Part shown: positions 1 to 64,000 of the stretch, in pieces
How positions within the stretch are numbered: the first letter of the stretch is position 1
How the letters are laid out: every line of letters starts with the position of its first letter
Assembly (NCBI RefSeq): GCF_964204865.1
Contig: NC_135255.1
Location: 10,817,135-10,881,134 of the forward strand
Reading direction: 5' to 3'
From: Styela clava
Taxonomy: Eukaryota > Chordata > Ascidiacea > Stolidobranchia > Styelidae
Length of the DNA stretch: 64,000 nt
Notes under the pieces: generated by a model
Told to the model about the DNA's origin: nothing
Databases searched by the model: none
Seen by the model: the letters and a program-made list of their open reading frames with translations, nothing else
Translations under genes and position numbers: made by a program

Positions 1-240
1 AAAACAGCGCTCTTACTCCATAGTGACACCCTGTGTCCCATCACTAATTAATTAATAACTCGCTAATTATACGACATAATTCGCCCAAAATCGATAGGCT
101 CCTGGTCCGAGATAAGATGAATGCACATGCAAAATCTGGAGCAGATTCAATCTTGCTTTCGTGAGATATCGTGTGCATCTAACAGACAAACAGACATACA
201 AATACCTATCAAAATACTTACCGATTAAAATCGATAAGTA
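1..240 (-). repeat. Interspersed repeat, family shared with 52.6-53.3 kb, cut by window edge
   Basis: Read on the minus strand, this segment matches 52626-52915 and 53040-53276 over most of its length. Shared blocks include the run TGTCTGTTAGATGCAC, the phrase ATATCTCACGAAAGC, and the tail with TAATTAGCGAGTTAT followed by a GTGTCACTA block. One end lies outside the window, so its full length is unknown. There is no coding potential. The family may be the end of a larger transposon, but I cannot assign it. Confidence 0.7.
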
Positions 241-329
241 ATTACTGGTGGATAAAATACATGGAATGGTTATGGTATTTTGTGAATATGATCAAATATA
301 AATGTGTACCGATAACCACAAGCGTATAT

Positions 330-2500
330 GGGAACATTTTCATTTTATGGTCGCAATGTAAAATGCGGACTAGAAGCACGAAAGAAGTTTCGAACATTTA
401 GTTATGATAAATATAAACAGATTATGAAATATGACAAGATAATAATTAAGTTAGGTCCAATTTTGTTTTATATACGTCGATACGAATAAATTCTTGCGTT
501 GTCAGTTTTTATATGATTACTTGGCTAGAATGGGTAGAACATACAAATAGTCTGTTCTTCGTTGACTAAAATCTAACGCATGAGTCGTCCTGGTGTATAG
601 TTGCCGGTAATATTGGCGAATTTGAGGTTAAACCAGGGTTGGGAAGCTTGGCGTCCGCGCGACATCCTGGAAAGCAGGGATAATATTTTTAATACGTAAT
701 ACCAAGTCCAATGCCTAAAACAATGGGGCATGGCGTCTAAAAATGTTTTCATGTAAATTTCTGTCGGCCTAAACCAATCCGTATTTAGCAATTTAGTTAA
801 TAAATCTTTAAATGACAAACTTCATAAAAGACGTCATGATTGATTTTATTTGCAACAGCGTAGTAAACAGTATTGGAGTATTTGCGTTGGACTGGTAAAC
901 GCCACACCCACTATTTGCTTATATAAAGAGCTTTCTCGAAATAAAAATCAGTTTGATTTTAAGGCTTTTATTTAACGAGTATGATTAAATTGATAATGAG
1001 AAGATAATATAAACTTGTAAGTGACAAGATAATATATTTGATATACATAACATAGCGTAACACGCGGAACAAATGATAAAATAAAAATATGAAGTTATAT
1101 GTTCATCCTCACAATCCACCTGAAACTTCCAGACAAGCCCCATTGACATATGAACTATCATTGGATGCCAGAAACAAACAGGCATTTGCTACTTCTTCTG
1201 GTTTTCCCAATCTTTGCATTGGTGTTTGTGCTACAATATTTTTTTTAAAACTTTCCGGCACACCTTCAATCGCAGGAGTTTGAATCATTCCTGGCAAAAC
1301 AGCATTGCAGCGTATTTTTTGTTGTGAATACTCCGATGCGACACATTTCGTTAATCCAATTATACCAGATTTACTCGCTGAATATCCAGCAAATAATGGG
1401 AAACCTCTTGGGCCTAACATGCTGGATACATTGACTATGCAACAGAAACCTTGGCCTTTGTCCACATGTGATAGTAATTTCACAAATTCTTTGATCATCA
1501 GAAAATATCCTTTTAAATTTATTTTCATAATTTCATCAAAATCTTCAATTTTGAATTCATCAATGAAATCAGTTTTGACTATCGCTGCGTTATTCACAAG
1601 AATTGTGGTCTTTCTGCCGATCTGTCTCGTTGATTCTTTAAAAGCTCTTGCTACTTGTTCAGAAGAGCTTACATCAGCTTGTATTATGCAGTGCTTATTT
1701 CCATGATTTATTGGCAAAGTATTCATTGTTTCAGAAAGTCTTCGAAGGTTCCGGCCCAGAATTGCAACACTAGCTCCTTCCCTGGCAAAAACTTGACAGA
1801 TCGCCCGACCTATTCCACTACTACCACCGGTTACAATAGTACATTGACCTGCTAGTCTTCCTTGCGACATTGTGATACGAAGATGATTGAGTGTTTTCCG
1901 GATTAAAACCTACTAAATGCCTATACTCTCACATATAACTCTTTATTTTAAACAGGAATATTGCTTTATTCTTTAGTTTTTAAAAATATAATTTAATAAA
2001 TGATGCTTTCCGAGACCTAATTACGTATTTTATATAGGAGTCAAGTTTGTATGTTATAAAAAATGAGCCTGCGTATCTTAATGTACTTGTTCATTGCTGA
2101 TTGATTGGGACGATTTGTTATATTGAATAATTCGTTTCTACCCTTGAAATTAGAAAAACTTTCATGGAAGAATAAATGTTCAACTTTCGTTTGTATTTGA
2201 GCGATCGGACCCACTAGAACATTTAAATGTTGTCCATGAGGTTCAGACAGAGTTTACGATTTCAGACTCGAAAATTTGTCATTTTGGTTGAGTTTTTAAA
2301 AACAGTTTGAGCAGCAATGTTTTCAACAAACGGAAAGACTGATATGAATCTAATTTCGAATTCAAAATCTAATTTATCATATAATGTTTTGCACAGTACA
2401 GTTTTTTATTTATATTATCCAATGCTGTTTTCATTTTCATAACAAGGTGGAAAACACGGGAAGAAATTTTTTCTCGATTTACAGATATAAATAAATAAAT
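330..2500. repeat. Segmental duplication, copy A (carries dehydrogenase 1)
   Basis: This block aligns with about 6720-11230. Similarity begins near 340 (CATTTTATGG... / ...GATTATGAAATAT), continues through the 3' flank (CTGTTCTTC, TGACTAAAATCTAACGCATGAGTCG), covers the whole dehydrogenase gene, and reaches its upstream flank (GGACCCACTAGAACATTT versus GGGCCCACTAGAGCATTT). Copy A lacks the insertions found in copy B and so approximates the ancestral, empty arrangement. Boundaries are approximate because divergence is substantial outside the gene. Confidence 0.75.
1109..1870 (-). CDS. Short-chain dehydrogenase/reductase, HSD17B8/FabG-like (copy 1)
   Basis: This intact single-exon SDR (253 aa) is expected to be an NAD(P)(H)-dependent oxidoreductase acting on a hydroxy/keto group. 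Visible motifs are the dinucleotide-binding TGGSSGIG (residues 14-21), NNAA (93-96), and a complete catalytic tetrad N118, S150, Y163, K167 (the last two in AGYSASK). The C-terminal half (GIIGLTKCVASEYS, RCNAVLPG, SYVNGACLEVSGG) resembles animal HSD17B8/CBR4 and bacterial FabG. The physiological substrate is not readable from sequence. The start MSQGRLAG is shared with the paralogue at 9829-10596. The stop comes two codons earlier than in that paralogue, because its penultimate TGG codon is TGA here. An AATAAA lies near 970 on the minus strand. No signal peptide is seen, so it is probably cytosolic or organellar. Confidence 0.92.
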   Translation of the reverse strand: MSQGRLAGQCTIVTGGSSGIGRAICQVFAREGASVAILGRNLRRLSETMNTLPINHGNKHCIIQADVSSSEQVARAFKESTRQIGRKTTILVNNAAIVKTDFIDEFKIEDFDEIMKINLKGYFLMIKEFVKLLSHVDKGQGFCCIVNVSSMLGPRGFPLFAGYSASKSGIIGLTKCVASEYSQQKIRCNAVLPGMIQTPAIEGVPESFKKNIVAQTPMQRLGKPEEVANACLFLASNDSSYVNGACLEVSGGL

Positions 2501-2749
2501 TAGCAGGATGGATGATCTTCCCATCCAAGCTCTATATACAACAAAATACAGTACTTACTTCGTAATCGAACAAACTTTTGTAAACTCGAAATTTGAGAAA
2601 TCGCGTTTCAGAGGTTAAAGATTGTATCTGTCGCTGAAAGGCTTTTACTTTCATTTTTTTCTGTGGGCTTTATTGGTATCGTTTTTTACTTGACTGTGGA
2701 AAATTTCATAGCCGTACAGCTTCGTTTTTGTTTTCGTATCCATATATAT
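1871..2749. other. Upstream flank of dehydrogenase 1, no gene seen
   Basis: AT-rich non-coding sequence. The part up to about 2500 is the duplicated flank shared with 10600-11230. No exon, RNA gene or clear promoter element was recognised. Confidence 0.5.
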
Positions 2750-2835
2750 CAGGAGTGGCCAAACTGCTTTCGGCCGCGATCGACTAAAATCTTCAAAATA
2801 GATCGCGATCGACTGATCGGTAATAAGGTCCTACA
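2750..2835 (+). mobile_element. Solo end of a hAT-like non-autonomous element
   Basis: The segment begins CAGGAGTGGCCAAACTGC and continues into a GC-rich stretch with GGCCGCGATCGACT and a second GATCGCGATCGACTGAT. This is the typical layout of hAT non-autonomous element ends (CAGNNGTGGCCAAACTG followed by a GC-rich block). I found no matching inverted end downstream, so it is probably truncated. The small ORF across it (2663-2935) is not a gene. Confidence 0.5.
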
Positions 2836-3498
2836 CAAAAACGAATGGGCACTGACTGTGCAGATAACTGCACACACGCATACAAAAAATTGCACCGCTG
2901 CCAATAAGAAGTCTTTGTGGGCACATTATTATTGAAACCGACACAAAATCTATATTTGCTATGTTCCATTTAAGTTGTTGATTTGATTATTTAATTGCGC
3001 CCGGAGTAAATATTTCACTATTTATTTCAGATTTATTTAAATCATACGATTAAGAGAAAGGGCGTGCTTATTTTCTATTCGTGAGTGTTGAATATTCTCC
3101 AAGAAACCTTCCATGTATTATCCAAACAACGAAAAATAAATATTCTCAAACCATGAATGTTACATGACTGCTCAAACTTCAGTATCTAATTTACAATTTC
3201 CTCCAAACGTAATTCTTCGCTTGCTTAGAATTAGAACAAATTGGGCATTTTGATGCCACTGCTACCATTGCGAATAAATTTTATCACACTACTCTTGGAG
3301 TGAGAAAAAAACTCTCGCATACTGCGAAAGTTATTGATCGTTTGTCAGTCTAGACACGCGATAATTCCGCACTTCATGTTTAAACCTTGGCAGCGGAAAA
3401 ACTTGCATTTGTTACGTACTATTATGCTTAATCGGGCTTGCTCAGACTCAAATACTGTACGTGTATATTGTATTTAGCGCATGTAAAGTACTGTATTC
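2836..3498. other. Non-coding spacer
   Basis: AT-rich sequence with no recognisable gene or repeat, ending at the left inverted repeat of the hAT element at 3499. Confidence 0.4.
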
Positions 3499-6400
3499 CA
3501 GTGGCGGCGCGTGGTCATTTTGACAACCGGGGCAAGCTACTGCGGGACCAAGTCACCCCCATCTACGGGGACAGGATGAGCGCTGTAAGTTCTCCCATCA
3601 TTTTATGAGTATAAAAACCATTCCATCGGTAACAACCAATCGGTAAAAGCGACAATTTTTAACGATAAGAAAGTGTCTTTAAAACCGGTCCAAGTCAAGG
3701 GATTAATAAATATAGACATAGTTTATTTTGAAACTTCTTTCAAAAGGAAAGGCAATATTTACCCAGATAAATACAATGACATATTAACAGAAACTTCAGG
3801 AAAGCAGACAAAACCTAAAATAAGGTTTAAAACTTTACTATGAAGAGAGGAAAGTTAATGCAAAGATAAGGACATGCGTCGCTCACTCACTCATATATAT
3901 ATGCTGCTAGACTTCTACTGCTTGAACATATATGCAACACGCCGAGGTTTCTTGGAAGCAAAATGCTCAATAACGCGCTGATTAAAGTCATGCATCCCAG
4001 AAATAACGTCTCAGTGAATGGATAAAACAGCCAAGGAAGTTAATCTATCTTGCTTCATTGTGTTTCTGAGATACGTTTTAATACGCTTCAGTGTGCTGAA
4101 TGTTCGCTCTGCGTCGGCGGAAGAAATAGACGTCGTCAAAATGATGTCCAGAAATTTTGCAGACGCCGCAAAGGTAGTTACTAGAGTGTTATCTATGAGG
4201 AACCCATAGAGCGCGCAAGTTGATGTGATGTTCAAAAAAGTTTGATTGGTGTATATACGTCGCAATTCATTTTCCAATTTACCCACGTTTATCATGGGGT
4301 AAAATTTGGAGACAGTAGCCAACAAATGGATGGGAAATTGACGTGCAAATTTTGAAAATTTTTTGGGGTTCATCAAAGAGAACGCGGCAAGGTGTTCAGT
4401 GCGCATACGATCGCCTATTTGATTCACCAGAATGTCACAGCATTCCTTTGCAGACAAAATCAAACGCTGCGTTGTTTGCCCGCGGCGTAAAGAAGCACTC
4501 CATGTGTCGTCGTATTTTATTGTTTCCCGGATACGAGATACAGCATCGCAGAAGTCGACTGCACAGACGCTCCATCCATTAGCCTTGACTGCAATGCGCC
4601 GTATAATACATCCACGTGATAGAATATTGTGGAGAAAAAAGCGAGAAAAAATGAAAACTCACCATCTTCTAGCAGACACTTTAGACCTGCCGCCTCCCTC
4701 ACAGAGCGTTCGTCCCAAACCGGAGAGCTCTGAATGCCATTGAAACACTCAATGAGCTCAGACCTAATTTCGGACACGCCCTGCACCACGCATGATTGGA
4801 AGTTCCAACGTGTTGGTGCACAAGCTGGGAGACGGCGGCTACATATCTGGCGAAGGAAGTCAGAGCGCTTCGGCGAAACGGAAAAAAATGAAGAAAACCC
4901 CGGGACATTTGCAAAAAATATACGGACGAGAGGGGTATCAAGACACATATTTTTAATAACGAGGTTAAATTGGTGTGCATAACAAAGTAAAAAATGCGCA
5001 TGAGGAAAATCTTCTTTTATATAAACTTGAACACCATGTTTCGACCCACTCATGACTGCCGCGCCGTCATAAGTTTGAGCTATCAATTTTGACTTCGCGT
5101 TGTAAGACTGTAACACTTCTTTCAGTACAGCCGATATCCCGCAAGCCGTGCGATCAACGATTGGTACAAAGCTGTGAAATCTCTCGGTCGGTTTACCATC
5201 TTTCACAAACCGAAAAATCACAGCCAGTTGGGAAACGCACGTGATGTCAGTTGTCTCGTCAGACTGAATCGAAAGGAACTGGCAATTCTCAATTTCCAGA
5301 GCCAAATGTTGTAAATAAATTTTATACATCGAGTCGAGCAAATCATTTTGGATATCCTTAGATGTTCCTTTCGAAACAGTTGCGGCATCAAGATGATCTC
5401 TCAATACTGTATCTAGGGATGCGGTGTATTCCACGATATCCAAAAATACCCCTCTATTAGAAGAGCCAGCCCGTTCATCGTGCCCACGGAGGGACAGCTC
5501 GTGACAACCAATGAACTTCAAAACATCTATCAATCGACCGAGAACATGGCGGTTTTTCTCGACGTTTTGGTTGTGCCGACGAATAGGAACCGCGCGTCCT
5601 TCATCCAACTGTGCTGCAATATTAACATTTCTGAATGTTCGGTATTTTACTGCATTGTCCAGATGCTCCATAGAAGATTGATGATCCCTGGCACGCTCGG
5701 AAAGATGTTCAAGATCTCTAAAACCAAATTTACACCAACGTGAGTCACGGGCGGTAGCAAAAAGTAGGCAATAAAAACAAAAAAGTGCATTTTTGTCCTC
5801 GCTGTAACACAACCATTCGTGTTTTTTATACCAAGTTTCTGCGCAGAATGTACGCCGACGCTCTCCTCCGTCATGGGATTGTTCCAGTGAACAATTTTTT
5901 GGTTGATAAGGCCCAAGACGTTGTACCTCTAATTTTTGTTCCAGCGGCAGCTGCGAAAACGGAGTGCGAAGTAGTGCATCAACCTTATTCATTATGAGGT
6001 CTAAGGCTAAGAAATGCGAAGCCGGAAAGAAGTGAGGAGCTCAAAAGGAATGTGGAAAATCGAAAGCAAATGGACTAAAGGTCTCTAACTGATTCAAATA
6101 GCGAAACAAGCGACAAAAACGAAGGCGAGGAAACTATCAACTCTTCAAGCAACCAACGAACGAGAAGGAATGCGTGAATATGTCAACACGTTGTTGTAAG
6201 AGTTGTCGGCATTGTGTCGTCATAATTTCGGGGCTAGCCCCGATCGGCCCCGATGATTTAGTAAAAGAAACAGAAAACAAACGAGACAAACGCGGCGAGT
6301 GGAAGATAAAAGAGAGAATACGATATACAATGAGCAACCGGGGCAAAATCGGCGTCGCCCCGTCGACGTTCGGCGAAGGCTTTGCGAGCGAAAAATGAAC

Positions 6401-6532
6401 CATGTCGGGAGAATATGGCTAGTGTAGACAGTCTGTGCAACCGATATTGAGGTATTTTTCGAATATTTTTTATTTTACCGAAAAAACAACTGGGGCATTG
6501 CCCCGGTTGGCCCTATTGACGCGCCGCCACTG
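3499..6532 (-). mobile_element. hAT-superfamily DNA transposon, nearly complete
   Basis: The left end starts CAGTGGCGGCGCGT. The right end, read inward, starts with the same 14 bases, and both then share an AACCGGGGCAA block, giving terminal inverted repeats of at least 14 bp with a longer imperfect extension. CAGTGGCGG is a common hAT terminus. The element carries one transposase, broken by a frameshift, on the minus strand (4011-5992). The flanking octamers (CTGTATTC and GTAAAACG) do not match, so the expected 8-bp target duplication is missing or decayed. The roughly 500 bp between the transposase start and the right end holds no further protein. Confidence 0.85.
4011..5992 (-). pseudogene. 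hAT transposase (TTF zinc finger / DUF4371 type, ZMYM1-like), one frameshift
   Basis: The two minus-strand frames 4517-5992 and 4011-4463 make one protein. The first holds an N-terminal TTF/BED-like zinc-finger region (RRRTFCAETW...W..C followed by CFYC), a DUF4371-like region, and the RNase-H-like core with SDETTDITC and the TYDGAAVMSG block followed by CYAHQFNLVIKN and TRW. The second ends with the hAT dimerisation region (TSISSADAERTFSTLKRIK). Reading frames cross over near 4555-4565, where a one-base change shifts the frame. The second frame reads back without stops to that point, upstream of its first ATG. The rest is open, so inactivation looks recent, or a base is miscalled. It encodes a DNA transposase and not a host gene, although domesticated ZMYM1-like relatives exist. 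Confidence 0.85.
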
Positions 6533-6850
6533 GTAAAACGTATATTTGCGGCAAACCGGTAATAGAAAATGGCTGGACATGAAAATTACTAGTGAATAAA
6601 ATGCAGTTCCATGAATAGTATTTTCTTTTCATAAAAATCGTTAATGGCGGCCTTGTATGTCCTGGTGTTTTAAGAGTTCAATCAAATATCAATTTGTACT
6701 GAAAACGCAAGTGTAGCTGGGAAAAGTTTCATTTTATGATCACAAAATTTAAGGACTAGAAGTCAGCTATGATTTAAACAGATTATGAAATATCACAAAT
6801 TTATAACTAGACGAATACGGTCTATGTTCGATATTTACCAACATGTTATT
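6533..6850. other. Spacer leading into duplication copy B
   Basis: No gene. From about 6720 onward the sequence is the counterpart of about 330-430 (CATTTTATGATCACAAAAT... GATTATGAAATATCACA). Confidence 0.4.
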
Positions 6851-7205
6851 TTTGGACACGTAGTGGACCTATGGATCATTTCAATATTATTTTGTTAGAC
6901 ACTTTAGTGGACATAACGATGGTTTCAATATTATGTTGTTGTTATTGTTCTTCTTCGTCATCATCATTATAAAATCGCTTTTCTCTTCGAATACTGGACC
7001 AATTGCTTTGAAATTTTCAGTGGTTGAAGTTTGATTTTTTCCCCAGAAAGCTATTACTTTCATTTATTATTAAATTTTCTATGGATCCTATGAGATCTTA
7101 TATTTTATTCAAAATTTCGCTGTTTTAAAATTTACTCATGGGAACACTGTTTTGAAACTTATTTCAAGCGGTTGCATGATCAAGTCTGCAGGTACGGTAC
7201 TGCTC
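6850..7205 (+). repeat. TGGACACG-family interspersed repeat, partial copy
   Basis: It starts TTGGACACGTAGTGGACC and contains the family core GGACCAATTGCTTTGAAAT, TTTTCAGTGGTTGAAG and CATGGGAACACTGTTTT. The same order of blocks recurs at 7231, 11549, 22733, 28895 and, inverted, at 8845 and 40876. It is non-coding. Confidence 0.7.
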
Positions 7206-7230
7206 AGTTACCGTACCACTGTGAAATTGA

Positions 7231-8345
7231 CTTATTGGACACGTAGTGGACCTATGAATCGTTTCAATATTATGGTGTTGCACTTTGACACTTTTTGGAC
7301 ACCTAGTGGAAAATCTAAAAAGTCGCTTTTCTCTTTGAATACTGGACCAGTTGCTTTGAAATTTTTAGTGGTTAAAGATGAACTTTTTCTCCAGAAAGCT
7401 ATTATGTTTATTTATTTCAAAATTTCTGTTGGCTCTGTGATATTTGTTTTTGTTTGCTATGACGTCACCGAACGTTCTGCCGACGCATATGCTGGCACTC
7501 CTCTTCATGTCTTTTGATCACGTGCCATCGAACGTCGCTGGTTCGTAATGAAATCCTTGCTTTGCTAAGATTTGAGGAATGGTGAATGGCGAATAGTGTC
7601 GTACTTGGTGTTATATTACAGTAGTGACTCGGGTCGTTGGTGTTACTACAGTTGTGAGTCGGACCATCGTGCAATTTCATTTCACGCTGTCATAAGATAG
7701 GAACTTCTAAAGATAGGGCAGTTCCGGTACCGTAACACAGCGCGGTGACACTGAACTAACTCGTAGCTGTCTGGTAAAAGCGGGGCTTGTTTTTTAAACA
7801 AATTTCCAATAATGTAGAAGGGAATGAAACTGATTTCTAAGTATTTCAATTCATGTTGCAATTGAATGGAGACGAGTGGATCATTGTCACGAGACATGTG
7901 AAATGGGAGCAGACAACTCGACTACACACGGACAACTCACCAAAGACAGCTCGACTACAGATAGACCTGGTGAGTTGTCCGTGTAGTCGAATTGTCCATC
8001 AGCCCTAAACGGCTATGACAGTCACTGTACCAAAATTTGTAACCCGATTCAGGTGGTGTTAAGTTGGCGCATGTTATTTAGTAACGTTTTTATGTGAAAT
8101 GTTTGACTCTGGTTCGGTACCTGATCCGGTAATACGGTACATAGTTGACTCATATCACGAGATATTTCAATTGATGTTTCAATATAATCAAGAAGAATGG
8201 ATCACATGACCTAAAATATCTATGACAGTTCCTGTACCGTCACGATACCCCGTCTCTGATACAGGTACTGGTACTTCACCGCATATGTTTTTGGGGAATT
8301 GTTCTGCGTGTCCATATATTTGAGCATTGTTCTCTTGTTATATAG
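7231..8345 (+). repeat. TGGACACG-family interspersed repeat, longest copy
   Basis: It begins TATTGGACACGTAGTGGACC and repeats the core of the copy just upstream (GGACCAGTTGCTTTGAAAT, CAGAAAGCTATTA, CTATGACGTCAC). It ends near 8345 with GCGTGTCCATATATTTGAGC followed by TTGTTCTCTTGTTAT. The TGGACACG at one end and CGTGTCCA near the other are inverted, which suggests a non-autonomous DNA element. The interior (7680-8280) holds palindromic GGTACCG-rich stretches and a local inverted repeat (GTAGTCGA, GACAACTC) near 7915-7990. No long coding frame is present. Confidence 0.6.
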
Positions 8346-8844
8346 GTAATGATTAATGATTAAGTTTTTTTTAAGGTCCAATTTTTTTTTTATGTTGATA
8401 CGAAGAAATTTATGTGTTTTTAAATGATTGCTTGACTAGAATGGGTATAGAACATACAGATACTCTGTTCTTCATTGACTAAAATCTAACGCATGAGTCG
8501 CCGTGGTGTATATAGTTGCCGGTAATATTGTTTAATTTGCTTTTTGGATTTGAGGTAAAACCAGGGGTGCGAAGCTCGGCGTCCGCGGGGCGCCTAGCTC
8601 GGCATAACTTATCCAATTTGCATCCCGGGATGCAGGAATAATATTTTTAAGACGTAATACCAAGACGTAAGTCCAAGGCCTGCAACAATAGAGCATCCAC
8701 AAGTAAGGATGCTAAGTATGCGTACTTACTTAAGTATTCGATTCTTGTCCGATTCCTAAATTTTCGATTCCGAATCTTGGTTCTTCGACATAGCTTACCG
8801 AGAAAACATACCTGCTTAAACAATACTAACAAATCAAACAAGTG

Positions 8845-9078
8845 AGCGATGTTCGATTATATGGACACGAAAGCCTAATTTAAGTAGCATGGGTTTTCAA
8901 TCTGTCACAGTATAAAAAATCGAGCGGAAAATTACAATTTTTAACCACTGAAAATTTTCTAGCAATCGGTGCAGTAGGTAATGATAAAATATATTTTTTT
9001 ATAACAAAAACCAAAAAATGAATTCTAACAAAAATATAATGACAAAACGATTTGAATGTCCACATTGTGTCCAACAAT
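8845..9078 (-). repeat. TGGACACG-family repeat nested in the hAT relic
   Basis: On the plus strand it runs from ATATGGACACGAAAGCC through AACCACTGAAAATTTTC and AACGATTTGAATGTCCACA to TTGTGTCCAACAATTA. This is the inverse of the family consensus and collinear with the inverted copy at 40876-41186. It is a younger insertion than its hAT host. Confidence 0.65.
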
Positions 9079-9363
9079 TACTGTCATACTAAAAAGTTCA
9101 ATTCGTCTTCCTGTAAGCTCCTATGAGCTGAATGCCGTTTCTGATGCAGCAGATGTTGTTTGGACACAGAAGTACTTTTGGATGACAACTGCGATGTTTG
9201 CATACGTTTTTTTTTTCGTTTTTTCTGCCACCATTGCATCATTTATTCCTGGGTCGCATATGACAAGAGTTCTGTCATTCAAATATTTTGATATCTTAAC
9301 TGAAGCGTCCACCACCCTGGTCAATTCATCAATGTCACCGCCAGTCACAATGCCACAAAACAT
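9075..9363 (-). pseudogene. hAT transposase C-terminal (dimerisation) fragment
   Basis: The minus-strand frame reads YANIAVVIQKYFCVQTTSAASETAFSS and then stops. The pattern hydrophobic-KYxCVQxTSAxSExxFS is the conserved start of the hAT family dimerisation domain, and the following codons past the TAG still resemble the next part of that domain (GRRIEL). The N-terminal domains and catalytic core are missing, so this is a non-functional relic inside the element at 8704-9488. Confidence 0.6.
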
Positions 9364-9828
9364 TATATCTTATTTGCAATCCAAGTTTTAACCCTAAGAA
9401 TAGATTCCAATGTACCGGAATCGATTTTACTCGATTCCACGAAGAATCGATTCTGGAATCGAATCCGGAGTCGATTCCGCCATCCCTATCCACAAGATGT
9501 ATTCATGTAATTTGTTCTCGCCCTAAACCAATTCATATTTAAAACTCGATGAATCTTTAAATGACCAACTTAAAAAAAAACGTCATGATTGATTTTATTT
9601 GAAACAGCGCAGTAAACAGTATTGGAGTATTTGCGTTAGACTGGTATACGCCACAACCACTATTTGCTTATATGAAGAGTTTTCTCGAAATAAAAATCCG
9701 TGTGATTTTAAAGTTTTCGTTTTAACAACAGCGAGCATGTTTAAATTGATAATGAGAAGATAATATAAAATTGTAAGTGATAAGAACGAATGATATGATA
9801 AAATAAAAATATATATGAAATAATACGT

Positions 9829-10596
9829 TCATCCCCACAATCCACCCGTAACTTCTAGACAAGCCCCATTGACATATGAACTTTCATTTGATGCCAGAAA
9901 TAAACAGGCATTTGCTACTTCTTCCGGTTTACCCAATCTTTGCATTGGTGTTTGTGCAATAACACTGTCTTTTGCATCTTCCGTTACATGATCAATCATA
10001 GGCGTTTCAATCACTCCTGGCAAAACAGCATTGCAGCGGACTTTGTGCTTTGAGTATTCTGATGCGATACATTTCGTTAATCCAATTATACCGGATTTAG
10101 TCGCTGAATATCCAGCATATAATGCGTTACCTCTTGTGCCAAATATGCTGGATACATTGACTATGCAACACAATTCTTTGGTTTTGTCCATTTCTGATAG
10201 TGATTTCACAAATTCTTTAGCCATCAGAAAAAATCCTTTCAAATTTATGCTAACCATTTCATCGAAATCTTCATTTTTGAAATCATCAATAAAACCATTT
10301 CTGATTATCCCTGCGTTATTCACAAGAATTGTGATATTCTTTCCTGTCTGTCTCGTCGCCTCTTCATAAGCTTCTGTAACTTGTTCAGCAGAGCTCACGT
10401 CAGCTTGTATTATGTAGTGCTTATTTTCATGATTAGTTGGCAAATTATTTATTGTTTCAGAAAGTCTTTGACGGTTGCGGCCCAGAATTACAACACTAGC
10501 GCCTTCCCTGGCAAATACTTGGCAGATCGCACGACCTATTCCACTGCCTCCACCTGTAACAATAGTGCATTGACCTGCTAGTCTTCCTTGCGACAT
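9829..10596 (-). CDS. Short-chain dehydrogenase/reductase, HSD17B8/FabG-like (copy 2)
   Basis: This 255-aa intact single-exon SDR is collinear without gaps with the copy at 1109-1870, apart from two extra C-terminal residues (GGLWG). Motifs are TGGGSGIG (14-21), NNAG (93-96), N118, S150, Y163 and K167 (AGYSATKSG). An in-frame ATG 14 codons upstream exists, but MSQGRLAG is the start shared with copy 1 and is preferred. It keeps the standard NNAG and TGGGSGIG forms where copy 1 has NNAA and TGGSSGIG, so it looks like the more conservative paralogue. The expected role is an NAD(P)(H)-dependent oxidoreductase; the substrate is unknown. Its 3' flank carries the hAT insertion at 8704-9488. Confidence 0.92.
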   Translation of the reverse strand: MSQGRLAGQCTIVTGGGSGIGRAICQVFAREGASVVILGRNRQRLSETINNLPTNHENKHYIIQADVSSAEQVTEAYEEATRQTGKNITILVNNAGIIRNGFIDDFKNEDFDEMVSINLKGFFLMAKEFVKSLSEMDKTKELCCIVNVSSIFGTRGNALYAGYSATKSGIIGLTKCIASEYSKHKVRCNAVLPGVIETPMIDHVTEDAKDSVIAQTPMQRLGKPEEVANACLFLASNESSYVNGACLEVTGGLWG

Positions 10597-11548
10597 TTTA
10601 ATACGAAGATGCTTTAGTGTTTCGTAGCATAAAACCAACTGAAATGCTCACATGGAGCAATTCATTTTATTCAAATGGAAATGTTGATTTTTTCTTCAGT
10701 TTTTAAAAATAATGTTTGATAAATGATGCTCTCCGAAACTTAATCACGTATTTCCTATCACAGTCAATTTTGCTGAATATAATTCAAGCCAAATTCTGGC
10801 TGTGATATACTCATTGATTGATTGCCACAATTTTTCAAATTGAATAATTCGTTTGTTTCTTTGTATAATAAATTATTGTATGACGCAATAAATGTTCGAC
10901 TGCCCTTTATATCTGCACGGTCGGGCCCACTAGAGCATTTGAATAATGTCTATTATGACAGGACTTAATCTATGTAAATTTGTATAAATTGATACAGAGT
11001 TTCCAGTTTACAAAATTTCATCAGACTCAAAAATTGTATACTTTGATTAGGTTTATAAATATTGTAAGCAAAAAACGTTTTTATGAAACGCTACCGATTG
11101 TATGCACAGTACCTTACACTTTTCGATCCTCGATATTTGATACTATTTTCGTAACAAAGTAGGTAATCCTGGAAAGCTGTTTTTGATTTTAAATTCGAAT
11201 AAATATATCAGTAGGGAAGATAATGTTATAATTTCAAACACAATATACAGCATTTTCTCAGTAATTGATCAAAATTTAAACACACTCAAAGTTTAAATTA
11301 TATACCTAAAGAACATTTCAATGAATTTTTCCCAATTACTTCCATTTTGGAAGCATGAAATTTCAAATTCTTTAATTATGCCGGGGAATTAACTGGTCCA
11401 GTCAAAAATGTTTTTGATACTAACGTACATATAAATATATATAACTTGACATGTAGATACCCCTTGAAGAAAACAAATTAGTTGCTATATAAAATAGAAA
11501 ATAAAGTGGAGTGAGGTTATGCGAAACAATTCTGAAGTAGCGAAGTGT
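10597..11548. other. Upstream flank of dehydrogenase 2, no gene seen
   Basis: Up to about 11230 this is the duplicated upstream flank shared with copy A; beyond that it is AT-rich non-coding sequence. No promoter motif is clear enough to call. Confidence 0.4.
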
Positions 11549-11830
11549 TATTGGACACGAAATGGACCCATGGATCGTTTTGTAATCACGATGTTGTTCT
11601 TTTTCCTCTTGTTGGTATTTTTATTCTTATCGTTATAAAAAATCTTTTTTGTTTTTAACTACTAGACCAATTGCTTTGATATTTTCAGTGGTTGAAGATT
11701 GTTTTTATTTCGCTAAAAGACTATTGCTTTATTTGCTCCTAAATATTCTGTAAGATTTGATATTTCTTCTAAAATGCGCTGTATAATTTTTAATTATGAG
11801 AACATGTTTTTATGACATCGTGATGGATGT
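11549..11830 (+). repeat. TGGACACG-family interspersed repeat
   Basis: It begins TTATTGGACACGAAATGGACC and continues with CATGGATCGTTTT, GACCAATTGCTTTGATATT, TTTCAGTGGTTGAAGATTG, CTATTGCTTTATTTG and ATGAGAACATGTTTTTATG. The order matches the copies at 6850 and 7231. Confidence 0.65.
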
Positions 11831-11999
11831 CTTTGTTTTAATGAGATGAATGATGCTTCCCCAGAAATAATTATGTCAATGTCACCAAAATTTTTGAATA
11901 AAATACGGCATTATTAATTGATCGGGTATGGTAGATTGTAGCTGAAACAACTGAGACTAAATATTTTGGATGAAAAACAAAAACTGTATACTTACCAGA

Positions 12000-12180
12000 T
12001 ATAGAATACTTTATTCCATAGTATTTCAAAGATAAAATACGCTGTAATGTTGATTTTCAATTCATGATTGGAACGCCTATGATTGATTGATGGTTTGAAG
12101 GAAGTTTTTGGAGACAATATGGTGTCCCAAACACCAATGCAAAGATTGGGTAATTTTTTTGGAAAATCTGCATTCATGGG
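12000..12180 (+). pseudogene. Decayed third dehydrogenase fragment (SDR C-terminal part)
   Basis: Plus-strand translation gives EYFIP, a stop, YFKDKIRCN, then FMIGTPMID, a stop and, after a frame change, NMVSQTPMQRLGN. These line up in order with the SDR segments ASEYS..K.RCNAVLPG, IETPMID and IAQTPMQRLGKPEE of the two intact copies. Stops, a frame change and loss of everything upstream and downstream show it is not functional. Its orientation is opposite to the two intact genes. Confidence 0.65.
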
Positions 12181-15100
12181 CTTTTAGTTGTTAACACAAA
12201 ACCTGCTACAGCTATGATTGAATGAATGACTTTCCGAGACGAAGTTGAGAATATTTTTTTTGATTCTAGCTTACATTAATTTTCGGATGTGGGGTTTATA
12301 TATAAGGCAGAAGAAAATGCAAGCATAAAAAATTTAACAAACCACGAAATCATATATCAAACGATATAGGTTACTTTGTTTATTCGTTTAATAGAGATCA
12401 TTAGAGGTGTTCTTTTAGGTTTTGAAGAAATGTCGACGGTGTGAGTCATCGATAAAATTTTTATTTTATTTGGTACCTTTCAATTGTTTCCATTCGTATA
12501 AACAGACTTTACTTTGGTTATAAAAATACTTAGGAAAAAGGATGGATGATAAATATTACAATCCTGTCTTGTGGCAATAAGTGACATATCAAAGTAGTGC
12601 ATTGGTAAATAGATAACAATTCATAATTCGTTCGCTAATTCATTCACTTTTGTTTATGTAGTAAGTAGTTATGTTGAATACATTTTCATCGTTTATATAA
12701 AAAAAAAATGTAACCATCCTATTTTGTTATGATTGAGACCGTCAGCAATTTTGATTTGTGAATCGAAAAATCTATACAGTAACATGATATTTAATTACGA
12801 ATGAAATTCAACTTGAAGCTGGAATTTTCTTTATTCGGTAGCTTTTGAAAGAAACCAATTTACAAAATTTTAATTAGCAGGTTGTCTTGATTCGTGATGA
12901 AGTTAAACCAACGATTTCTACAGCCATGGTATATGATCATACTTAATTAAAAATGGCCTCGGGTATAAAAATGGAAAACTAATCGTGACTCACAAAGCAC
13001 CAAGCCTTATCAATTCAGTTTGTTGAGTTTTGCAAATGGAATTAGTAATAAGTTATAATTTAAGAGCGCATAGATTGAAATTAATAATGTAAAGCAGGAA
13101 AATCAATTAAAATTTTGCATTCTTTTTTTTTTTTTGGATGTCTGTGAATTATATATTTGTTTGGCTACCATTACCCACCTGATATATACAGTATATGGAA
13201 ATTTGGATAACTGGAATATATTTGAAACAGTACTTTTCAGGGAAATGAATAAACTAATTACATTTAATAGTCAATTCAGAAAGAGTGAAAAAATATTTAA
13301 ATAGAATAGTATAGGCTAGATTGTCTATTCAATGGAATATTCTTAGAATTGTCTGAAATACATTCGCAGAATACCCAGTAAGCATTTTACTCGTCTCTTA
13401 GTGATGATGTATTGTGCCGATAAAACACTATTATGTGATTGATAGGTTATCAATATAATGGCCTATACTAATTGACAATAAAATATCAATAATAAAATAA
13501 TCATCCATCGAAATGATGCAATAATATTTAAAATCGTCTATGGGATGAGTATATGATCGATACTAAATGTAGCACTGGTTGGAAATCACCCTGTGTTTAA
13601 TTTTCTGGTATTAGTTTGTTTGCATTATCAGTCCAGATTCGTGTAAATGAATATGAGTGAAATTTACAATTACTTGATTAATTCTAAATGTAAAAATTGC
13701 CTAGCGGTTTACTTTTAATATTTTGTACGTGTAAATATTTATTCGATAGTAACTGCTTCCTTAGTAACCGTTTGAGAAATATTTATTGAACTTTCAATGT
13801 TGACTGTCTTATCAGAATTTTATTTATATAGTCTGTTCAATTCCTATTGTAAGATATAGATTTTTAGTCGAGTTCCTCCGCGTGGTTTGACTGCAGGTTC
13901 GAGTTGAAAAAAACTAAAAGATATCTTAAATAGAAACATTGTAACGTTCATACATTCAAATTTGGCTAAAAATCGCTTCTTCAGTTTAAAAATCTTTTTA
14001 ATATGAATAGGATTGCTAAAACATAGAAGTTGTTGCCGAAACAATAAGCCTGCCAAAGGCGGTAGTTTATATTTTATGATATCAGTGGCAAAATGTCTAA
14101 ATTACACTTGGACTTGTTATATATCATTTGTTGTTTTTGTTGTTCTTTTATTATACTTTCGGTTACCAAAATTTCAAAACATTTTAGTTCAACTGCTTAG
14201 TATATATATCAGTTTATTTATTTTACAATTTTATTACAACGGGCGCTATGGGAATAGTACGTTGTAGTTGATATATCATTACAGTCGTATTTCATTTAGA
14301 TTTTATCCTGTCATACATAGAACGCAAAAGTGTTTCAGGTTACCTCGCTATCTCCACGTTTGTTCTCCGAAGAAAAGCATATTAGTAATATAACAAAACA
14401 CTGTTTGATAATTGGGAAATCCCATTTATTATCTTAGACTAAATGATTTAAAGTTGTACAGCTTTGCAATGGTTAATTTCTTATAAAATATGTGATTTGT
14501 ATATATATATATATATATGTGAAATATTTGTTTTGGAAGGATTGCTTGCAATCAATCCCACACCAGACAATTTGCAGTAAGGCCAGAATGGGAATTAATT
14601 GAAGTAGTGTAGACATCACGAGCGAAATATGAGGCTCACAATGAGTATTTAATATAAAAACTAAATATTGCCTCCCCCCTTTTTTTAAAAGAGAATTCGA
14701 TATATGTCATTTAGACCAGGTTAAAAGTTATATTTAAAAAAAAAAATAGTTATTTGATAGATGAGCGCAACAGCGGAAAAAGCTAATTAGATTAGAAATT
14801 AGATATAACGTTTAGAAACTCCCAAGAGGAAATCACCGTAATTTTTGACATATTAATATTAAGCGCACTTCCGCAGTTATTAATCATACTGCCCGACGTT
14901 TCACCTGTCACCATTTTTATTTCGCTTAGATAATCTTTCATACAATTTTTTTGTAAACTAGTCAATGGGGAATTTTACTTGTACCAATGGCCAAATTTTG
15001 CTTTCATTCATTGCTGGCGGCCCGAGTCTTGGCAGTGGAACAATGATTTTACTTTATTAATCGCTGGTTACCAAAATGTGACCAGTTGTTTTGGAGTTTT

Positions 15101-16180
15101 AATAAAAATCTCCATTGATCAACTATACTCCTCGTAGTCATACTTTCCTACTTGACAGGTTATCAAACTACGGCACGATTTTAGTTTAACAATATCTTGA
15201 TTACTTTTAGTTGAGTTTCTAAAGATTATTCACACCTTCAGACAACCATTTGTCTGTGATTTCAACTTAAACTAAATTTTATTTTAGAAGCAACGTGCTT
15301 TGATTCATGGCGTGTAATCAATAAATGTCTTGAAATTATATCAAAAAAGAGCCAGACAATATACTTAAAACATTTCAATGAGATAAACTTAGAACTGTAA
15401 GTAAACTTATGGATTTATAAAACAGCGCGTTTATAGAAGCTTTCGCATACAAACAAATCATACATTTTAAAATACATTTTACTGATTATATTTAAAAGCA
15501 TATGTCATGATAACTATTTATGTACCTAAACGCGCACCTTGGTATATTCTGACGGGTTTCAGAATATGTTTATAGCAAGAAAGTTGTTCATTTATCATTC
15601 ATTTATCGAACGATGAGTATATGTGAATGCGTTAAAGGTAATGTGGGGCACTGAGAGTGATATCGCAGAAAATCGGGCATCACAATCACATATTTAGTAG
15701 GTTTCAAAATTTAGTTTCAGACTAGTTTATTATCGAAAAAGAAATGGCTGCGCTCACGAAACTTCGCGCTTGGGAAATCTGTTGTACAAGGTAATTTCCA
15801 TTACTGTGTCATTACTTTATACGGCGTGCAGAAGTAACTCCATTCTGCAGGTAATTTAATTAAAACCAAATTTGCAGAGATATGAAGGCCTATTCTTTTA
15901 TTAAAATTGGCTAGGCTGGTATTTTATAAATGGAACAAAATCGTTCTATAAGTTAACTAGGTAATTATGATACCAGGATTGTGTATTCTGAATTGAATTG
16001 GTGGATCCAAGCTTTGTCTCGTTGAGAATAAAGGCTTCGCCACAATGCGTCAGGGAACGTCAGGTATTGGAAAACTGGTTCTACTATTGTCATTGTAAAC
16101 TATTATACACACTGTTTCAAGCTTGTTGCACTTCTGTACATTTGTTTATAGCTTACATTCAGCGATTACAAAGCTAAATA
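12181..16180. other. Intergenic region, no gene recognised
   Basis: Four kilobases of AT-rich sequence with poly-T and (TA)n stretches (for example 14500-14520). Short ORFs here (13844-14056, 14013-14267) have no recognisable motifs. Sequence just upstream of 16181 is the likely promoter and 5' leader of the first receptor gene, but no core promoter element is certain. Confidence 0.4.
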
Positions 16181-18987
16181 ATGAGAATTCGTTTACAAAT
16201 TCTGCTTGTGTACATATCGATTGCTGTGGTAGCCTCAAGTTATGAAGATGCCCATCAAAACAAAAGCAGCAGTACAAGTGCTAATGCTTTCAACTTCGAT
16301 TCTGAAAACGGAAGCGGTAGCAGCGACGTAGCTTTCAACTTCGATTCTGAAAACGGAAGCGGTAGCAGCGATGACGAAATTGTTCAAGTTAACTTGGAAA
16401 CTCAAGAAAAAAAGAAAATCAAATGCCCGTTTCACGGTCCTTATGTTTCTGTGCTGAACAATCGTACAGAAGAGCTCAATTGCTGCGAATTCATAGTAGA
16501 TGATTTTCCTTATGACTGGTACACAGGTGGATATTATTTACACACTTTTTTTGAAAAACTGAAGTTATGGAAGTGCCCCGAGTTTGGCAAAGTTTGTGAC
16601 GACCGACTTTACGCTAGGTTTTCGGAGTTTTCCAATCTAGTCTACAAGTACCACTGCGATCAAGATGAGTTTCGTGAAACATGCAAATCTGTTGTAGCAG
16701 ACGCTCGCAAAGTTTCATCCGAGCTTTCCTGGGATGTCGTCACTGCAAATATGATATCATCAGAATTTAAATTGGAAGATTTGGTAAAGCCTTGTATGCA
16801 AGTTGCAATTTATGGCTCCAGATCTGGAGGATATGGATACTACCATGAGATAGTTGACGCGTTTGCACCTTTCTGTGATATCTCATGGTGCGGATTCGAT
16901 GCAAAAACAATTGAAGAAAGAGGAATAACTAGTTGGGATTGCATTACTTCTGGGTGAGTATTTTTTATTAAGAAAATTTACTCAATGAAAGGTCAGGCGC
17001 ACCCACTTAAAAATAAAGAAATTTTGATATCAGGGCGGAATTTTACGCGAAACATAAATTGTATTTTCAATTGATAAAGTATGCCTAAATGAGACAACTA
17101 TACACACTGGAAAATAAATCAAGTTACATTAGCTTTGCTGAGTGATTTCAATCTTATGAGTTACTAATGAATTTTGTCCCCCAATCGCACATTGTGTTGT
17201 ACGTTATATGATCAATATAAATAAAGATAATTATTATTTAGGTAATGTTCTCGTTTTTAATTTTTTATATTTCGAAAGTTGTTTGTTCTGAATGAGTATT
17301 CTACTTATTGTCTAATGCACATACAAAAAAATGCATAATAAGAAATTGACGTGTCATTTTGCTTAAAGCAAAAGTATAAACGTTTAATTGAAAGTCAAAA
17401 TTATTTTCTTGTATTCTCTCTATTGTTTTTTATTACATAAATTGCTAAATATTACACCTAATTGGTTATCTAACCGCGTAGTTACAATCCTCAATTAGTG
17501 AATTTTCCATTTTGAAGTTAGGAAATGTATCATATAATTATACTAAATTTTGCCTCAACAGATGTCGGGTGAACTTAATCGTCTCTGCTGTCGTCTGCGG
17601 TATACTTGCCATCATGATTGTAATCGCGAATATCACCGTCATCATCGTATTTACAACAAGTCCAAAGCTACGTAATAGTCAAGCTGTGTATAAAATATCT
17701 CTTGGTATTGCTGATATGTTGGTTGGGTTGTTTGTTATTCCAACCTTTATTTCTTCGTTGATATTGTTGTATAAATCTCCAGCAAGTATGGGAGAAATAA
17801 TGCATAAATCACAACCAAATAGTGAGGGAACCTTGCCCAGAAAATCAGGAGGAAGATTTAGCCAACGTTTTTCCATGGAGTACGTTGACTTTGTAGGATT
17901 TTTTACTATACTCTCTCTAGTTGTATCGATTTATACTCTCATGATGGCTAGCTTCGATAGATTTATGGCAATACATCAACCTCTCAGGTATGGACGACAT
18001 AACGCGAAGAGAATAGCTATATGGACTTCAATTGTACTCTGGGTATGCGCGATTCTTTTTTCTGCAATGCCCTATTTCGTTCCGGAAATGAGCTACGGCC
18101 TTTCGGCGTCTATTATGGTGGCTTCTCAAGGAGAATCGGCGTTGTATTTATACGTCGTCGCCATTGTTTTGCCACTGCTTTTTGTATGGATTACAACACT
18201 TGCCACATACTGCTCAACGAAAAACCATGCACGAAGAAGACAAACCTTGACTATACGACGCAGCAACAGTGGAGGTACAAGCAACTTGCATAATATGGAA
18301 GCCAGACTTGCACGAACGCTTGCCTCAATGGTCGGTATTTTTACGCTGTGCCTACTTCCAACAGCAATTATTTTGATCGTACCCTTTTTTCTTAGTAACA
18401 TATATCCACACCTACCGGATATGTTTGATCCTTCAGCGAATAAAATTGTTATGTCATTCGAATTTGTGGCAATTTTGATTCTAATGACAAACAGTTTATG
18501 GAATTGTTTCATCTATAACGCCAGAAATACTGATTTTAAGAACACCACCAAAGAAATGTATAGGTTGTTGCTATTCAGACTTGGTTTTGGAGTTTTCTGG
18601 AAAAAAACAAGGACTTTTGCTACCTCAACTACCCGAAGCCGGCAGTCAACATTTGCTATGACGCGTAATCAAAACATTCGAAAACACAAAAAGTTGCATA
18701 AGAAACCTTCCGAACTCACTCTCCGTACTCTTTCATCCCAAGAACACCATAGTGGCGGGCCTCCTATATCCCCAATGACGCCCACGGGAAATGGGTATGA
18801 GTTTGGCTCGACTTCGGGAAACGAATACAGATATACGAGAAATAAAAATGAAAAAGTGAACAAAACTTTTTCATCAGAAAAGGAGACAAAAACTGAAGAC
18901 GATAAGGCCGATAACGATCAGAAAATTGGCAAACTGATTGAAATTGATAGTGAAATTACATCCACACAAATTCGTGACGTCGTTTAA
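16181..18987 (+). CDS. Receptor 1: secreted cysteine-rich ectodomain joined to a class A-like 7TM GPCR (two exons)
   Basis: Predicted cell-surface receptor of 732 aa. Exon 1 (16181-16953) encodes a signal peptide, an acidic Ser/Gly linker with a tandem 15-residue duplication, and a domain with 11 cysteines (motifs WYTGGYYL, WKCPEFGKVC, RFSEFSNLVYKYHC, KPCMQVAIYG, PFCDISWCGFD, TSWDC). Exon 2 (17562-18987) encodes all seven helices. The donor TCTGG|GTGAGT and acceptor CAACAG|A give a phase-2 junction reading TSG-CRVNL. The 7TM part keeps N1.50, D2.50 (SLGIADMLVG), R3.50 (DRF), W4.50, P5.50 and P6.50. It lacks Cys3.25, an ECL2 cysteine, Asp3.32 and Trp6.48 (CLLP), and has NSLWNCFIY for NPxxY. 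ECL1 is long and basic (PRKSGGRFSQR), ICL3 has ARRRQTLTIRR, and the tail is about 150 residues. TM2 resembles aminergic receptors, but the ligand cannot be an amine by the usual Asp3.32 salt bridge. Ligand and G protein are unknown. Confidence 0.85.
16286..16375 (+). repeat. 45-bp tandem duplication inside receptor 1 ectodomain
   Basis: Two adjacent copies of a 45-bp unit (16286-16330, 16331-16375) differ at only a few bases at the end. Each encodes AFNFDSENGSGSSD plus one residue. The near identity at DNA level indicates a recent duplication. It lies before the first ectodomain cysteine, so it lengthens an acidic, Ser-Gly-containing stalk without disturbing the cysteine-rich domain. Ser-Gly in an acidic context is the kind of site used for glycosaminoglycan attachment; that use is only inference. 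Confidence 0.95.
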
Positions 18988-21900
18988 ATATGCCCTTGAA
19001 AATTTTTTTATCGGTCATATGATGACGAGTTCAAATAACTTGTCCATAATGTGAATTTATTTCAGAGCACGAGTAAATTTCATGAGGTGGTAAAGAATGG
19101 AAAATGCAGACATTCATACTTTTGGCTTAACGTTTTGTTGAGCATAGTCAATGCTATATATAAATACATATCCTAGATCACTTTGTACGTGCATTTCATC
19201 CATTAGGAATGTAAAAGATAATTAACATATCGTTCACGGCAAACGACGTACCTTATTACCAATCGAAACCAACATGTATTTATATATTTGTTTGAATTAA
19301 TGAGTTTGAATTAATATAAATTAATAATTAATTAATTTAAATTAATATCAAATTAGCCAATTATAAACTGTTATATTGCTTATATTTGTTCTGCGAAGTT
19401 TTGCTTGCACTTGCAAAACTATTCTGGTAATTTTTTCTTTATATTCATCTTACCATACATTTAATTTTTCAAATATTCTAATTTTTGATAACAACATTTT
19501 ATTCAAATTATATTGTATTATAGTGATAGAAATGAACCAGTATAGCGTGATATTAGGACAGGTAATTTACTTGGATATTGCATATAAGGCAGATTTTTTA
19601 GATATTTGATATTGTTCGTTGATAGTATTACTCTAATGATTTGTAGCATCCGTCTTTACTGATACCGTTGATTGATTATGTCCCAGGTGCACATCTTGAG
19701 GAGTTGTGTATAAATATCGTCATTTCCTTGTAACTACTGAAATAACTTGTCGTAAGACCTTTAAACACTAAGTTAAATGCGTATTCTATTTTGTTTATTT
19801 CAGCCATTGTGTATGCATTCGTGACATTAAATCGTGTATGGACTGATTTTATTCTCATCATGTATGCTAAATAAAGTATTTATATATTATTCCTTCTAAC
19901 GATCATAGTTTTGTTCTGAGTAAAATTTAAATATGATGACGACGGAAATATCATTCGATTTTGAATGGCACAAAACTTTGATTTTGTTCGATTTGCATGG
20001 TTTCATACAGTGAAGATGGGATTGGTGTTGTTCAATAGTTCTTCTCAGCATTGTTGTTGTTTTTGCTGTATCAAATGTTCGCTGGTTTTTCTGACTTTCC
20101 GACCCCTTTCGCGGTAGCTTAAAGGTGACGTATTGCGAACAATTCGAATTTGATTCTGTATATTTTTTCAAGATTTTTGGCTGCTCACATAAAGTGGACT
20201 TTGTTTTGAAAGTCAACTACCAGAAATTAATTAGTGTGATCCGTTGATGACGTCGTACTGCGAAAAGGCATTCAGACATGGCATGTAGACTATATTTGAA
20301 TTAGCTGATAAATATATGTTGTGGTAATTTATTCCAATGCCTGTTCGATGTGTTGTAGTTCGTGGCTACTGAAGAATTCACAATGACGATCTGTATTTAT
20401 ATGAATTCCCTGAGCATGAAACAAGGAGAAAAGTATGACATTTTTTTCAACTAACCTCTTTTGATTTTCCCATGAAACACACAAAGACATCTAATTTGAA
20501 GCGACCATTTAAGCCATATGCGACCATATGTTGAAGTTGTTCCAAACTTCTGCACTACAGTCCAAAACAACAACACCTCAAATAGGTTTTATTTCTATTC
20601 TGGTATATGACATTCCACCATGCGATTACAAGTTTTCTATCATACAGAATTTATTAATTTCATTAAATATTTCCTCATGATTCTCGATGGTCCGATGCCT
20701 CGTGTTATATATATAGCGCTGACCTTATAAGGTCGGATTTATCATTCCAGACATTTCACTGCAAACAAGGCTGTATGAGCTTCCACTAATAAACAAGGGA
20801 CAACTCTATTTTGGATGTACCGAAAAGCTTTAGATACAGTGATGACCGGACCTAAACGATTCTCTTATTCTGGAAACGACACGGAATTGGTATTGGAAGC
20901 TTACATTTTTTCTAAGCATTCTCCGTCATCATTCCACAAAGGATTAGTTCGTGGTGTGCCGGAGGAAGTACAATGGGGATGCTATGAAATTGACAATGAT
21001 TGAACTTGAACATTTCGCAGCGCTGGAGATCAGTAACATAAGATTGGTAAACTTACTAAGTATCGTATACCAGTGGAATCCCAGCATTGTGTTGGTGTGT
21101 ATGGATGAAGCAATCCTCCAATCTTTTTTTCAGTTAACATTATTATGCAACAAAACAGTGTTGGATGCTGAGCATCACTTATCTGTCTGTCGATATCATC
21201 CTGTACTCGTGTATGCTATTTTTATTATTTTAATTCGTACAGTACATGCTTTCCAGGTCACACTGCTATTAACAACACAGTCAAGCTAGGTGTCAACAGC
21301 CGTCTTCCTCGACACTACTTTCATATTCGAAGCTACTCATCCTTTCCATACACTCCGGTACTCAAATATTTAACAGATCCTGAATCTGTAGTATATGAAA
21401 ACATGAAATGCATTCATTTATTTCATCAGTCTGAAGTTGGTTAATATAACAGTGTGACTTGATAGCATCATACCTCGATCGAATACTATATCAAACAGCC
21501 GAGAAAGGAAATAAAGTTGTAAAAACTGACTTCAGAATCTGTTTTTCAAATCCCATGTTAGACTGATAGTACCGGTATGTCCATCACATAATATTTTATT
21601 GCTTGATTGCCTGAGGTCCATTTTTTATGTATTTCTGTTCACCCCTACTTTATTGTTTTAAATTTTATGAAACTACATGACGATGGAATTAAATACAAAA
21701 AACAGATATTGAACAACCTACTCGTGAATAGTTACGGAAAGAGTTCTGAGTATTACGCCAACAGAGACCGTTTCCGAACTGCGGTCAATTTTGGTTAAAT
21801 TTTTTCATTTAAATTGGTAGAAAATGAAACAAAGCCGACTTCATTTAAATAAGGAGAATTCAAAACTGTGCTTTTATCGTGGATCAATAAGTGTGTTTCC

Positions 21901-22315
21901 ATAAGCAATATTAGTTGCGCAGACTAGGACTCGCATTTTTATATGGTTAACGATGTGACAAATCCTAGTACGTCTTAGTCCCTCACCGGGCCTAGGCTCC
22001 AGTAGGGTTTAAAACGTATTTTAAATTGAAAGGTGTTGTCAAGAGAAGTAGTACGTACGGCCCCCCCAAACGTTTTAAGGTAATTAAAAAACGCACGTAC
22101 ACACATACACATACAATCACACAGACAAAATAAAATCGGAAGAGAGAATAAAGAAGAAACATAAGATATATTATATAAAAAAAATAGACATAAAGAAAAT
22201 GAATTGTTACCCATGATCCTAATTTTATTTGTTTAGTAGGCTACAGGTGTAAATAGAATGAAATATATACCTATATTCCATCCATATTTCCTCCGGTTCT
22301 TTTTCGGTTTCCTAG
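18988..22315. other. Intergenic region, no gene recognised
   Basis: AT-rich non-coding sequence, including a TTAAT-rich stretch at 19285-19360. ORFs at 20815-21289 and 19896-20216 show no recognisable family motifs. They are listed among rejected items. Confidence 0.4.
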
Positions 22316-22432
22316 TCAGTCAACGCCAGTAATGTCCCCAGCCTCCTTATTCTTCTGGTATATACCCAGATCACTAACGCCTGTACCATGTACCGCATAG
22401 AAGAACGCTAACAAAGTCCATACGCTAGCCAT
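22316..22432 (-). CDS. Possible short secreted peptide (38 aa), speculative
   Basis: The frame begins MASVWTLLAFFYAVHGTGVS, which looks like a signal peptide with a cleavage site near HGTG, followed by about 20 polar residues (DLGIYQKNKEAGDITGVD) and a stop. Directly before the ATG is a splice-acceptor-like run (TTTAATAATATTTTTAG|AATG). This would suit an internal exon start or a trans-splice site. There are no cysteines or dibasic sites, no recognised family and no neighbour that explains it. It could equally be a chance ORF. Confidence 0.2.
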   Translation of the reverse strand: MASVWTLLAFFYAVHGTGVSDLGIYQKNKEAGDITGVD

Positions 22433-22732
22433 TCTAAAAATATTATTAAACAGAAAGAAAAAAAAGAAATTTAAAAAATAGCTGCAAGAATAAGAAACAG
22501 CAATTACCGTATACGTATGGTATAGCAGATTGATAAGCAGTGGAGAGGGAAATCCCAAAGACCCAGTCAGGGAAACACAGCTAATATTTAATTTCATATG
22601 ATAAGGCTACATTCTACACGATATTTCAATGAGGATGTATATGCCATGGAGTTCTGTGCATTTAACGAGAGATGGCGCCGTTGAGTTATTCATTCTAACC
22701 GTAATCTAACGGGAAACCAACTGATAGACAAA

Positions 22733-23100
22733 TATGTTGAGACTTTTCATTTTTTGATAAGCTTTTCTCTTTATTCACAGGACGAATTGCATTGCATTTT
22801 TCAGTGGTTGTATTTGTAACGATTATATTTGTCGCTAGACGGCTATTGCTTATTTGCAAGAATTACTGCGTGCTCTATGGCATTGCTATGAGATTCGTTT
22901 TTTATGCGATGACGTCATTAACAAAAAAAATGACGCATCTTGTGGCGATTCGCGTTCACTGCATTCTGGTGATCAGGCGAAGTCGTTAAGACTACGGTAC
23001 CGGATGTATGCCGTGAATGATTGCATACCCGTACTACTTCGCTTTGCTTTCGTGTTCATATATATATTCAAGCATTGTCCTCTTGTTACTACTGTGATCA
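22733..23100 (+). repeat. TGGACACG-family repeat, right part
   Basis: It contains the core GGACGAATTGCATTGCAT, TTTTTCAGTGGTTG and GATGACGTCATTA, and ends TTGCTTTCGTGTTCATATAT, ATTCAAGCATTG, TCCTCTTGTTA. That end is the same as at 8290-8345 and, inverted, at 40876. The TGGACACG left end is not present or is too diverged. Confidence 0.55.
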
Positions 23101-25770
23101 CGAATAATTTTTACTATAGCTTGGAATCTACAAGTATCAAACGGTAATTTTTTTAATTTCTCAACAGTAGATTTCTAATCAGTAAATCATGTACACACGC
23201 CTTTATATGATTGCTAGCATGGATGTGACTTATTCATGGGCGATCTATCACGCCTCGATCTGTTCAAACTCTATCATTACATTCTAAGTGCATAAGCGGT
23301 ATAAATTAATTATGTGATTATCAGTTCATCACGTTACTTCTAAGATATCTTGTCTATTTACACAAAGTATATCAATGCAATAAATTGGTGCCTAAGTTCG
23401 CTCAATAAATATTTATCCTTTAAATTATTGATTCAATCGTTGTAGGTACGCAAATATAATTTTGAAATATCTTGATAACTTTACAATTATGACTAACATT
23501 TTGAATTACGGGTAGACCTAATTATTTACATAAAATCAAATTGCGATACTAAAATAAAGAGATAATATATTTTTATCACATCAATGCTAAACAACTGCCA
23601 CCTAATTAATGCATATTTAAATACCATACCATTCGGAAGGTTAAATATGCGGACTATTCGATTTACATTCCGAAATATCTTTATCATACTAAATGTTGGA
23701 AGCTTTTTTGTGCACAAGTCTATTTGAAGCATATCAAAATGCATGATCATACGTGCAATCGGCACGAAGTATGATTGAGATCAGAAGAATTGCGAAACAA
23801 TACGTTTCAAGACAGAAGTTTTCCAGCTAGAACATCCGTCCTCGACTTCAATCAATCAAGTTGAAATTAAATGGGAAACGATTCAGAATATTAAATTTAT
23901 GTAATATATCTTTATTGAAACTTGGAGAGGAAGTTGAACATACTGTAGAAAAATTTACCTCAAATTTACAAAACAATTCATGAAAATATTTTGTCAACCA
24001 TTAGTGATAAATTCTTCAGATGTAAAGATGTAGTAGCACTGTCGATAAATGTTTTCAGTAGCTATCACATTTGGATCACCCAGTAGATCGCAACTTACAA
24101 TTTAGCCTAAACGTAATTTTGATTCCAAATTTTTTATCGTGACAAATGAGTTTTGCAAACTTTCGTGATAATCAATACATTCTGAAAATACATGATTGCC
24201 AACTCTCGAAACATCATTCGTAATAACTGTATGTCTATGTAAAATGAATAAGCCTTATTATATCGAATAAAAACTATTGCTTCTGATTCATAGGCCAACA
24301 AATAAAATGACGAAGTATTTGCACCTGCTCTGTGGCAGTTAATGTATGATGATTTTAAAAGAACACTGTAATCACGTTAAAAGCTACGTTGAAATTACAT
24401 TTACATACATTCTGAACATAATATAGCTTATTACACTTTAAAGTTTTCTTGTAATCTATCAGTAAATTTAAACGTTTCAAGTGCTTAAAAAGCAAAAATA
24501 AAAAAAATAGTTAATAAACTGGAAAATATACAGACAGAAATAATTTCGCATATAGAAATAGAGTGTAGCTTATTATTAGTTATATTTATATTTGGAAATC
24601 CTATTAAAAAATACATACACTTTTTTCAAACATTTACTTTTCTTGCACAGTTATGTGTTTGAATAAGGTGAGGTAAGGCGGTAAAAATTAACAAACAAAT
24701 GGAAATCAGATATGAATTTCTTCTAATCAGTTTATCAACTAAACATGATCAAACTGAAAGTCACATAAACCAGTTTTCGTTTAAATTGAAAACATTGTAG
24801 AACTAGATCATATTACCATCACTTTTATGACATTAAACGTAATATGATAACACTTTCAGCGTTTATATGTCAACAGTGAGATTATCTTGACATTTGCGTG
24901 AATATTCAAACGGAGCAATATTTGAAACGTCCATAAGAATAATTTTTTCTAAAGTAAGTAATATCATCAACATCTTGTACATAATAAAATATATTATGAA
25001 ATATAAATTTTTTATCATTTGCTTTAAACAACGATCAGAACATTACACGACACACTGTGAACAATATGATCATTGTGTGAATAAATTTGTAGAAAACTGA
25101 AGCGTAGTAAATTGTTTAGATTTAGCCATCTTGGTTGTGCCAATCTTTTTGATCTTTTGCAACCATATACTTAGAAACAGGCACCTATAAAGAAAGATCT
25201 GTTTAGAAAAATAATTGTTTACATATTGAACTTTTTGAAGTCGACCATAAGTTTCACTCGACATCGAATGATATCCACAACCTTGACCTATAGCATATGG
25301 ACGTGAGACAACTGTTGTTTATGACAAAATAGTATGATAAATAGTTTCATAGAAGTTCGATTAATGACAAAAAATTGATACTTGAAACATATAGGCTACA
25401 ATGAAAAAGTACCATTTTAAAACATATAAATGAAATATAATAAAAGTATAGTTTTACTGAAATCTAATTTATAAGCAATGTATTTTTACTTCTATGTACA
25501 TAAAGACAGGTCCAATGTTATGTAATATCAATTTGTGAATACATTAGAAAAGTCCAAGTGCACACATAGAGTGTCTACTTTAGGTTTTCATTTGGCACCT
25601 GATCAGATACACAAAATACGGTTCATTAAACTCCACTAAAAACGCGAGGTGAACTTCGTCAGAGTCAGTCAAGTCAGACTAATTTAGTATTACATTTTGC
25701 TTTGAAATATGAAAATTCTTCATTGCATGACAAGCAAACAGATATTCTCGAGTAACAATGAATTTGTTCT
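23101..25770. other. Intergenic region, no gene recognised
   Basis: Very AT-rich non-coding sequence between receptor 1 and the 3' end of receptor 2. Small ORFs only, with no motifs. Confidence 0.4.
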
Positions 25771-28700
25771 TCACTTTTGGACTTCATCATTTTTATCTAA
25801 TTCTGCATTCTGAACGTTATTATTTTCCTGCTTGACCATTTTTTCCGATTTATGATCTAAATCGTTTTGCGTTTTATCGTCTGCGAGCTTGTCCGGTGTG
25901 TACCTGTATATATTGACAGGCGAAGTCATGCTGGTTTCAGATAATTTTCTATCGTATGTAACTCCATTTGCTTCCCCCGCACTTCTCTTTCTGCGCCCAG
26001 ACCGCTTTTCTGAAGGTCCTGCGTGAATCAACTGAGTACTAATAGTAGATCGCCTACCACGCACTGTTGATGTTGCAAAACTCCGCGTTCTTTTCCATAT
26101 AACGTTAAATCCTAACTTTCGCAGCAGTGTGGAGTATAGCAGTTTTGCAGCTTTTTTAAAATCGTCGCTTCTGGCGTTGTATATGAAACAATTCCATAAG
26201 CTGTTAGTCATAAGAATGAGAATTGTTACAAACTCGGTTGATATGAAAATTTTGCTTGCCATTGGGTCAAAGTCACGTGGATAATCATGATACAGATTCC
26301 CAAGAAAGTGTGGAACAATTAATATCACAGCTGCAGGCAATAAACATAAAGTGAATATTCCAACCATCGATGCAAGAGTTCGAGCCAATCTTGTTTCCAT
26401 ACTCGTAACAGGCTTTGTGCTGTTATCAGAGCTTTGGCGACGAATTGTCAGCGTTTGTCGCCTCCTTGCGTGCTTTTTGGTAGACATGAATGTAGCAATT
26501 GTTGTGACCCATACAACAATTAGCGGAATAACTACAACAACTGCGTATAGAATAAGAGCAGATGTTTCTTGAGATGCTACCATGATAGAAGCTGCTAATC
26601 CATATGTCATTTCAGGAACAAAAAATGGCATAGCGGAAAATAATATTGCGACAGACCAAAGTCCCAAAGATGCCCATATTGCAAGTCTCTTAGCATTATG
26701 CCTACCATATCGCATAGGTTGGTAAATTGCTAAGAATCTATCAAAGCTTGCTATCATGAGAGTGTATATAGAAACTATTAAAGACAATATAGTGAAAAAA
26801 CCAACAAAGTCAATATACTCGGGCGATGTACGTTGTTTGAATCGTCCTCCAGAATTTCGTCTCAACGTTCCTTCGCTGTTTCGCGGACTGTTTTTCCAAA
26901 CATCTCCCATATTAACTGGAGATTGATAGAGCAGCAAAAGAGTTGAAACAAAGGTCGGCAATACTATCACGCCCACTAATAAATCTGCAATTGCTAATGA
27001 AATTTTGTACACTGCTTGGCTGTTTCTTAACTTTGGGCTTGTTGTAAAGACGATGATAACAGTAACGTTTGCCAAAATGATTGCCAAGGCTAATAAAGCA
27101 CATACGACTGAAGATATCACCAAATTGGTTCGGCACCTGAAATGAAATTTACACATATTTAAGCTGGGTTTTCATTGTAACATTGTGTAATGAGGGAAAA
27201 TTACAGTATTCAAGCATATTAATTAATAAATTTAGTCCGATTTCACTATATTGAAGTTTAGCAGACAAATATTTGTTCATCTTTTATTGTGACCGTAATC
27301 CGAGTAGCAAGAAAATATAGGAATTTACTGATTAAGAATGATGCTTTTATATGAATAGCGTATCAACCATGACGTATAAAACTGTGAAGAAACAGTTTAA
27401 AATTATGTATCGTGTATTTATAGTTTGTAAATAATTGTTAGGTTTGTTGGCAATGTAGACTAATTAATGATTATCCGTACTTAGCAATGGAAAATTGCCC
27501 GGAAACACGAAATTAATGTATTTATTGCCGATCATTAGTCACATTGTGACGTCACATAGTATAATATAGAAGAAATGTTATGTCAATGTGTACACACTCA
27601 ACATCGTGACTGCGCTCAATGATGACGATACAAATATATTTCATCACAAATTATCAGCTCTAACTTAGACCGTGCCATAAGAATAAAAAAAATTGTTTGT
27701 CTGACAAAAAATTCTAAAATCTATGTAACAGAATGTGAATTTTAAAATGAATACATCACTTTAATGTGATATTTACTATAAAATTATTACACCGGAAAAA
27801 AATTCAAAATATATCGGTATCTATTAAAACAGCATTGTGTTGAATTCAAAAAACGAAATCGCAAAAGAGATTTATGGTATACAAGTCAATTCACCAGCAG
27901 TCGAGACCAAGTTACAATTTTTTATTGAATTTGACGATTTGTCAAAACACATGCCCGCATAATTCAAAGCAATGATGAATCACCTTTATACCAGTCATAC
28001 CCAATAACTCTAAATACGTGATTGTCACCCGAATTAATGTCATTCATAAATCTTAACATAGTTCAAAATTGATCATAATGGCTGCACCAACTCTCATGTT
28101 ATCCACATGTGTGCATGCAAAGATATTGTGAATTCATGTTAAAAGACTCAATCAATCAATCAAATGTAGATTATTCTGTTTGAAAATATTTGTGCATTTT
28201 TGCTATAAAAGGTATAGGCCTATAAGGTTTATACCAATATAATCTATTTTTTCATTTCCAGTACAAATAATTTGTTCCATGAATGCTGGTATTCGAAGAA
28301 ATATATTCGATTTTCAATACCAAATGGCTAGTTCTAAATTTATACTCATACACGCAATCACGTAAAAATTTTGTCTGTGACGTATGCGTGACGCATGTTT
28401 GTGCAAAAATGCGTGATTACCACGTTCACTGGCGTAAAAATAAAAAAAATATTATTTGTCTATTATAGCCTATTTCAAACTAATTTGGGGTGTTTCATGA
28501 TACTATACGTGAATTGAAACCTAAAGAATGAAATAGCTCCGAGCAATTAGCTAGATGCTTGGTCGTGCTATTTAACAAAATAATAAAAAATATATATATT
28601 TGCCTATTTTCATATTTCACCCCGGATGCAGATGATGATCCATCCCCTCAATCAATGCATATCGTATTTTGAAATTTCATGCCTATTATACTATATCACA

Positions 28701-30360
28701 CTGAAGACTTCACAGTTGTTAATAATTCGTTTTACTGAAACTCTGTTTTCATTAGTCGTGCTGTTGTCAATGAGGCAACTTTTTGGTGCGAAAACCATCG
28801 CCTTTCTTGGTAGCCAAGGAACCAATGTATTCAGTAATTAAATGATGGTTAAAAGTAGTTGCCAGATCGGCATTACTTTTTTGTTTATTTTTTCAAATTT
28901 CTTGTCCTGAGTGTGCTATTCAGCCATAATTTCGCTGTTTCATTCTAATTCATGGGAACACTGTTTTTATTCCGTCAAGCGTGGCGCTCTTGCTCAGTTG
29001 TTCCGACGTGCTACTCGAACAATCGCCTTTACTTACGTTGATTAAACAGTGGACAGGTAGTTGTTTACATATTCATTTTTAGTAAGTGCATTTGTTTTTG
29101 ACAAATATAAATTGATCTAAAGTCTAACTCTAAACCATTGCAAGTTCAATTTAAACCTCCTCCACAAAATTGAAATACCCGCACCGATAGAATACATAAA
29201 CGACATAATGACATGGTAGGTGGATCAAATTTAATGGTGGAAGCAGCTATGGTGCGGTATAACCTTACTTGTAGTTTGTATTGACAAAATTTCCGGAATT
29301 TTACCATAACCTCATTCCAACGGGCACCGGTATCTGCATATATACATCCCAAACATTACCACCGGTAACGGTAAAGTACTAGGATGATAAATGATGTAAG
29401 CGTTCTTGATTTTAAAATGATAAGCGCAGTCAGTAGTCTTCAACGTTAAGCTAGTATCATAGTGGGAACTAGTAACGAGACGATGTGGCTGAAATTTGAC
29501 GAGTATTTTTATGAAGTTAGTTAATTCGACACTTTGTTCTCAGATTACGGCAATAGGGGAATACGTTCAAAAACTTTGATGGACATGTAATTAGGCGTAA
29601 AGGCTCCGCTACTGCAGTTAGTCATTGGACCTTAGTGCCCATTTATTTTATCATTGCCCTCTTATTTTACATTTATTAAACCAAAATCAGCTCACCCTGG
29701 AGTCATGCAATCCCAACTGGTAAGTCCTCTTTCTTCAATAGTGTTGCCATCAAATCCGCACCATGAAATATCACAGAACGGCACATATACGTCAATTACT
29801 TCATGATAGTATCCAAACCCACCAGAAATTGATCCATACATTGCAACTTGCATACATGGTTTCACAAGTTCCTCCGTAGTGAATTCCGACGACGTCATAT
29901 TGTATCTGACGTAATCACATGTGTCATCGGAAGGAATTTGGCGCCCAGGTGGAATTACTTGGTCACATTCTTTTATAAATTTTTCAGGATTGCAATGAAA
30001 CGCATACACGAGACGGGAGTATTCTGAAAATCTTGAATATAGCATTTCATCGCACACTTCTTTGAGTTGTGGGCATTTTGAAGCTTTGAGCTGCTCAAAA
30101 AACTTTTGCAAGTAACTCCCTCCTGAATACCATTTTGACTTGAACCCCTTTATAGTTTTTGCACAAGCTCTTTTAGCCTTGTTTGAAATTGGGCATCTCA
30201 GAACAATTGGTATCTTCATCGTAGCACCAATGCTCTTCGAAATATTTGTTCCAGCGGCTTCTGGAGTTATGGGTAAGGATGGCTGACGAGCATTCACTGT
30301 TTGAGAGTTGGCAACAGCAAACAAACACGAGCACGCTACAAAAGCTTTACACAAAAGCAT
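25771..30360 (-). CDS. Receptor 2: cysteine-rich ectodomain joined to class A-like 7TM GPCR (two exons)
   Basis: Closest paralogue of receptor 1, predicted 676 aa. Exon 1 is 29696-30360 and exon 2 is 25771-27136, with a 2.56-kb intron. The donor ACTCCAGG|GTGAGC and acceptor TTTCAG|GTGCCGA again give phase 2 and a TPG-CRTNL junction. After the signal peptide (MLLCKAFVACSCLFAVANS) the ectodomain has WYSGGSYL, SKCPQLKEVC, RFSEYSRLVYAFHC, KPCMQVAMYG, PFCDISWCGFD and TIEERGLTSWDC. One cysteine of the CC pair is replaced (KRAC) and one extra cysteine (TCDY) is present. The 7TM domain shares with receptor 1 the long basic ECL1 (LRRNSGGRFKQR), DRF, CLLP, NSLWNCFIY and ICL3 ARRRQTLTIRR. The tail is basic (SGRRKRS), with a conserved FATST.R.RRST patch. 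Cys3.25 and the ECL2 cysteine are absent. The ligand is unknown. Confidence 0.85.
27137..29695 (-). other. Intron of receptor 2
   Basis: A 2559-bp GT-AG intron, AT-rich. It contains a perfect CRE-type palindrome TGACGTCA near 27549 and a TGGACACG-family fragment near 28895-29020. No exon-like frame inside was recognised. Confidence 0.7.
28895..29020 (+). repeat. TGGACACG-family repeat fragment
   Basis: It contains ATTTCGCTGTTTCATTCTAA, TTCATGGGAACACTGTTTTT, TCAAGCGTGG and GCTCAGTTG, matching the middle of the copy at 6850-7205 in the same order. Confidence 0.5.
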
Positions 30361-33300
30361 ATTTACTGTACCTAGGAAAAATCCTATAAAGGTTTGTTGG
30401 AAGGAATTGTTAAAGGAGCATATTAAAAATTACATTTACTATTCGCCACCCCTAACGGTGGCACTTAACATTTCGGTGTTTTTCACATACATCGACATTT
30501 CTTCAAATTGTCAAACTTTTATTCCAGTTTTATTCTATTTTAACTGTTTTTAGGATCCACGAAACATAATAAAAATGTCAATTTGTGATTTTTGAGTTAC
30601 TTTTCTGTTATATATCTAGTCCTCGCCCACATCTGTTTGTTCTTATATAACTTTGACCCTCCATAAATGGTTTAGTTGACCAGATGTGTAATTCGAGCAG
30701 GAAGTGAAATAAACTTGTAAAATCACTCTTCAACTACCAAACACTTTGTTGAAACTTTCCCAAAAAAACACACCGATAACTGTACTGCTAATTACAAACG
30801 GAAAATTAATACCGTGTAATTGTAATTGGCAGACATACTGCTAACATGTTCATAGACAATTCAATCGCTTAAATTTGGTTTTAATGGCTTACTCGTCCAA
30901 TGCCCTGCGGCAATTACCTTCCATTTTACAAATATCAAATGTCCTTCCCGCGCCTCATCTTCTAGTATATGACATTTCAAGTTAAAAATTATTTATCAAC
31001 AATGTGTGATGTTTTACGTTTTCTCAAAAGTCGGTATGCATTGAAAAATAGTATAAATAATATTACTTACATACCGCAATATTGTTCAAGTCAGTTTGAA
31101 TCATATTATAATTAATGCGATGGCCTGCCATACAGAAACACCTACCTGAAGATATACAGTCGTTAAAATTGTTATCATGTTTATAGCGAGGAGTTACGTT
31201 CCTTCCCTAGTAAATCTCCATTCCTATAAAAGCCTTCTTGACCTGAATCAAAATATGCCAATATGATAATAAAGTTTTTGTTTATTCAAATTTATTTTTA
31301 AGGTGATAATATTCAAGGTCCAACAGGTGGAGCCACAGACAAAAGATTGATTATACGTCAAAGTAAAATTAGATTATCAATGGTCGAATCTTGTTTATAA
31401 TTTCTGTTCATTTTATTTGAAAATAATAAACACCTCACCACCTGTGACAAAAGCCCATTTTGAAGGTTAGTCGTGCGACTTCACAGTCTGGATAAATTTT
31501 ACTAAAAATTGAATAAATTTCAACAAGAAATCCAAATGAACCTAACATGATGATCTGTCTTGTCAAGCAGTCAAAAAAACAGTATCGGAAATTTATCAAT
31601 TCACGTGATTTTTTATTTTCCGAGAAAAAGCTATTTTTTGCTTGTCATTGTCATTTGCATGACATAAATACGTGACTGAAATTCAATACAGATTCCAGTA
31701 TAGATATTGGAAATGCATAATGAAGCGGTTTGGGAAAATACTAACATAACATTTTTTTAGTTCTAGCAATTATGGAATTTCTCCCAACCCTTGTCATCAA
31801 ATACCATTCAATCATAATGCATGCAAAATACACACCACAAAATAAAATATGTACATAATTGTTTTTTAAGTTGTGGAAGTAAAATATGATAAATGAAAAA
31901 TATATCTGTTCATTTCTTGAATTTGTGTTTTACACTATATGAAATATTAATTATCTTATGCAATGCGCAATAAACTGATACAATTAAGTCCTAAAACCAT
32001 TCATTTGAAAATTCGCCAATGACTGTGCTCTTTTATTTTTATGTAACCCAGCGTTACCCAACCTGTCATCTTAAAAAAATGATTGTTGATTACTCTCAAA
32101 TAATATAAGATTGTGTCGAAGCATATTCTTATTCGAAGTGCCAGTCGCGTCGTTACAAAATTTGGAAAATTATACCAATTTGCCAATAATATGGGCATAA
32201 ATTTCAGGTATCAGGTATCAGGTAAATTTCAGGTACACCCCGCCCCCAACAAAGTACTGAATAAACCATTAGTTTCGCGGAGGGTATGGAAGTTTTGAAA
32301 TACCTTGGGCTTGGTTGACTGATTCGTTCATTGTCATCTACACTTATTGTTAACATCAGTATATTATCGTGTCTATTCGTTTGTAAATGCTCATTTCAAA
32401 TTATATATTTTATTGAAACATTTGATAGATACGAACTCATAACGGACAGAGATATCCACCAGGCATCTTTTCTAAAAAGCTCCCGCCACTGGAGGAAAAT
32501 GTGAGATTTAAGAAAAACGCCCCGCCACGTTTTAAAACGAAAAATAGTATTTATTCAGTTCGGGTTAGGAATGATTTCAAAATTTCAATTTCCAGCGCGA
32601 TATGTATTTCTTACCTTGATTCTAACTGGATATTAACCATTATGTTATTGTTAACGGTGGCGGAGGGGCTTTATTGGGGCGGGCTTTCTACAAAATATCC
32701 TCCAGCTCTTCTAGCCTATACCGATTTAACATATTTGTCTACTTAGTCAGAGTGTCGTTTGTTATCTGAACTATTCGATACATCTACTTAGAGCATGATG
32801 ATTATGGAGTAGGTAATCTATACCAATTTGAGTTGAAGTGTTTCAGTGCATATTTATCTTATTTAAAGTCATGTCAACCAGCAGGTGCGTGTAACCATAA
32901 AATATATGTCTAAAACCACTGAAGCCATCACGAAAACCGCGAACTTTCAACCAAGTTTGTATATTAAATAATTACGCTGTCGTTTTTAAAGTATGTACCT
33001 TCCTGTATAGATAAATAATTGCAAGCGCTACTCTGGTCTCATTCTCTTGCAAAGCCACCACGTATGTAAGTAAATGAAAAAGTAAACTTATTCTGATTTT
33101 GAATAAACAGGTAGCGATCTGAACAAATCTATCTGTGAATGCCGAACCTACGTCTATTTATATTTCTTTTCTATAGAGCTCGAAATATATATCAGAAATC
33201 CTCTAAATGTTCTCAAGTCATGAAACTACGATGCTGTGACTACTTTATTCAACTGCATGAAATTTTGTAAAAAAAAAACTATTTCACATGAGTACAACAC

Positions 33301-34330
33301 AGAAATACCATTTGTAATAAAGCGTGAATATTTTGAGACACGAAAATTTTGGAATCTGTGCAACGCGCACAACCGAGCACGTAGTTCGCACAGACTCAAT
33401 CAATTTGCGAAACATTTCCCGTCCAAAATAACTAGATGTTAAGTTCATTATATTCTCAAAATATGTATATAAGAAATACATAAAATATATGATGGTACCT
33501 TGAATACGGGAATAGATAGACCGGTTTAATAACCCTAACCAGTGGTTATTGAATTTTGTTCTGAATAAGGTATTTGCAAAAAACTGTCACTCCAATAAAC
33601 TCCAATAACTTTTATGGCATTATTTATAATTACTTTCTTTTCTAGACATTTCGAATAACAATACAGCGATACAAACTCCAGTGTGTAAATTAGTTAATCA
33701 GCTACCGTGTGAACCCCATCTCGCTCACCATACAATTTCTGTACTGGTTTTTCTAGACGTTCCTATGACCTATACTCCTCTAAAGATGATGAGCCGCCAT
33801 AGATAAATCATTATTCCGTGAAGCTTTGCATACAAAATTTTCTAAAGGAAAGTAAACTGCATCTCTTATTTTATTTTGCTAATAGTGCAATTCAAATTTG
33901 AATATATTTCACGACAGTTTCCCAATGTAAAGTAAAATTCTACTGTTTTTTTATTTTGTTAATAGTGCATATTAAAATCAATCGATCGATATAGGACAAT
34001 CAATCAAACAGACTAATTATAAAGAGTTTCACAAACGCTTATCGTGACGCTTACTCGTTGGATCAATGTGCTGCTTGGTGTCAAAATGCAAAATCTTGCC
34101 AATACGTAAAATAATCCATCTGTAAATGTTTTGTTATAATTATTCATGGTAGCATCTCGATGCTTTGAAGTGCATTGTCAGGTTTTGATTAATTAACTCG
34201 TACTGCCAAATGTCGACGAACGACTACACGAAGATAATATATATGCAGTTTATTTGCAAATCGTTACTCATTTTCTTCAGTGAAGCAGCTCTGGAACTTT
34301 TCTCATCGCGTTGAGTAGACATGTAATGGA
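30361..34330. other. Intergenic region, no gene recognised
   Basis: Non-coding sequence upstream of receptor 2. It includes a short CAGGTAT triplication near 32209-32225 and a C-rich stretch after it, possibly an element end. No gene, RNA or complete repeat unit could be called. Confidence 0.4.
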
Positions 34331-34890
34331 ATGGCGGATTGCACCCATGAAAATTTATACCCACGGTCATTTTCAGCCACGAATATTTGTGTTTCGACAA
34401 AATTCGTCTATTTCAATTATGTATCAACTGATTTAGTTTTGGGCAACATTGCACTTTTAACGAGCACGAGGCTTAAATGGCATTTGCCACGTAGCGATGG
34501 GCATACCAACGAATAAATACGAACTCGTTGCAAACTACTTACGATTTTCATTTATCAACTTAGTCAGCAATATGTGGAAAGATTTCCATTATCTTTGAAC
34601 ACATGTACATTTGCACCCGGGACATATGCACATGTATACTTTTTCACAAGGGACAGTTTCAACCATACATTTGGCCCGCCGATTCGGCACCCACATATAG
34701 ATTCCATCCATGGGCAGTTGCACCTACAGAAATTTGCACCTACGCTACGCACATTTGCACTCACTTACATTTGTACACATGCACATCTGCATCCTCTGAT
34801 ATTTGTACCCGTGAAATTCACGCATATGCATTCGCCTCATGAAAATCTTTACTCGTGAATATTTGCACCTACATACATTTGCTCCCACAT
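34331..34890 (+). repeat. Degenerate short-period array rich in ACATTTGCACC
   Basis: Between about 34600 and 34890 the motif (A)CATTTGCACCC/T recurs with variations many times (ACATTTGCACCCG, AAATTTGCACCTAC, ACATTTGCACTCAC, ACATTTGTACACATGCACAT, ATATTTGCACCTAC, ACATTTGCTCCCAC). Weaker versions begin near 34345. Spacing is irregular, so this looks like an old, eroded minisatellite. The Thr/Cys/His-rich ORFs across it follow from the repeat and are not genes. Confidence 0.55.
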
Positions 34891-37556
34891 CATGTTTGCT
34901 CGAGAATAGCTGTATTTCAGACAAACTTCAATAACCAACTATAAATGTGCTGTACATTCTAAATGAAAAGGGGATCACACATTTCAATTAGCCTTTATTC
35001 TGGATGAGGGTCTCTACGTTTTTACAGTCATTGCAGGTTATATTCCTATCTCACTTTTGTCTGTCATTTTCTTTCAATGAAAAAACGCAAACGTAGGCAA
35101 ATTTACGGTGGTTAGTAGACGATGGAAATGAAAACTAGTGGTAGATAAATTATTCACTTCGATGTTGAACCAATTGTACAAGTTATTCGCGAGCGAACAT
35201 GACTGTGGGTAAAATGTATGAAAGTGCAAGCATACGTATATGCGAATGTCCATGGGTGCATGTACATGGGGGAGTACCACGGATAGAAAGATAACTGAGC
35301 GTTCTAAACTTGTGAACGAATTCCACCAAGTGACAGAATTATGGCAGACAGTGGCATTATGTCGAAAGAAATGAATGTCTACAAAGGCGTCCCAGTCAAG
35401 GCACCTCACCTATTTTGAAGTAACCTTAACCTGTTCCTCTCTCGGCGTTACTTATTTGGGTATCCATATATGGTTCTAGGTTGGAAGATTATTAAGAGTT
35501 AATACCTTATACGTCTTATCGTGGACGTTTGTAGTAAACACAAGCAATAAAATGCTTAGCATGTGTCTTAAGTGATCCATTTTATTCTTGGCACTATACT
35601 GTTTTCAAAAAAAATTCTTCTACCATGCACTGTGGTTGGGTGATGTAATTTTAAATAAGAATAGCACGTAAAAGCATTCGTGAATGTCGCTGTGACGACA
35701 ATTATTGGGTTGTTTACGACTTATGCTGCGCTAATTATGATCGACAACTACTGCATTTGCTGTTTTTCTAAGCTTTTATGCAGTAAATAATTAGGGAGTG
35801 ACGTCATAAAATCGTCACGTAAGGTGGTGAATTTGCAAATTCCGTAAATACAATTGTGAATTATTCGGTAACTGTTTTGGCTATGACAATGGCTGTGGTA
35901 TTGTTTTGTTGGAAGATAACACAAAAAACGATCAAAATAAAATTAATTACCTATATCTAGTGCTGAACCCTCTATCAGACGAAATAAAATTCAAGTTCAA
36001 AGTTGTTTTCTGCAAATTTTTGGATATAAAATTGCATAGGTAAAAATATATTGGACACGCGCCCGTTAGCGTCATCTCGCGGAAATGAACGCCGACATAC
36101 GCTTTTGAAAAGTCGTGTGTGCCGTTTTAGGGCCTAATGGTTGACTTGACGATGATGAAAAATTTGAAAGAGACCATACAAAATGGTCCCAGGATACAGA
36201 GTTTTCTCCAGGGAGAGATAATGTTTGACTGTAAAATTGCATCAGCAAGAGAGACTGAATATCATGAATTAGAGGAGACATAAGGGAATACATTCTGAAT
36301 TAGTATATTAGAACAAGTAGAACTATCATACAGCATTTGGTACCTGTCGCATTTGATCGCCTCGGTATCCTATAGTTTTCGAACCCAAAAATGAAACTAT
36401 AAAAAAAAACATTGAGAATATTGGCGCTTGGTATTGGTGATTTCCTTAACTTGGGCAGCAGGTTTTCCAACAATGCACTTTGGATGTTTGGTTGTATTAA
36501 AATGCCGCTCGGAAAACAAAAATTTAAAGACGTAAATTAACAGCTACAGAAGACCTAACTTCCACCGCCGTCCAGTGCGGACAGACGTGCTTTATACTTG
36601 TTGCAGTTGAAAAAACGAATAGGAGGAAATAGGACAGGATATACCGATCATTACATTTGGGATTCGACGTGGAAACGAAGGAAATCCATGTATATATATT
36701 TGGCCATGTATTACATACAGTTTGCCGCCCAGTGCTTTATGACATAACCTAAAAGTTATCTGTTCATTTCTTGCAGTTTTCCATGTTACAGCGGCCCCCT
36801 TTCGGTTGTAAAGGAACCAGAGGGGCCATTTTTCTTTACACTTAAATTAATGACTACCGAAAAAAAGTTGATGGTATAGTGCTTTAATGCTGTTTGAAAG
36901 TCCATCGACAAAACAGAATTCTTCCAGAGAATCATTCCTTTTCAAACTCTTTGAAACCATGGAATGACATGCCGCAGCATTATAAACGCTTTTCGGCTAT
37001 TCATATGCATGCAAATCCGTGTTTTCACATATAATATTCTTAATATCGCGTGTCAAAAATCGCCCAATCTCTAGATAGAAATTATTGATAGACATAACTA
37101 AAGTATGTGCGAATCTCAAAACTACATCATATTAGGATTATGAGATTTGCGGAAAATATGCAACATTATGTCTCTCACTCGTGAATGTTAGTAAAGGTAG
37201 ATTTGTTATCACTACTAAGATGCAACAAACCTAGGTGTTTTTGTGTATTTAATCAGAGTTTTGTTCAATCGCCTACTCATTTCTTCTAGCGGCTCTTTTA
37301 CTAAATAAGGTCGCTATTCTATTTGACTAGTCTAATTTCAACATAAACGGTTACATTCAACGGTAAACCGTCGGTAAAATTCGCAACTGGTAGGCGGTAG
37401 GCAACATTTGTTATAGGTAATTGAAAATTATATATTACACCGAAGTTTTTATCGAATTCAACCTAAATATTAACAAAACAGAAATTGTTATCGAAGGTAT
37501 TCATGCTTCCCATCATTGACGAATCAAGTTAAATAAAACCAAGGATATCACCAGAC
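34891..37556. other. Intergenic region, no gene recognised
   Basis: Non-coding sequence. A TGACGTCA site lies near 35812, next to an inverted TCGTCACG. Nothing else could be supported. Confidence 0.35.
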
Positions 37557-37985
37557 TTTTCCATGGGAATGGGACTCGCATGGGAAACGTCTTATGGGAT
37601 GGGATTTGTATTTCCCATGGAACGCAAAATCGGTATGATTTTCGGGAAAAGGATGGTGAAACATTTCGGTATGGATTTCGTGCTCATATATTTGATCATA
37701 GCCCTCTTGTTAGTTATAAAGAGCAAAATATATTCAGCATTGACAATATACTTTGCGAAGGGGCTAATGGACACATGTATAATAGTTATGTATATTATGA
37801 ATTCCGTAAATTTTGTTGTTTTGCATGTCTCTTCGTATATGTAGTCCTATTTAGTAGACTCTAAACCAAAATTTAATAATTTTTATTGAATTGTATTCTA
37901 ATGTGACTCCCATGGGATGGGATGGGACAGGCATACTTGCGATGGGATGAGAGCGGGAGAGAAAAATATGCCCCATGAACAAGCC
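37557..37985. mobile_element. Possible non-autonomous element with G-rich GGGATGGGA ends
   Basis: The left end (37557-37625) contains CCATGGGAATGGGACTCGC, ATGGGATGGGATTTG and CCCATGG. The right end (37905-37985) contains CCCATGGGATGGGATGGGAC and GATGGGATGAGAGCGGGAG. Such G-rich blocks occur nowhere else in this AT-rich window. Part of the interior (near 37680-37725) matches the right end of the TGGACACG family. Boundaries and class are uncertain. Confidence 0.4.
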
Positions 37986-39857
37986 TGGATATCAAACCAA
38001 GGTAGTCCGTACAAACAAATATTTACTGCCTGATTGACCACTCGCAACCCAACGGTGAAATAATATTGCACATGACGTCATGATTACGGTCGCAAAAACT
38101 TTGCCACAGGCACTGTAATGTTTATGTTATTATTCAACGTCCCCTTCTCACCATTTCTTATAGTTAGATATAGTATAGCATTATCATATATACTACATTG
38201 TTTATAAATAGTCGACACTTTATGAAACTTAAGCAAGATAGAGAATATAAAATCCGTGCGGATTCTGTCAAATCTTGTATATAGATGTTATGTTTTGATA
38301 TGGATTTATCAGAATGCGACAAGATTTACTATAAAAAAGCAAGATCATAACAATCTAACAAGTAATTGTGGTGTATGTTTCCAAAATGATATATTAGTAC
38401 TATCTGGCTCTAGTTTACTAATCAGATACATTTAGTTTTCTTTCGATACCATGGCGGCAGTAAAAGAAGGGGAATTGATAGCATTTCAAATACGTGTAAG
38501 CTATTTTATGAAATGTTGAATACCGAAGAAAAACAATGCGTCTAGACAAGTAAGCAAGATAAAACGATTTTTATCGACTTCTTTATACAGCTGAGGGCAC
38601 AGGGATTGTCAACATAGTAAATTGTTCAACTTCCAGTACAAAAAACTTTACTGAGAAGACTCCGCATTCGAGCTTAAATGCAGATCGATTGTGTAAAAGT
38701 TCCTTTTTATCTAGTACTTAATTTTCTTTGTGAATGTTTGAGCATTATAATACGCTTGTGACCTAATAAAAGTCTCTCGCCATGGTCTTAATTTCCTAAT
38801 TTTTGGCATGTCTTAAGTTTGGGTTACTTGTGCTAATGCTTTATCAACATTTAAACTGTACGACTTGATAAATATTTTTAGAATTGCCGCATCAATGAAA
38901 TAATCGAGATATAAGTGGGAAATAACCACACTATCGTTTACTTTATAATGTAAACTGTACGGGCTATTATGTACGATAATAAGAATATCTTAAAATGACT
39001 TTAAATTCATCAGCATGTCACTCCTTACTTATAGTATAATTCGATTTTTTTTGAAAGGAGAAGCATAATTGTTTATAGTAATTTTACGTACTTCCTTCCG
39101 GACGTGAAATTTCTTCACACTATATATCTTGCGTTTACATGCTAATTAACACACCATATGTGCTTATAACATTATGTAGTCAACGTAATGCAGAATATTC
39201 GATTACGTCATTATACTGTTAGAAAATCAGAAATTTATGTAATATAAATAGCCAATATGTCTCCAAAATTTAAAATGAACATTTTTCGGGTACAATATCA
39301 AAGTTGAAAGTAATGGTGCCGATGCGATGATTCAACAATAAGTAATAACGTTTTACATTAACCACTCTCCAATTTGTTTTAGTTTAATTCAATAGTCGGA
39401 TGCATTATGGTGATTGATCCCAAAAAGTTAGAAAACCTAGGATATATTGGTTGTGAGCAATCAGTTTATGTGACCCATTGCATTCAGCAAAAGCGTTAAT
39501 TATCGTGCTCGAGAAATAAATTATAGTTACTACTGCTATTTTCAGATGTCTTTCACGAATGCCATTATTTCTAGAAAAATTGCTTATAGATATGAATTTA
39601 TCGATGCTTCCGGGATGAATTCGGAAAATTAGTGCTTACAGTTTGAAGTAAAAACACTGATATTTTTGAATAGTCTACGCATACTGCTTATGAAGTAAAT
39701 GAACTACAAAAACATACTTTTAGCTTCTAATTTATATATTACATGCTGTCATTTGATGCGTCTGGAACGAGCTATTCGTCATTTTAATCGGTATTTATTT
39801 CCTTTTGTTATTGTCTTAAAGCAGTGAAACTAATGCCAGTGTTAGTGTTAGTCCAAT
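37986..39857. other. Intergenic region upstream of receptor 3
   Basis: AT-rich non-coding sequence with a palindromic CATGACGTCATG near 38072. No exon was recognised. The segment just upstream of 39858 should hold the promoter and leader of receptor 3. Confidence 0.35.
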
Positions 39858-42800
39858 ATGGAGAAGGTTCATGGAAAAGCGTTGTTTTTGTTTCTGTTAT
39901 GCGCTGCATATCTCGCAGAATACACATGGGCTGATAAAAAGAGTAAAGGGGTGACTTACAAGCCTTCTAAAGTTTGTGAGAAAAATCATCCATTTATGAA
40001 GAAATATCCTCAAGTCAAAAAGACATGTTGTAGTTATGTTAACGGGAAAATGTCTAACGGATGGACAGCAGCAGGATATCACCTCACTTCATATCTTTCA
40101 GATTTAGAAGCATGGAACTGTACGGAATTCTATGATGAATGTGTGTATCGACCTTATGCTTTCACAAACTTTACGAAAGCTGTTTATTCGAGGTTTTGTA
40201 ACAAAACGCAGTTCATGTCGCAATGTTTTTCGTCAATATCAAAGTTGCATCACGAAAACAATAATATTTCGTATGATATGAAATCAAGGAATATTACAGT
40301 CACAGAAGCTGACTGGATATCGCTCATTACACCGCTGAGTGATCTCAGCATTGCCGACTCCTCGTTTCAGGAGCCATGTGTACAAGTAGCAATGTACGAT
40401 ATACCCGAACGTGGACCGTATCATGAAGTTATCAATGTACTTGTTCCATTTTGTGGATTTGTTTGGTGTGGGATGGGAACGAATGTAAATGATTTTGATG
40501 GGGTATCGGATTGGACATGTCTGCCTACAAGGTAATTTTTGAACTGTATTCTATTATCATTAAGCTTCTTAAATCATTATAAAGTATGATGTGTTGTATG
40601 ATTACTATTGTATAACATTGTTGTATTTATTATTGCTTCTTCTCGTTGAACATGTTTACACTCTCGGAAGGATATTAAATTTAGCGTGTAAACGGAGACA
40701 TTCATACGCAACTCCATTTAAATCGCCGACCAGATAGGACGCCCAAATTTGATATGAAGAAAGTACAAAAGTCACTTGTATTCGTTTCACGTTTATTTTT
40801 TAATATAGCTTTAAAAACTTAATCTTCGATAAAAATTTTGAAAGTTCAAATAGATCGTAGTAATCCCTATTTCATACATGAGAGCTATGCTCAAATATAT
40901 GGACACGAAAGCCAAAACAAAGTAACATACTGTATAAGCTTTTAGTCTGTCCACGAGATCGCTGAAATGCAGTGCACGGAACCAAGACACGGTGCACGTT
41001 TTTTTTTATTGTAATGACGTAAAAGTAATAGCCCTTTAGCAAAAATACAATCTTTAACCACTGAAAATTTCAAATCAATTGTTCCAGTTTTTAATTAAAA
41101 AAGACATTTTTTCGTAACCATAGGAAGAAAAATACCAACAACCTAACAAAACGATTCATATGTACAGTTTGTGTCCAATAACCTAATGAAATTACTACTC
41201 TTACTCAGAGCTAAGTAGTGTCCAGCAGGTCACCACGCCCGGAAAGGAGAAATGCCATTCCTTCAACCATATAGCAAACATATATCACGACTCAGCTAAA
41301 AATTAAATGAGAATACGTGTTTCGTACAGCTGACATGCTGACATGACTTGTTTAACATTAATATTACGCATGCTAGGACTTAAAACTTTTTGACCTCTGT
41401 ACATATTTTTGTATCCGTAAATAGCGAAACATGAAAAATCCGTTACTTCATGTTAAGCTTAATGACGAGGTTCTATATAGGTCACGATTTTATAGTATAA
41501 AAGTTGCTTTTCCATGTTTTCATCTTGATATGAACTATGAATGGCTCAGTTATACTTGAAAACCTCCACATATTCGCCATTTTTTCTCAACATTTATGAG
41601 CTAATTTTTATTTCTACAATGGTCTTTTATATTTAGATGCAGAGTCAATATGATTATAATCGTAATAATCATCTGCGTCATGAGTGTGTTTGTGATCGTT
41701 GCAAATACTGTCGTCATTACTGTGTTCATGAAGAGCGAAAAGCTGTGGAATGGACAAGCCTTGTACAAGATTTCCATTGCCCTTGCTGATTCGCTAGTGG
41801 GCGTCGTGGTTCTGCCATCTTTTGTATCTACATTTTACTTATTTATTTGGCAAAAACATAACCATAGTGATAAGATGTGGACCATGCATTCGCATCAAAC
41901 TGATAATGCCTCAGAAGAATCTTCTGGATACCTGAATTCTGTCAGCCTCGACCGTGATTTCATTTTTAGCGACAGTGAAAGGGCTCCATTGTGGTATTTT
42001 GATTTTGTCGGGTTCTTCACCACTCTTTCTCTCAGCGTTTCAGTCTACACACTTGTGGCTGCGGCAATTGACAGATTATTGGCCATTGCAATGCCCATGA
42101 ATTATTTTAAACACAACACGAAACGAATTGCAAAGTATGTAATAATTTCTATATGGATAATAGCCGCGATATTTTCTATTATTCCTCCTATTGTTGAAGG
42201 CTTGGAGTATTCGGTTGTAGCTTCAACATTGATTTCATTATCAGGAGGCAATGCCCCAATAATATACGCTGTCATTTTTATACTACCACTTCTTACAGTT
42301 TGGGGTACTAGCATTGCATTATTTATTTCAATGAAGAAGCATGCAAAAAAAGCAAAGGAAGTGAGGAATCATAGTGCTCCAACAAACGAACTTCAAACTA
42401 AAATTGAAAAGAAATTGGCCCAAACTCTTGGATTGATGGTCGGTATTTACACCCTCAATCTCTTCCCCGCAATCGCTGTGTTAATAGCTGGTTTAATATG
42501 GTCGAATGTACATTACAATAACTTAGAAGATCTTAGTGAGGTCAGTGCATCAGCCTATATTTCACTGGAATTTTTAGCGGTGATTGTGCTCATGTCAAAT
42601 AGTTTATGGAACTGTTTTATATATAGCGTCAAAAATGAGGATTTCCGCAACGAAGCTCGCCAAGTGGTGAAGCGCTCCACTGATTTACGGAGACTATTGA
42701 CTAAGAAATTTAGAGCAAATGATACTCCAGTTGTGTATAACAACTATCGTGAACAGACAGTTGATTTTGAAACGCAATTCACAAATCCAAATGTACTTGA

Positions 42801-42903
42801 CGATAATGGTGTTACAGCGATGACCAACGATGGTGCTCTCAATGCTACAGGTTCGCCCAACATGAAAGCCAAACCAATATTTGTTAGAAGATATACTGAA
42901 TAA
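39858..42903 (+). CDS. Receptor 3: diverged member of the cysteine-rich ectodomain 7TM family (two exons)
   Basis: Predicted 646 aa. Exon 1 is 39858-40531 and exon 2 is 41637-42903. The donor CTACAAG|GTAATT and acceptor ATTTAG|A give the same phase-2 junction (PTR-CRVNM). The signal peptide is MEKVHGKALFLFLLCAAYLA. Eleven ectodomain cysteines are in the family order (VCEK, KKTCCSY, WNC, DEC, RFC, SQC, EPCVQVAMYD, VPFCGFVWCG, DWTC). Several N-glycosylation sequons are present (NCT, NFT, NKT, NIS, NIT). The 7TM part has D2.50 (SIALADSLVGVVVLP), DRL, LFP in TM6 and NSLWNCFIY. Cys3.25 and the ECL2 cysteine are absent. ECL1 is long but acidic and lacks the basic SGGRF patch of receptors 1 and 2. 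ICL3 is also different (KKHAKKAKEVRNH), so ligand, processing or coupling may differ. Confidence 0.85.
40876..41186 (-). repeat. TGGACACG-family repeat in the intron of receptor 3
   Basis: The plus strand reads GCTCAAATATATGGACACGA, AAGCC, TTAACCACTGAAAATTTC, AAATCAATTGTTCCAG, AACGATTCATATG and TTGTGTCCAATAAC, the exact inverse order of the family. It is the clearest copy with both ends (TGGACACG and TGTCCAATAAC) inside about 310 bp. Confidence 0.7.
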
Positions 42904-45900
42904 CCTTTTCATTTGCGTAGTGTAGTCATTTTTAAACATTTTTTGTTCCAATGTCGTTAATGATTGTTAAAAATGTAATTTTATGCTTTGCGAGATTCTT
43001 CGAATATTTGTACTACGTTTTCCATAACTGATATGAGGTTTCGAAGAAGAGAAAGTTAAAATAGTAATAACAAAATGAAGCTCAATGAATCCAGAATCTG
43101 CGTTCCTTAGATGATTTTATCACAAGTTGTTACTAATATTAAACATCAACTTAATGCCTCAGCATGATACGTATAAAATCCTTGTCTTATTATTGAATTA
43201 AATGATTCAATTTTCAGAAAACGTTTTCGTATTATTTGATATTGTATAATTCTAGTAGTAATGCAGATTTTGTCTTTATTAGTCAGAGAGAAGTTATGCA
43301 AATCGAGGTAAATTGATATATATTAAAAGTGCAATGTTACAAATTAGAAAGTACAAGTGTAGGAATTTGGAACTTTTTTATTGAGAGACTTCAATGTCAT
43401 CAAAACATTTGCTACCTTACGTGTCATAAAATACTTATTCTTCCACATATTCTTCCTAGACCATTCATTTTTCATTCTTATTTCAACGATTCATCAAATA
43501 CAGGCTATCAAATGCAACAAATTTTATATACGTAAATCTGAATGATTTTTCCAGAATTAGCTTTTATTATTATAAATTTATGTTGCATATAAATTATAAC
43601 TCACGTAGTTTTGTGCGTCATGGCTATAAAACCCTCCTTTTGAGGTTAGAACGTATTGTATAAGAAAAGGAATAATTCTGGGATTAGGTAATAGTTTGAT
43701 AATACTTTCTTGGAATAAATCTAGTTCCTTGTACGGATCAATTAGAAATGATTTGAAAAAGTTATAATCGAGACAATAAATAGTGTTCTGCGGTTTTATT
43801 TCCCAATGAAGTTCCGAAGTTTATTGTTGTGATAGTAAATTTGTGTAGATGACAGTCGAACCAAATAGGCCCGCATAGTCTATTTCCTATATATATTTTA
43901 GATGCGGAGAATATGGTGGTGGTGTGGTTTTTTCAACAGAGGGGAGGATTTAAAACTATAATATTTGTCCAAGGTTATAAGAGGTGAGCAATAGAGGACT
44001 TTTTACGTTTGGTCAACAACAGAAAAACCAATCAGACTGAAAAAATACTCGCCACATCCGACTATAGGGATTGAGGCCAAATGGGAACACCGTCAATATC
44101 TGTCGTTGGGAATTGTAAATATATAGTAAAAATTGTGTACGAGACAAATTATACGTATTACCTATTTTAGTGTATTTAAATCGCATATATACGATTCGTA
44201 ACCATCGGGTGTCGCTTTAATGGGCGTTTAACTTTCTTATGCCGTAATGCGGTGCTCCCAACGTGGAAGCACCTTATGAAATAGCACTATTGACGAAGAT
44301 ATTCCGGGAGAATAGTCGAAATAAACAGAAAATAATTATGCTTTTATTTTTTACATACCTACCCTTTGAGAGGATGATACCAATGAAGTTTGGATATGAC
44401 ACCGCTGATGTATTGTCGGTTTCAATATATTAAAAGCCATGTTCTCCTTATGAGAAAAACAAATTGTCCCTTACATCGCGGACTGATTCTAAACAAGGGC
44501 TGGTTGCGGAAGGCAAGTTCTTGTCAAGACGTGGACTATCTTTAATCGAGAGCGCCAAGAAGAATACGCGAGTGCTTCTTATTTACCATGCACCAGCGAA
44601 GATCGCGCCACGAAAGGGTACTGTAGCTGATTAAATTCTAAAATACATGACACGCCTCTTCGACCGCGATGAAGAAACGGGGGCACTTGAAGTACAAATG
44701 TAATCTTATTTTATCATCCTTTCCACTGACAAGCGGTGGAGTTCTCGAAATATGTGATTGATTCTCTACGGCTACGATCAAAAACTTTAACCATGGCAAA
44801 TTATTGACTCTCAATGGCATAACAATATCATTAGGAAGTTTTTTTACGTTTTTCTCAAAACTGCTAAAAATGACTCACCCAATTCGGTTATTAGCGTGAC
44901 GATTTGTAATTCAACTTTTTTGTAAAATAGATAAATGCACGTCATCAAAAAATATTATATTTTTTTGCACAATTTTGATATTTTATATTTCTGAATCCAA
45001 GTAGAGGCTTTAAGTATTTTTGGATTCGAGCCTTAGAAAATAAGTTCTTTTGAAATTGCACTCCTTAGTCGAAATCAGCACGTCAAAATTTATAAATTAA
45101 TCTTAAAAACAATTTTTCTGATTATTTCAGCATTGACGTCGTGTCAGTCATTCGCCTCAAAAATTTAGCTAAGTAATCAAGTCGTTATTTTAAACACCAG
45201 AGTTTGATTTTGTACATTATTATCATTCATATCCACATACAAAATCGACTCATTGAGCAAATGTTTCATTTGGATACTTCAAAACATCGCGAGGTTGAGT
45301 GGTGAGCAAACGCGTAGTAACATTGTCCAACAGTGTTTGTCAGTTAGGGATGTAGTTCATCATCAATTCGAAGCAGTTTCAGAAAAATACGGCTTGATTC
45401 TATTCAAAAATAAATGATAATTCAGATAACACAAGGCGATAACACTACGCAGCTGCATTGTTTCGACATATACCGAAAGCGCTAATCGGAACATTCTGAT
45501 TCTCCGTTTTGCTTTCGTGAAAACAGACTTTATCCTAAAATAAACATTCTTGCCCTGAAGCTTCTATGTTGAGATTTTATGTTTAATAAAAAGTATTTTG
45601 AATAATACGTATTTCTGTTAGTTACTTTGATAGAGATATAAACTACTTCGGAATTTGGTCTAATAGCCATAAAGAAAAGGATTTGACAGATATATATTAT
45701 CATTAATAACAGTGTAGTCGGTATTACACCAACGCCTAGTGCACCACTTCCTAATAGCAATTGACTTTTCAATGGCTGTAATATCAATCAGAGATCATAC
45801 TTTACTCAAGAGTGGGTAGGCCTAACCTTGCTTTGAGAAAACGTTCTTATAAAAAACATAACTGGCCTTAAGATATTTATTCCAATCACCAAGCAAGTAA

Positions 45901-46041
45901 ATGTTGACATTTGATTGGTTGAAATTTAAAATCAATCAATATTGTTCAATTAAAAGTTATGAACATTTATGTTATTTATGTTCATTTATGTTTCTTCATT
46001 GACCAGACTTTTGAAGTCTGAAGTGAATTTGGTTTATACGT
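42904..46041. other. Intergenic region between receptor 3 and the choline transporter, no gene seen
   Basis: Non-coding AT-rich sequence. An AATAAA on the minus strand at 45876-45881 lies about 160 bp past the transporter stop and is a candidate polyadenylation signal. Short ORFs (43329-43535, 44638-44820, 45530-45787) have no motifs. Confidence 0.4.
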
Positions 46042-49000
46042 CTAAGATGCAGATGCATACTCGTATTCTTTTTTTGCTTCTATTGTACGTCCTCCACTTG
46101 TAAACTTGCTGTGAAAGATGTCATATTTTTCTGGAATAATTCCTCGTTGGAAAATAATTTTTACTATGTAAGACAACCCATTTAATGTAGTGAGGGACAT
46201 TATCATGGAAAACGTTTTGAAAGGAAAATTATCTCCGCCGATATAGTGAATAAATGGCGCCCAGTTCAGAAGAACTTCTCCTCCTCCAGTTCTCAAAATT
46301 GCTCCTATGATTAGTCCACCAATTGATCCGTATGAATTTGGGTCAAAATATATCACGGACAGCAACTGTGTACATAAAAATACATATCATGAATTTCCGC
46401 TAAAACAATGAATTTGTAATAAACAAAGGTTAGAGATAAGTAAAGAATATTAACTCATGAACTCATATGAATAAAAAATTGTCAAACAAGAATTAAACAA
46501 TTATATCACGTTATAAAAATAAGATCAAGTCATATTAATAACAAGTTTTCTTGTAACATTTTCATTATCAAAATAGAGAATTATTATCCAATTTTCATAC
46601 ATACTATTTTTTTGTATTAACCCTTTTCAAAATGTACAATTATTTACAATGCCAAATACATTGATAAATATACTTAATATTTTACCAGAAGAATAGGAAC
46701 ATAGGCTTATTCCAAAGATGACAAATGAAGAACACTTACTACGCAATATCATGTTCACTACTCTTACTAACCTGCGGAAACAGTAGCACGTAGACGAAGT
46801 CAGAACAAAGAAACCATAAAATATATACGGATTGTATTGAAAGTGCAAGAACAGTTGCTACAATACCACAAATTACGACAGATATTCTCATTATCCATAG
46901 AAGCTCATTGTCTGATGCCTAACGAATATATTACAAAATGAAATATTGGATGATAATTAAAGTTTTTAATTCAATGCTTTCAACAGTAATAGATCAAAAT
47001 ATTGTTGTGCTATCGTTATATTACGTCAGAGTTTGGTGTCAAAGTAGTACCCCCGTAGTATGTGTAGTATGTACCAGGTTAGGGTTAGGCCATAATTTTA
47101 TTCCGATTTTCCGTAGTTTAGTTTTATTACGAGTTCGGGGACTGTTTGTGTTAGTCAAGTGAATATTCCCCCTGCCCATAGGCATCCGTCCATCCTTTTA
47201 TACAACTTGATGTTAAGTAGGCGAACAAAATTAGTTACCTCCATATTGGTACACATACTTTTGGAGCGTCGTCAAAGTTACGTTCTATTGCGTTTTGAAA
47301 GGAATTAATTTATTAAGTAGTATATATATATATGAAAAACATTACCGATTCTCTGAAAATTCCATTGTAGACATTCTTCGTAAACATACTTGCAGCAGAG
47401 AGTAGTGTGGCATCTACAGACGACATGACTGCAGCGGAAATTGCACCCAATCCTACAAATGCTATTGCTGTCGGCGTTAAATATTGTAGAACTATTGGCA
47501 GTATCATTGCAGATTGTCCAGCATCTGCTGGAGACAATCCAGTCCCATTCATGTAGTCAGTCATAGTCCAGTCTAGTAAAACGCAGAGCATAAATGTTTA
47601 GGTAAATTAAGCAAAACTTCAAATTAAATTTTTAACCTTTTTTCATAGTATAGACTTAGAAATATTTTATATTATTCTATATTTCACAATCACAATCTTA
47701 TAACAACTCATTGTCTAAGTTATGTTCTGCCATTGCATACGACAATGGGAAATTTAGTTGGATTTAAAGTGGTGATAAAAACTACTTTTATGCATGGCCT
47801 AAACGAAAAAATTATCTTCAAACTCAACATATCTCACCTTCAACTGCAAAAATATTGACAGTACTTAGATTTAATTGTTCATTCTATAATTCCGAGGAAA
47901 ACTAATCATAAAATGAAAAGATATTAAAAGATCTATTGTGGTATTATTCAACAGTAATTTCAACATGAAATTTGAGATGGACGGATATATATATTGGTTA
48001 TAAAATCGCAGTATCTTTGCAACAAACTGCTCATTCATACATATCGGTATATTTTTTGAACCTACGTAACACGGTGATGCTACAAATATATATCTGTGCG
48101 CTGGGAATAAGTAAAATAAGTATAAAATCAATTTGATCGGCGGCATTCATCTGTAACCGGGTAGCTTATCTTTCTATAGCTTACAGTCAACAAAACAAGA
48201 AGATTTTCGAAATATTTACGTCAAATAGTTTTAAAATTCTTTCAAGTAATTTGAGAATTTTTGAAAAATTTCTAGCAATGTGATATAACCAAAACAAACG
48301 TGAACAGTTAATGTAACGTACTTGTTGACTTGGCAGACGCGCCAATCAAGACAGACGGGATTGCCATCAATGCTGCACATGAACCTCCAATCAAGCAGAT
48401 CGACCTTGCACAATTTGGTGATTCAGCTGAAAGAACTCTTTGAAACATAATTTGCCAAGGTATTCCACCAAATACCTACAAGTAGAATTCAATTGTTGGA
48501 TCTCCTGAAGTATGCGCACCAAGATGGCGCACAACCTGAACTCAGGTTATGTACAAGGTTAGGGTTCAGGTTTTGCGACATCTTGGTGCGCATACTTCAG
48601 GTTTTTTTTAATGATTTCAGTTTGACTACCACCAGAAATAATTTTTTGTATTCGCAATAAAAACGTAGAATATTCATAATATTTATTCAAAATTTATAAC
48701 TTTATAATATCTATTTGTCTGATAATTACGAAACAATAATTTTAAAGCTCACCATCACTAAAATGGTATCAATCCATGATCCAGTAAATGACCATGACCA
48801 TGTTCCAAGCCACCCTCCATCACCACTGTAAGCTGTATCCGATATGCTTCCTACTGCGTCGTTGGTCAAGACAAATGGAACACTCAACCACTGTGAATAA
48901 TTGATTTATAATGTAAAACAGTAACAAAAACGAATATAATGATGCCATACTGCAATCATAAATCTCACCATTCCAACAAATAAGCTACATAACTGGACGA

Positions 49001-50575
49001 CGTCTGTGTAGGCGACTGAATAAAATCCCCCGACTACCGTATATGTTAGTGCTATGCCAGTTGAAATGACTACTGCAATTCTAAAATCAATCTCGACGAT
49101 TACAAGCAAAGTCCCACCTGCAAGAAATTGGCAGCAAATTAGATGTCAATAAATAAATCGCTATCAACTTGAAAACTCGTGAGTGACTGCGGTATTTTGT
49201 ATAATTGTTCTGGTAGAGCATTTATTAGGCCAACGTAAAGTTGAATCAGTGCTATATTACTTACTTTTTATTTATATAAAAACATTTCATTTATATCACT
49301 GTTTTCCATAATTATATATACGTGTACAATGAAAACCGAGTATTGAGTTTTTTTTAAATAAATTGTGTTGTGTATGCTTCTGGTTCGTTCTTCCAAAAAA
49401 TTTATCTTCTTTTGAATCTAACGGCTTTTTGAGATGAAATCACACAATAAATATTGGATATGACACTGTTCACATAACCAAGCAATCAATTATAGCGTGA
49501 TATATATATACAAATGATATCACCCATATTGAAAAGGTATTTGCATTTACCTAATGCAGACAGTATTGCAGCGCAATACATTATTTCTCCCATAAGAGCG
49601 GGTAAATATAAAACTCCTCCCATTCGCTTGCCAAATTTTCTTTGAAAAGGATCAAGCATCGTCAGGTAGTTCTGAATTAAATATTAATACTTTGAAATTG
49701 TAAGTTTATTGCATTGATATTTACACAGATTAAACGACATTTTCGAATACATAGAACATTTACCTTGTTCAATGTCATAAATATTACAACAATGTGTGCC
49801 TTCTTTTTAACATTATATAACATTTTCGACAATGTTTGCACTATCGCTTCATGCAAACTTTGCTATGGTATTGGGAGTGCAAACGGCTCGGTTGATAGCC
49901 TGAACTCATGCGATCGAGGCAACATAAAATCACCAAACACACGTAAAAAACAATTTTCCATATTCTCTCGGTTATTGAGATAGCAAAACATATATTATAG
50001 CAGAACGAAATTATTCAATATAATTCGTATCAAACCCCTTCTCTCATCTTTTTGGCAAACAGGAGACCAGTGACAATCACGCTAAGAGAATAGCAGAATG
50101 GGGCCAGAGTCCAAACCAGTCCTGATTGAGGGTCGTATATAGATTCGGCAGTTCCGTTGATAAATCCACCCCCAACCCAAGAAGCTGAAAAAACACTTTA
50201 TTCATGAAGCATATTTTGTTAACTATTTAAACATGTTATTAATTGAAAATTCACTTAACTGCGTTTAAGTTGGCAAACTAAATTATTCTTTCTCTATCCA
50301 GAAAGACATGCCTATAAGTTGAAATGGCGCTACGTCTATACATAAAAAACAACTTCGAAAAGCATCGAACACATGCATAAACACTCGTCCTTCCACCCAC
50401 CTGTCATTGTAAAAGATCCTAGTAACAGTCCAAGATCGCGTCTTCCTATCAGGATAGTTCTACTCGCTTTTTCCCCTTTTTTATTTCGATTTTTCCATGC
50501 TGCCCAAATTCCAATCGCCAAAATAGCAAGGTAAAATATTACAATTGAAACTAAACCAGGCACATTTACCGTCAT
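46042..50575 (-). CDS. SLC5A7: High-affinity choline transporter, SLC5A7/CHT1 type, nine exons
   Basis: Na+-coupled choline uptake carrier of cholinergic nerve endings, in the plasma membrane and synaptic vesicles. Nine exons splice in frame to 527 aa: 50401-50575, 50036-50184, 49551-49671, 48969-49117, 48753-48890, 48322-48475, 47346-47572, 46772-46918, 46042-46365. All introns are GT-AG. The order of motifs follows CHT1: [13 protein letters not shown] in TM1, [121 protein letters not shown] and [12 protein letters not shown]. The C-terminal tail after the last helix is short (about 25-30 residues), much shorter than in vertebrate CHT1 (about 580 aa in total). A 98-bp foldback and a small transposon-like repeat sit in introns. 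The identification is firm; a close CHT-like paralogue cannot be excluded. Confidence 0.93.
47030..47270. mobile_element. MITE-like repeat with GGTTAGGGTTAGG core in transporter intron 7
   Basis: It contains GTAGTATGTGTAGTATGTAC, CAGGTTAGGGTTAGGCC and CATAATTTTATTCC, and ends TTACCTCCATATTGGTACAC, ATACTTTTGG. The inverted end (CCAAAAGTATGTGTACCAAT) resembles the inverted repeat of the 98-bp foldback at 48504-48601 (GAAGTATGCGCACCAAGATGG), so the two are probably relatives. Boundaries are approximate. Confidence 0.5.
48504..48601. repeat. 98-bp foldback (MITE-like) in transporter intron 5
   Basis: The ends are near-perfect inverted repeats: CCTGAAGTATGCGCACCAAG at the left and CTTGGTGCGCATACTTCAGG at the right, extended inward by imperfect ATGGCGCA / TGCGACAT. 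The loop has AGGTTAGGGTT. As RNA it would form a long hairpin. It lies between exons 5 and 6 and does not affect splice sites. Confidence 0.85.
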
Positions 50576-50834
50576 TGTACTGTCAACTGATGAAATATAG
50601 TAGGATGTGTTACTACAAAATGACAGTACTATAGCGAGAATAAAGTCTAACAGCAAAATAATGCATTTGGCTAAACATTTTTTAAACATAAATTGCAAAA
50701 TGACACTCAATATCTAGGAACAAAGGTTTTCAGTCCCAGTTTAATTGAAACGATAGATCAAAGTGTATAACAACCATTTATTCGTAACATTTCACAACCA
50801 TTTATTCGTAACTAAAATCATAATAGCATCTATT

Positions 50835-51480
50835 CTATATAACCAGGTATTAATCATTTTCTCCACTTCCCCAAGTTGACCGACTACTTTCTCAAGTACA
50901 TGCTGACAATAGATAGATAGATGGACACATTGTTACGTTTGTTGCCTGGTGCAATCTACCAATATGTACATTGTACAGATATAAAAAGTTACATGTCATG
51001 CTCCAACGTTTTTCAAATCTGTAATCGCAGCTTACAACTTGTTCAGCGAAAACTTTCGAAGTTACCAGCACACCTGATACGGACGGACTTTTGGTTTTCA
51101 ATAAATTGGGATATAATCGATCAGCTTCGACTACCGTTGGTATTATCCAGTTACATGTCATGCTCCAACATTTTTCAAATCTGTAATCGCAGCTTACAAC
51201 TTGTTCAGCGAAAACTTGCGAAGTTACCGGCACACCTGATACGAACGGACTTGTGGTTTTCAATAAATTGGGAAATAATCAATCAGCTTCGACTACCGTA
51301 GGTATAGGCCGTTGGAAACGGAAACAGCCTATGTACAATATTGCAAACAGTTGCAATTTTGCAATATTAATCCAAATCCGTAAGAGATCAATTCGTACAC
51401 TTATGGCATGCAGTACGTATCGACATAGTTAACTTACGTCCTTTCAATGCTTTCAGGATATAGTATATATAAACTGACCT
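50835..51480. repeat. Compound repeat, unit A copy 1
   Basis: From CCTATATAACCAGGTATTAA to TATATATAAACTGACCTACTT this matches 52137-52625 with few differences. It includes the shared GATAGATAGATAGATGGAC and TTGCAATTTTGCAATATTAA blocks. Copy 1 is longer because part of it is tandemly duplicated (50988-51303). Confidence 0.85.
50988..51303. repeat. 162-bp tandem duplication within repeat unit A
   Basis: Two units, 50988-51149 and 51150-51303, both start GTTACATGTCATGCTCCAAC and share CTGTAATCGCAGCTTACAAC, TTCAGCGAAAACTT and CAATAAATTGGGA. The ORFs on both strands through this region are products of the repeat. Confidence 0.9.
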
Positions 51481-51894
51481 ACTTATTGGACTATTGTCAA
51501 TTTGTAGTATTAATATTTCATATAGTTTCCTAGAAAAAATGCAACAGACCGCAACTAACATTGGTTGTTTTCGCAACAATGTATATATATTGATAACTTC
51601 GCCGAAATCGCAGTGTTTGTCACATAAAGTAATTGTTCACTTGTGTTTCACTAACAAGTAAGAGTACATTTCGCTTTCTGCTGGCTAGTTCTCAGCTGTA
51701 GCATTTGCACTGCAAGTGTTCCTTCAGAGCACAGGTTATACGCCATTTTATAGAATCCGAAATCTGTTATTCTCTATATGCCCCTTCCCACTTCAAATGT
51801 GTGCATAAGACCGTGTATGCCTTCATTGTCTGTGTTCACGTTAATTTTAGGATTAATTTCACAACACAAGTAGTGAATCAAAAAATAATTCTCA

Positions 51895-52136
51895 TGTTCA
51901 GTGAATTCTTTCTGCTACGTGTGAGTGATGGGATTCGTATACAACGAATTAAACTGCTTAAGATTCGAAAAGTGTAAAAAAAAACTTTAATGTATTTTTA
52001 CCCACATGAGCGCATTTTTATACATAAACTGCCGGATTAGGATTTTATGCTTAATGGTAAAAAATCTGAGTGTCGACAAGGGCCACCCACACTAGATGGC
52101 TTGGCGGGCCGGGTTGTGACCCGATGGTCGCCTACT
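51895..52136. repeat. Compound repeat, unit B copy 1
   Basis: ATTCGTATACAACGAATTAA, CTGCTTAAGATTCGAAAAGT, GCGCATTTTTATACATAAAC, TGCCGGATTAGGATTTTATG and GGCTTGGCGGGCCGGGTTGT recur in the same order at 53335-53535. The last part is GC-rich and resembles the end of a transposon. Confidence 0.85.
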
Positions 52137-52625
52137 TATCCTATATAACCAGGTATTAATCATTTTCCCCATTTCCCCAAGTTGACCGACTACTTTCGCA
52201 AGTACATGCTGGCAATAGATAGATAGATGGACGCATTGTTACGTTTGTTGCCTGGTGCAATCTACCAATATGTACAGACATAAAAAGTTACATGTTATGC
52301 TCCAACGTTTTTCAAATCTGTAACCGCAGCTTACAACTTGTTCAGCGAGAAATTGCAAAGTTACCAGCACACCTGATACGGACGGACTTGTGGTTTTCAA
52401 CAAATTGGGATATAATCAATCAGCTTCGACTACCGTTGGTATAAGCCGTTGGAAACGGAAATAGACTATGTACAATATTGCAAACAGTTGCAATTTTGCA
52501 ATATTAATCCAAATCCGTGCGAGATCAATTCGTACACTTATGGCATGCAGTAGGCTACGTATCGACTTAGTTAACTTACGTCCTTTCAATGCTTTTAGGA
52601 TACAGTATATATAAACTGACCTACT
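52137..52625. repeat. Compound repeat, unit A copy 2
   Basis: Counterpart of 50835-51480 with a single, undupplicated central unit. It follows unit B directly, as if the whole A-B block had been copied. Confidence 0.85.
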
Positions 52626-52915
52626 TATCACTTATCGATCTAAAGATCGGTAATTATGTTGATAGGTATTTGTCTGTTTGTTTGTTACTTATCGATCTTA
52701 AGATCGGTAAGTATATTGATAGGTATTTGTATGTCTGTCTGTGTGTGTGTGTGTGTGTTAGATGCACGCGATATCTCACGAAAGCGGGATTGAATCTGCT
52801 CCAGATTTTGCATGTGCATTCATCTTATCTCGGACCAGAATCCTATTGATTTTGGGCGAATTATGTCGTATAATTAGCGAGTTATCAATCAATTATTGAT
52901 ATAGTGATCTAGATT
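52626..52915 (+). repeat. Interspersed repeat, same family as 1-240
   Basis: It begins with two imperfect TTATCGATCT/AAGATCGGTAA modules, then a (GT)9 stretch at 52741-52758. The body follows with ATATCTCACGAAAGCGGGA, TGAATCTGCTCCAGATTTTG and TAATTAGCGAGTTATC. Confidence 0.75.
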
Positions 52916-53039
52916 TTTGTAAAGCGAGAGAATTTTGAAACCCGCCGAGTGTGTGTGTGCGATGCGCAGTGCGCAAGTTACAAGAGCGGATGAACCGAAA
53001 CTGCAGTTTCTGTTTTGGGGGATCCCCTAACTATCGATC

Positions 53040-53276
53040 GATAAGTCTTCGGTTTCCAACCGATATTCTCGTTTGTTTGTTAGTTTGTTTGTCTGTTAGA
53101 TACACGCAATATCTCACGAAAGCGAGGTTGAATCTGCTCCAAATTTGGCATGTGCATTCATCATAGTTCGGAACAGAAGCCTATTGATTTTCGATGAATT
53201 ATTTCGTATAATTAGCGAGTTATTAATTAATTAGTGATTGGACACACGGTGTCACTAAGGAGTAAGAGCGCTGTTT
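53040..53276 (+). repeat. Interspersed repeat, same family as 1-240, second local copy
   Basis: It contains AATATCTCACGAAAGCGAGG, TTGAATCTGCTCCAAATTTG and TAATTAGCGAGTTATTAATT, and ends with the GTGTCACTAAGGAGTAAGAG, CGCTGTTT block. That block is also seen, inverted, at positions 1-40. The flanking GATCGATAAGTCTT block appears on both sides (near 53034 and 53294). Confidence 0.75.
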
Positions 53277-53334
53277 AAGAGCGCCTAACCTCCGATCGAT
53301 AAGTCTTTGGTCTCCGACCGATATTCTCGTTCGA

Positions 53335-53535
53335 TTCATATACAACGAATTAAATTGCTTAAGATTCGAAAAGTGTAAAAAAAAAACATTAATGTATTTT
53401 TACCCACGTGAGCGCATTTTTATACATAAACTGCCGGATTAGGATTTTATGCTCAATGTTAAAAAATCTGAGTGTCGACAAGGGCCACCCCCACTAGATG
53501 GCTTGGCGGGCCGGGTTGTGACCCGCTGGTCGCCT
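53335..53535. repeat. Compound repeat, unit B copy 2
   Basis: Counterpart of 51937-52136 with the same GC-rich GGCTTGGCGGGCCGGGTTGT terminus followed by GACCCGCTGGTCGCC. Confidence 0.85.
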
Positions 53536-53557
53536 GTTGCACACCAATGGTCTAGGT

Positions 53558-54259
53558 CAGGGTGATCCAAACCCAGGCCCGCGGGGCTCATTCAGCCCGC
53601 TGCTTCATTATCTGTGGCCCGCGTCGCATTCGGAAATTAATCAAAGAATCGTATTTGGTGTTGTTCCAGTATAAAATTACCCAGCAAAATCTTTTGACAT
53701 ATTGTTACATCACTAATGTCACGGAATTGACTAGTGTTATGGCTAGCTGAGGCAACTAGCGAAGTTGAATGATGTGCTTGGAAGTCCAAATTGTTATCTG
53801 GCTTTCTATCTTTATGTTCGGGAATAGATGCTAATAATTTTGGCATCATATAAACCTAAAAATCGAATGCGGATTCTATACTCTTAGGTTGGCTATGCCT
53901 GATAACTAAATATTAATGTTATGGCCTATAACAATAGGCCGGGTTATTTATGAAACCAGCCTAAACGGTATCACAAAATATGCTGCCTATATGTTAGAAA
54001 ATCTAGTAATTACCATTCTGTACCCCACATTTGGTAATCAATCAATCTGTAGGTATTCGTAAGTTATTGATTAAAGAAAGCTGGTGAATTCAAACAGATT
54101 TTCAACTGGATGTGGAGGGGAACATACCACAATGCTTGCTTGATGTGTCGTTTGTTTGTTTTGCATTGCACTGGTTACCTATTCTTGGCACTATTGTGGC
54201 CCGCGAACATTGCAAAATAATTTTGTGGCCCCCGGAGCCGACAACCTTGAACCACACTG
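53558..54259. mobile_element. hAT-like non-autonomous element (702 bp)
   Basis: The left end is CAGGGTGATCCAAACCCAGG, then CCCGCGGGGCTCA; the right end, inverted, is CAGTGTGGTTCAAGGTTGTC with a GCGGGCCACA block. The flanking octamers are GTCTAGGT and GTCTAGTC, matching at the first six bases, as for a slightly decayed hAT target duplication. The interior has a GTGGCCCGCG pair but no intact transposase. Confidence 0.7.
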
Positions 54260-56466
54260 GTCTAGTCTATGTATCATGCTGAGAATAAGATGTTATACTT
54301 TTGTTGAATCTTGCGCCCAATATTAGTTTTAAGAAGTACTGTGTTGTTTTATCTTATCATCCTTCAATTTTTAATCGATAAACAGTCACTACTGCCTTGT
54401 AAGAGCGGTTAAGTTGGGATTAAGGTGATGCCCAAATACGTTTGACTTTGCTCTTTCGATTATTTCAGTATTTATCAAGTAGATGGGGACTTTCTAAATC
54501 CGCTGATTACGGAATTAATATTGAAGTTTATTATTGAGTGCTTAGCCGGAATGATAATATTTGATGAAATGCGATTGAAAATTACTAGTTCCTGAAGATC
54601 TAGATAAAACCAGTCGCATATCATAAAGTCTGCGCGAATGAGAGCCGGAACGTTACAATGTCCCTTGCAGTTTATACTTTAACCTTCGCCAATTCACAAT
54701 TGCTTTTGAATTTATTCTACATGTTTGATAACTTGTTACCGAAAAGTCAATCGTGACAAGTGAACAAAACAATACTATTGCAAAAACCTTGCAGTGCATC
54801 ATAGTATTCGTATGCATATCGCTACTTTTAAAAATATAATTTCGTTTGTTGCGTCTGGTCTTCATTTAATAAAAATGTGCTGACAGTCGGAATGACAAAT
54901 CACGCAGTAATTACACCATCGTGGGGTTGTTCAGAAAATCGACAGCAGTCGTGACCGGACAATTGTAGGTATATACTAGGTATGTTTTAATTTTTTAAAA
55001 CACAACCTGAAAACTGTAACACGTGACGTACGCTATTGCACCAATTCAACGACCAATAAACGCTTCAAGTTTGGATGAACTTCCATAACTTTATTGATAG
55101 TCGTGTCCACATTAATTATAAACTATAAGGGTCGAGAGGCGTGGAATTAACATATATGCTATGGGCAAGAATAATAGAAAAAATATACTTCTCAAGAAAT
55201 ATAAAAATTACCAATAAACATTAAATGTATTGAATGAGCGCTTGAGTGAAAAAAATTTTCGTAGTTTTAATTCATCTTTGGCGTTTATTTCAACTCTAAC
55301 ACGCTCCCGGTTGATACCAGAGAATCGACAAGAATCGTGTGCGGTTAACCTTTTGTAGAAGGTAAATATTGAAGTATTATGGGAGGCGGATAGGTGACCT
55401 ACAAGGACAACTCGCCAGTGATGAATCGCCTACCTACACAGACTATTTTATGTATTTCAATTGACATTGATAAATAAATATTATAAATATGTATAAATAT
55501 TTATAAATAAATAATAAGCACATTGATAAATAAAGTAATTCAAACATCTGTGCAACATTGAGTTGGTTGTGTTAATTTAGTTTAAACGATATTTGAGTTT
55601 TTTTGGTGTTATTCTAGAATAGTTTAGTACTTAGATATGGACAAGACGATACATCAAAATCATCTATATTCTATAAGTTTCAATAGATAATGCCATATTT
55701 CAATTTCCGCCTTGTTGCCACATTTCGACACCACTTAATTTTTGTCAAGTGTCATATTTGCAGCGTTAATATAATTTATCCATAAAATGTAGATTTATTT
55801 GTAGCTTGTATTCTCACTATGAAGAAAGGTTCAGTATTTTAATTCTGTTTAATATTTTTTTCTATACATACAAAATTGATGAACCAGCGATGATTTATTC
55901 GAGTAAGTAACAATAACAATAAGAAAACTACTGAATATATTTTAAATACAAAGCAGCAAATACATTTGAGTCATTAAATAAAGTAATTTTAATCCATTTA
56001 AGAACATTACGATAAATAACAATGGGTCTTTGTGTTTTCGTTTTTTTTTTCACTTTATTTTACCAACTCGCTACAGCCATTTTTTGTCGTCATGGCGTGA
56101 TTTTTATAAATTTATTCAACTTCTTTACTTTACAGGCCAAAAGTTTGCCACAGTGTCACGTGTTTTCAACCTCAATACCGGATTCAATAAATTTGAGCAG
56201 GCGGTGCTCAACTGAAAGGCTGCTGGACATTTGAAAAAAGAAAAATTTGCAGGTACTCACATATATATATATATGTAAGAATAGCCATTACTACTATAGC
56301 GTGAAATGAACACATACTTGTGGTGATGCCTTTATATTTGTTCAAAACTGTATTGCAACTTTGATGAGGTCAGCAGTGTCAGTTTCAGAGCACTATTTTT
56401 TTGGATTTTGTTTATTTCGTGTGTTGTTGCTGCTTTCAAATAATCTGAATTTCTAACAAATTGCTC
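54260..56466. other. Intergenic region, no gene recognised
   Basis: AT-rich non-coding sequence downstream of the racemase. A 49-residue frame beginning MMHCKVFAIVLFCSLVTIDF (minus strand, 54653-54801) has a signal-like start but no family. AATAAA on the minus strand at 56411-56416, about 50 bp after the racemase stop, is its likely polyadenylation signal. Confidence 0.4.
56411..56416 (-). promoter_or_regulatory. Polyadenylation signal AATAAA for the racemase gene
   Basis: A canonical AATAAA hexamer (TTTATT on the plus strand) lies 51 bp beyond the stop codon of the proline racemase family gene. Confidence 0.5.
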
Positions 56467-59400
56467 CTATGTTTCAATTGTGTGTGCAGTCATCCGGGGT
56501 CTGGAAGTAAACCCAGTCATTAAGGGGTCTTCATCTTCTGACGTAAATAAGCTTCTACCAGTGTAGTATGCATTTCCACCCACTTCTGCTATTACAGCGT
56601 CAAAGAGACCGCATGTGGCTTTTCTGATAACTCTGCCAACAAATCTGCAAACCAAATTAGAATAGTTTTCTTATTTAGCAAGTCAATTTTATGGAATATT
56701 GCCTTTATTTATTATGAAAACGGTTCAAGCTAAGGATTATTAACAAACTATTGAATACCTAACTTTCAAATCATGAGACATAGAGTACTTACTTTGAATC
56801 ATTGACAATACTCTGAAATGTTTTTTCACAATTAACACCTAGCAGACCCTTCGCATGTAGCAGAGCAATGTGAGCTGCTGTTCCTGAGCCACATGGGCTT
56901 CTATCCAACTCATGATCGGCGAACACTGCCATTTGCCGAACTAAATTTTTTGTATCAAGTCCCGTTCTATCGACTATTATTGTGCCAGCTAAGAATCCAA
57001 GGTCTTCATTTTCTGGATGTTTTATCTTTATCTATAATGTATGTGAATTTAAAAGAACACGATGTAATAAATATGTGAAAGGAAATTAAAATAGTATAGT
57101 TATGTGAGTAAACTTTTCTCAATTGATAATACTATTTTAATTTATAAATATTTTAAGGAGATTTCTCTTGGGATTGTTATAAATGTTGGGCTATTCTCCA
57201 GGGATCAGTAGACTAATGTTTTAGATTATAGGTTCGATAAACTATGAATTTAGCAAGTTGTTCAGGATTCAGAACAATTGTTACTTACCAGTTTTTTAAT
57301 GGCATTTGTTACAGCTTGTCCAACTTCTACTGCTGTCAATGCATCGGCAGCTTTGCTCGTCAAACCGAGTGCATCGGTGGATACGAATGCGTAGAATGCT
57401 CCTCCATAAGATATGTCTACAGTAATAACACCAATCTTTGGTACACGGACGCTGACATCTAAAAATGGTATCATCATAAATAATTGCTGTTCAGGTGCTA
57501 AAAAATAAAACTGTCTCCCATTAGCATGCTTTTTTGCAACGTAATGTGTTGCATGACATTGTTGCGTTCATTTGATGTTTCCGTATTTAAAAATATCAAT
57601 TTGTCATTACTAGTTTAATATCTCTTCTTTATGTTTCAGCTTCCTGCTTGTCGACATGTACAGACAAGTGTCGCTAGAGTCTTTATTTCAGTTAGATTTG
57701 AGTTACCTCTCACGCGATCAACATTATATAGCTTACTGTATCTTTTCAATACTTCGATTGAAAATTTTTTTCCACGTGATTTTTTCTCTAAATTGATATA
57801 TTTCTTACCCATTTGCAAAACAAATGATGGAACACTGTGAAACCGCACTCTACCAGATCGTTCTTTATTGGACGAAACATAGGTTGGAATAAGCCCGCAC
57901 GGACATTGAATATTGACCAAAGTTTCCGGTTCTTCTGCCTCCACTATACCATTATCAACACAGTATCTAAATAAAAATTTCCATGGCTGCTATTATCAAA
58001 ACAAACATTTGAACTTTCATTGGGATTAAAAATTTGCGGAGAGACCTGTTTTTCAAATCAATTAAAAAAAATCCATAATAGTTTCATTACCAAATTAAAA
58101 TGGTGAACACAAATTGATTATAAAAACCCTAATATTATTTCCGCAATTTAAGCACATCATGGTAAACCAAAATGAATTGTCTGGCAGCGACACTCAATAA
58201 CACAAATAATTAATGAACAGTCACATAAAAAAATGATACACGGCTGCCTGCAGTATATTTTCCCCACCTTCCCAGGGCGATGATGGCATGCCCGCACATT
58301 GTAGTATACCCTTCATTGTTCATAAATACAAATGCTGCGTCTGCACTCGGTAAGTCAGGCTCAACTCTTAATGTCCCAAACATATCATGATGTCCACGAG
58401 GCTCGTGCATCAGAAATCTTTAAAAAAATACTCAATTTATTCTTATATTCAGTCAATTCTCACGGCCGTTTTATACATGTCGGTAAACATCCGCACTAAA
58501 AGTGATAAACATTAACGAGTTTTGGTACTTATTACATGAAATGGTTTTTGCTGTTGATCGATATTTTTTTCCACGTCAAAAGATTGACATTAAAACGAGC
58601 GATTGACATTAAACATTTATCATGCGCTTAATAAGTTTGCGAAAAAAATATCATAATTGACCATATTTTTGTGATACACCTGGAATATTTAAGAGAACAA
58701 CCAGTCGACAACCTTACGATAACATGACCCGCTAGGCCCAGGCCTGCCCAACCGTTTTTGTCTCGCGGGCCACTTTTAAGTTACGAAATTCGTTGAGGGC
58801 CGCAAATGTTTGTACCAATCATTAATACCAGCTAAGCCCTGATTTCGGCGTAGGTAATTTACATAATACATAAAAGGCAATTTTATTAACATCAAATCAA
58901 TCAATTTAATAATTGCTTTCTGGTTACTGAGTAGGGCTGGCAAATTATTCGAATATCAAGTCGAATATTAGAATCTGGTAACACGGGTCGTGGACATGAC
59001 ACTTGTGGTTCTTTGACGACCCCCCGAGAGCACACAAATCACGTCGAAACTGAGTGTTATATTTGCATTATATAGTGTTTTTATTCATTCATTTTCAGTA
59101 GCTATGGCCTATGATACTGTCTCAATGTTTAAATGAACATAATGTGGGCAAATGTCGCGGGAATATCAAGTTTAAGTTGGCCGTTTCTTAAAATTTGACA
59201 CCAATACATATATTTAATAAAAAATATTATGAAGATTTCTGGACGAATACCTTATATATACTGATTCGTGACCAATATGCAGCAATGTCAATTTCATCAG
59301 AATTATTGACGGATACGCAGTGACGACATTTCCGAAATCTAATTTAACCCAAACATTTGATAAAAAAAAACATAAAAGGACGAGTCCCGGGAACAGTATC

Positions 59401-60029
59401 AAATAATATTGTTGACTTTTTATTTTACGTTGGCGATAAAGACGATCAAAGCAGACACGTGAGAAAACAATCAGAATGAAATTAATTTGCAAATTTAGGC
59501 TCCAAATTCATTCCTATAATTGCGCTCAGAGTTCGTCCTATACAATATCTTTCGAGTTCGTCAAACAGAACGCTCAGTTCTGCGAGAAATATAAAAAAAC
59601 AGACGTCGATGTCCACCAGGGTGCAAGACTTGACACATACGTAATAATAAGAACCGGCAATTGAATGCAGATAGATGACAGCAATAATCACGAAACATGC
59701 TTAACCTATATATTGATATAGAACATAGTAAAAACATCAAAAGTCTGCTTACAACTTTATGGGGTGGGCCTTAAAAACAGTCAGGCGGGCAGCATGCAGC
59801 CCGCGGGTTGGGCAGCTTTGCGCCAGGGTATGCTAACTGTACATGTTTAAAGACTACAAAAATCTATGAATACCAATTTCACGAATACATACTTTCTGAT
59901 GTCATCACAGTTTTCACGTATGAAAGCGACTTTATCCAAGATAGTATTTCCAATGATATCTGGAAGTCCAGTTTCTACTATTCTTAGCGGCTCCCCGCAT
60001 GTGTGCATTTCACAGGTCGTAACACGCAT
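56467..60029 (-). CDS. Proline racemase family enzyme with two catalytic cysteines, six exons
   Basis: PLP-independent enzyme of the proline racemase / 4-hydroxyproline epimerase / trans-3-hydroxyproline dehydratase family, cytosolic by lack of a signal peptide. Exons are 59893-60029, 58268-58417, 57809-57966, 57289-57458, 56793-57031 and 56467-56644. They splice in frame to 343 aa, close to the family length. Motifs are MHTCGEPLRIV near the start, MHEPRGHHDMFG, NNEGYTTMCGHA (Cys87), CPCGL, VDISYGGAFYA, and DRSPCGSGTAA (Cys252). Vertebrate L3HYPDH has Cys then Thr at these two positions, while racemases and epimerases have Cys/Cys. The sequence therefore predicts racemase or epimerase activity on proline or hydroxyproline. 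For exon 3 the donor ATGG|GTAAGA is chosen over a later GTAACT because it gives normal family spacing. The later site would add 34 lysine-rich residues. Intron 1 holds a 1.1-kb hAT-like insertion. Confidence 0.9.
58739..59820. mobile_element. hAT-like non-autonomous element in racemase intron 1
   Basis: The left end is CAGGCCTGCCCAACCGTTTT followed by TCGCGGGCCAC. The right end, inverted, is CAAAGCTGCCCAACCCGCGG, then GCTGCATGCTGCCCGCC. CTGCCCAACC with a GCGGGCC block is a common hAT terminal pattern. A possible degenerate target duplication (GCTAGGCC / GCCAGGGT) flanks it. No intact transposase is present. Confidence 0.7.
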
Positions 60030-60100
60030 GGCTTGAATATAACAAAACTATTTTGCCACTTCTCTACCGCTCCAACGCATTAAGCCAAATCGATTTGAAA

Positions 60101-60189
60101 TCAGGATTTTGTTTCTTCGTGAAATTGATAAACGCCCATATAAATGCCACACGCAGGAAATGGTTCAGGTCCATATACTTCACGGAAGT
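60101..60189 (-). other. Candidate terminal exon of an unknown gene
   Basis: On the minus strand an acceptor ACACACAG is followed by an open frame reading TDFREVYGPEPFPACGIYMG, VYQFHEETKS and a stop. Its first 24 bases are identical to those of a second exon-like segment at 63443-63482, in the same relation to a CAG acceptor. I do not recognise the protein. No linked upstream exon was found with certainty. Confidence 0.3.
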
Positions 60190-60349
60190 CTGTGTGTATT
60201 AGAGCGTGATTTGCATTATAAAATCTGACTTTTTGTAGCATTAATTTTAATACCTATGATCTCTTTATAAGTTATCGGTGAATTATACCAATTCGTGTGA
60301 AGTATCTACAGCGTAATGAAGTCATATGTCAAAAGCACTCCATCTAGCA

Positions 60350-61218
60350 CAGCGGTTCTCAGCCTGTGAACGCGTACCACTAGTGGTACGCAGGAACTTT
60401 TAAGTGGTACGCGAGCAGATTTGAATTATTGCAACAATTAACCTTTCCATTGGCTAAACGCTTTATCTTCCTTACTGTATGTATTCGCTAAACAGCGTTT
60501 AGGGGTGTTTCTCCAAGTACAGTTTCCTTGTTTATTTCCGTAACTATAACCAATCAGCAATAAGTCAATAATGACGCAACATGTAACAACTGCAATTTCT
60601 GCACTCAGCCGCTCAGACACTTCTGTCGCTCAAACAGATATTCAAGCATGGTTGCAAACATTGCCTCGTTTTTGTAGTTTTGAGTGATATTTGTCAGAAT
60701 TCAGTTGTGTTTCAAGAAAATAATTGTGAATTTTTTAACTTAATTGTCATTATGTCTTCCGCGGAGCTTCACTTTAATTGCAGTGATCGAAATTGTTTAT
60801 CGCAAATGCTGCGATGGACAAGGCTAAACTTATCTATAAGTACCTGCATAGGACACGTGGTTGATTAATTTTATTAAAAATTTCAAACACGTAAACCAGT
60901 TTATATGCGCCAACACACCAAAACACTCTCAGAATAAGCATAAAGTTTGCAATAGTAAAGTATAAGAGTAGTTTTTCCGAGGTGGTCGGGGAAACGTCCA
61001 TAGCGCTGGTTAGCGCCTTAAATGAAGCGATATGGGCATGTTTTTGTTCGTTTTGCGTGTTACGCCACGAAGGATGTAGTGCCACATTATAAAATACACG
61101 CATAGCATGTTTTTTGTGTCTTTTTCCCCACGCCAAAAAAGGAGCTTTGTCGGTGGTACGCGGCCATAGTAAAAAACAGTAAAGTGGTACGCGGTCAGTG
61201 AAAGGTTGAGAACCCCTG
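60350..61218. mobile_element. hAT-like non-autonomous element with perfect 8-bp target duplication
   Basis: ATCTAGCA flanks both sides (60342-60349 and 61219-61226). The left end is CAGCGGTTCTCAGCCTGTGA and the right end, inverted, is CAGGGGTTCTCAACCTTTCA. Both are followed by GCGTACCACT blocks, with several GTGGTACGC copies near each end. It is 869 bp long with no transposase. Perfect target duplication suggests a fairly recent insertion. Confidence 0.9.
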
Positions 61219-61528
61219 ATCTAGCAAAATTGCGACCAAGTAGAAATATTAATGATGTATTTACGGCTGAATTGTTTACGAGCAGTTCGGACATTTTTCA
61301 AATGATATCTGAAGATCACGATGATTTATTTTAATAACAGACAGATTGATATATAATCAACCTATCTATCACGCATTGGTTTGAAAGTTATTTCAAATTA
61401 ATCACAATATAATATACGCCAATATAATTATTTTGTTATATTTTTATTTTGTAAATCTGCTTCAATCCATATCTATACTAGGTCATTTAATATTAAACAA
61501 TATTCATTCTTCACACCTAGACTAATAT

Positions 61529-61732
61529 TTATTGTGCCACATCAATAGGCAAAAAAGTATTTCCTCTCAGTTCACACATATAAGTGGTTAAATCTATGCT
61601 ATTGATTGAGTTTGAACATTGTCTCTTGCAAAGCACGTCGCTGTCTGATACACATCGTATACTTCCAAACGCCATCCTCAGCCTCATTACATATATATCA
61701 TAAATCAATGTTATCCAGGCCGTGTCAGCCAT
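61529..61732 (-). CDS. Hypothetical cysteine-containing ORF (67 aa), uncertain
   Basis: The open frame begins MADTAWITLIYDIYVMRLRM and has a cysteine-rich middle (IRCVSDSDVLCKRQCSNS, MCELRGN). The C..C..CEL layout is loosely like a PAN/apple domain end, but spacing is short. It may be an exon of a larger gene or chance. The frame starts right at the edge of the 96-bp tandem duplication. Confidence 0.2.
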   Translation of the reverse strand: MADTAWITLIYDIYVMRLRMAFGSIRCVSDSDVLCKRQCSNSINSIDLTTYMCELRGNTFLPIDVAQ

Positions 61733-61733
61733 T

Positions 61734-61925
61734 GCTATGGATTAATATACCTTTGGCGTGAGGCCATGGAAATATTAGCACCACTTATGTAACATTAGTG
61801 CGTTATCGGTGAGCCACTCTATTTCGAATGCTATGGATTAATATCCATTTAGCTTGAGGCCATGGAAGTATTAGCATCACTTATGTAACATTAGTGCGTT
61901 ATCGGTGAGTCACTCTATTTCGAAT
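61734..61925. repeat. 96-bp tandem duplication
   Basis: Two adjacent 96-bp units starting at 61734 and 61830 share GCTATGGATTAATAT, TGAGGCCATGGAA, TATTAGCA and CACTTATGTAACATTAGTGC, then GTTATCGGTGAG and CACTCTATTTCGAAT, with a handful of substitutions. Confidence 0.95.
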
Positions 61926-62274
61926 CAAATGCTCACTCTAACTAGAGCGCTAAACAGATATCCGGTCGGCTTCATACATCGACAGTCTACAGTAATACAG
62001 GCGACCAGGCAATATGTAACTGGGGGCAGGGGAGTGCGAGCTTATGCAATCCATCATGTATCCAACTCACATATAATAATCTAATATATTCAAAATCAAT
62101 TGTTTCTCACATCACGAAAACCACTAAACTTCTGCCCTTACGTTATTTCTCAGTATTTCGACTCAATTTTGAAATAATACTCAGGCTGTCCAGTATAGCC
62201 TGTCTCAGCCCATATATGTTGCGCGATCGACCAGAAGATATTTTTACTATATATCATTACACTCTAATCTAGAA
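61926..62274. other. Spacer, nothing recognised
   Basis: Non-coding sequence between the tandem duplication and the hAT-like end; no gene or RNA seen. Confidence 0.35.
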
Positions 62275-62350
62275 CAGTGGTTCCCAACCTTTTTTATATC
62301 GCGGCACACCTATCACAAAACACGAACATTTTCTACCCATAAAGAGTGCG
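62275..62350 (+). mobile_element. Left end of a hAT-like element
   Basis: CAGTGGTTCCCAACCTTTTT, then ATATCGCGGCACACC, is a typical hAT non-autonomous terminus. I could not find the inverted partner (GGTTGGGAACCACTG) before the window end, so the element is truncated or its right end lies beyond 64000. Confidence 0.6.
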
Positions 62351-63442
62351 ATAGTCGAACGGGTCCAAATGGCTCTTTAGTAATACGTGGTCTTCATACG
62401 CACCGCCGATCATGCGCTTCGGTTTTGCTCACCTTTCCCCGTTTCACGTTACGCTCTTATTATAACATGTATTCTCACTTTTGCACAACCTAATTCATTT
62501 TTGTTATAATTTAATATGTTTCTGCCATTGCCAAAATCATTCAATAGTGTTATTGTCGTCACTTGCAAGAGAAATGAAAGTGGCAAACAAACTGTATTTC
62601 ATTACAACAATTAATTATTATCGCTAAAAACACTGAATATGTTTAAAGTTGTTATAAACAATTTTCATCGCTGGACGTATCTTTTCAAGTTATGATTTTT
62701 ATGCAAGGCCCGAGCATAAGTTGATAGTAAAGATCATGGCATTTACTATGTCGAAACGCTTATTCGACTTTTCAGACCGCAAAAAACTATCCGAAATAGA
62801 TAAGCGTTTTTGTGTTCGAGATAAGAAATTATAATCAATTCCACCACACTTTCGTGAAGTAGTGCAATTTACTGAAATATGAAGGTTTTATGTTTCATTG
62901 CATCAGTGTTTGGACTACCACGCGATTCGCCAGATTACTGACGTGATTACAGATCGCAAGCGTGGGCAAAATAGTATATTTTCATCGAATCGAATAATTT
63001 TAGCGACTTGTCGAATATCGGGTTGAATTCGGGATTTTATTCCGATTTTTAACCGCTTCGATCTTTCTTTTCACCGTTTGTGAATTGAGCTTTTCAAATT
63101 GAAGCTAACAATATTATCATTTCTGACGCTGGAATGCGGATATTTATGAAGACGACTGTTGACCTTCCTGATTTTACTTTTTTATTGTGGCTGTTTCATT
63201 TTCGTATTAAATAGTGAATAAAAACCCTGCAAAGTCATGGCGTGAATCCTGAATTCTATTTTAAGTTCAAAATATGATTAAATAAGTCGGCAATAATGGC
63301 TATTCTACTATTCAAATATTACATTCTTGGTACAATTTGAGAAAAATTTCGCACAATAATTCCACTTAGTCTGATTGACTCAAACTGTAAGCGTGGATGA
63401 CTTTTTTCCAAAATAAGTATTAAATAAAATGGTATGACCTAC
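62351..63442. other. Non-coding region
   Basis: AT-rich. Near 62980-63050 a block with CGAATCGAATAATTTT and TCGAATATCGGG resembles the block at 58930-58975 (AATTATTCGAATATCAAGTC). It is therefore probably another old repeat. No gene seen. Confidence 0.35.
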
Positions 63443-63482
63443 CATTTATGAAAATATCTAGGGTCATATACTTCACGGAAGT
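63443..63482 (-). other. Exon-like segment sharing 24 bases with 60101-60189
   Basis: On the minus strand the acceptor CTACACAG is followed by a frame reading DFREVYDPRYFHKW up to a possible donor AAATG|GTAGGT. Same acceptor phase as the candidate exon at 60101-60189, so the two could be alternative or duplicated exons of a gene that extends past the window. Evidence is thin. Confidence 0.25.
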
Positions 63483-63488
63483 CTGTGT

Positions 63489-64000
63489 AGTCACTCTAGT
63501 CTGGAAGAAACGTGCACAAAGTGCAAATAACAAATCTACCATTTTTGACAGTTGCCTATTTGTTCTACTGCCATTTGTAACGGACTTCTCTACCAGAACG
63601 TATCATATATTTTCCGTAGATCACTTTTTATACTATGTTCTATGTAGGTAGTCGGACAATCCTCATTTAGTAGAAAATATACCCAGTTCACAAAATACTA
63701 AAACACAATTGAGTACAAATAGTTTTTGATAATAACATTTCGAGAAATATATAGACACATGAAATATATAACAATAAAAAGCTGCGTAAACACGTGAATT
63801 AGATTCTAAAATTCTCAAACAAAAAAATATTTAATCATGAATAAAACTTCCGAATCATGTCTGTGTGCAGCGGAAGTGATAACAACGAGGTTCCTACATG
63901 TTGAACAATGTGGAACGACGCTGCCCCTATACCCTTCGTTTAGGATTAGGCAATAAAACATGAAATAAATAATTATGAGCTCTTTCCAGACGGCGGAGAG
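63489..64000. other. Window end, nothing recognised
   Basis: Non-coding sequence up to the end of the window; no motif supports a gene. Confidence 0.3.

What the first reader, a model, noticed from the sequence alone, without database searches (positions are those of the whole stretch)
16181..42903. A local family of GPCRs carrying a large secreted-type cysteine-rich ectodomain
Three genes share one architecture: exon 1 is a signal peptide plus a roughly 200-residue cysteine-rich domain, then a phase-2 intron at the same codon, then a single exon with a complete class A-like 7TM. Each junction restores frame to a Gly/Arg-Cys-Arg-X-Asn motif. The cysteine order is conserved (C, CC, WxC, VC, HC, C, PC, PFC, WCG, WxC, then the Cys after the junction). 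I know of no described receptor family pairing this ectodomain with an aminergic-looking 7TM. A distant link to Frizzled/FRI-type CRDs is possible but I cannot show it.
Basis: partly seen in the sequence, partly recalled or inferred. Interest (0 to 1): 0.88.

Follow-up and report, generated by a model that had tools for sequence, protein, structure and literature searches.

The report
Sea-squirt receptors with new sensor domain
A sea-squirt-type genome carries a family of about twenty cell-surface receptors that join an ordinary-looking signalling core to a large cysteine-stapled outer domain matching no known domain we could search, so the animal may have a receptor type nobody has described.

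Summary
Three window genes have a signal-peptide plus cysteine-rich exon, one phase-2 intron and a 7TM exon. The genome has 18 such genes with the intron at the same codon, on six contigs, a broken 19th, and a divergent 20th (L050) whose ectodomain and TM1-TM3 share one intronless frame, showing the fusion in DNA. All 19 loci found by ectodomain queries also have a 7TM exon. The 7TM is rhodopsin-class in 18 of 18 but not aminergic: Asp3.32, Trp6.48, Pro7.50 and Cys3.25 are absent in 18 of 18. The ectodomain has twelve conserved cysteine columns and no convincing relative in Pfam, the PDB, the genome's own Frizzled domains or folate receptors. A cellulose synthase beside GH6 marks a tunicate. 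Best reading: receptors for secreted ligands captured by a new domain. Ligand, fold and presence in other species are unknown.

The parts
16181..16953 (+). Gene 1 exon 1: signal peptide, acidic linker with a 45-bp tandem duplication (16286-16371), cysteine-rich ectodomain
   Evidence: Open frame; GT donor at 16954; hydrophobic N-terminus; duplication
16954..17561 (+). Gene 1 intron, 608 bp, phase 2, GT-AG
17562..18987 (+). Gene 1 exon 2: complete rhodopsin-class 7TM and C-tail
   Evidence: 7tm_1 E 7.8e-29
29696..30360 (-). Gene 2 exon 1: signal peptide and ectodomain; first cysteine column and first place of the CC pair not cysteine, two extra cysteines elsewhere
27137..29695 (-). Gene 2 intron, 2559 bp, phase 2, GT-AG
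25771..27136 (-). Gene 2 exon 2: 7TM and C-tail
   Evidence: 7tm_1 E 9.5e-29
39858..40531 (+). Gene 3 exon 1: signal peptide and ectodomain
40532..41636 (+). Gene 3 intron, 1105 bp, phase 2, GT-AG
41637..42903 (+). Gene 3 exon 2: 7TM and C-tail
   Evidence: 7tm_1 E 6.7e-20

Best explanation
These are single-chain cell-surface receptors of the rhodopsin class. Each has a signal peptide, a roughly 180-residue domain with up to twelve scaffold cysteines (up to six disulfides, inferred), and a 7TM core that follows directly after an invariant cysteine at the start of TM1. Shown in DNA: the architecture, the shared intron position, one intronless fused paralog, joint divergence of the two halves, and purifying selection on both in recent pairs. 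Inferred: the outer domain is the main ligand-binding site, most likely for a secreted peptide or protein. Binding would shift the disulfide-anchored hinge at TM1, and the core would signal through G proteins, since Arg3.50, Asp2.50 and Tyr7.53 are kept although the usual Trp6.48 and NPxxY switches are replaced. Paralogs would differ in ligand, because exon 1 diverges faster (median identity 25% against 33% for the 7TM exon) while its cysteine frame stays.
For: Phase-2 GT-AG model at the same codon in 18 of 19 loci. 16 of 18 7TM exons have no in-frame Met upstream of the junction. L050 is one open frame across the junction; its ectodomain scores 33.8 bits against the family profile, best of 1000 shuffles 14.6. 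Mantel r = 0.896, 0 of 10,000 permutations. dN/dS in 4 recent pairs: ectodomain exon 0.28-0.38, 7TM exon 0.24-0.37. 18 of 18 match 7tm_1. N1.50, D2.50, R3.50, P5.50, P6.50, Y7.53 in 18 of 18. The WCG and CMP cysteines are lost together in L040, L041, L043, L044, L045, and the first two columns together in L047 and L048.
Against: There are no transcripts, ligand or signalling data. Tyr3.51, Tyr5.58, Trp6.48 and Pro7.50 are missing in 18 of 18, so coupling could be unusual or absent. Both ectodomain models are low confidence (pLDDT 49 and 45), so no binding site can be pointed to. The cysteine picture is not clean: L037 lost one scaffold cysteine and gained one elsewhere, L039 has one extra, and gene 2's double loss comes with two extra cysteines; the five-gene loss is one clade, hence probably one event. 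Nearest relatives by ectodomain and by 7TM agree for 13 of 18 loci, not all. Many 7TM exons have a Met 5-9 residues into TM1, so a separate start is not strictly impossible.
Confidence: 0.6

Rival explanations
1. The ectodomain is a very diverged Frizzled, folate-receptor or NPC1 type cysteine-rich domain, so the receptors are rhodopsin-class cores wearing an old lipid- or vitamin-binding fold.
For: Both low-confidence models are helical in the first half. A CC pair, a C-x6-C pair and an inferred first-Cys to first-of-CC pairing resemble the folate receptor (its disulfide map is recalled, not from a call; our pairing rests mainly on L047 and L048).
Against: hhalign against three Fz domains of the same genome: probability 0.1. 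Fz domains score at most 3.2 bits against the profile. Folate receptors: hhalign score 14.3, below at least ten of 60 column shuffles (up to 20.2), and not above shuffles in hmmsearch. No Fz or folate-receptor match among the Pfam and PDB results up to E 10 (the Pfam filters drop most matches above about 0.1). The Fz and folate profiles had only 3 and 2 rows, so sensitivity was low. NPC1 was not tested directly.
Confidence: 0.2
2. Each gene makes two products: the spliced receptor, and a secreted soluble ectodomain from intron retention, acting as decoy or ligand carrier.
For: In 17 of 18 genes reading on into the intron stops at once after the junction codon, giving a clean secreted ectodomain.
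Against: The instant stop is a mechanical result of a phase-2 intron with a GTAA or GTGA donor. AATAAA signals in the first 600 bases of the introns are not clearly enriched (17 seen, 12.6 expected).
Confidence: 0.15
3. The ectodomain is not a ligand sensor but an adhesive or self-activating element: it contacts other cells or hides a tethered agonist, as in adhesion receptors or PARs.
For: The ectodomain is joined to TM1 with no linker after the last cysteine; the stretch from 2.60 to 3.28, holding the first outer loop, is 23-66 residues long.
Against: No GPS or GAIN match among the Pfam results for 18 of 18 ectodomains up to E 10.
Confidence: 0.15
4. Ectodomain exons and 7TM exons are separate neighbouring genes.
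For: No RNA evidence of splicing is at hand; many 7TM exons have a Met 5-9 residues after the junction cysteine.
Against: All 19 ectodomain loci pair with a 7TM exon, 18 fit an intron at one codon, and L050 fuses both in one frame.
Confidence: 0.02

Closest known systems
Rhodopsin-class (class A) GPCRs, alpha-like (beta-adrenergic, adenosine A2A, CB1, histamine H2)
   Same: 7tm_1 in 18 of 18; the family profile matches beta-1 adrenergic receptor at 4e-28, then A2A, CB1 and H2 among the best 60 of 666 PDB sequences
   Different: No Asp3.32, Trp6.48, Pro7.50, Tyr3.51 or Cys3.25, no Cys in the stretch taken as ECL2, long ECL1, plus the ectodomain
Ciona LDLRR-GPCRs and LGR or relaxin receptors (PMC2396169, passages seen)
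   Same: Tunicate lineage-specific expansion of rhodopsin-class receptors with a cysteine-rich ectodomain
   Different: Those carry LDL-A repeats on a relaxin-receptor-like core; no LDL-A or leucine-rich repeat appears in the Pfam results here
Frizzled and Smoothened (class F)
   Same: Cysteine-rich ectodomain on a 7TM
   Different: Neither the Fz domain nor a class F core is detected
Flatworm-specific orphan rhodopsins (PMC6114109, passages seen)
   Same: Lineage-restricted orphan branches of the rhodopsin class
   Different: The passages seen describe no such ectodomain for them

Membership tests
Class A (rhodopsin) GPCR | Match to the 7tm_1 profile | tested here: met
   The three window genes score 72-101 bits against a cut-off of 30.5; 18 of 18 members match at E 0.001 or better
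Class A (rhodopsin) GPCR | N1.50, D2.50, R3.50, P5.50, P6.50, Y7.53 | tested here: met
   18 of 18 at each site
Class A (rhodopsin) GPCR | Trp6.48 and Pro7.50 (usual, by recall not universal) | tested here: not met
   0 of 18 and 0 of 18
Class A (rhodopsin) GPCR | Cys3.25 to ECL2 disulfide (usual, by recall not universal) | tested here: not met
   0 of 18 have Cys3.25; no Cys in the stretch taken as ECL2 in 18 of 18
Aminergic receptors | Asp3.32 | tested here: not met
   Thr in 16, Ser in 1, Met in 1 of 18
Frizzled (class F) | Fz cysteine-rich domain | tested here: not met
   No Fz among Pfam results to E 10 for 18 members; hhalign probability 0.1; sequence-level tests only
Frizzled (class F) | Class F 7TM | tested here: not met
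   Pfam families matched at E 0.001 are 7tm_1, Srx, Srsx and Sru only
LGR, RXFP or LDLRR receptors | Leucine-rich repeats or LDL-A modules | tested here: not met
   None among Pfam results up to E 10
Adhesion GPCRs | GAIN/GPS | tested here: not met
   None among Pfam results up to E 10
Folate receptor fold | Sequence profile similarity | tested here: not met
   Not above column-shuffled controls; only two receptor rows used
Folate receptor or Fz fold | Shared three-dimensional fold | tested here: inconclusive
   Models with pLDDT 49 and 45; Foldseek finds 0 matches at E 0.001 or better
Functional GPCR | G-protein or arrestin signalling | not testable with these tools
   Needs cells

The most novel reading that the evidence does not exclude
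A tunicate-lineage receptor class: a previously undescribed 12-cysteine domain was fused to a rhodopsin-class core that lost the standard disulfide and activation switches, then spread to about twenty genes, so that ligand capture and perhaps activation work by a route unlike known class A receptors.
Probability: 0.4. Interest if true: 0.78.

Novelty: new variant of a known kind. Interest (0 to 1): 0.62.

Why it matters
From general knowledge, rhodopsin-class receptors rarely carry a folded ectodomain; where they do (glycoprotein hormone and relaxin receptors) it defines the ligand class. A family of about twenty with an unrecognised domain, in a close invertebrate relative of vertebrates, points to an unknown ligand system. 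The classic switch residues (Trp6.48, Pro7.50, Tyr3.51) and the TM3 cysteine are gone while Arg3.50 is kept, which makes it a natural test of which switches a class A receptor needs.

Tried and rejected
Frizzled origin: hhalign and profile tests against three Fz domains from the same genome, no signal. Folate-receptor origin: no signal. Aminergic receptor: rejected. Free-standing ectodomains: none among the matches of four ectodomain queries, though that tool scores only its best candidates; the L050 ectodomain query found only itself at E 1. Intron polyadenylation signals: not clearly enriched. Mitochondrial COX1 for species identification: no match. Shared ectodomain in L051, L052 and L069: profile scores at noise, so only their 7TM kinship is claimed. 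L049 was left out of the 18-row alignments and the 18-gene counts. Of seven pairs tried for dN/dS, three with undefined dS in at least one part (L041/L045, L043/L044, W1/W2) were left out of the range.

Full report
What is there. The window lies on contig C6 of a 376.6 Mb genome. Each ectodomain exon ends in a GT donor two bases into a codon, and each 7TM exon begins one base before a Cys codon after an AG; joining restores G-CRVN, G-CRTN and R-CRVN. No further copy was found in the window at E 0.001.

The family. A six-frame search with gene 1's ectodomain gave 19 matches at 17 loci; gene 3's, with the limit at E 1, gave 20 matches at 19 loci; L047's gave 18 matches at 18 of those loci. The 7TM of gene 1 gave 25 matches at 22 loci. 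The tool scores only its best candidates, so these are lower bounds. I fetched 19 regions. All 16 non-window ectodomain loci have a 7TM exon downstream on the same strand. With the three window genes that is 19 loci; 18 give an uninterrupted model with a phase-2 GT-AG intron of 194-3948 bases at the same codon. The script looked only for phase-2 donors near the end of the ectodomain and took the acceptor next to the conserved Cys codon; the chosen donors match at least 5 of 6 consensus bases and the acceptor AG is present in all 18. Nine of the 18 lie on C6, the others on C1, C2, C8, C13 and C14. The 19th (L049, C14) breaks off inside the ectodomain; a further piece with an in-frame stop lies nearby, so it is probably a disrupted copy.

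The intronless relative. L050 (C10:14745000-14753000, minus strand) holds a signal peptide, an ectodomain ending YNCMPKYCR, and TM1 to the DRY motif in one open frame of 433 codons with no intron at the junction. Its ectodomain scores 33.8 bits against the family profile (best of 1000 shuffles 14.6) and its TM1-TM3 part 106 bits. By itself this ectodomain finds no paralog at E 1, so it is a distant member. A further match at C4:349265-349645 spans the same junction in one frame but could not be fetched. TM6-TM7 of L050 were not recognised in the 8 kb held. Three more relatives (L051, L052, L069) share the 7TM only, at this sensitivity.

One gene, not two. Ectodomain and 7TM exon identities across the 18 loci correlate at r = 0.896; none of 10,000 permutations reached it (maximum 0.576). 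The nearest relative is the same by both halves in 13 of 18 loci. 16 of 18 7TM exons have no in-frame Met upstream of the junction, though many have one 5-9 residues after it. In four recent pairs (three of them from one trio) dN/dS is 0.28-0.38 for the ectodomain exon and 0.24-0.37 for the 7TM exon, so both look to be under purifying selection. All 18 start with a hydrophobic stretch like a signal peptide by a simple hydropathy scan (no dedicated predictor was run).

The 7TM. All 18 match 7tm_1; 15 also match the nematode chemoreceptor family Srx (best 3.3e-9) and 10 Srsx, both weaker. The family profile's best solved relatives are beta-1 adrenergic receptor (4e-28), A2A, CB1 and H2, which places it in the broad alpha-like part of the class without naming a subfamily. 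N1.50, D2.50, R3.50, P5.50, P6.50, N7.45, N7.49 and Y7.53 are present in 18 of 18. Cys3.25, Asp3.32, Tyr3.51, Tyr5.58, Trp6.48 and Pro7.50 are absent in 18 of 18; the stretch taken as ECL2 has no cysteine; the 2.60-3.28 segment is 23-66 residues long (numbering set by me from conserved anchors). L050 keeps DRY. That some class A groups (for example melanocortin and cannabinoid receptors) also lack the TM3 cysteine is recalled, not tested.

The ectodomain. Twelve cysteine columns, counting the one at TM1, are shared, each by 13 to 18 of 18 genes. The WCG and CMP cysteines are lost together in L040, L041, L043, L044 and L045 and never singly; the first cysteine and the first of the CC pair are lost together in L047 and L048. 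These are two clades, so two events, each suggesting a disulfide. Gene 2 (W2) also lacks both of the latter, but has two extra cysteines, one ten columns from the first, so it could be a shifted cysteine instead. L037 is an exception: it loses one cysteine (PFC) and gains one elsewhere; L039 has one extra. Pfam up to E 10 gives nothing shared by more than 2 of 18 members (best single value 0.0043, TGF_beta_GS in one member), and the PDB gives one chance match at E 1. Frizzled and folate-receptor comparisons are at noise, with few rows on their side. So the fold is open, and a known fold beyond sequence reach is possible.

Host. The genome's only reported match to the glycosyltransferase profile PF13632 lies about 2 kb upstream of its only reported GH6 match, with hydrophobic coding sequence between them, read by eye. 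A cellulose synthase joined to GH6 is, by recalled literature, a tunicate hallmark among animals. The species is not identified.

What it does. Shown: the architecture, its conservation and selection on it. Inferred: ectodomain ligand capture and G-protein signalling. I rate about 0.97 that these are single-chain receptors and about 0.6 for the whole mechanism.

Known or new. The Ciona survey (PMC2396169, passages only) reports LDL-A receptors with a novel layout and 23 unplaced "Other Rhodopsins"; the present family could be among the latter, which I could not check. The amphioxus survey (PMC2246102, passages) reports new domains in adhesion receptors. The survey of close relatives of animals (PMC12716839, passages) shows no such pairing in the passages seen. 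Seven searches of the open-access library listed no paper on this architecture, judging by titles and abstract starts; one search listed 12 of 418 papers, 20 of 21 and 10 of 13, the others all they found. Preprints and most subscription papers were not covered. I therefore call it a new variant of a known kind, with absence from other databases untested.

Noticed in passing
L050:2037-3314 (C10, minus strand): Divergent paralog with ectodomain and TM1-TM3 in one intronless frame, retaining DRY; the junction intron may have been gained or lost.
   Followed up: partly
L051, L052, L069 (C5, C3, C3) and C4:349265-349645: Further distant 7TM relatives, some with cysteines just before TM1; L051 has a TCIQMA stretch like the family's PC-x-Q-x-A motif. 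May mark an older, larger clade.
   Followed up: partly
L049 (C14:12797500-12805000): Nineteenth copy, ectodomain frame broken, probably a decaying gene.
   Followed up: partly
window 16286-16371: Perfect 45-bp tandem duplication in the linker of gene 1, adding 15 acidic, Ser/Gly-rich residues.
   Followed up: no
window 4011-6040, minus strand: hAT-type transposase pieces (DUF4371 and hAT dimerisation region) in two overlapping frames.
   Followed up: no
window 1109-1909 and 9829-10647, minus strand: Two similar short-chain dehydrogenase genes, each with the domain in one open frame.
   Followed up: no
intron donors of 17 of 18 family genes: Intron retention would end the protein exactly at the junction codon, giving a clean soluble ectodomain.
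   Followed up: partly
C9:16177301-16180164: Cellulose synthase type glycosyltransferase next to GH6, the recalled tunicate hallmark.
   Followed up: yes
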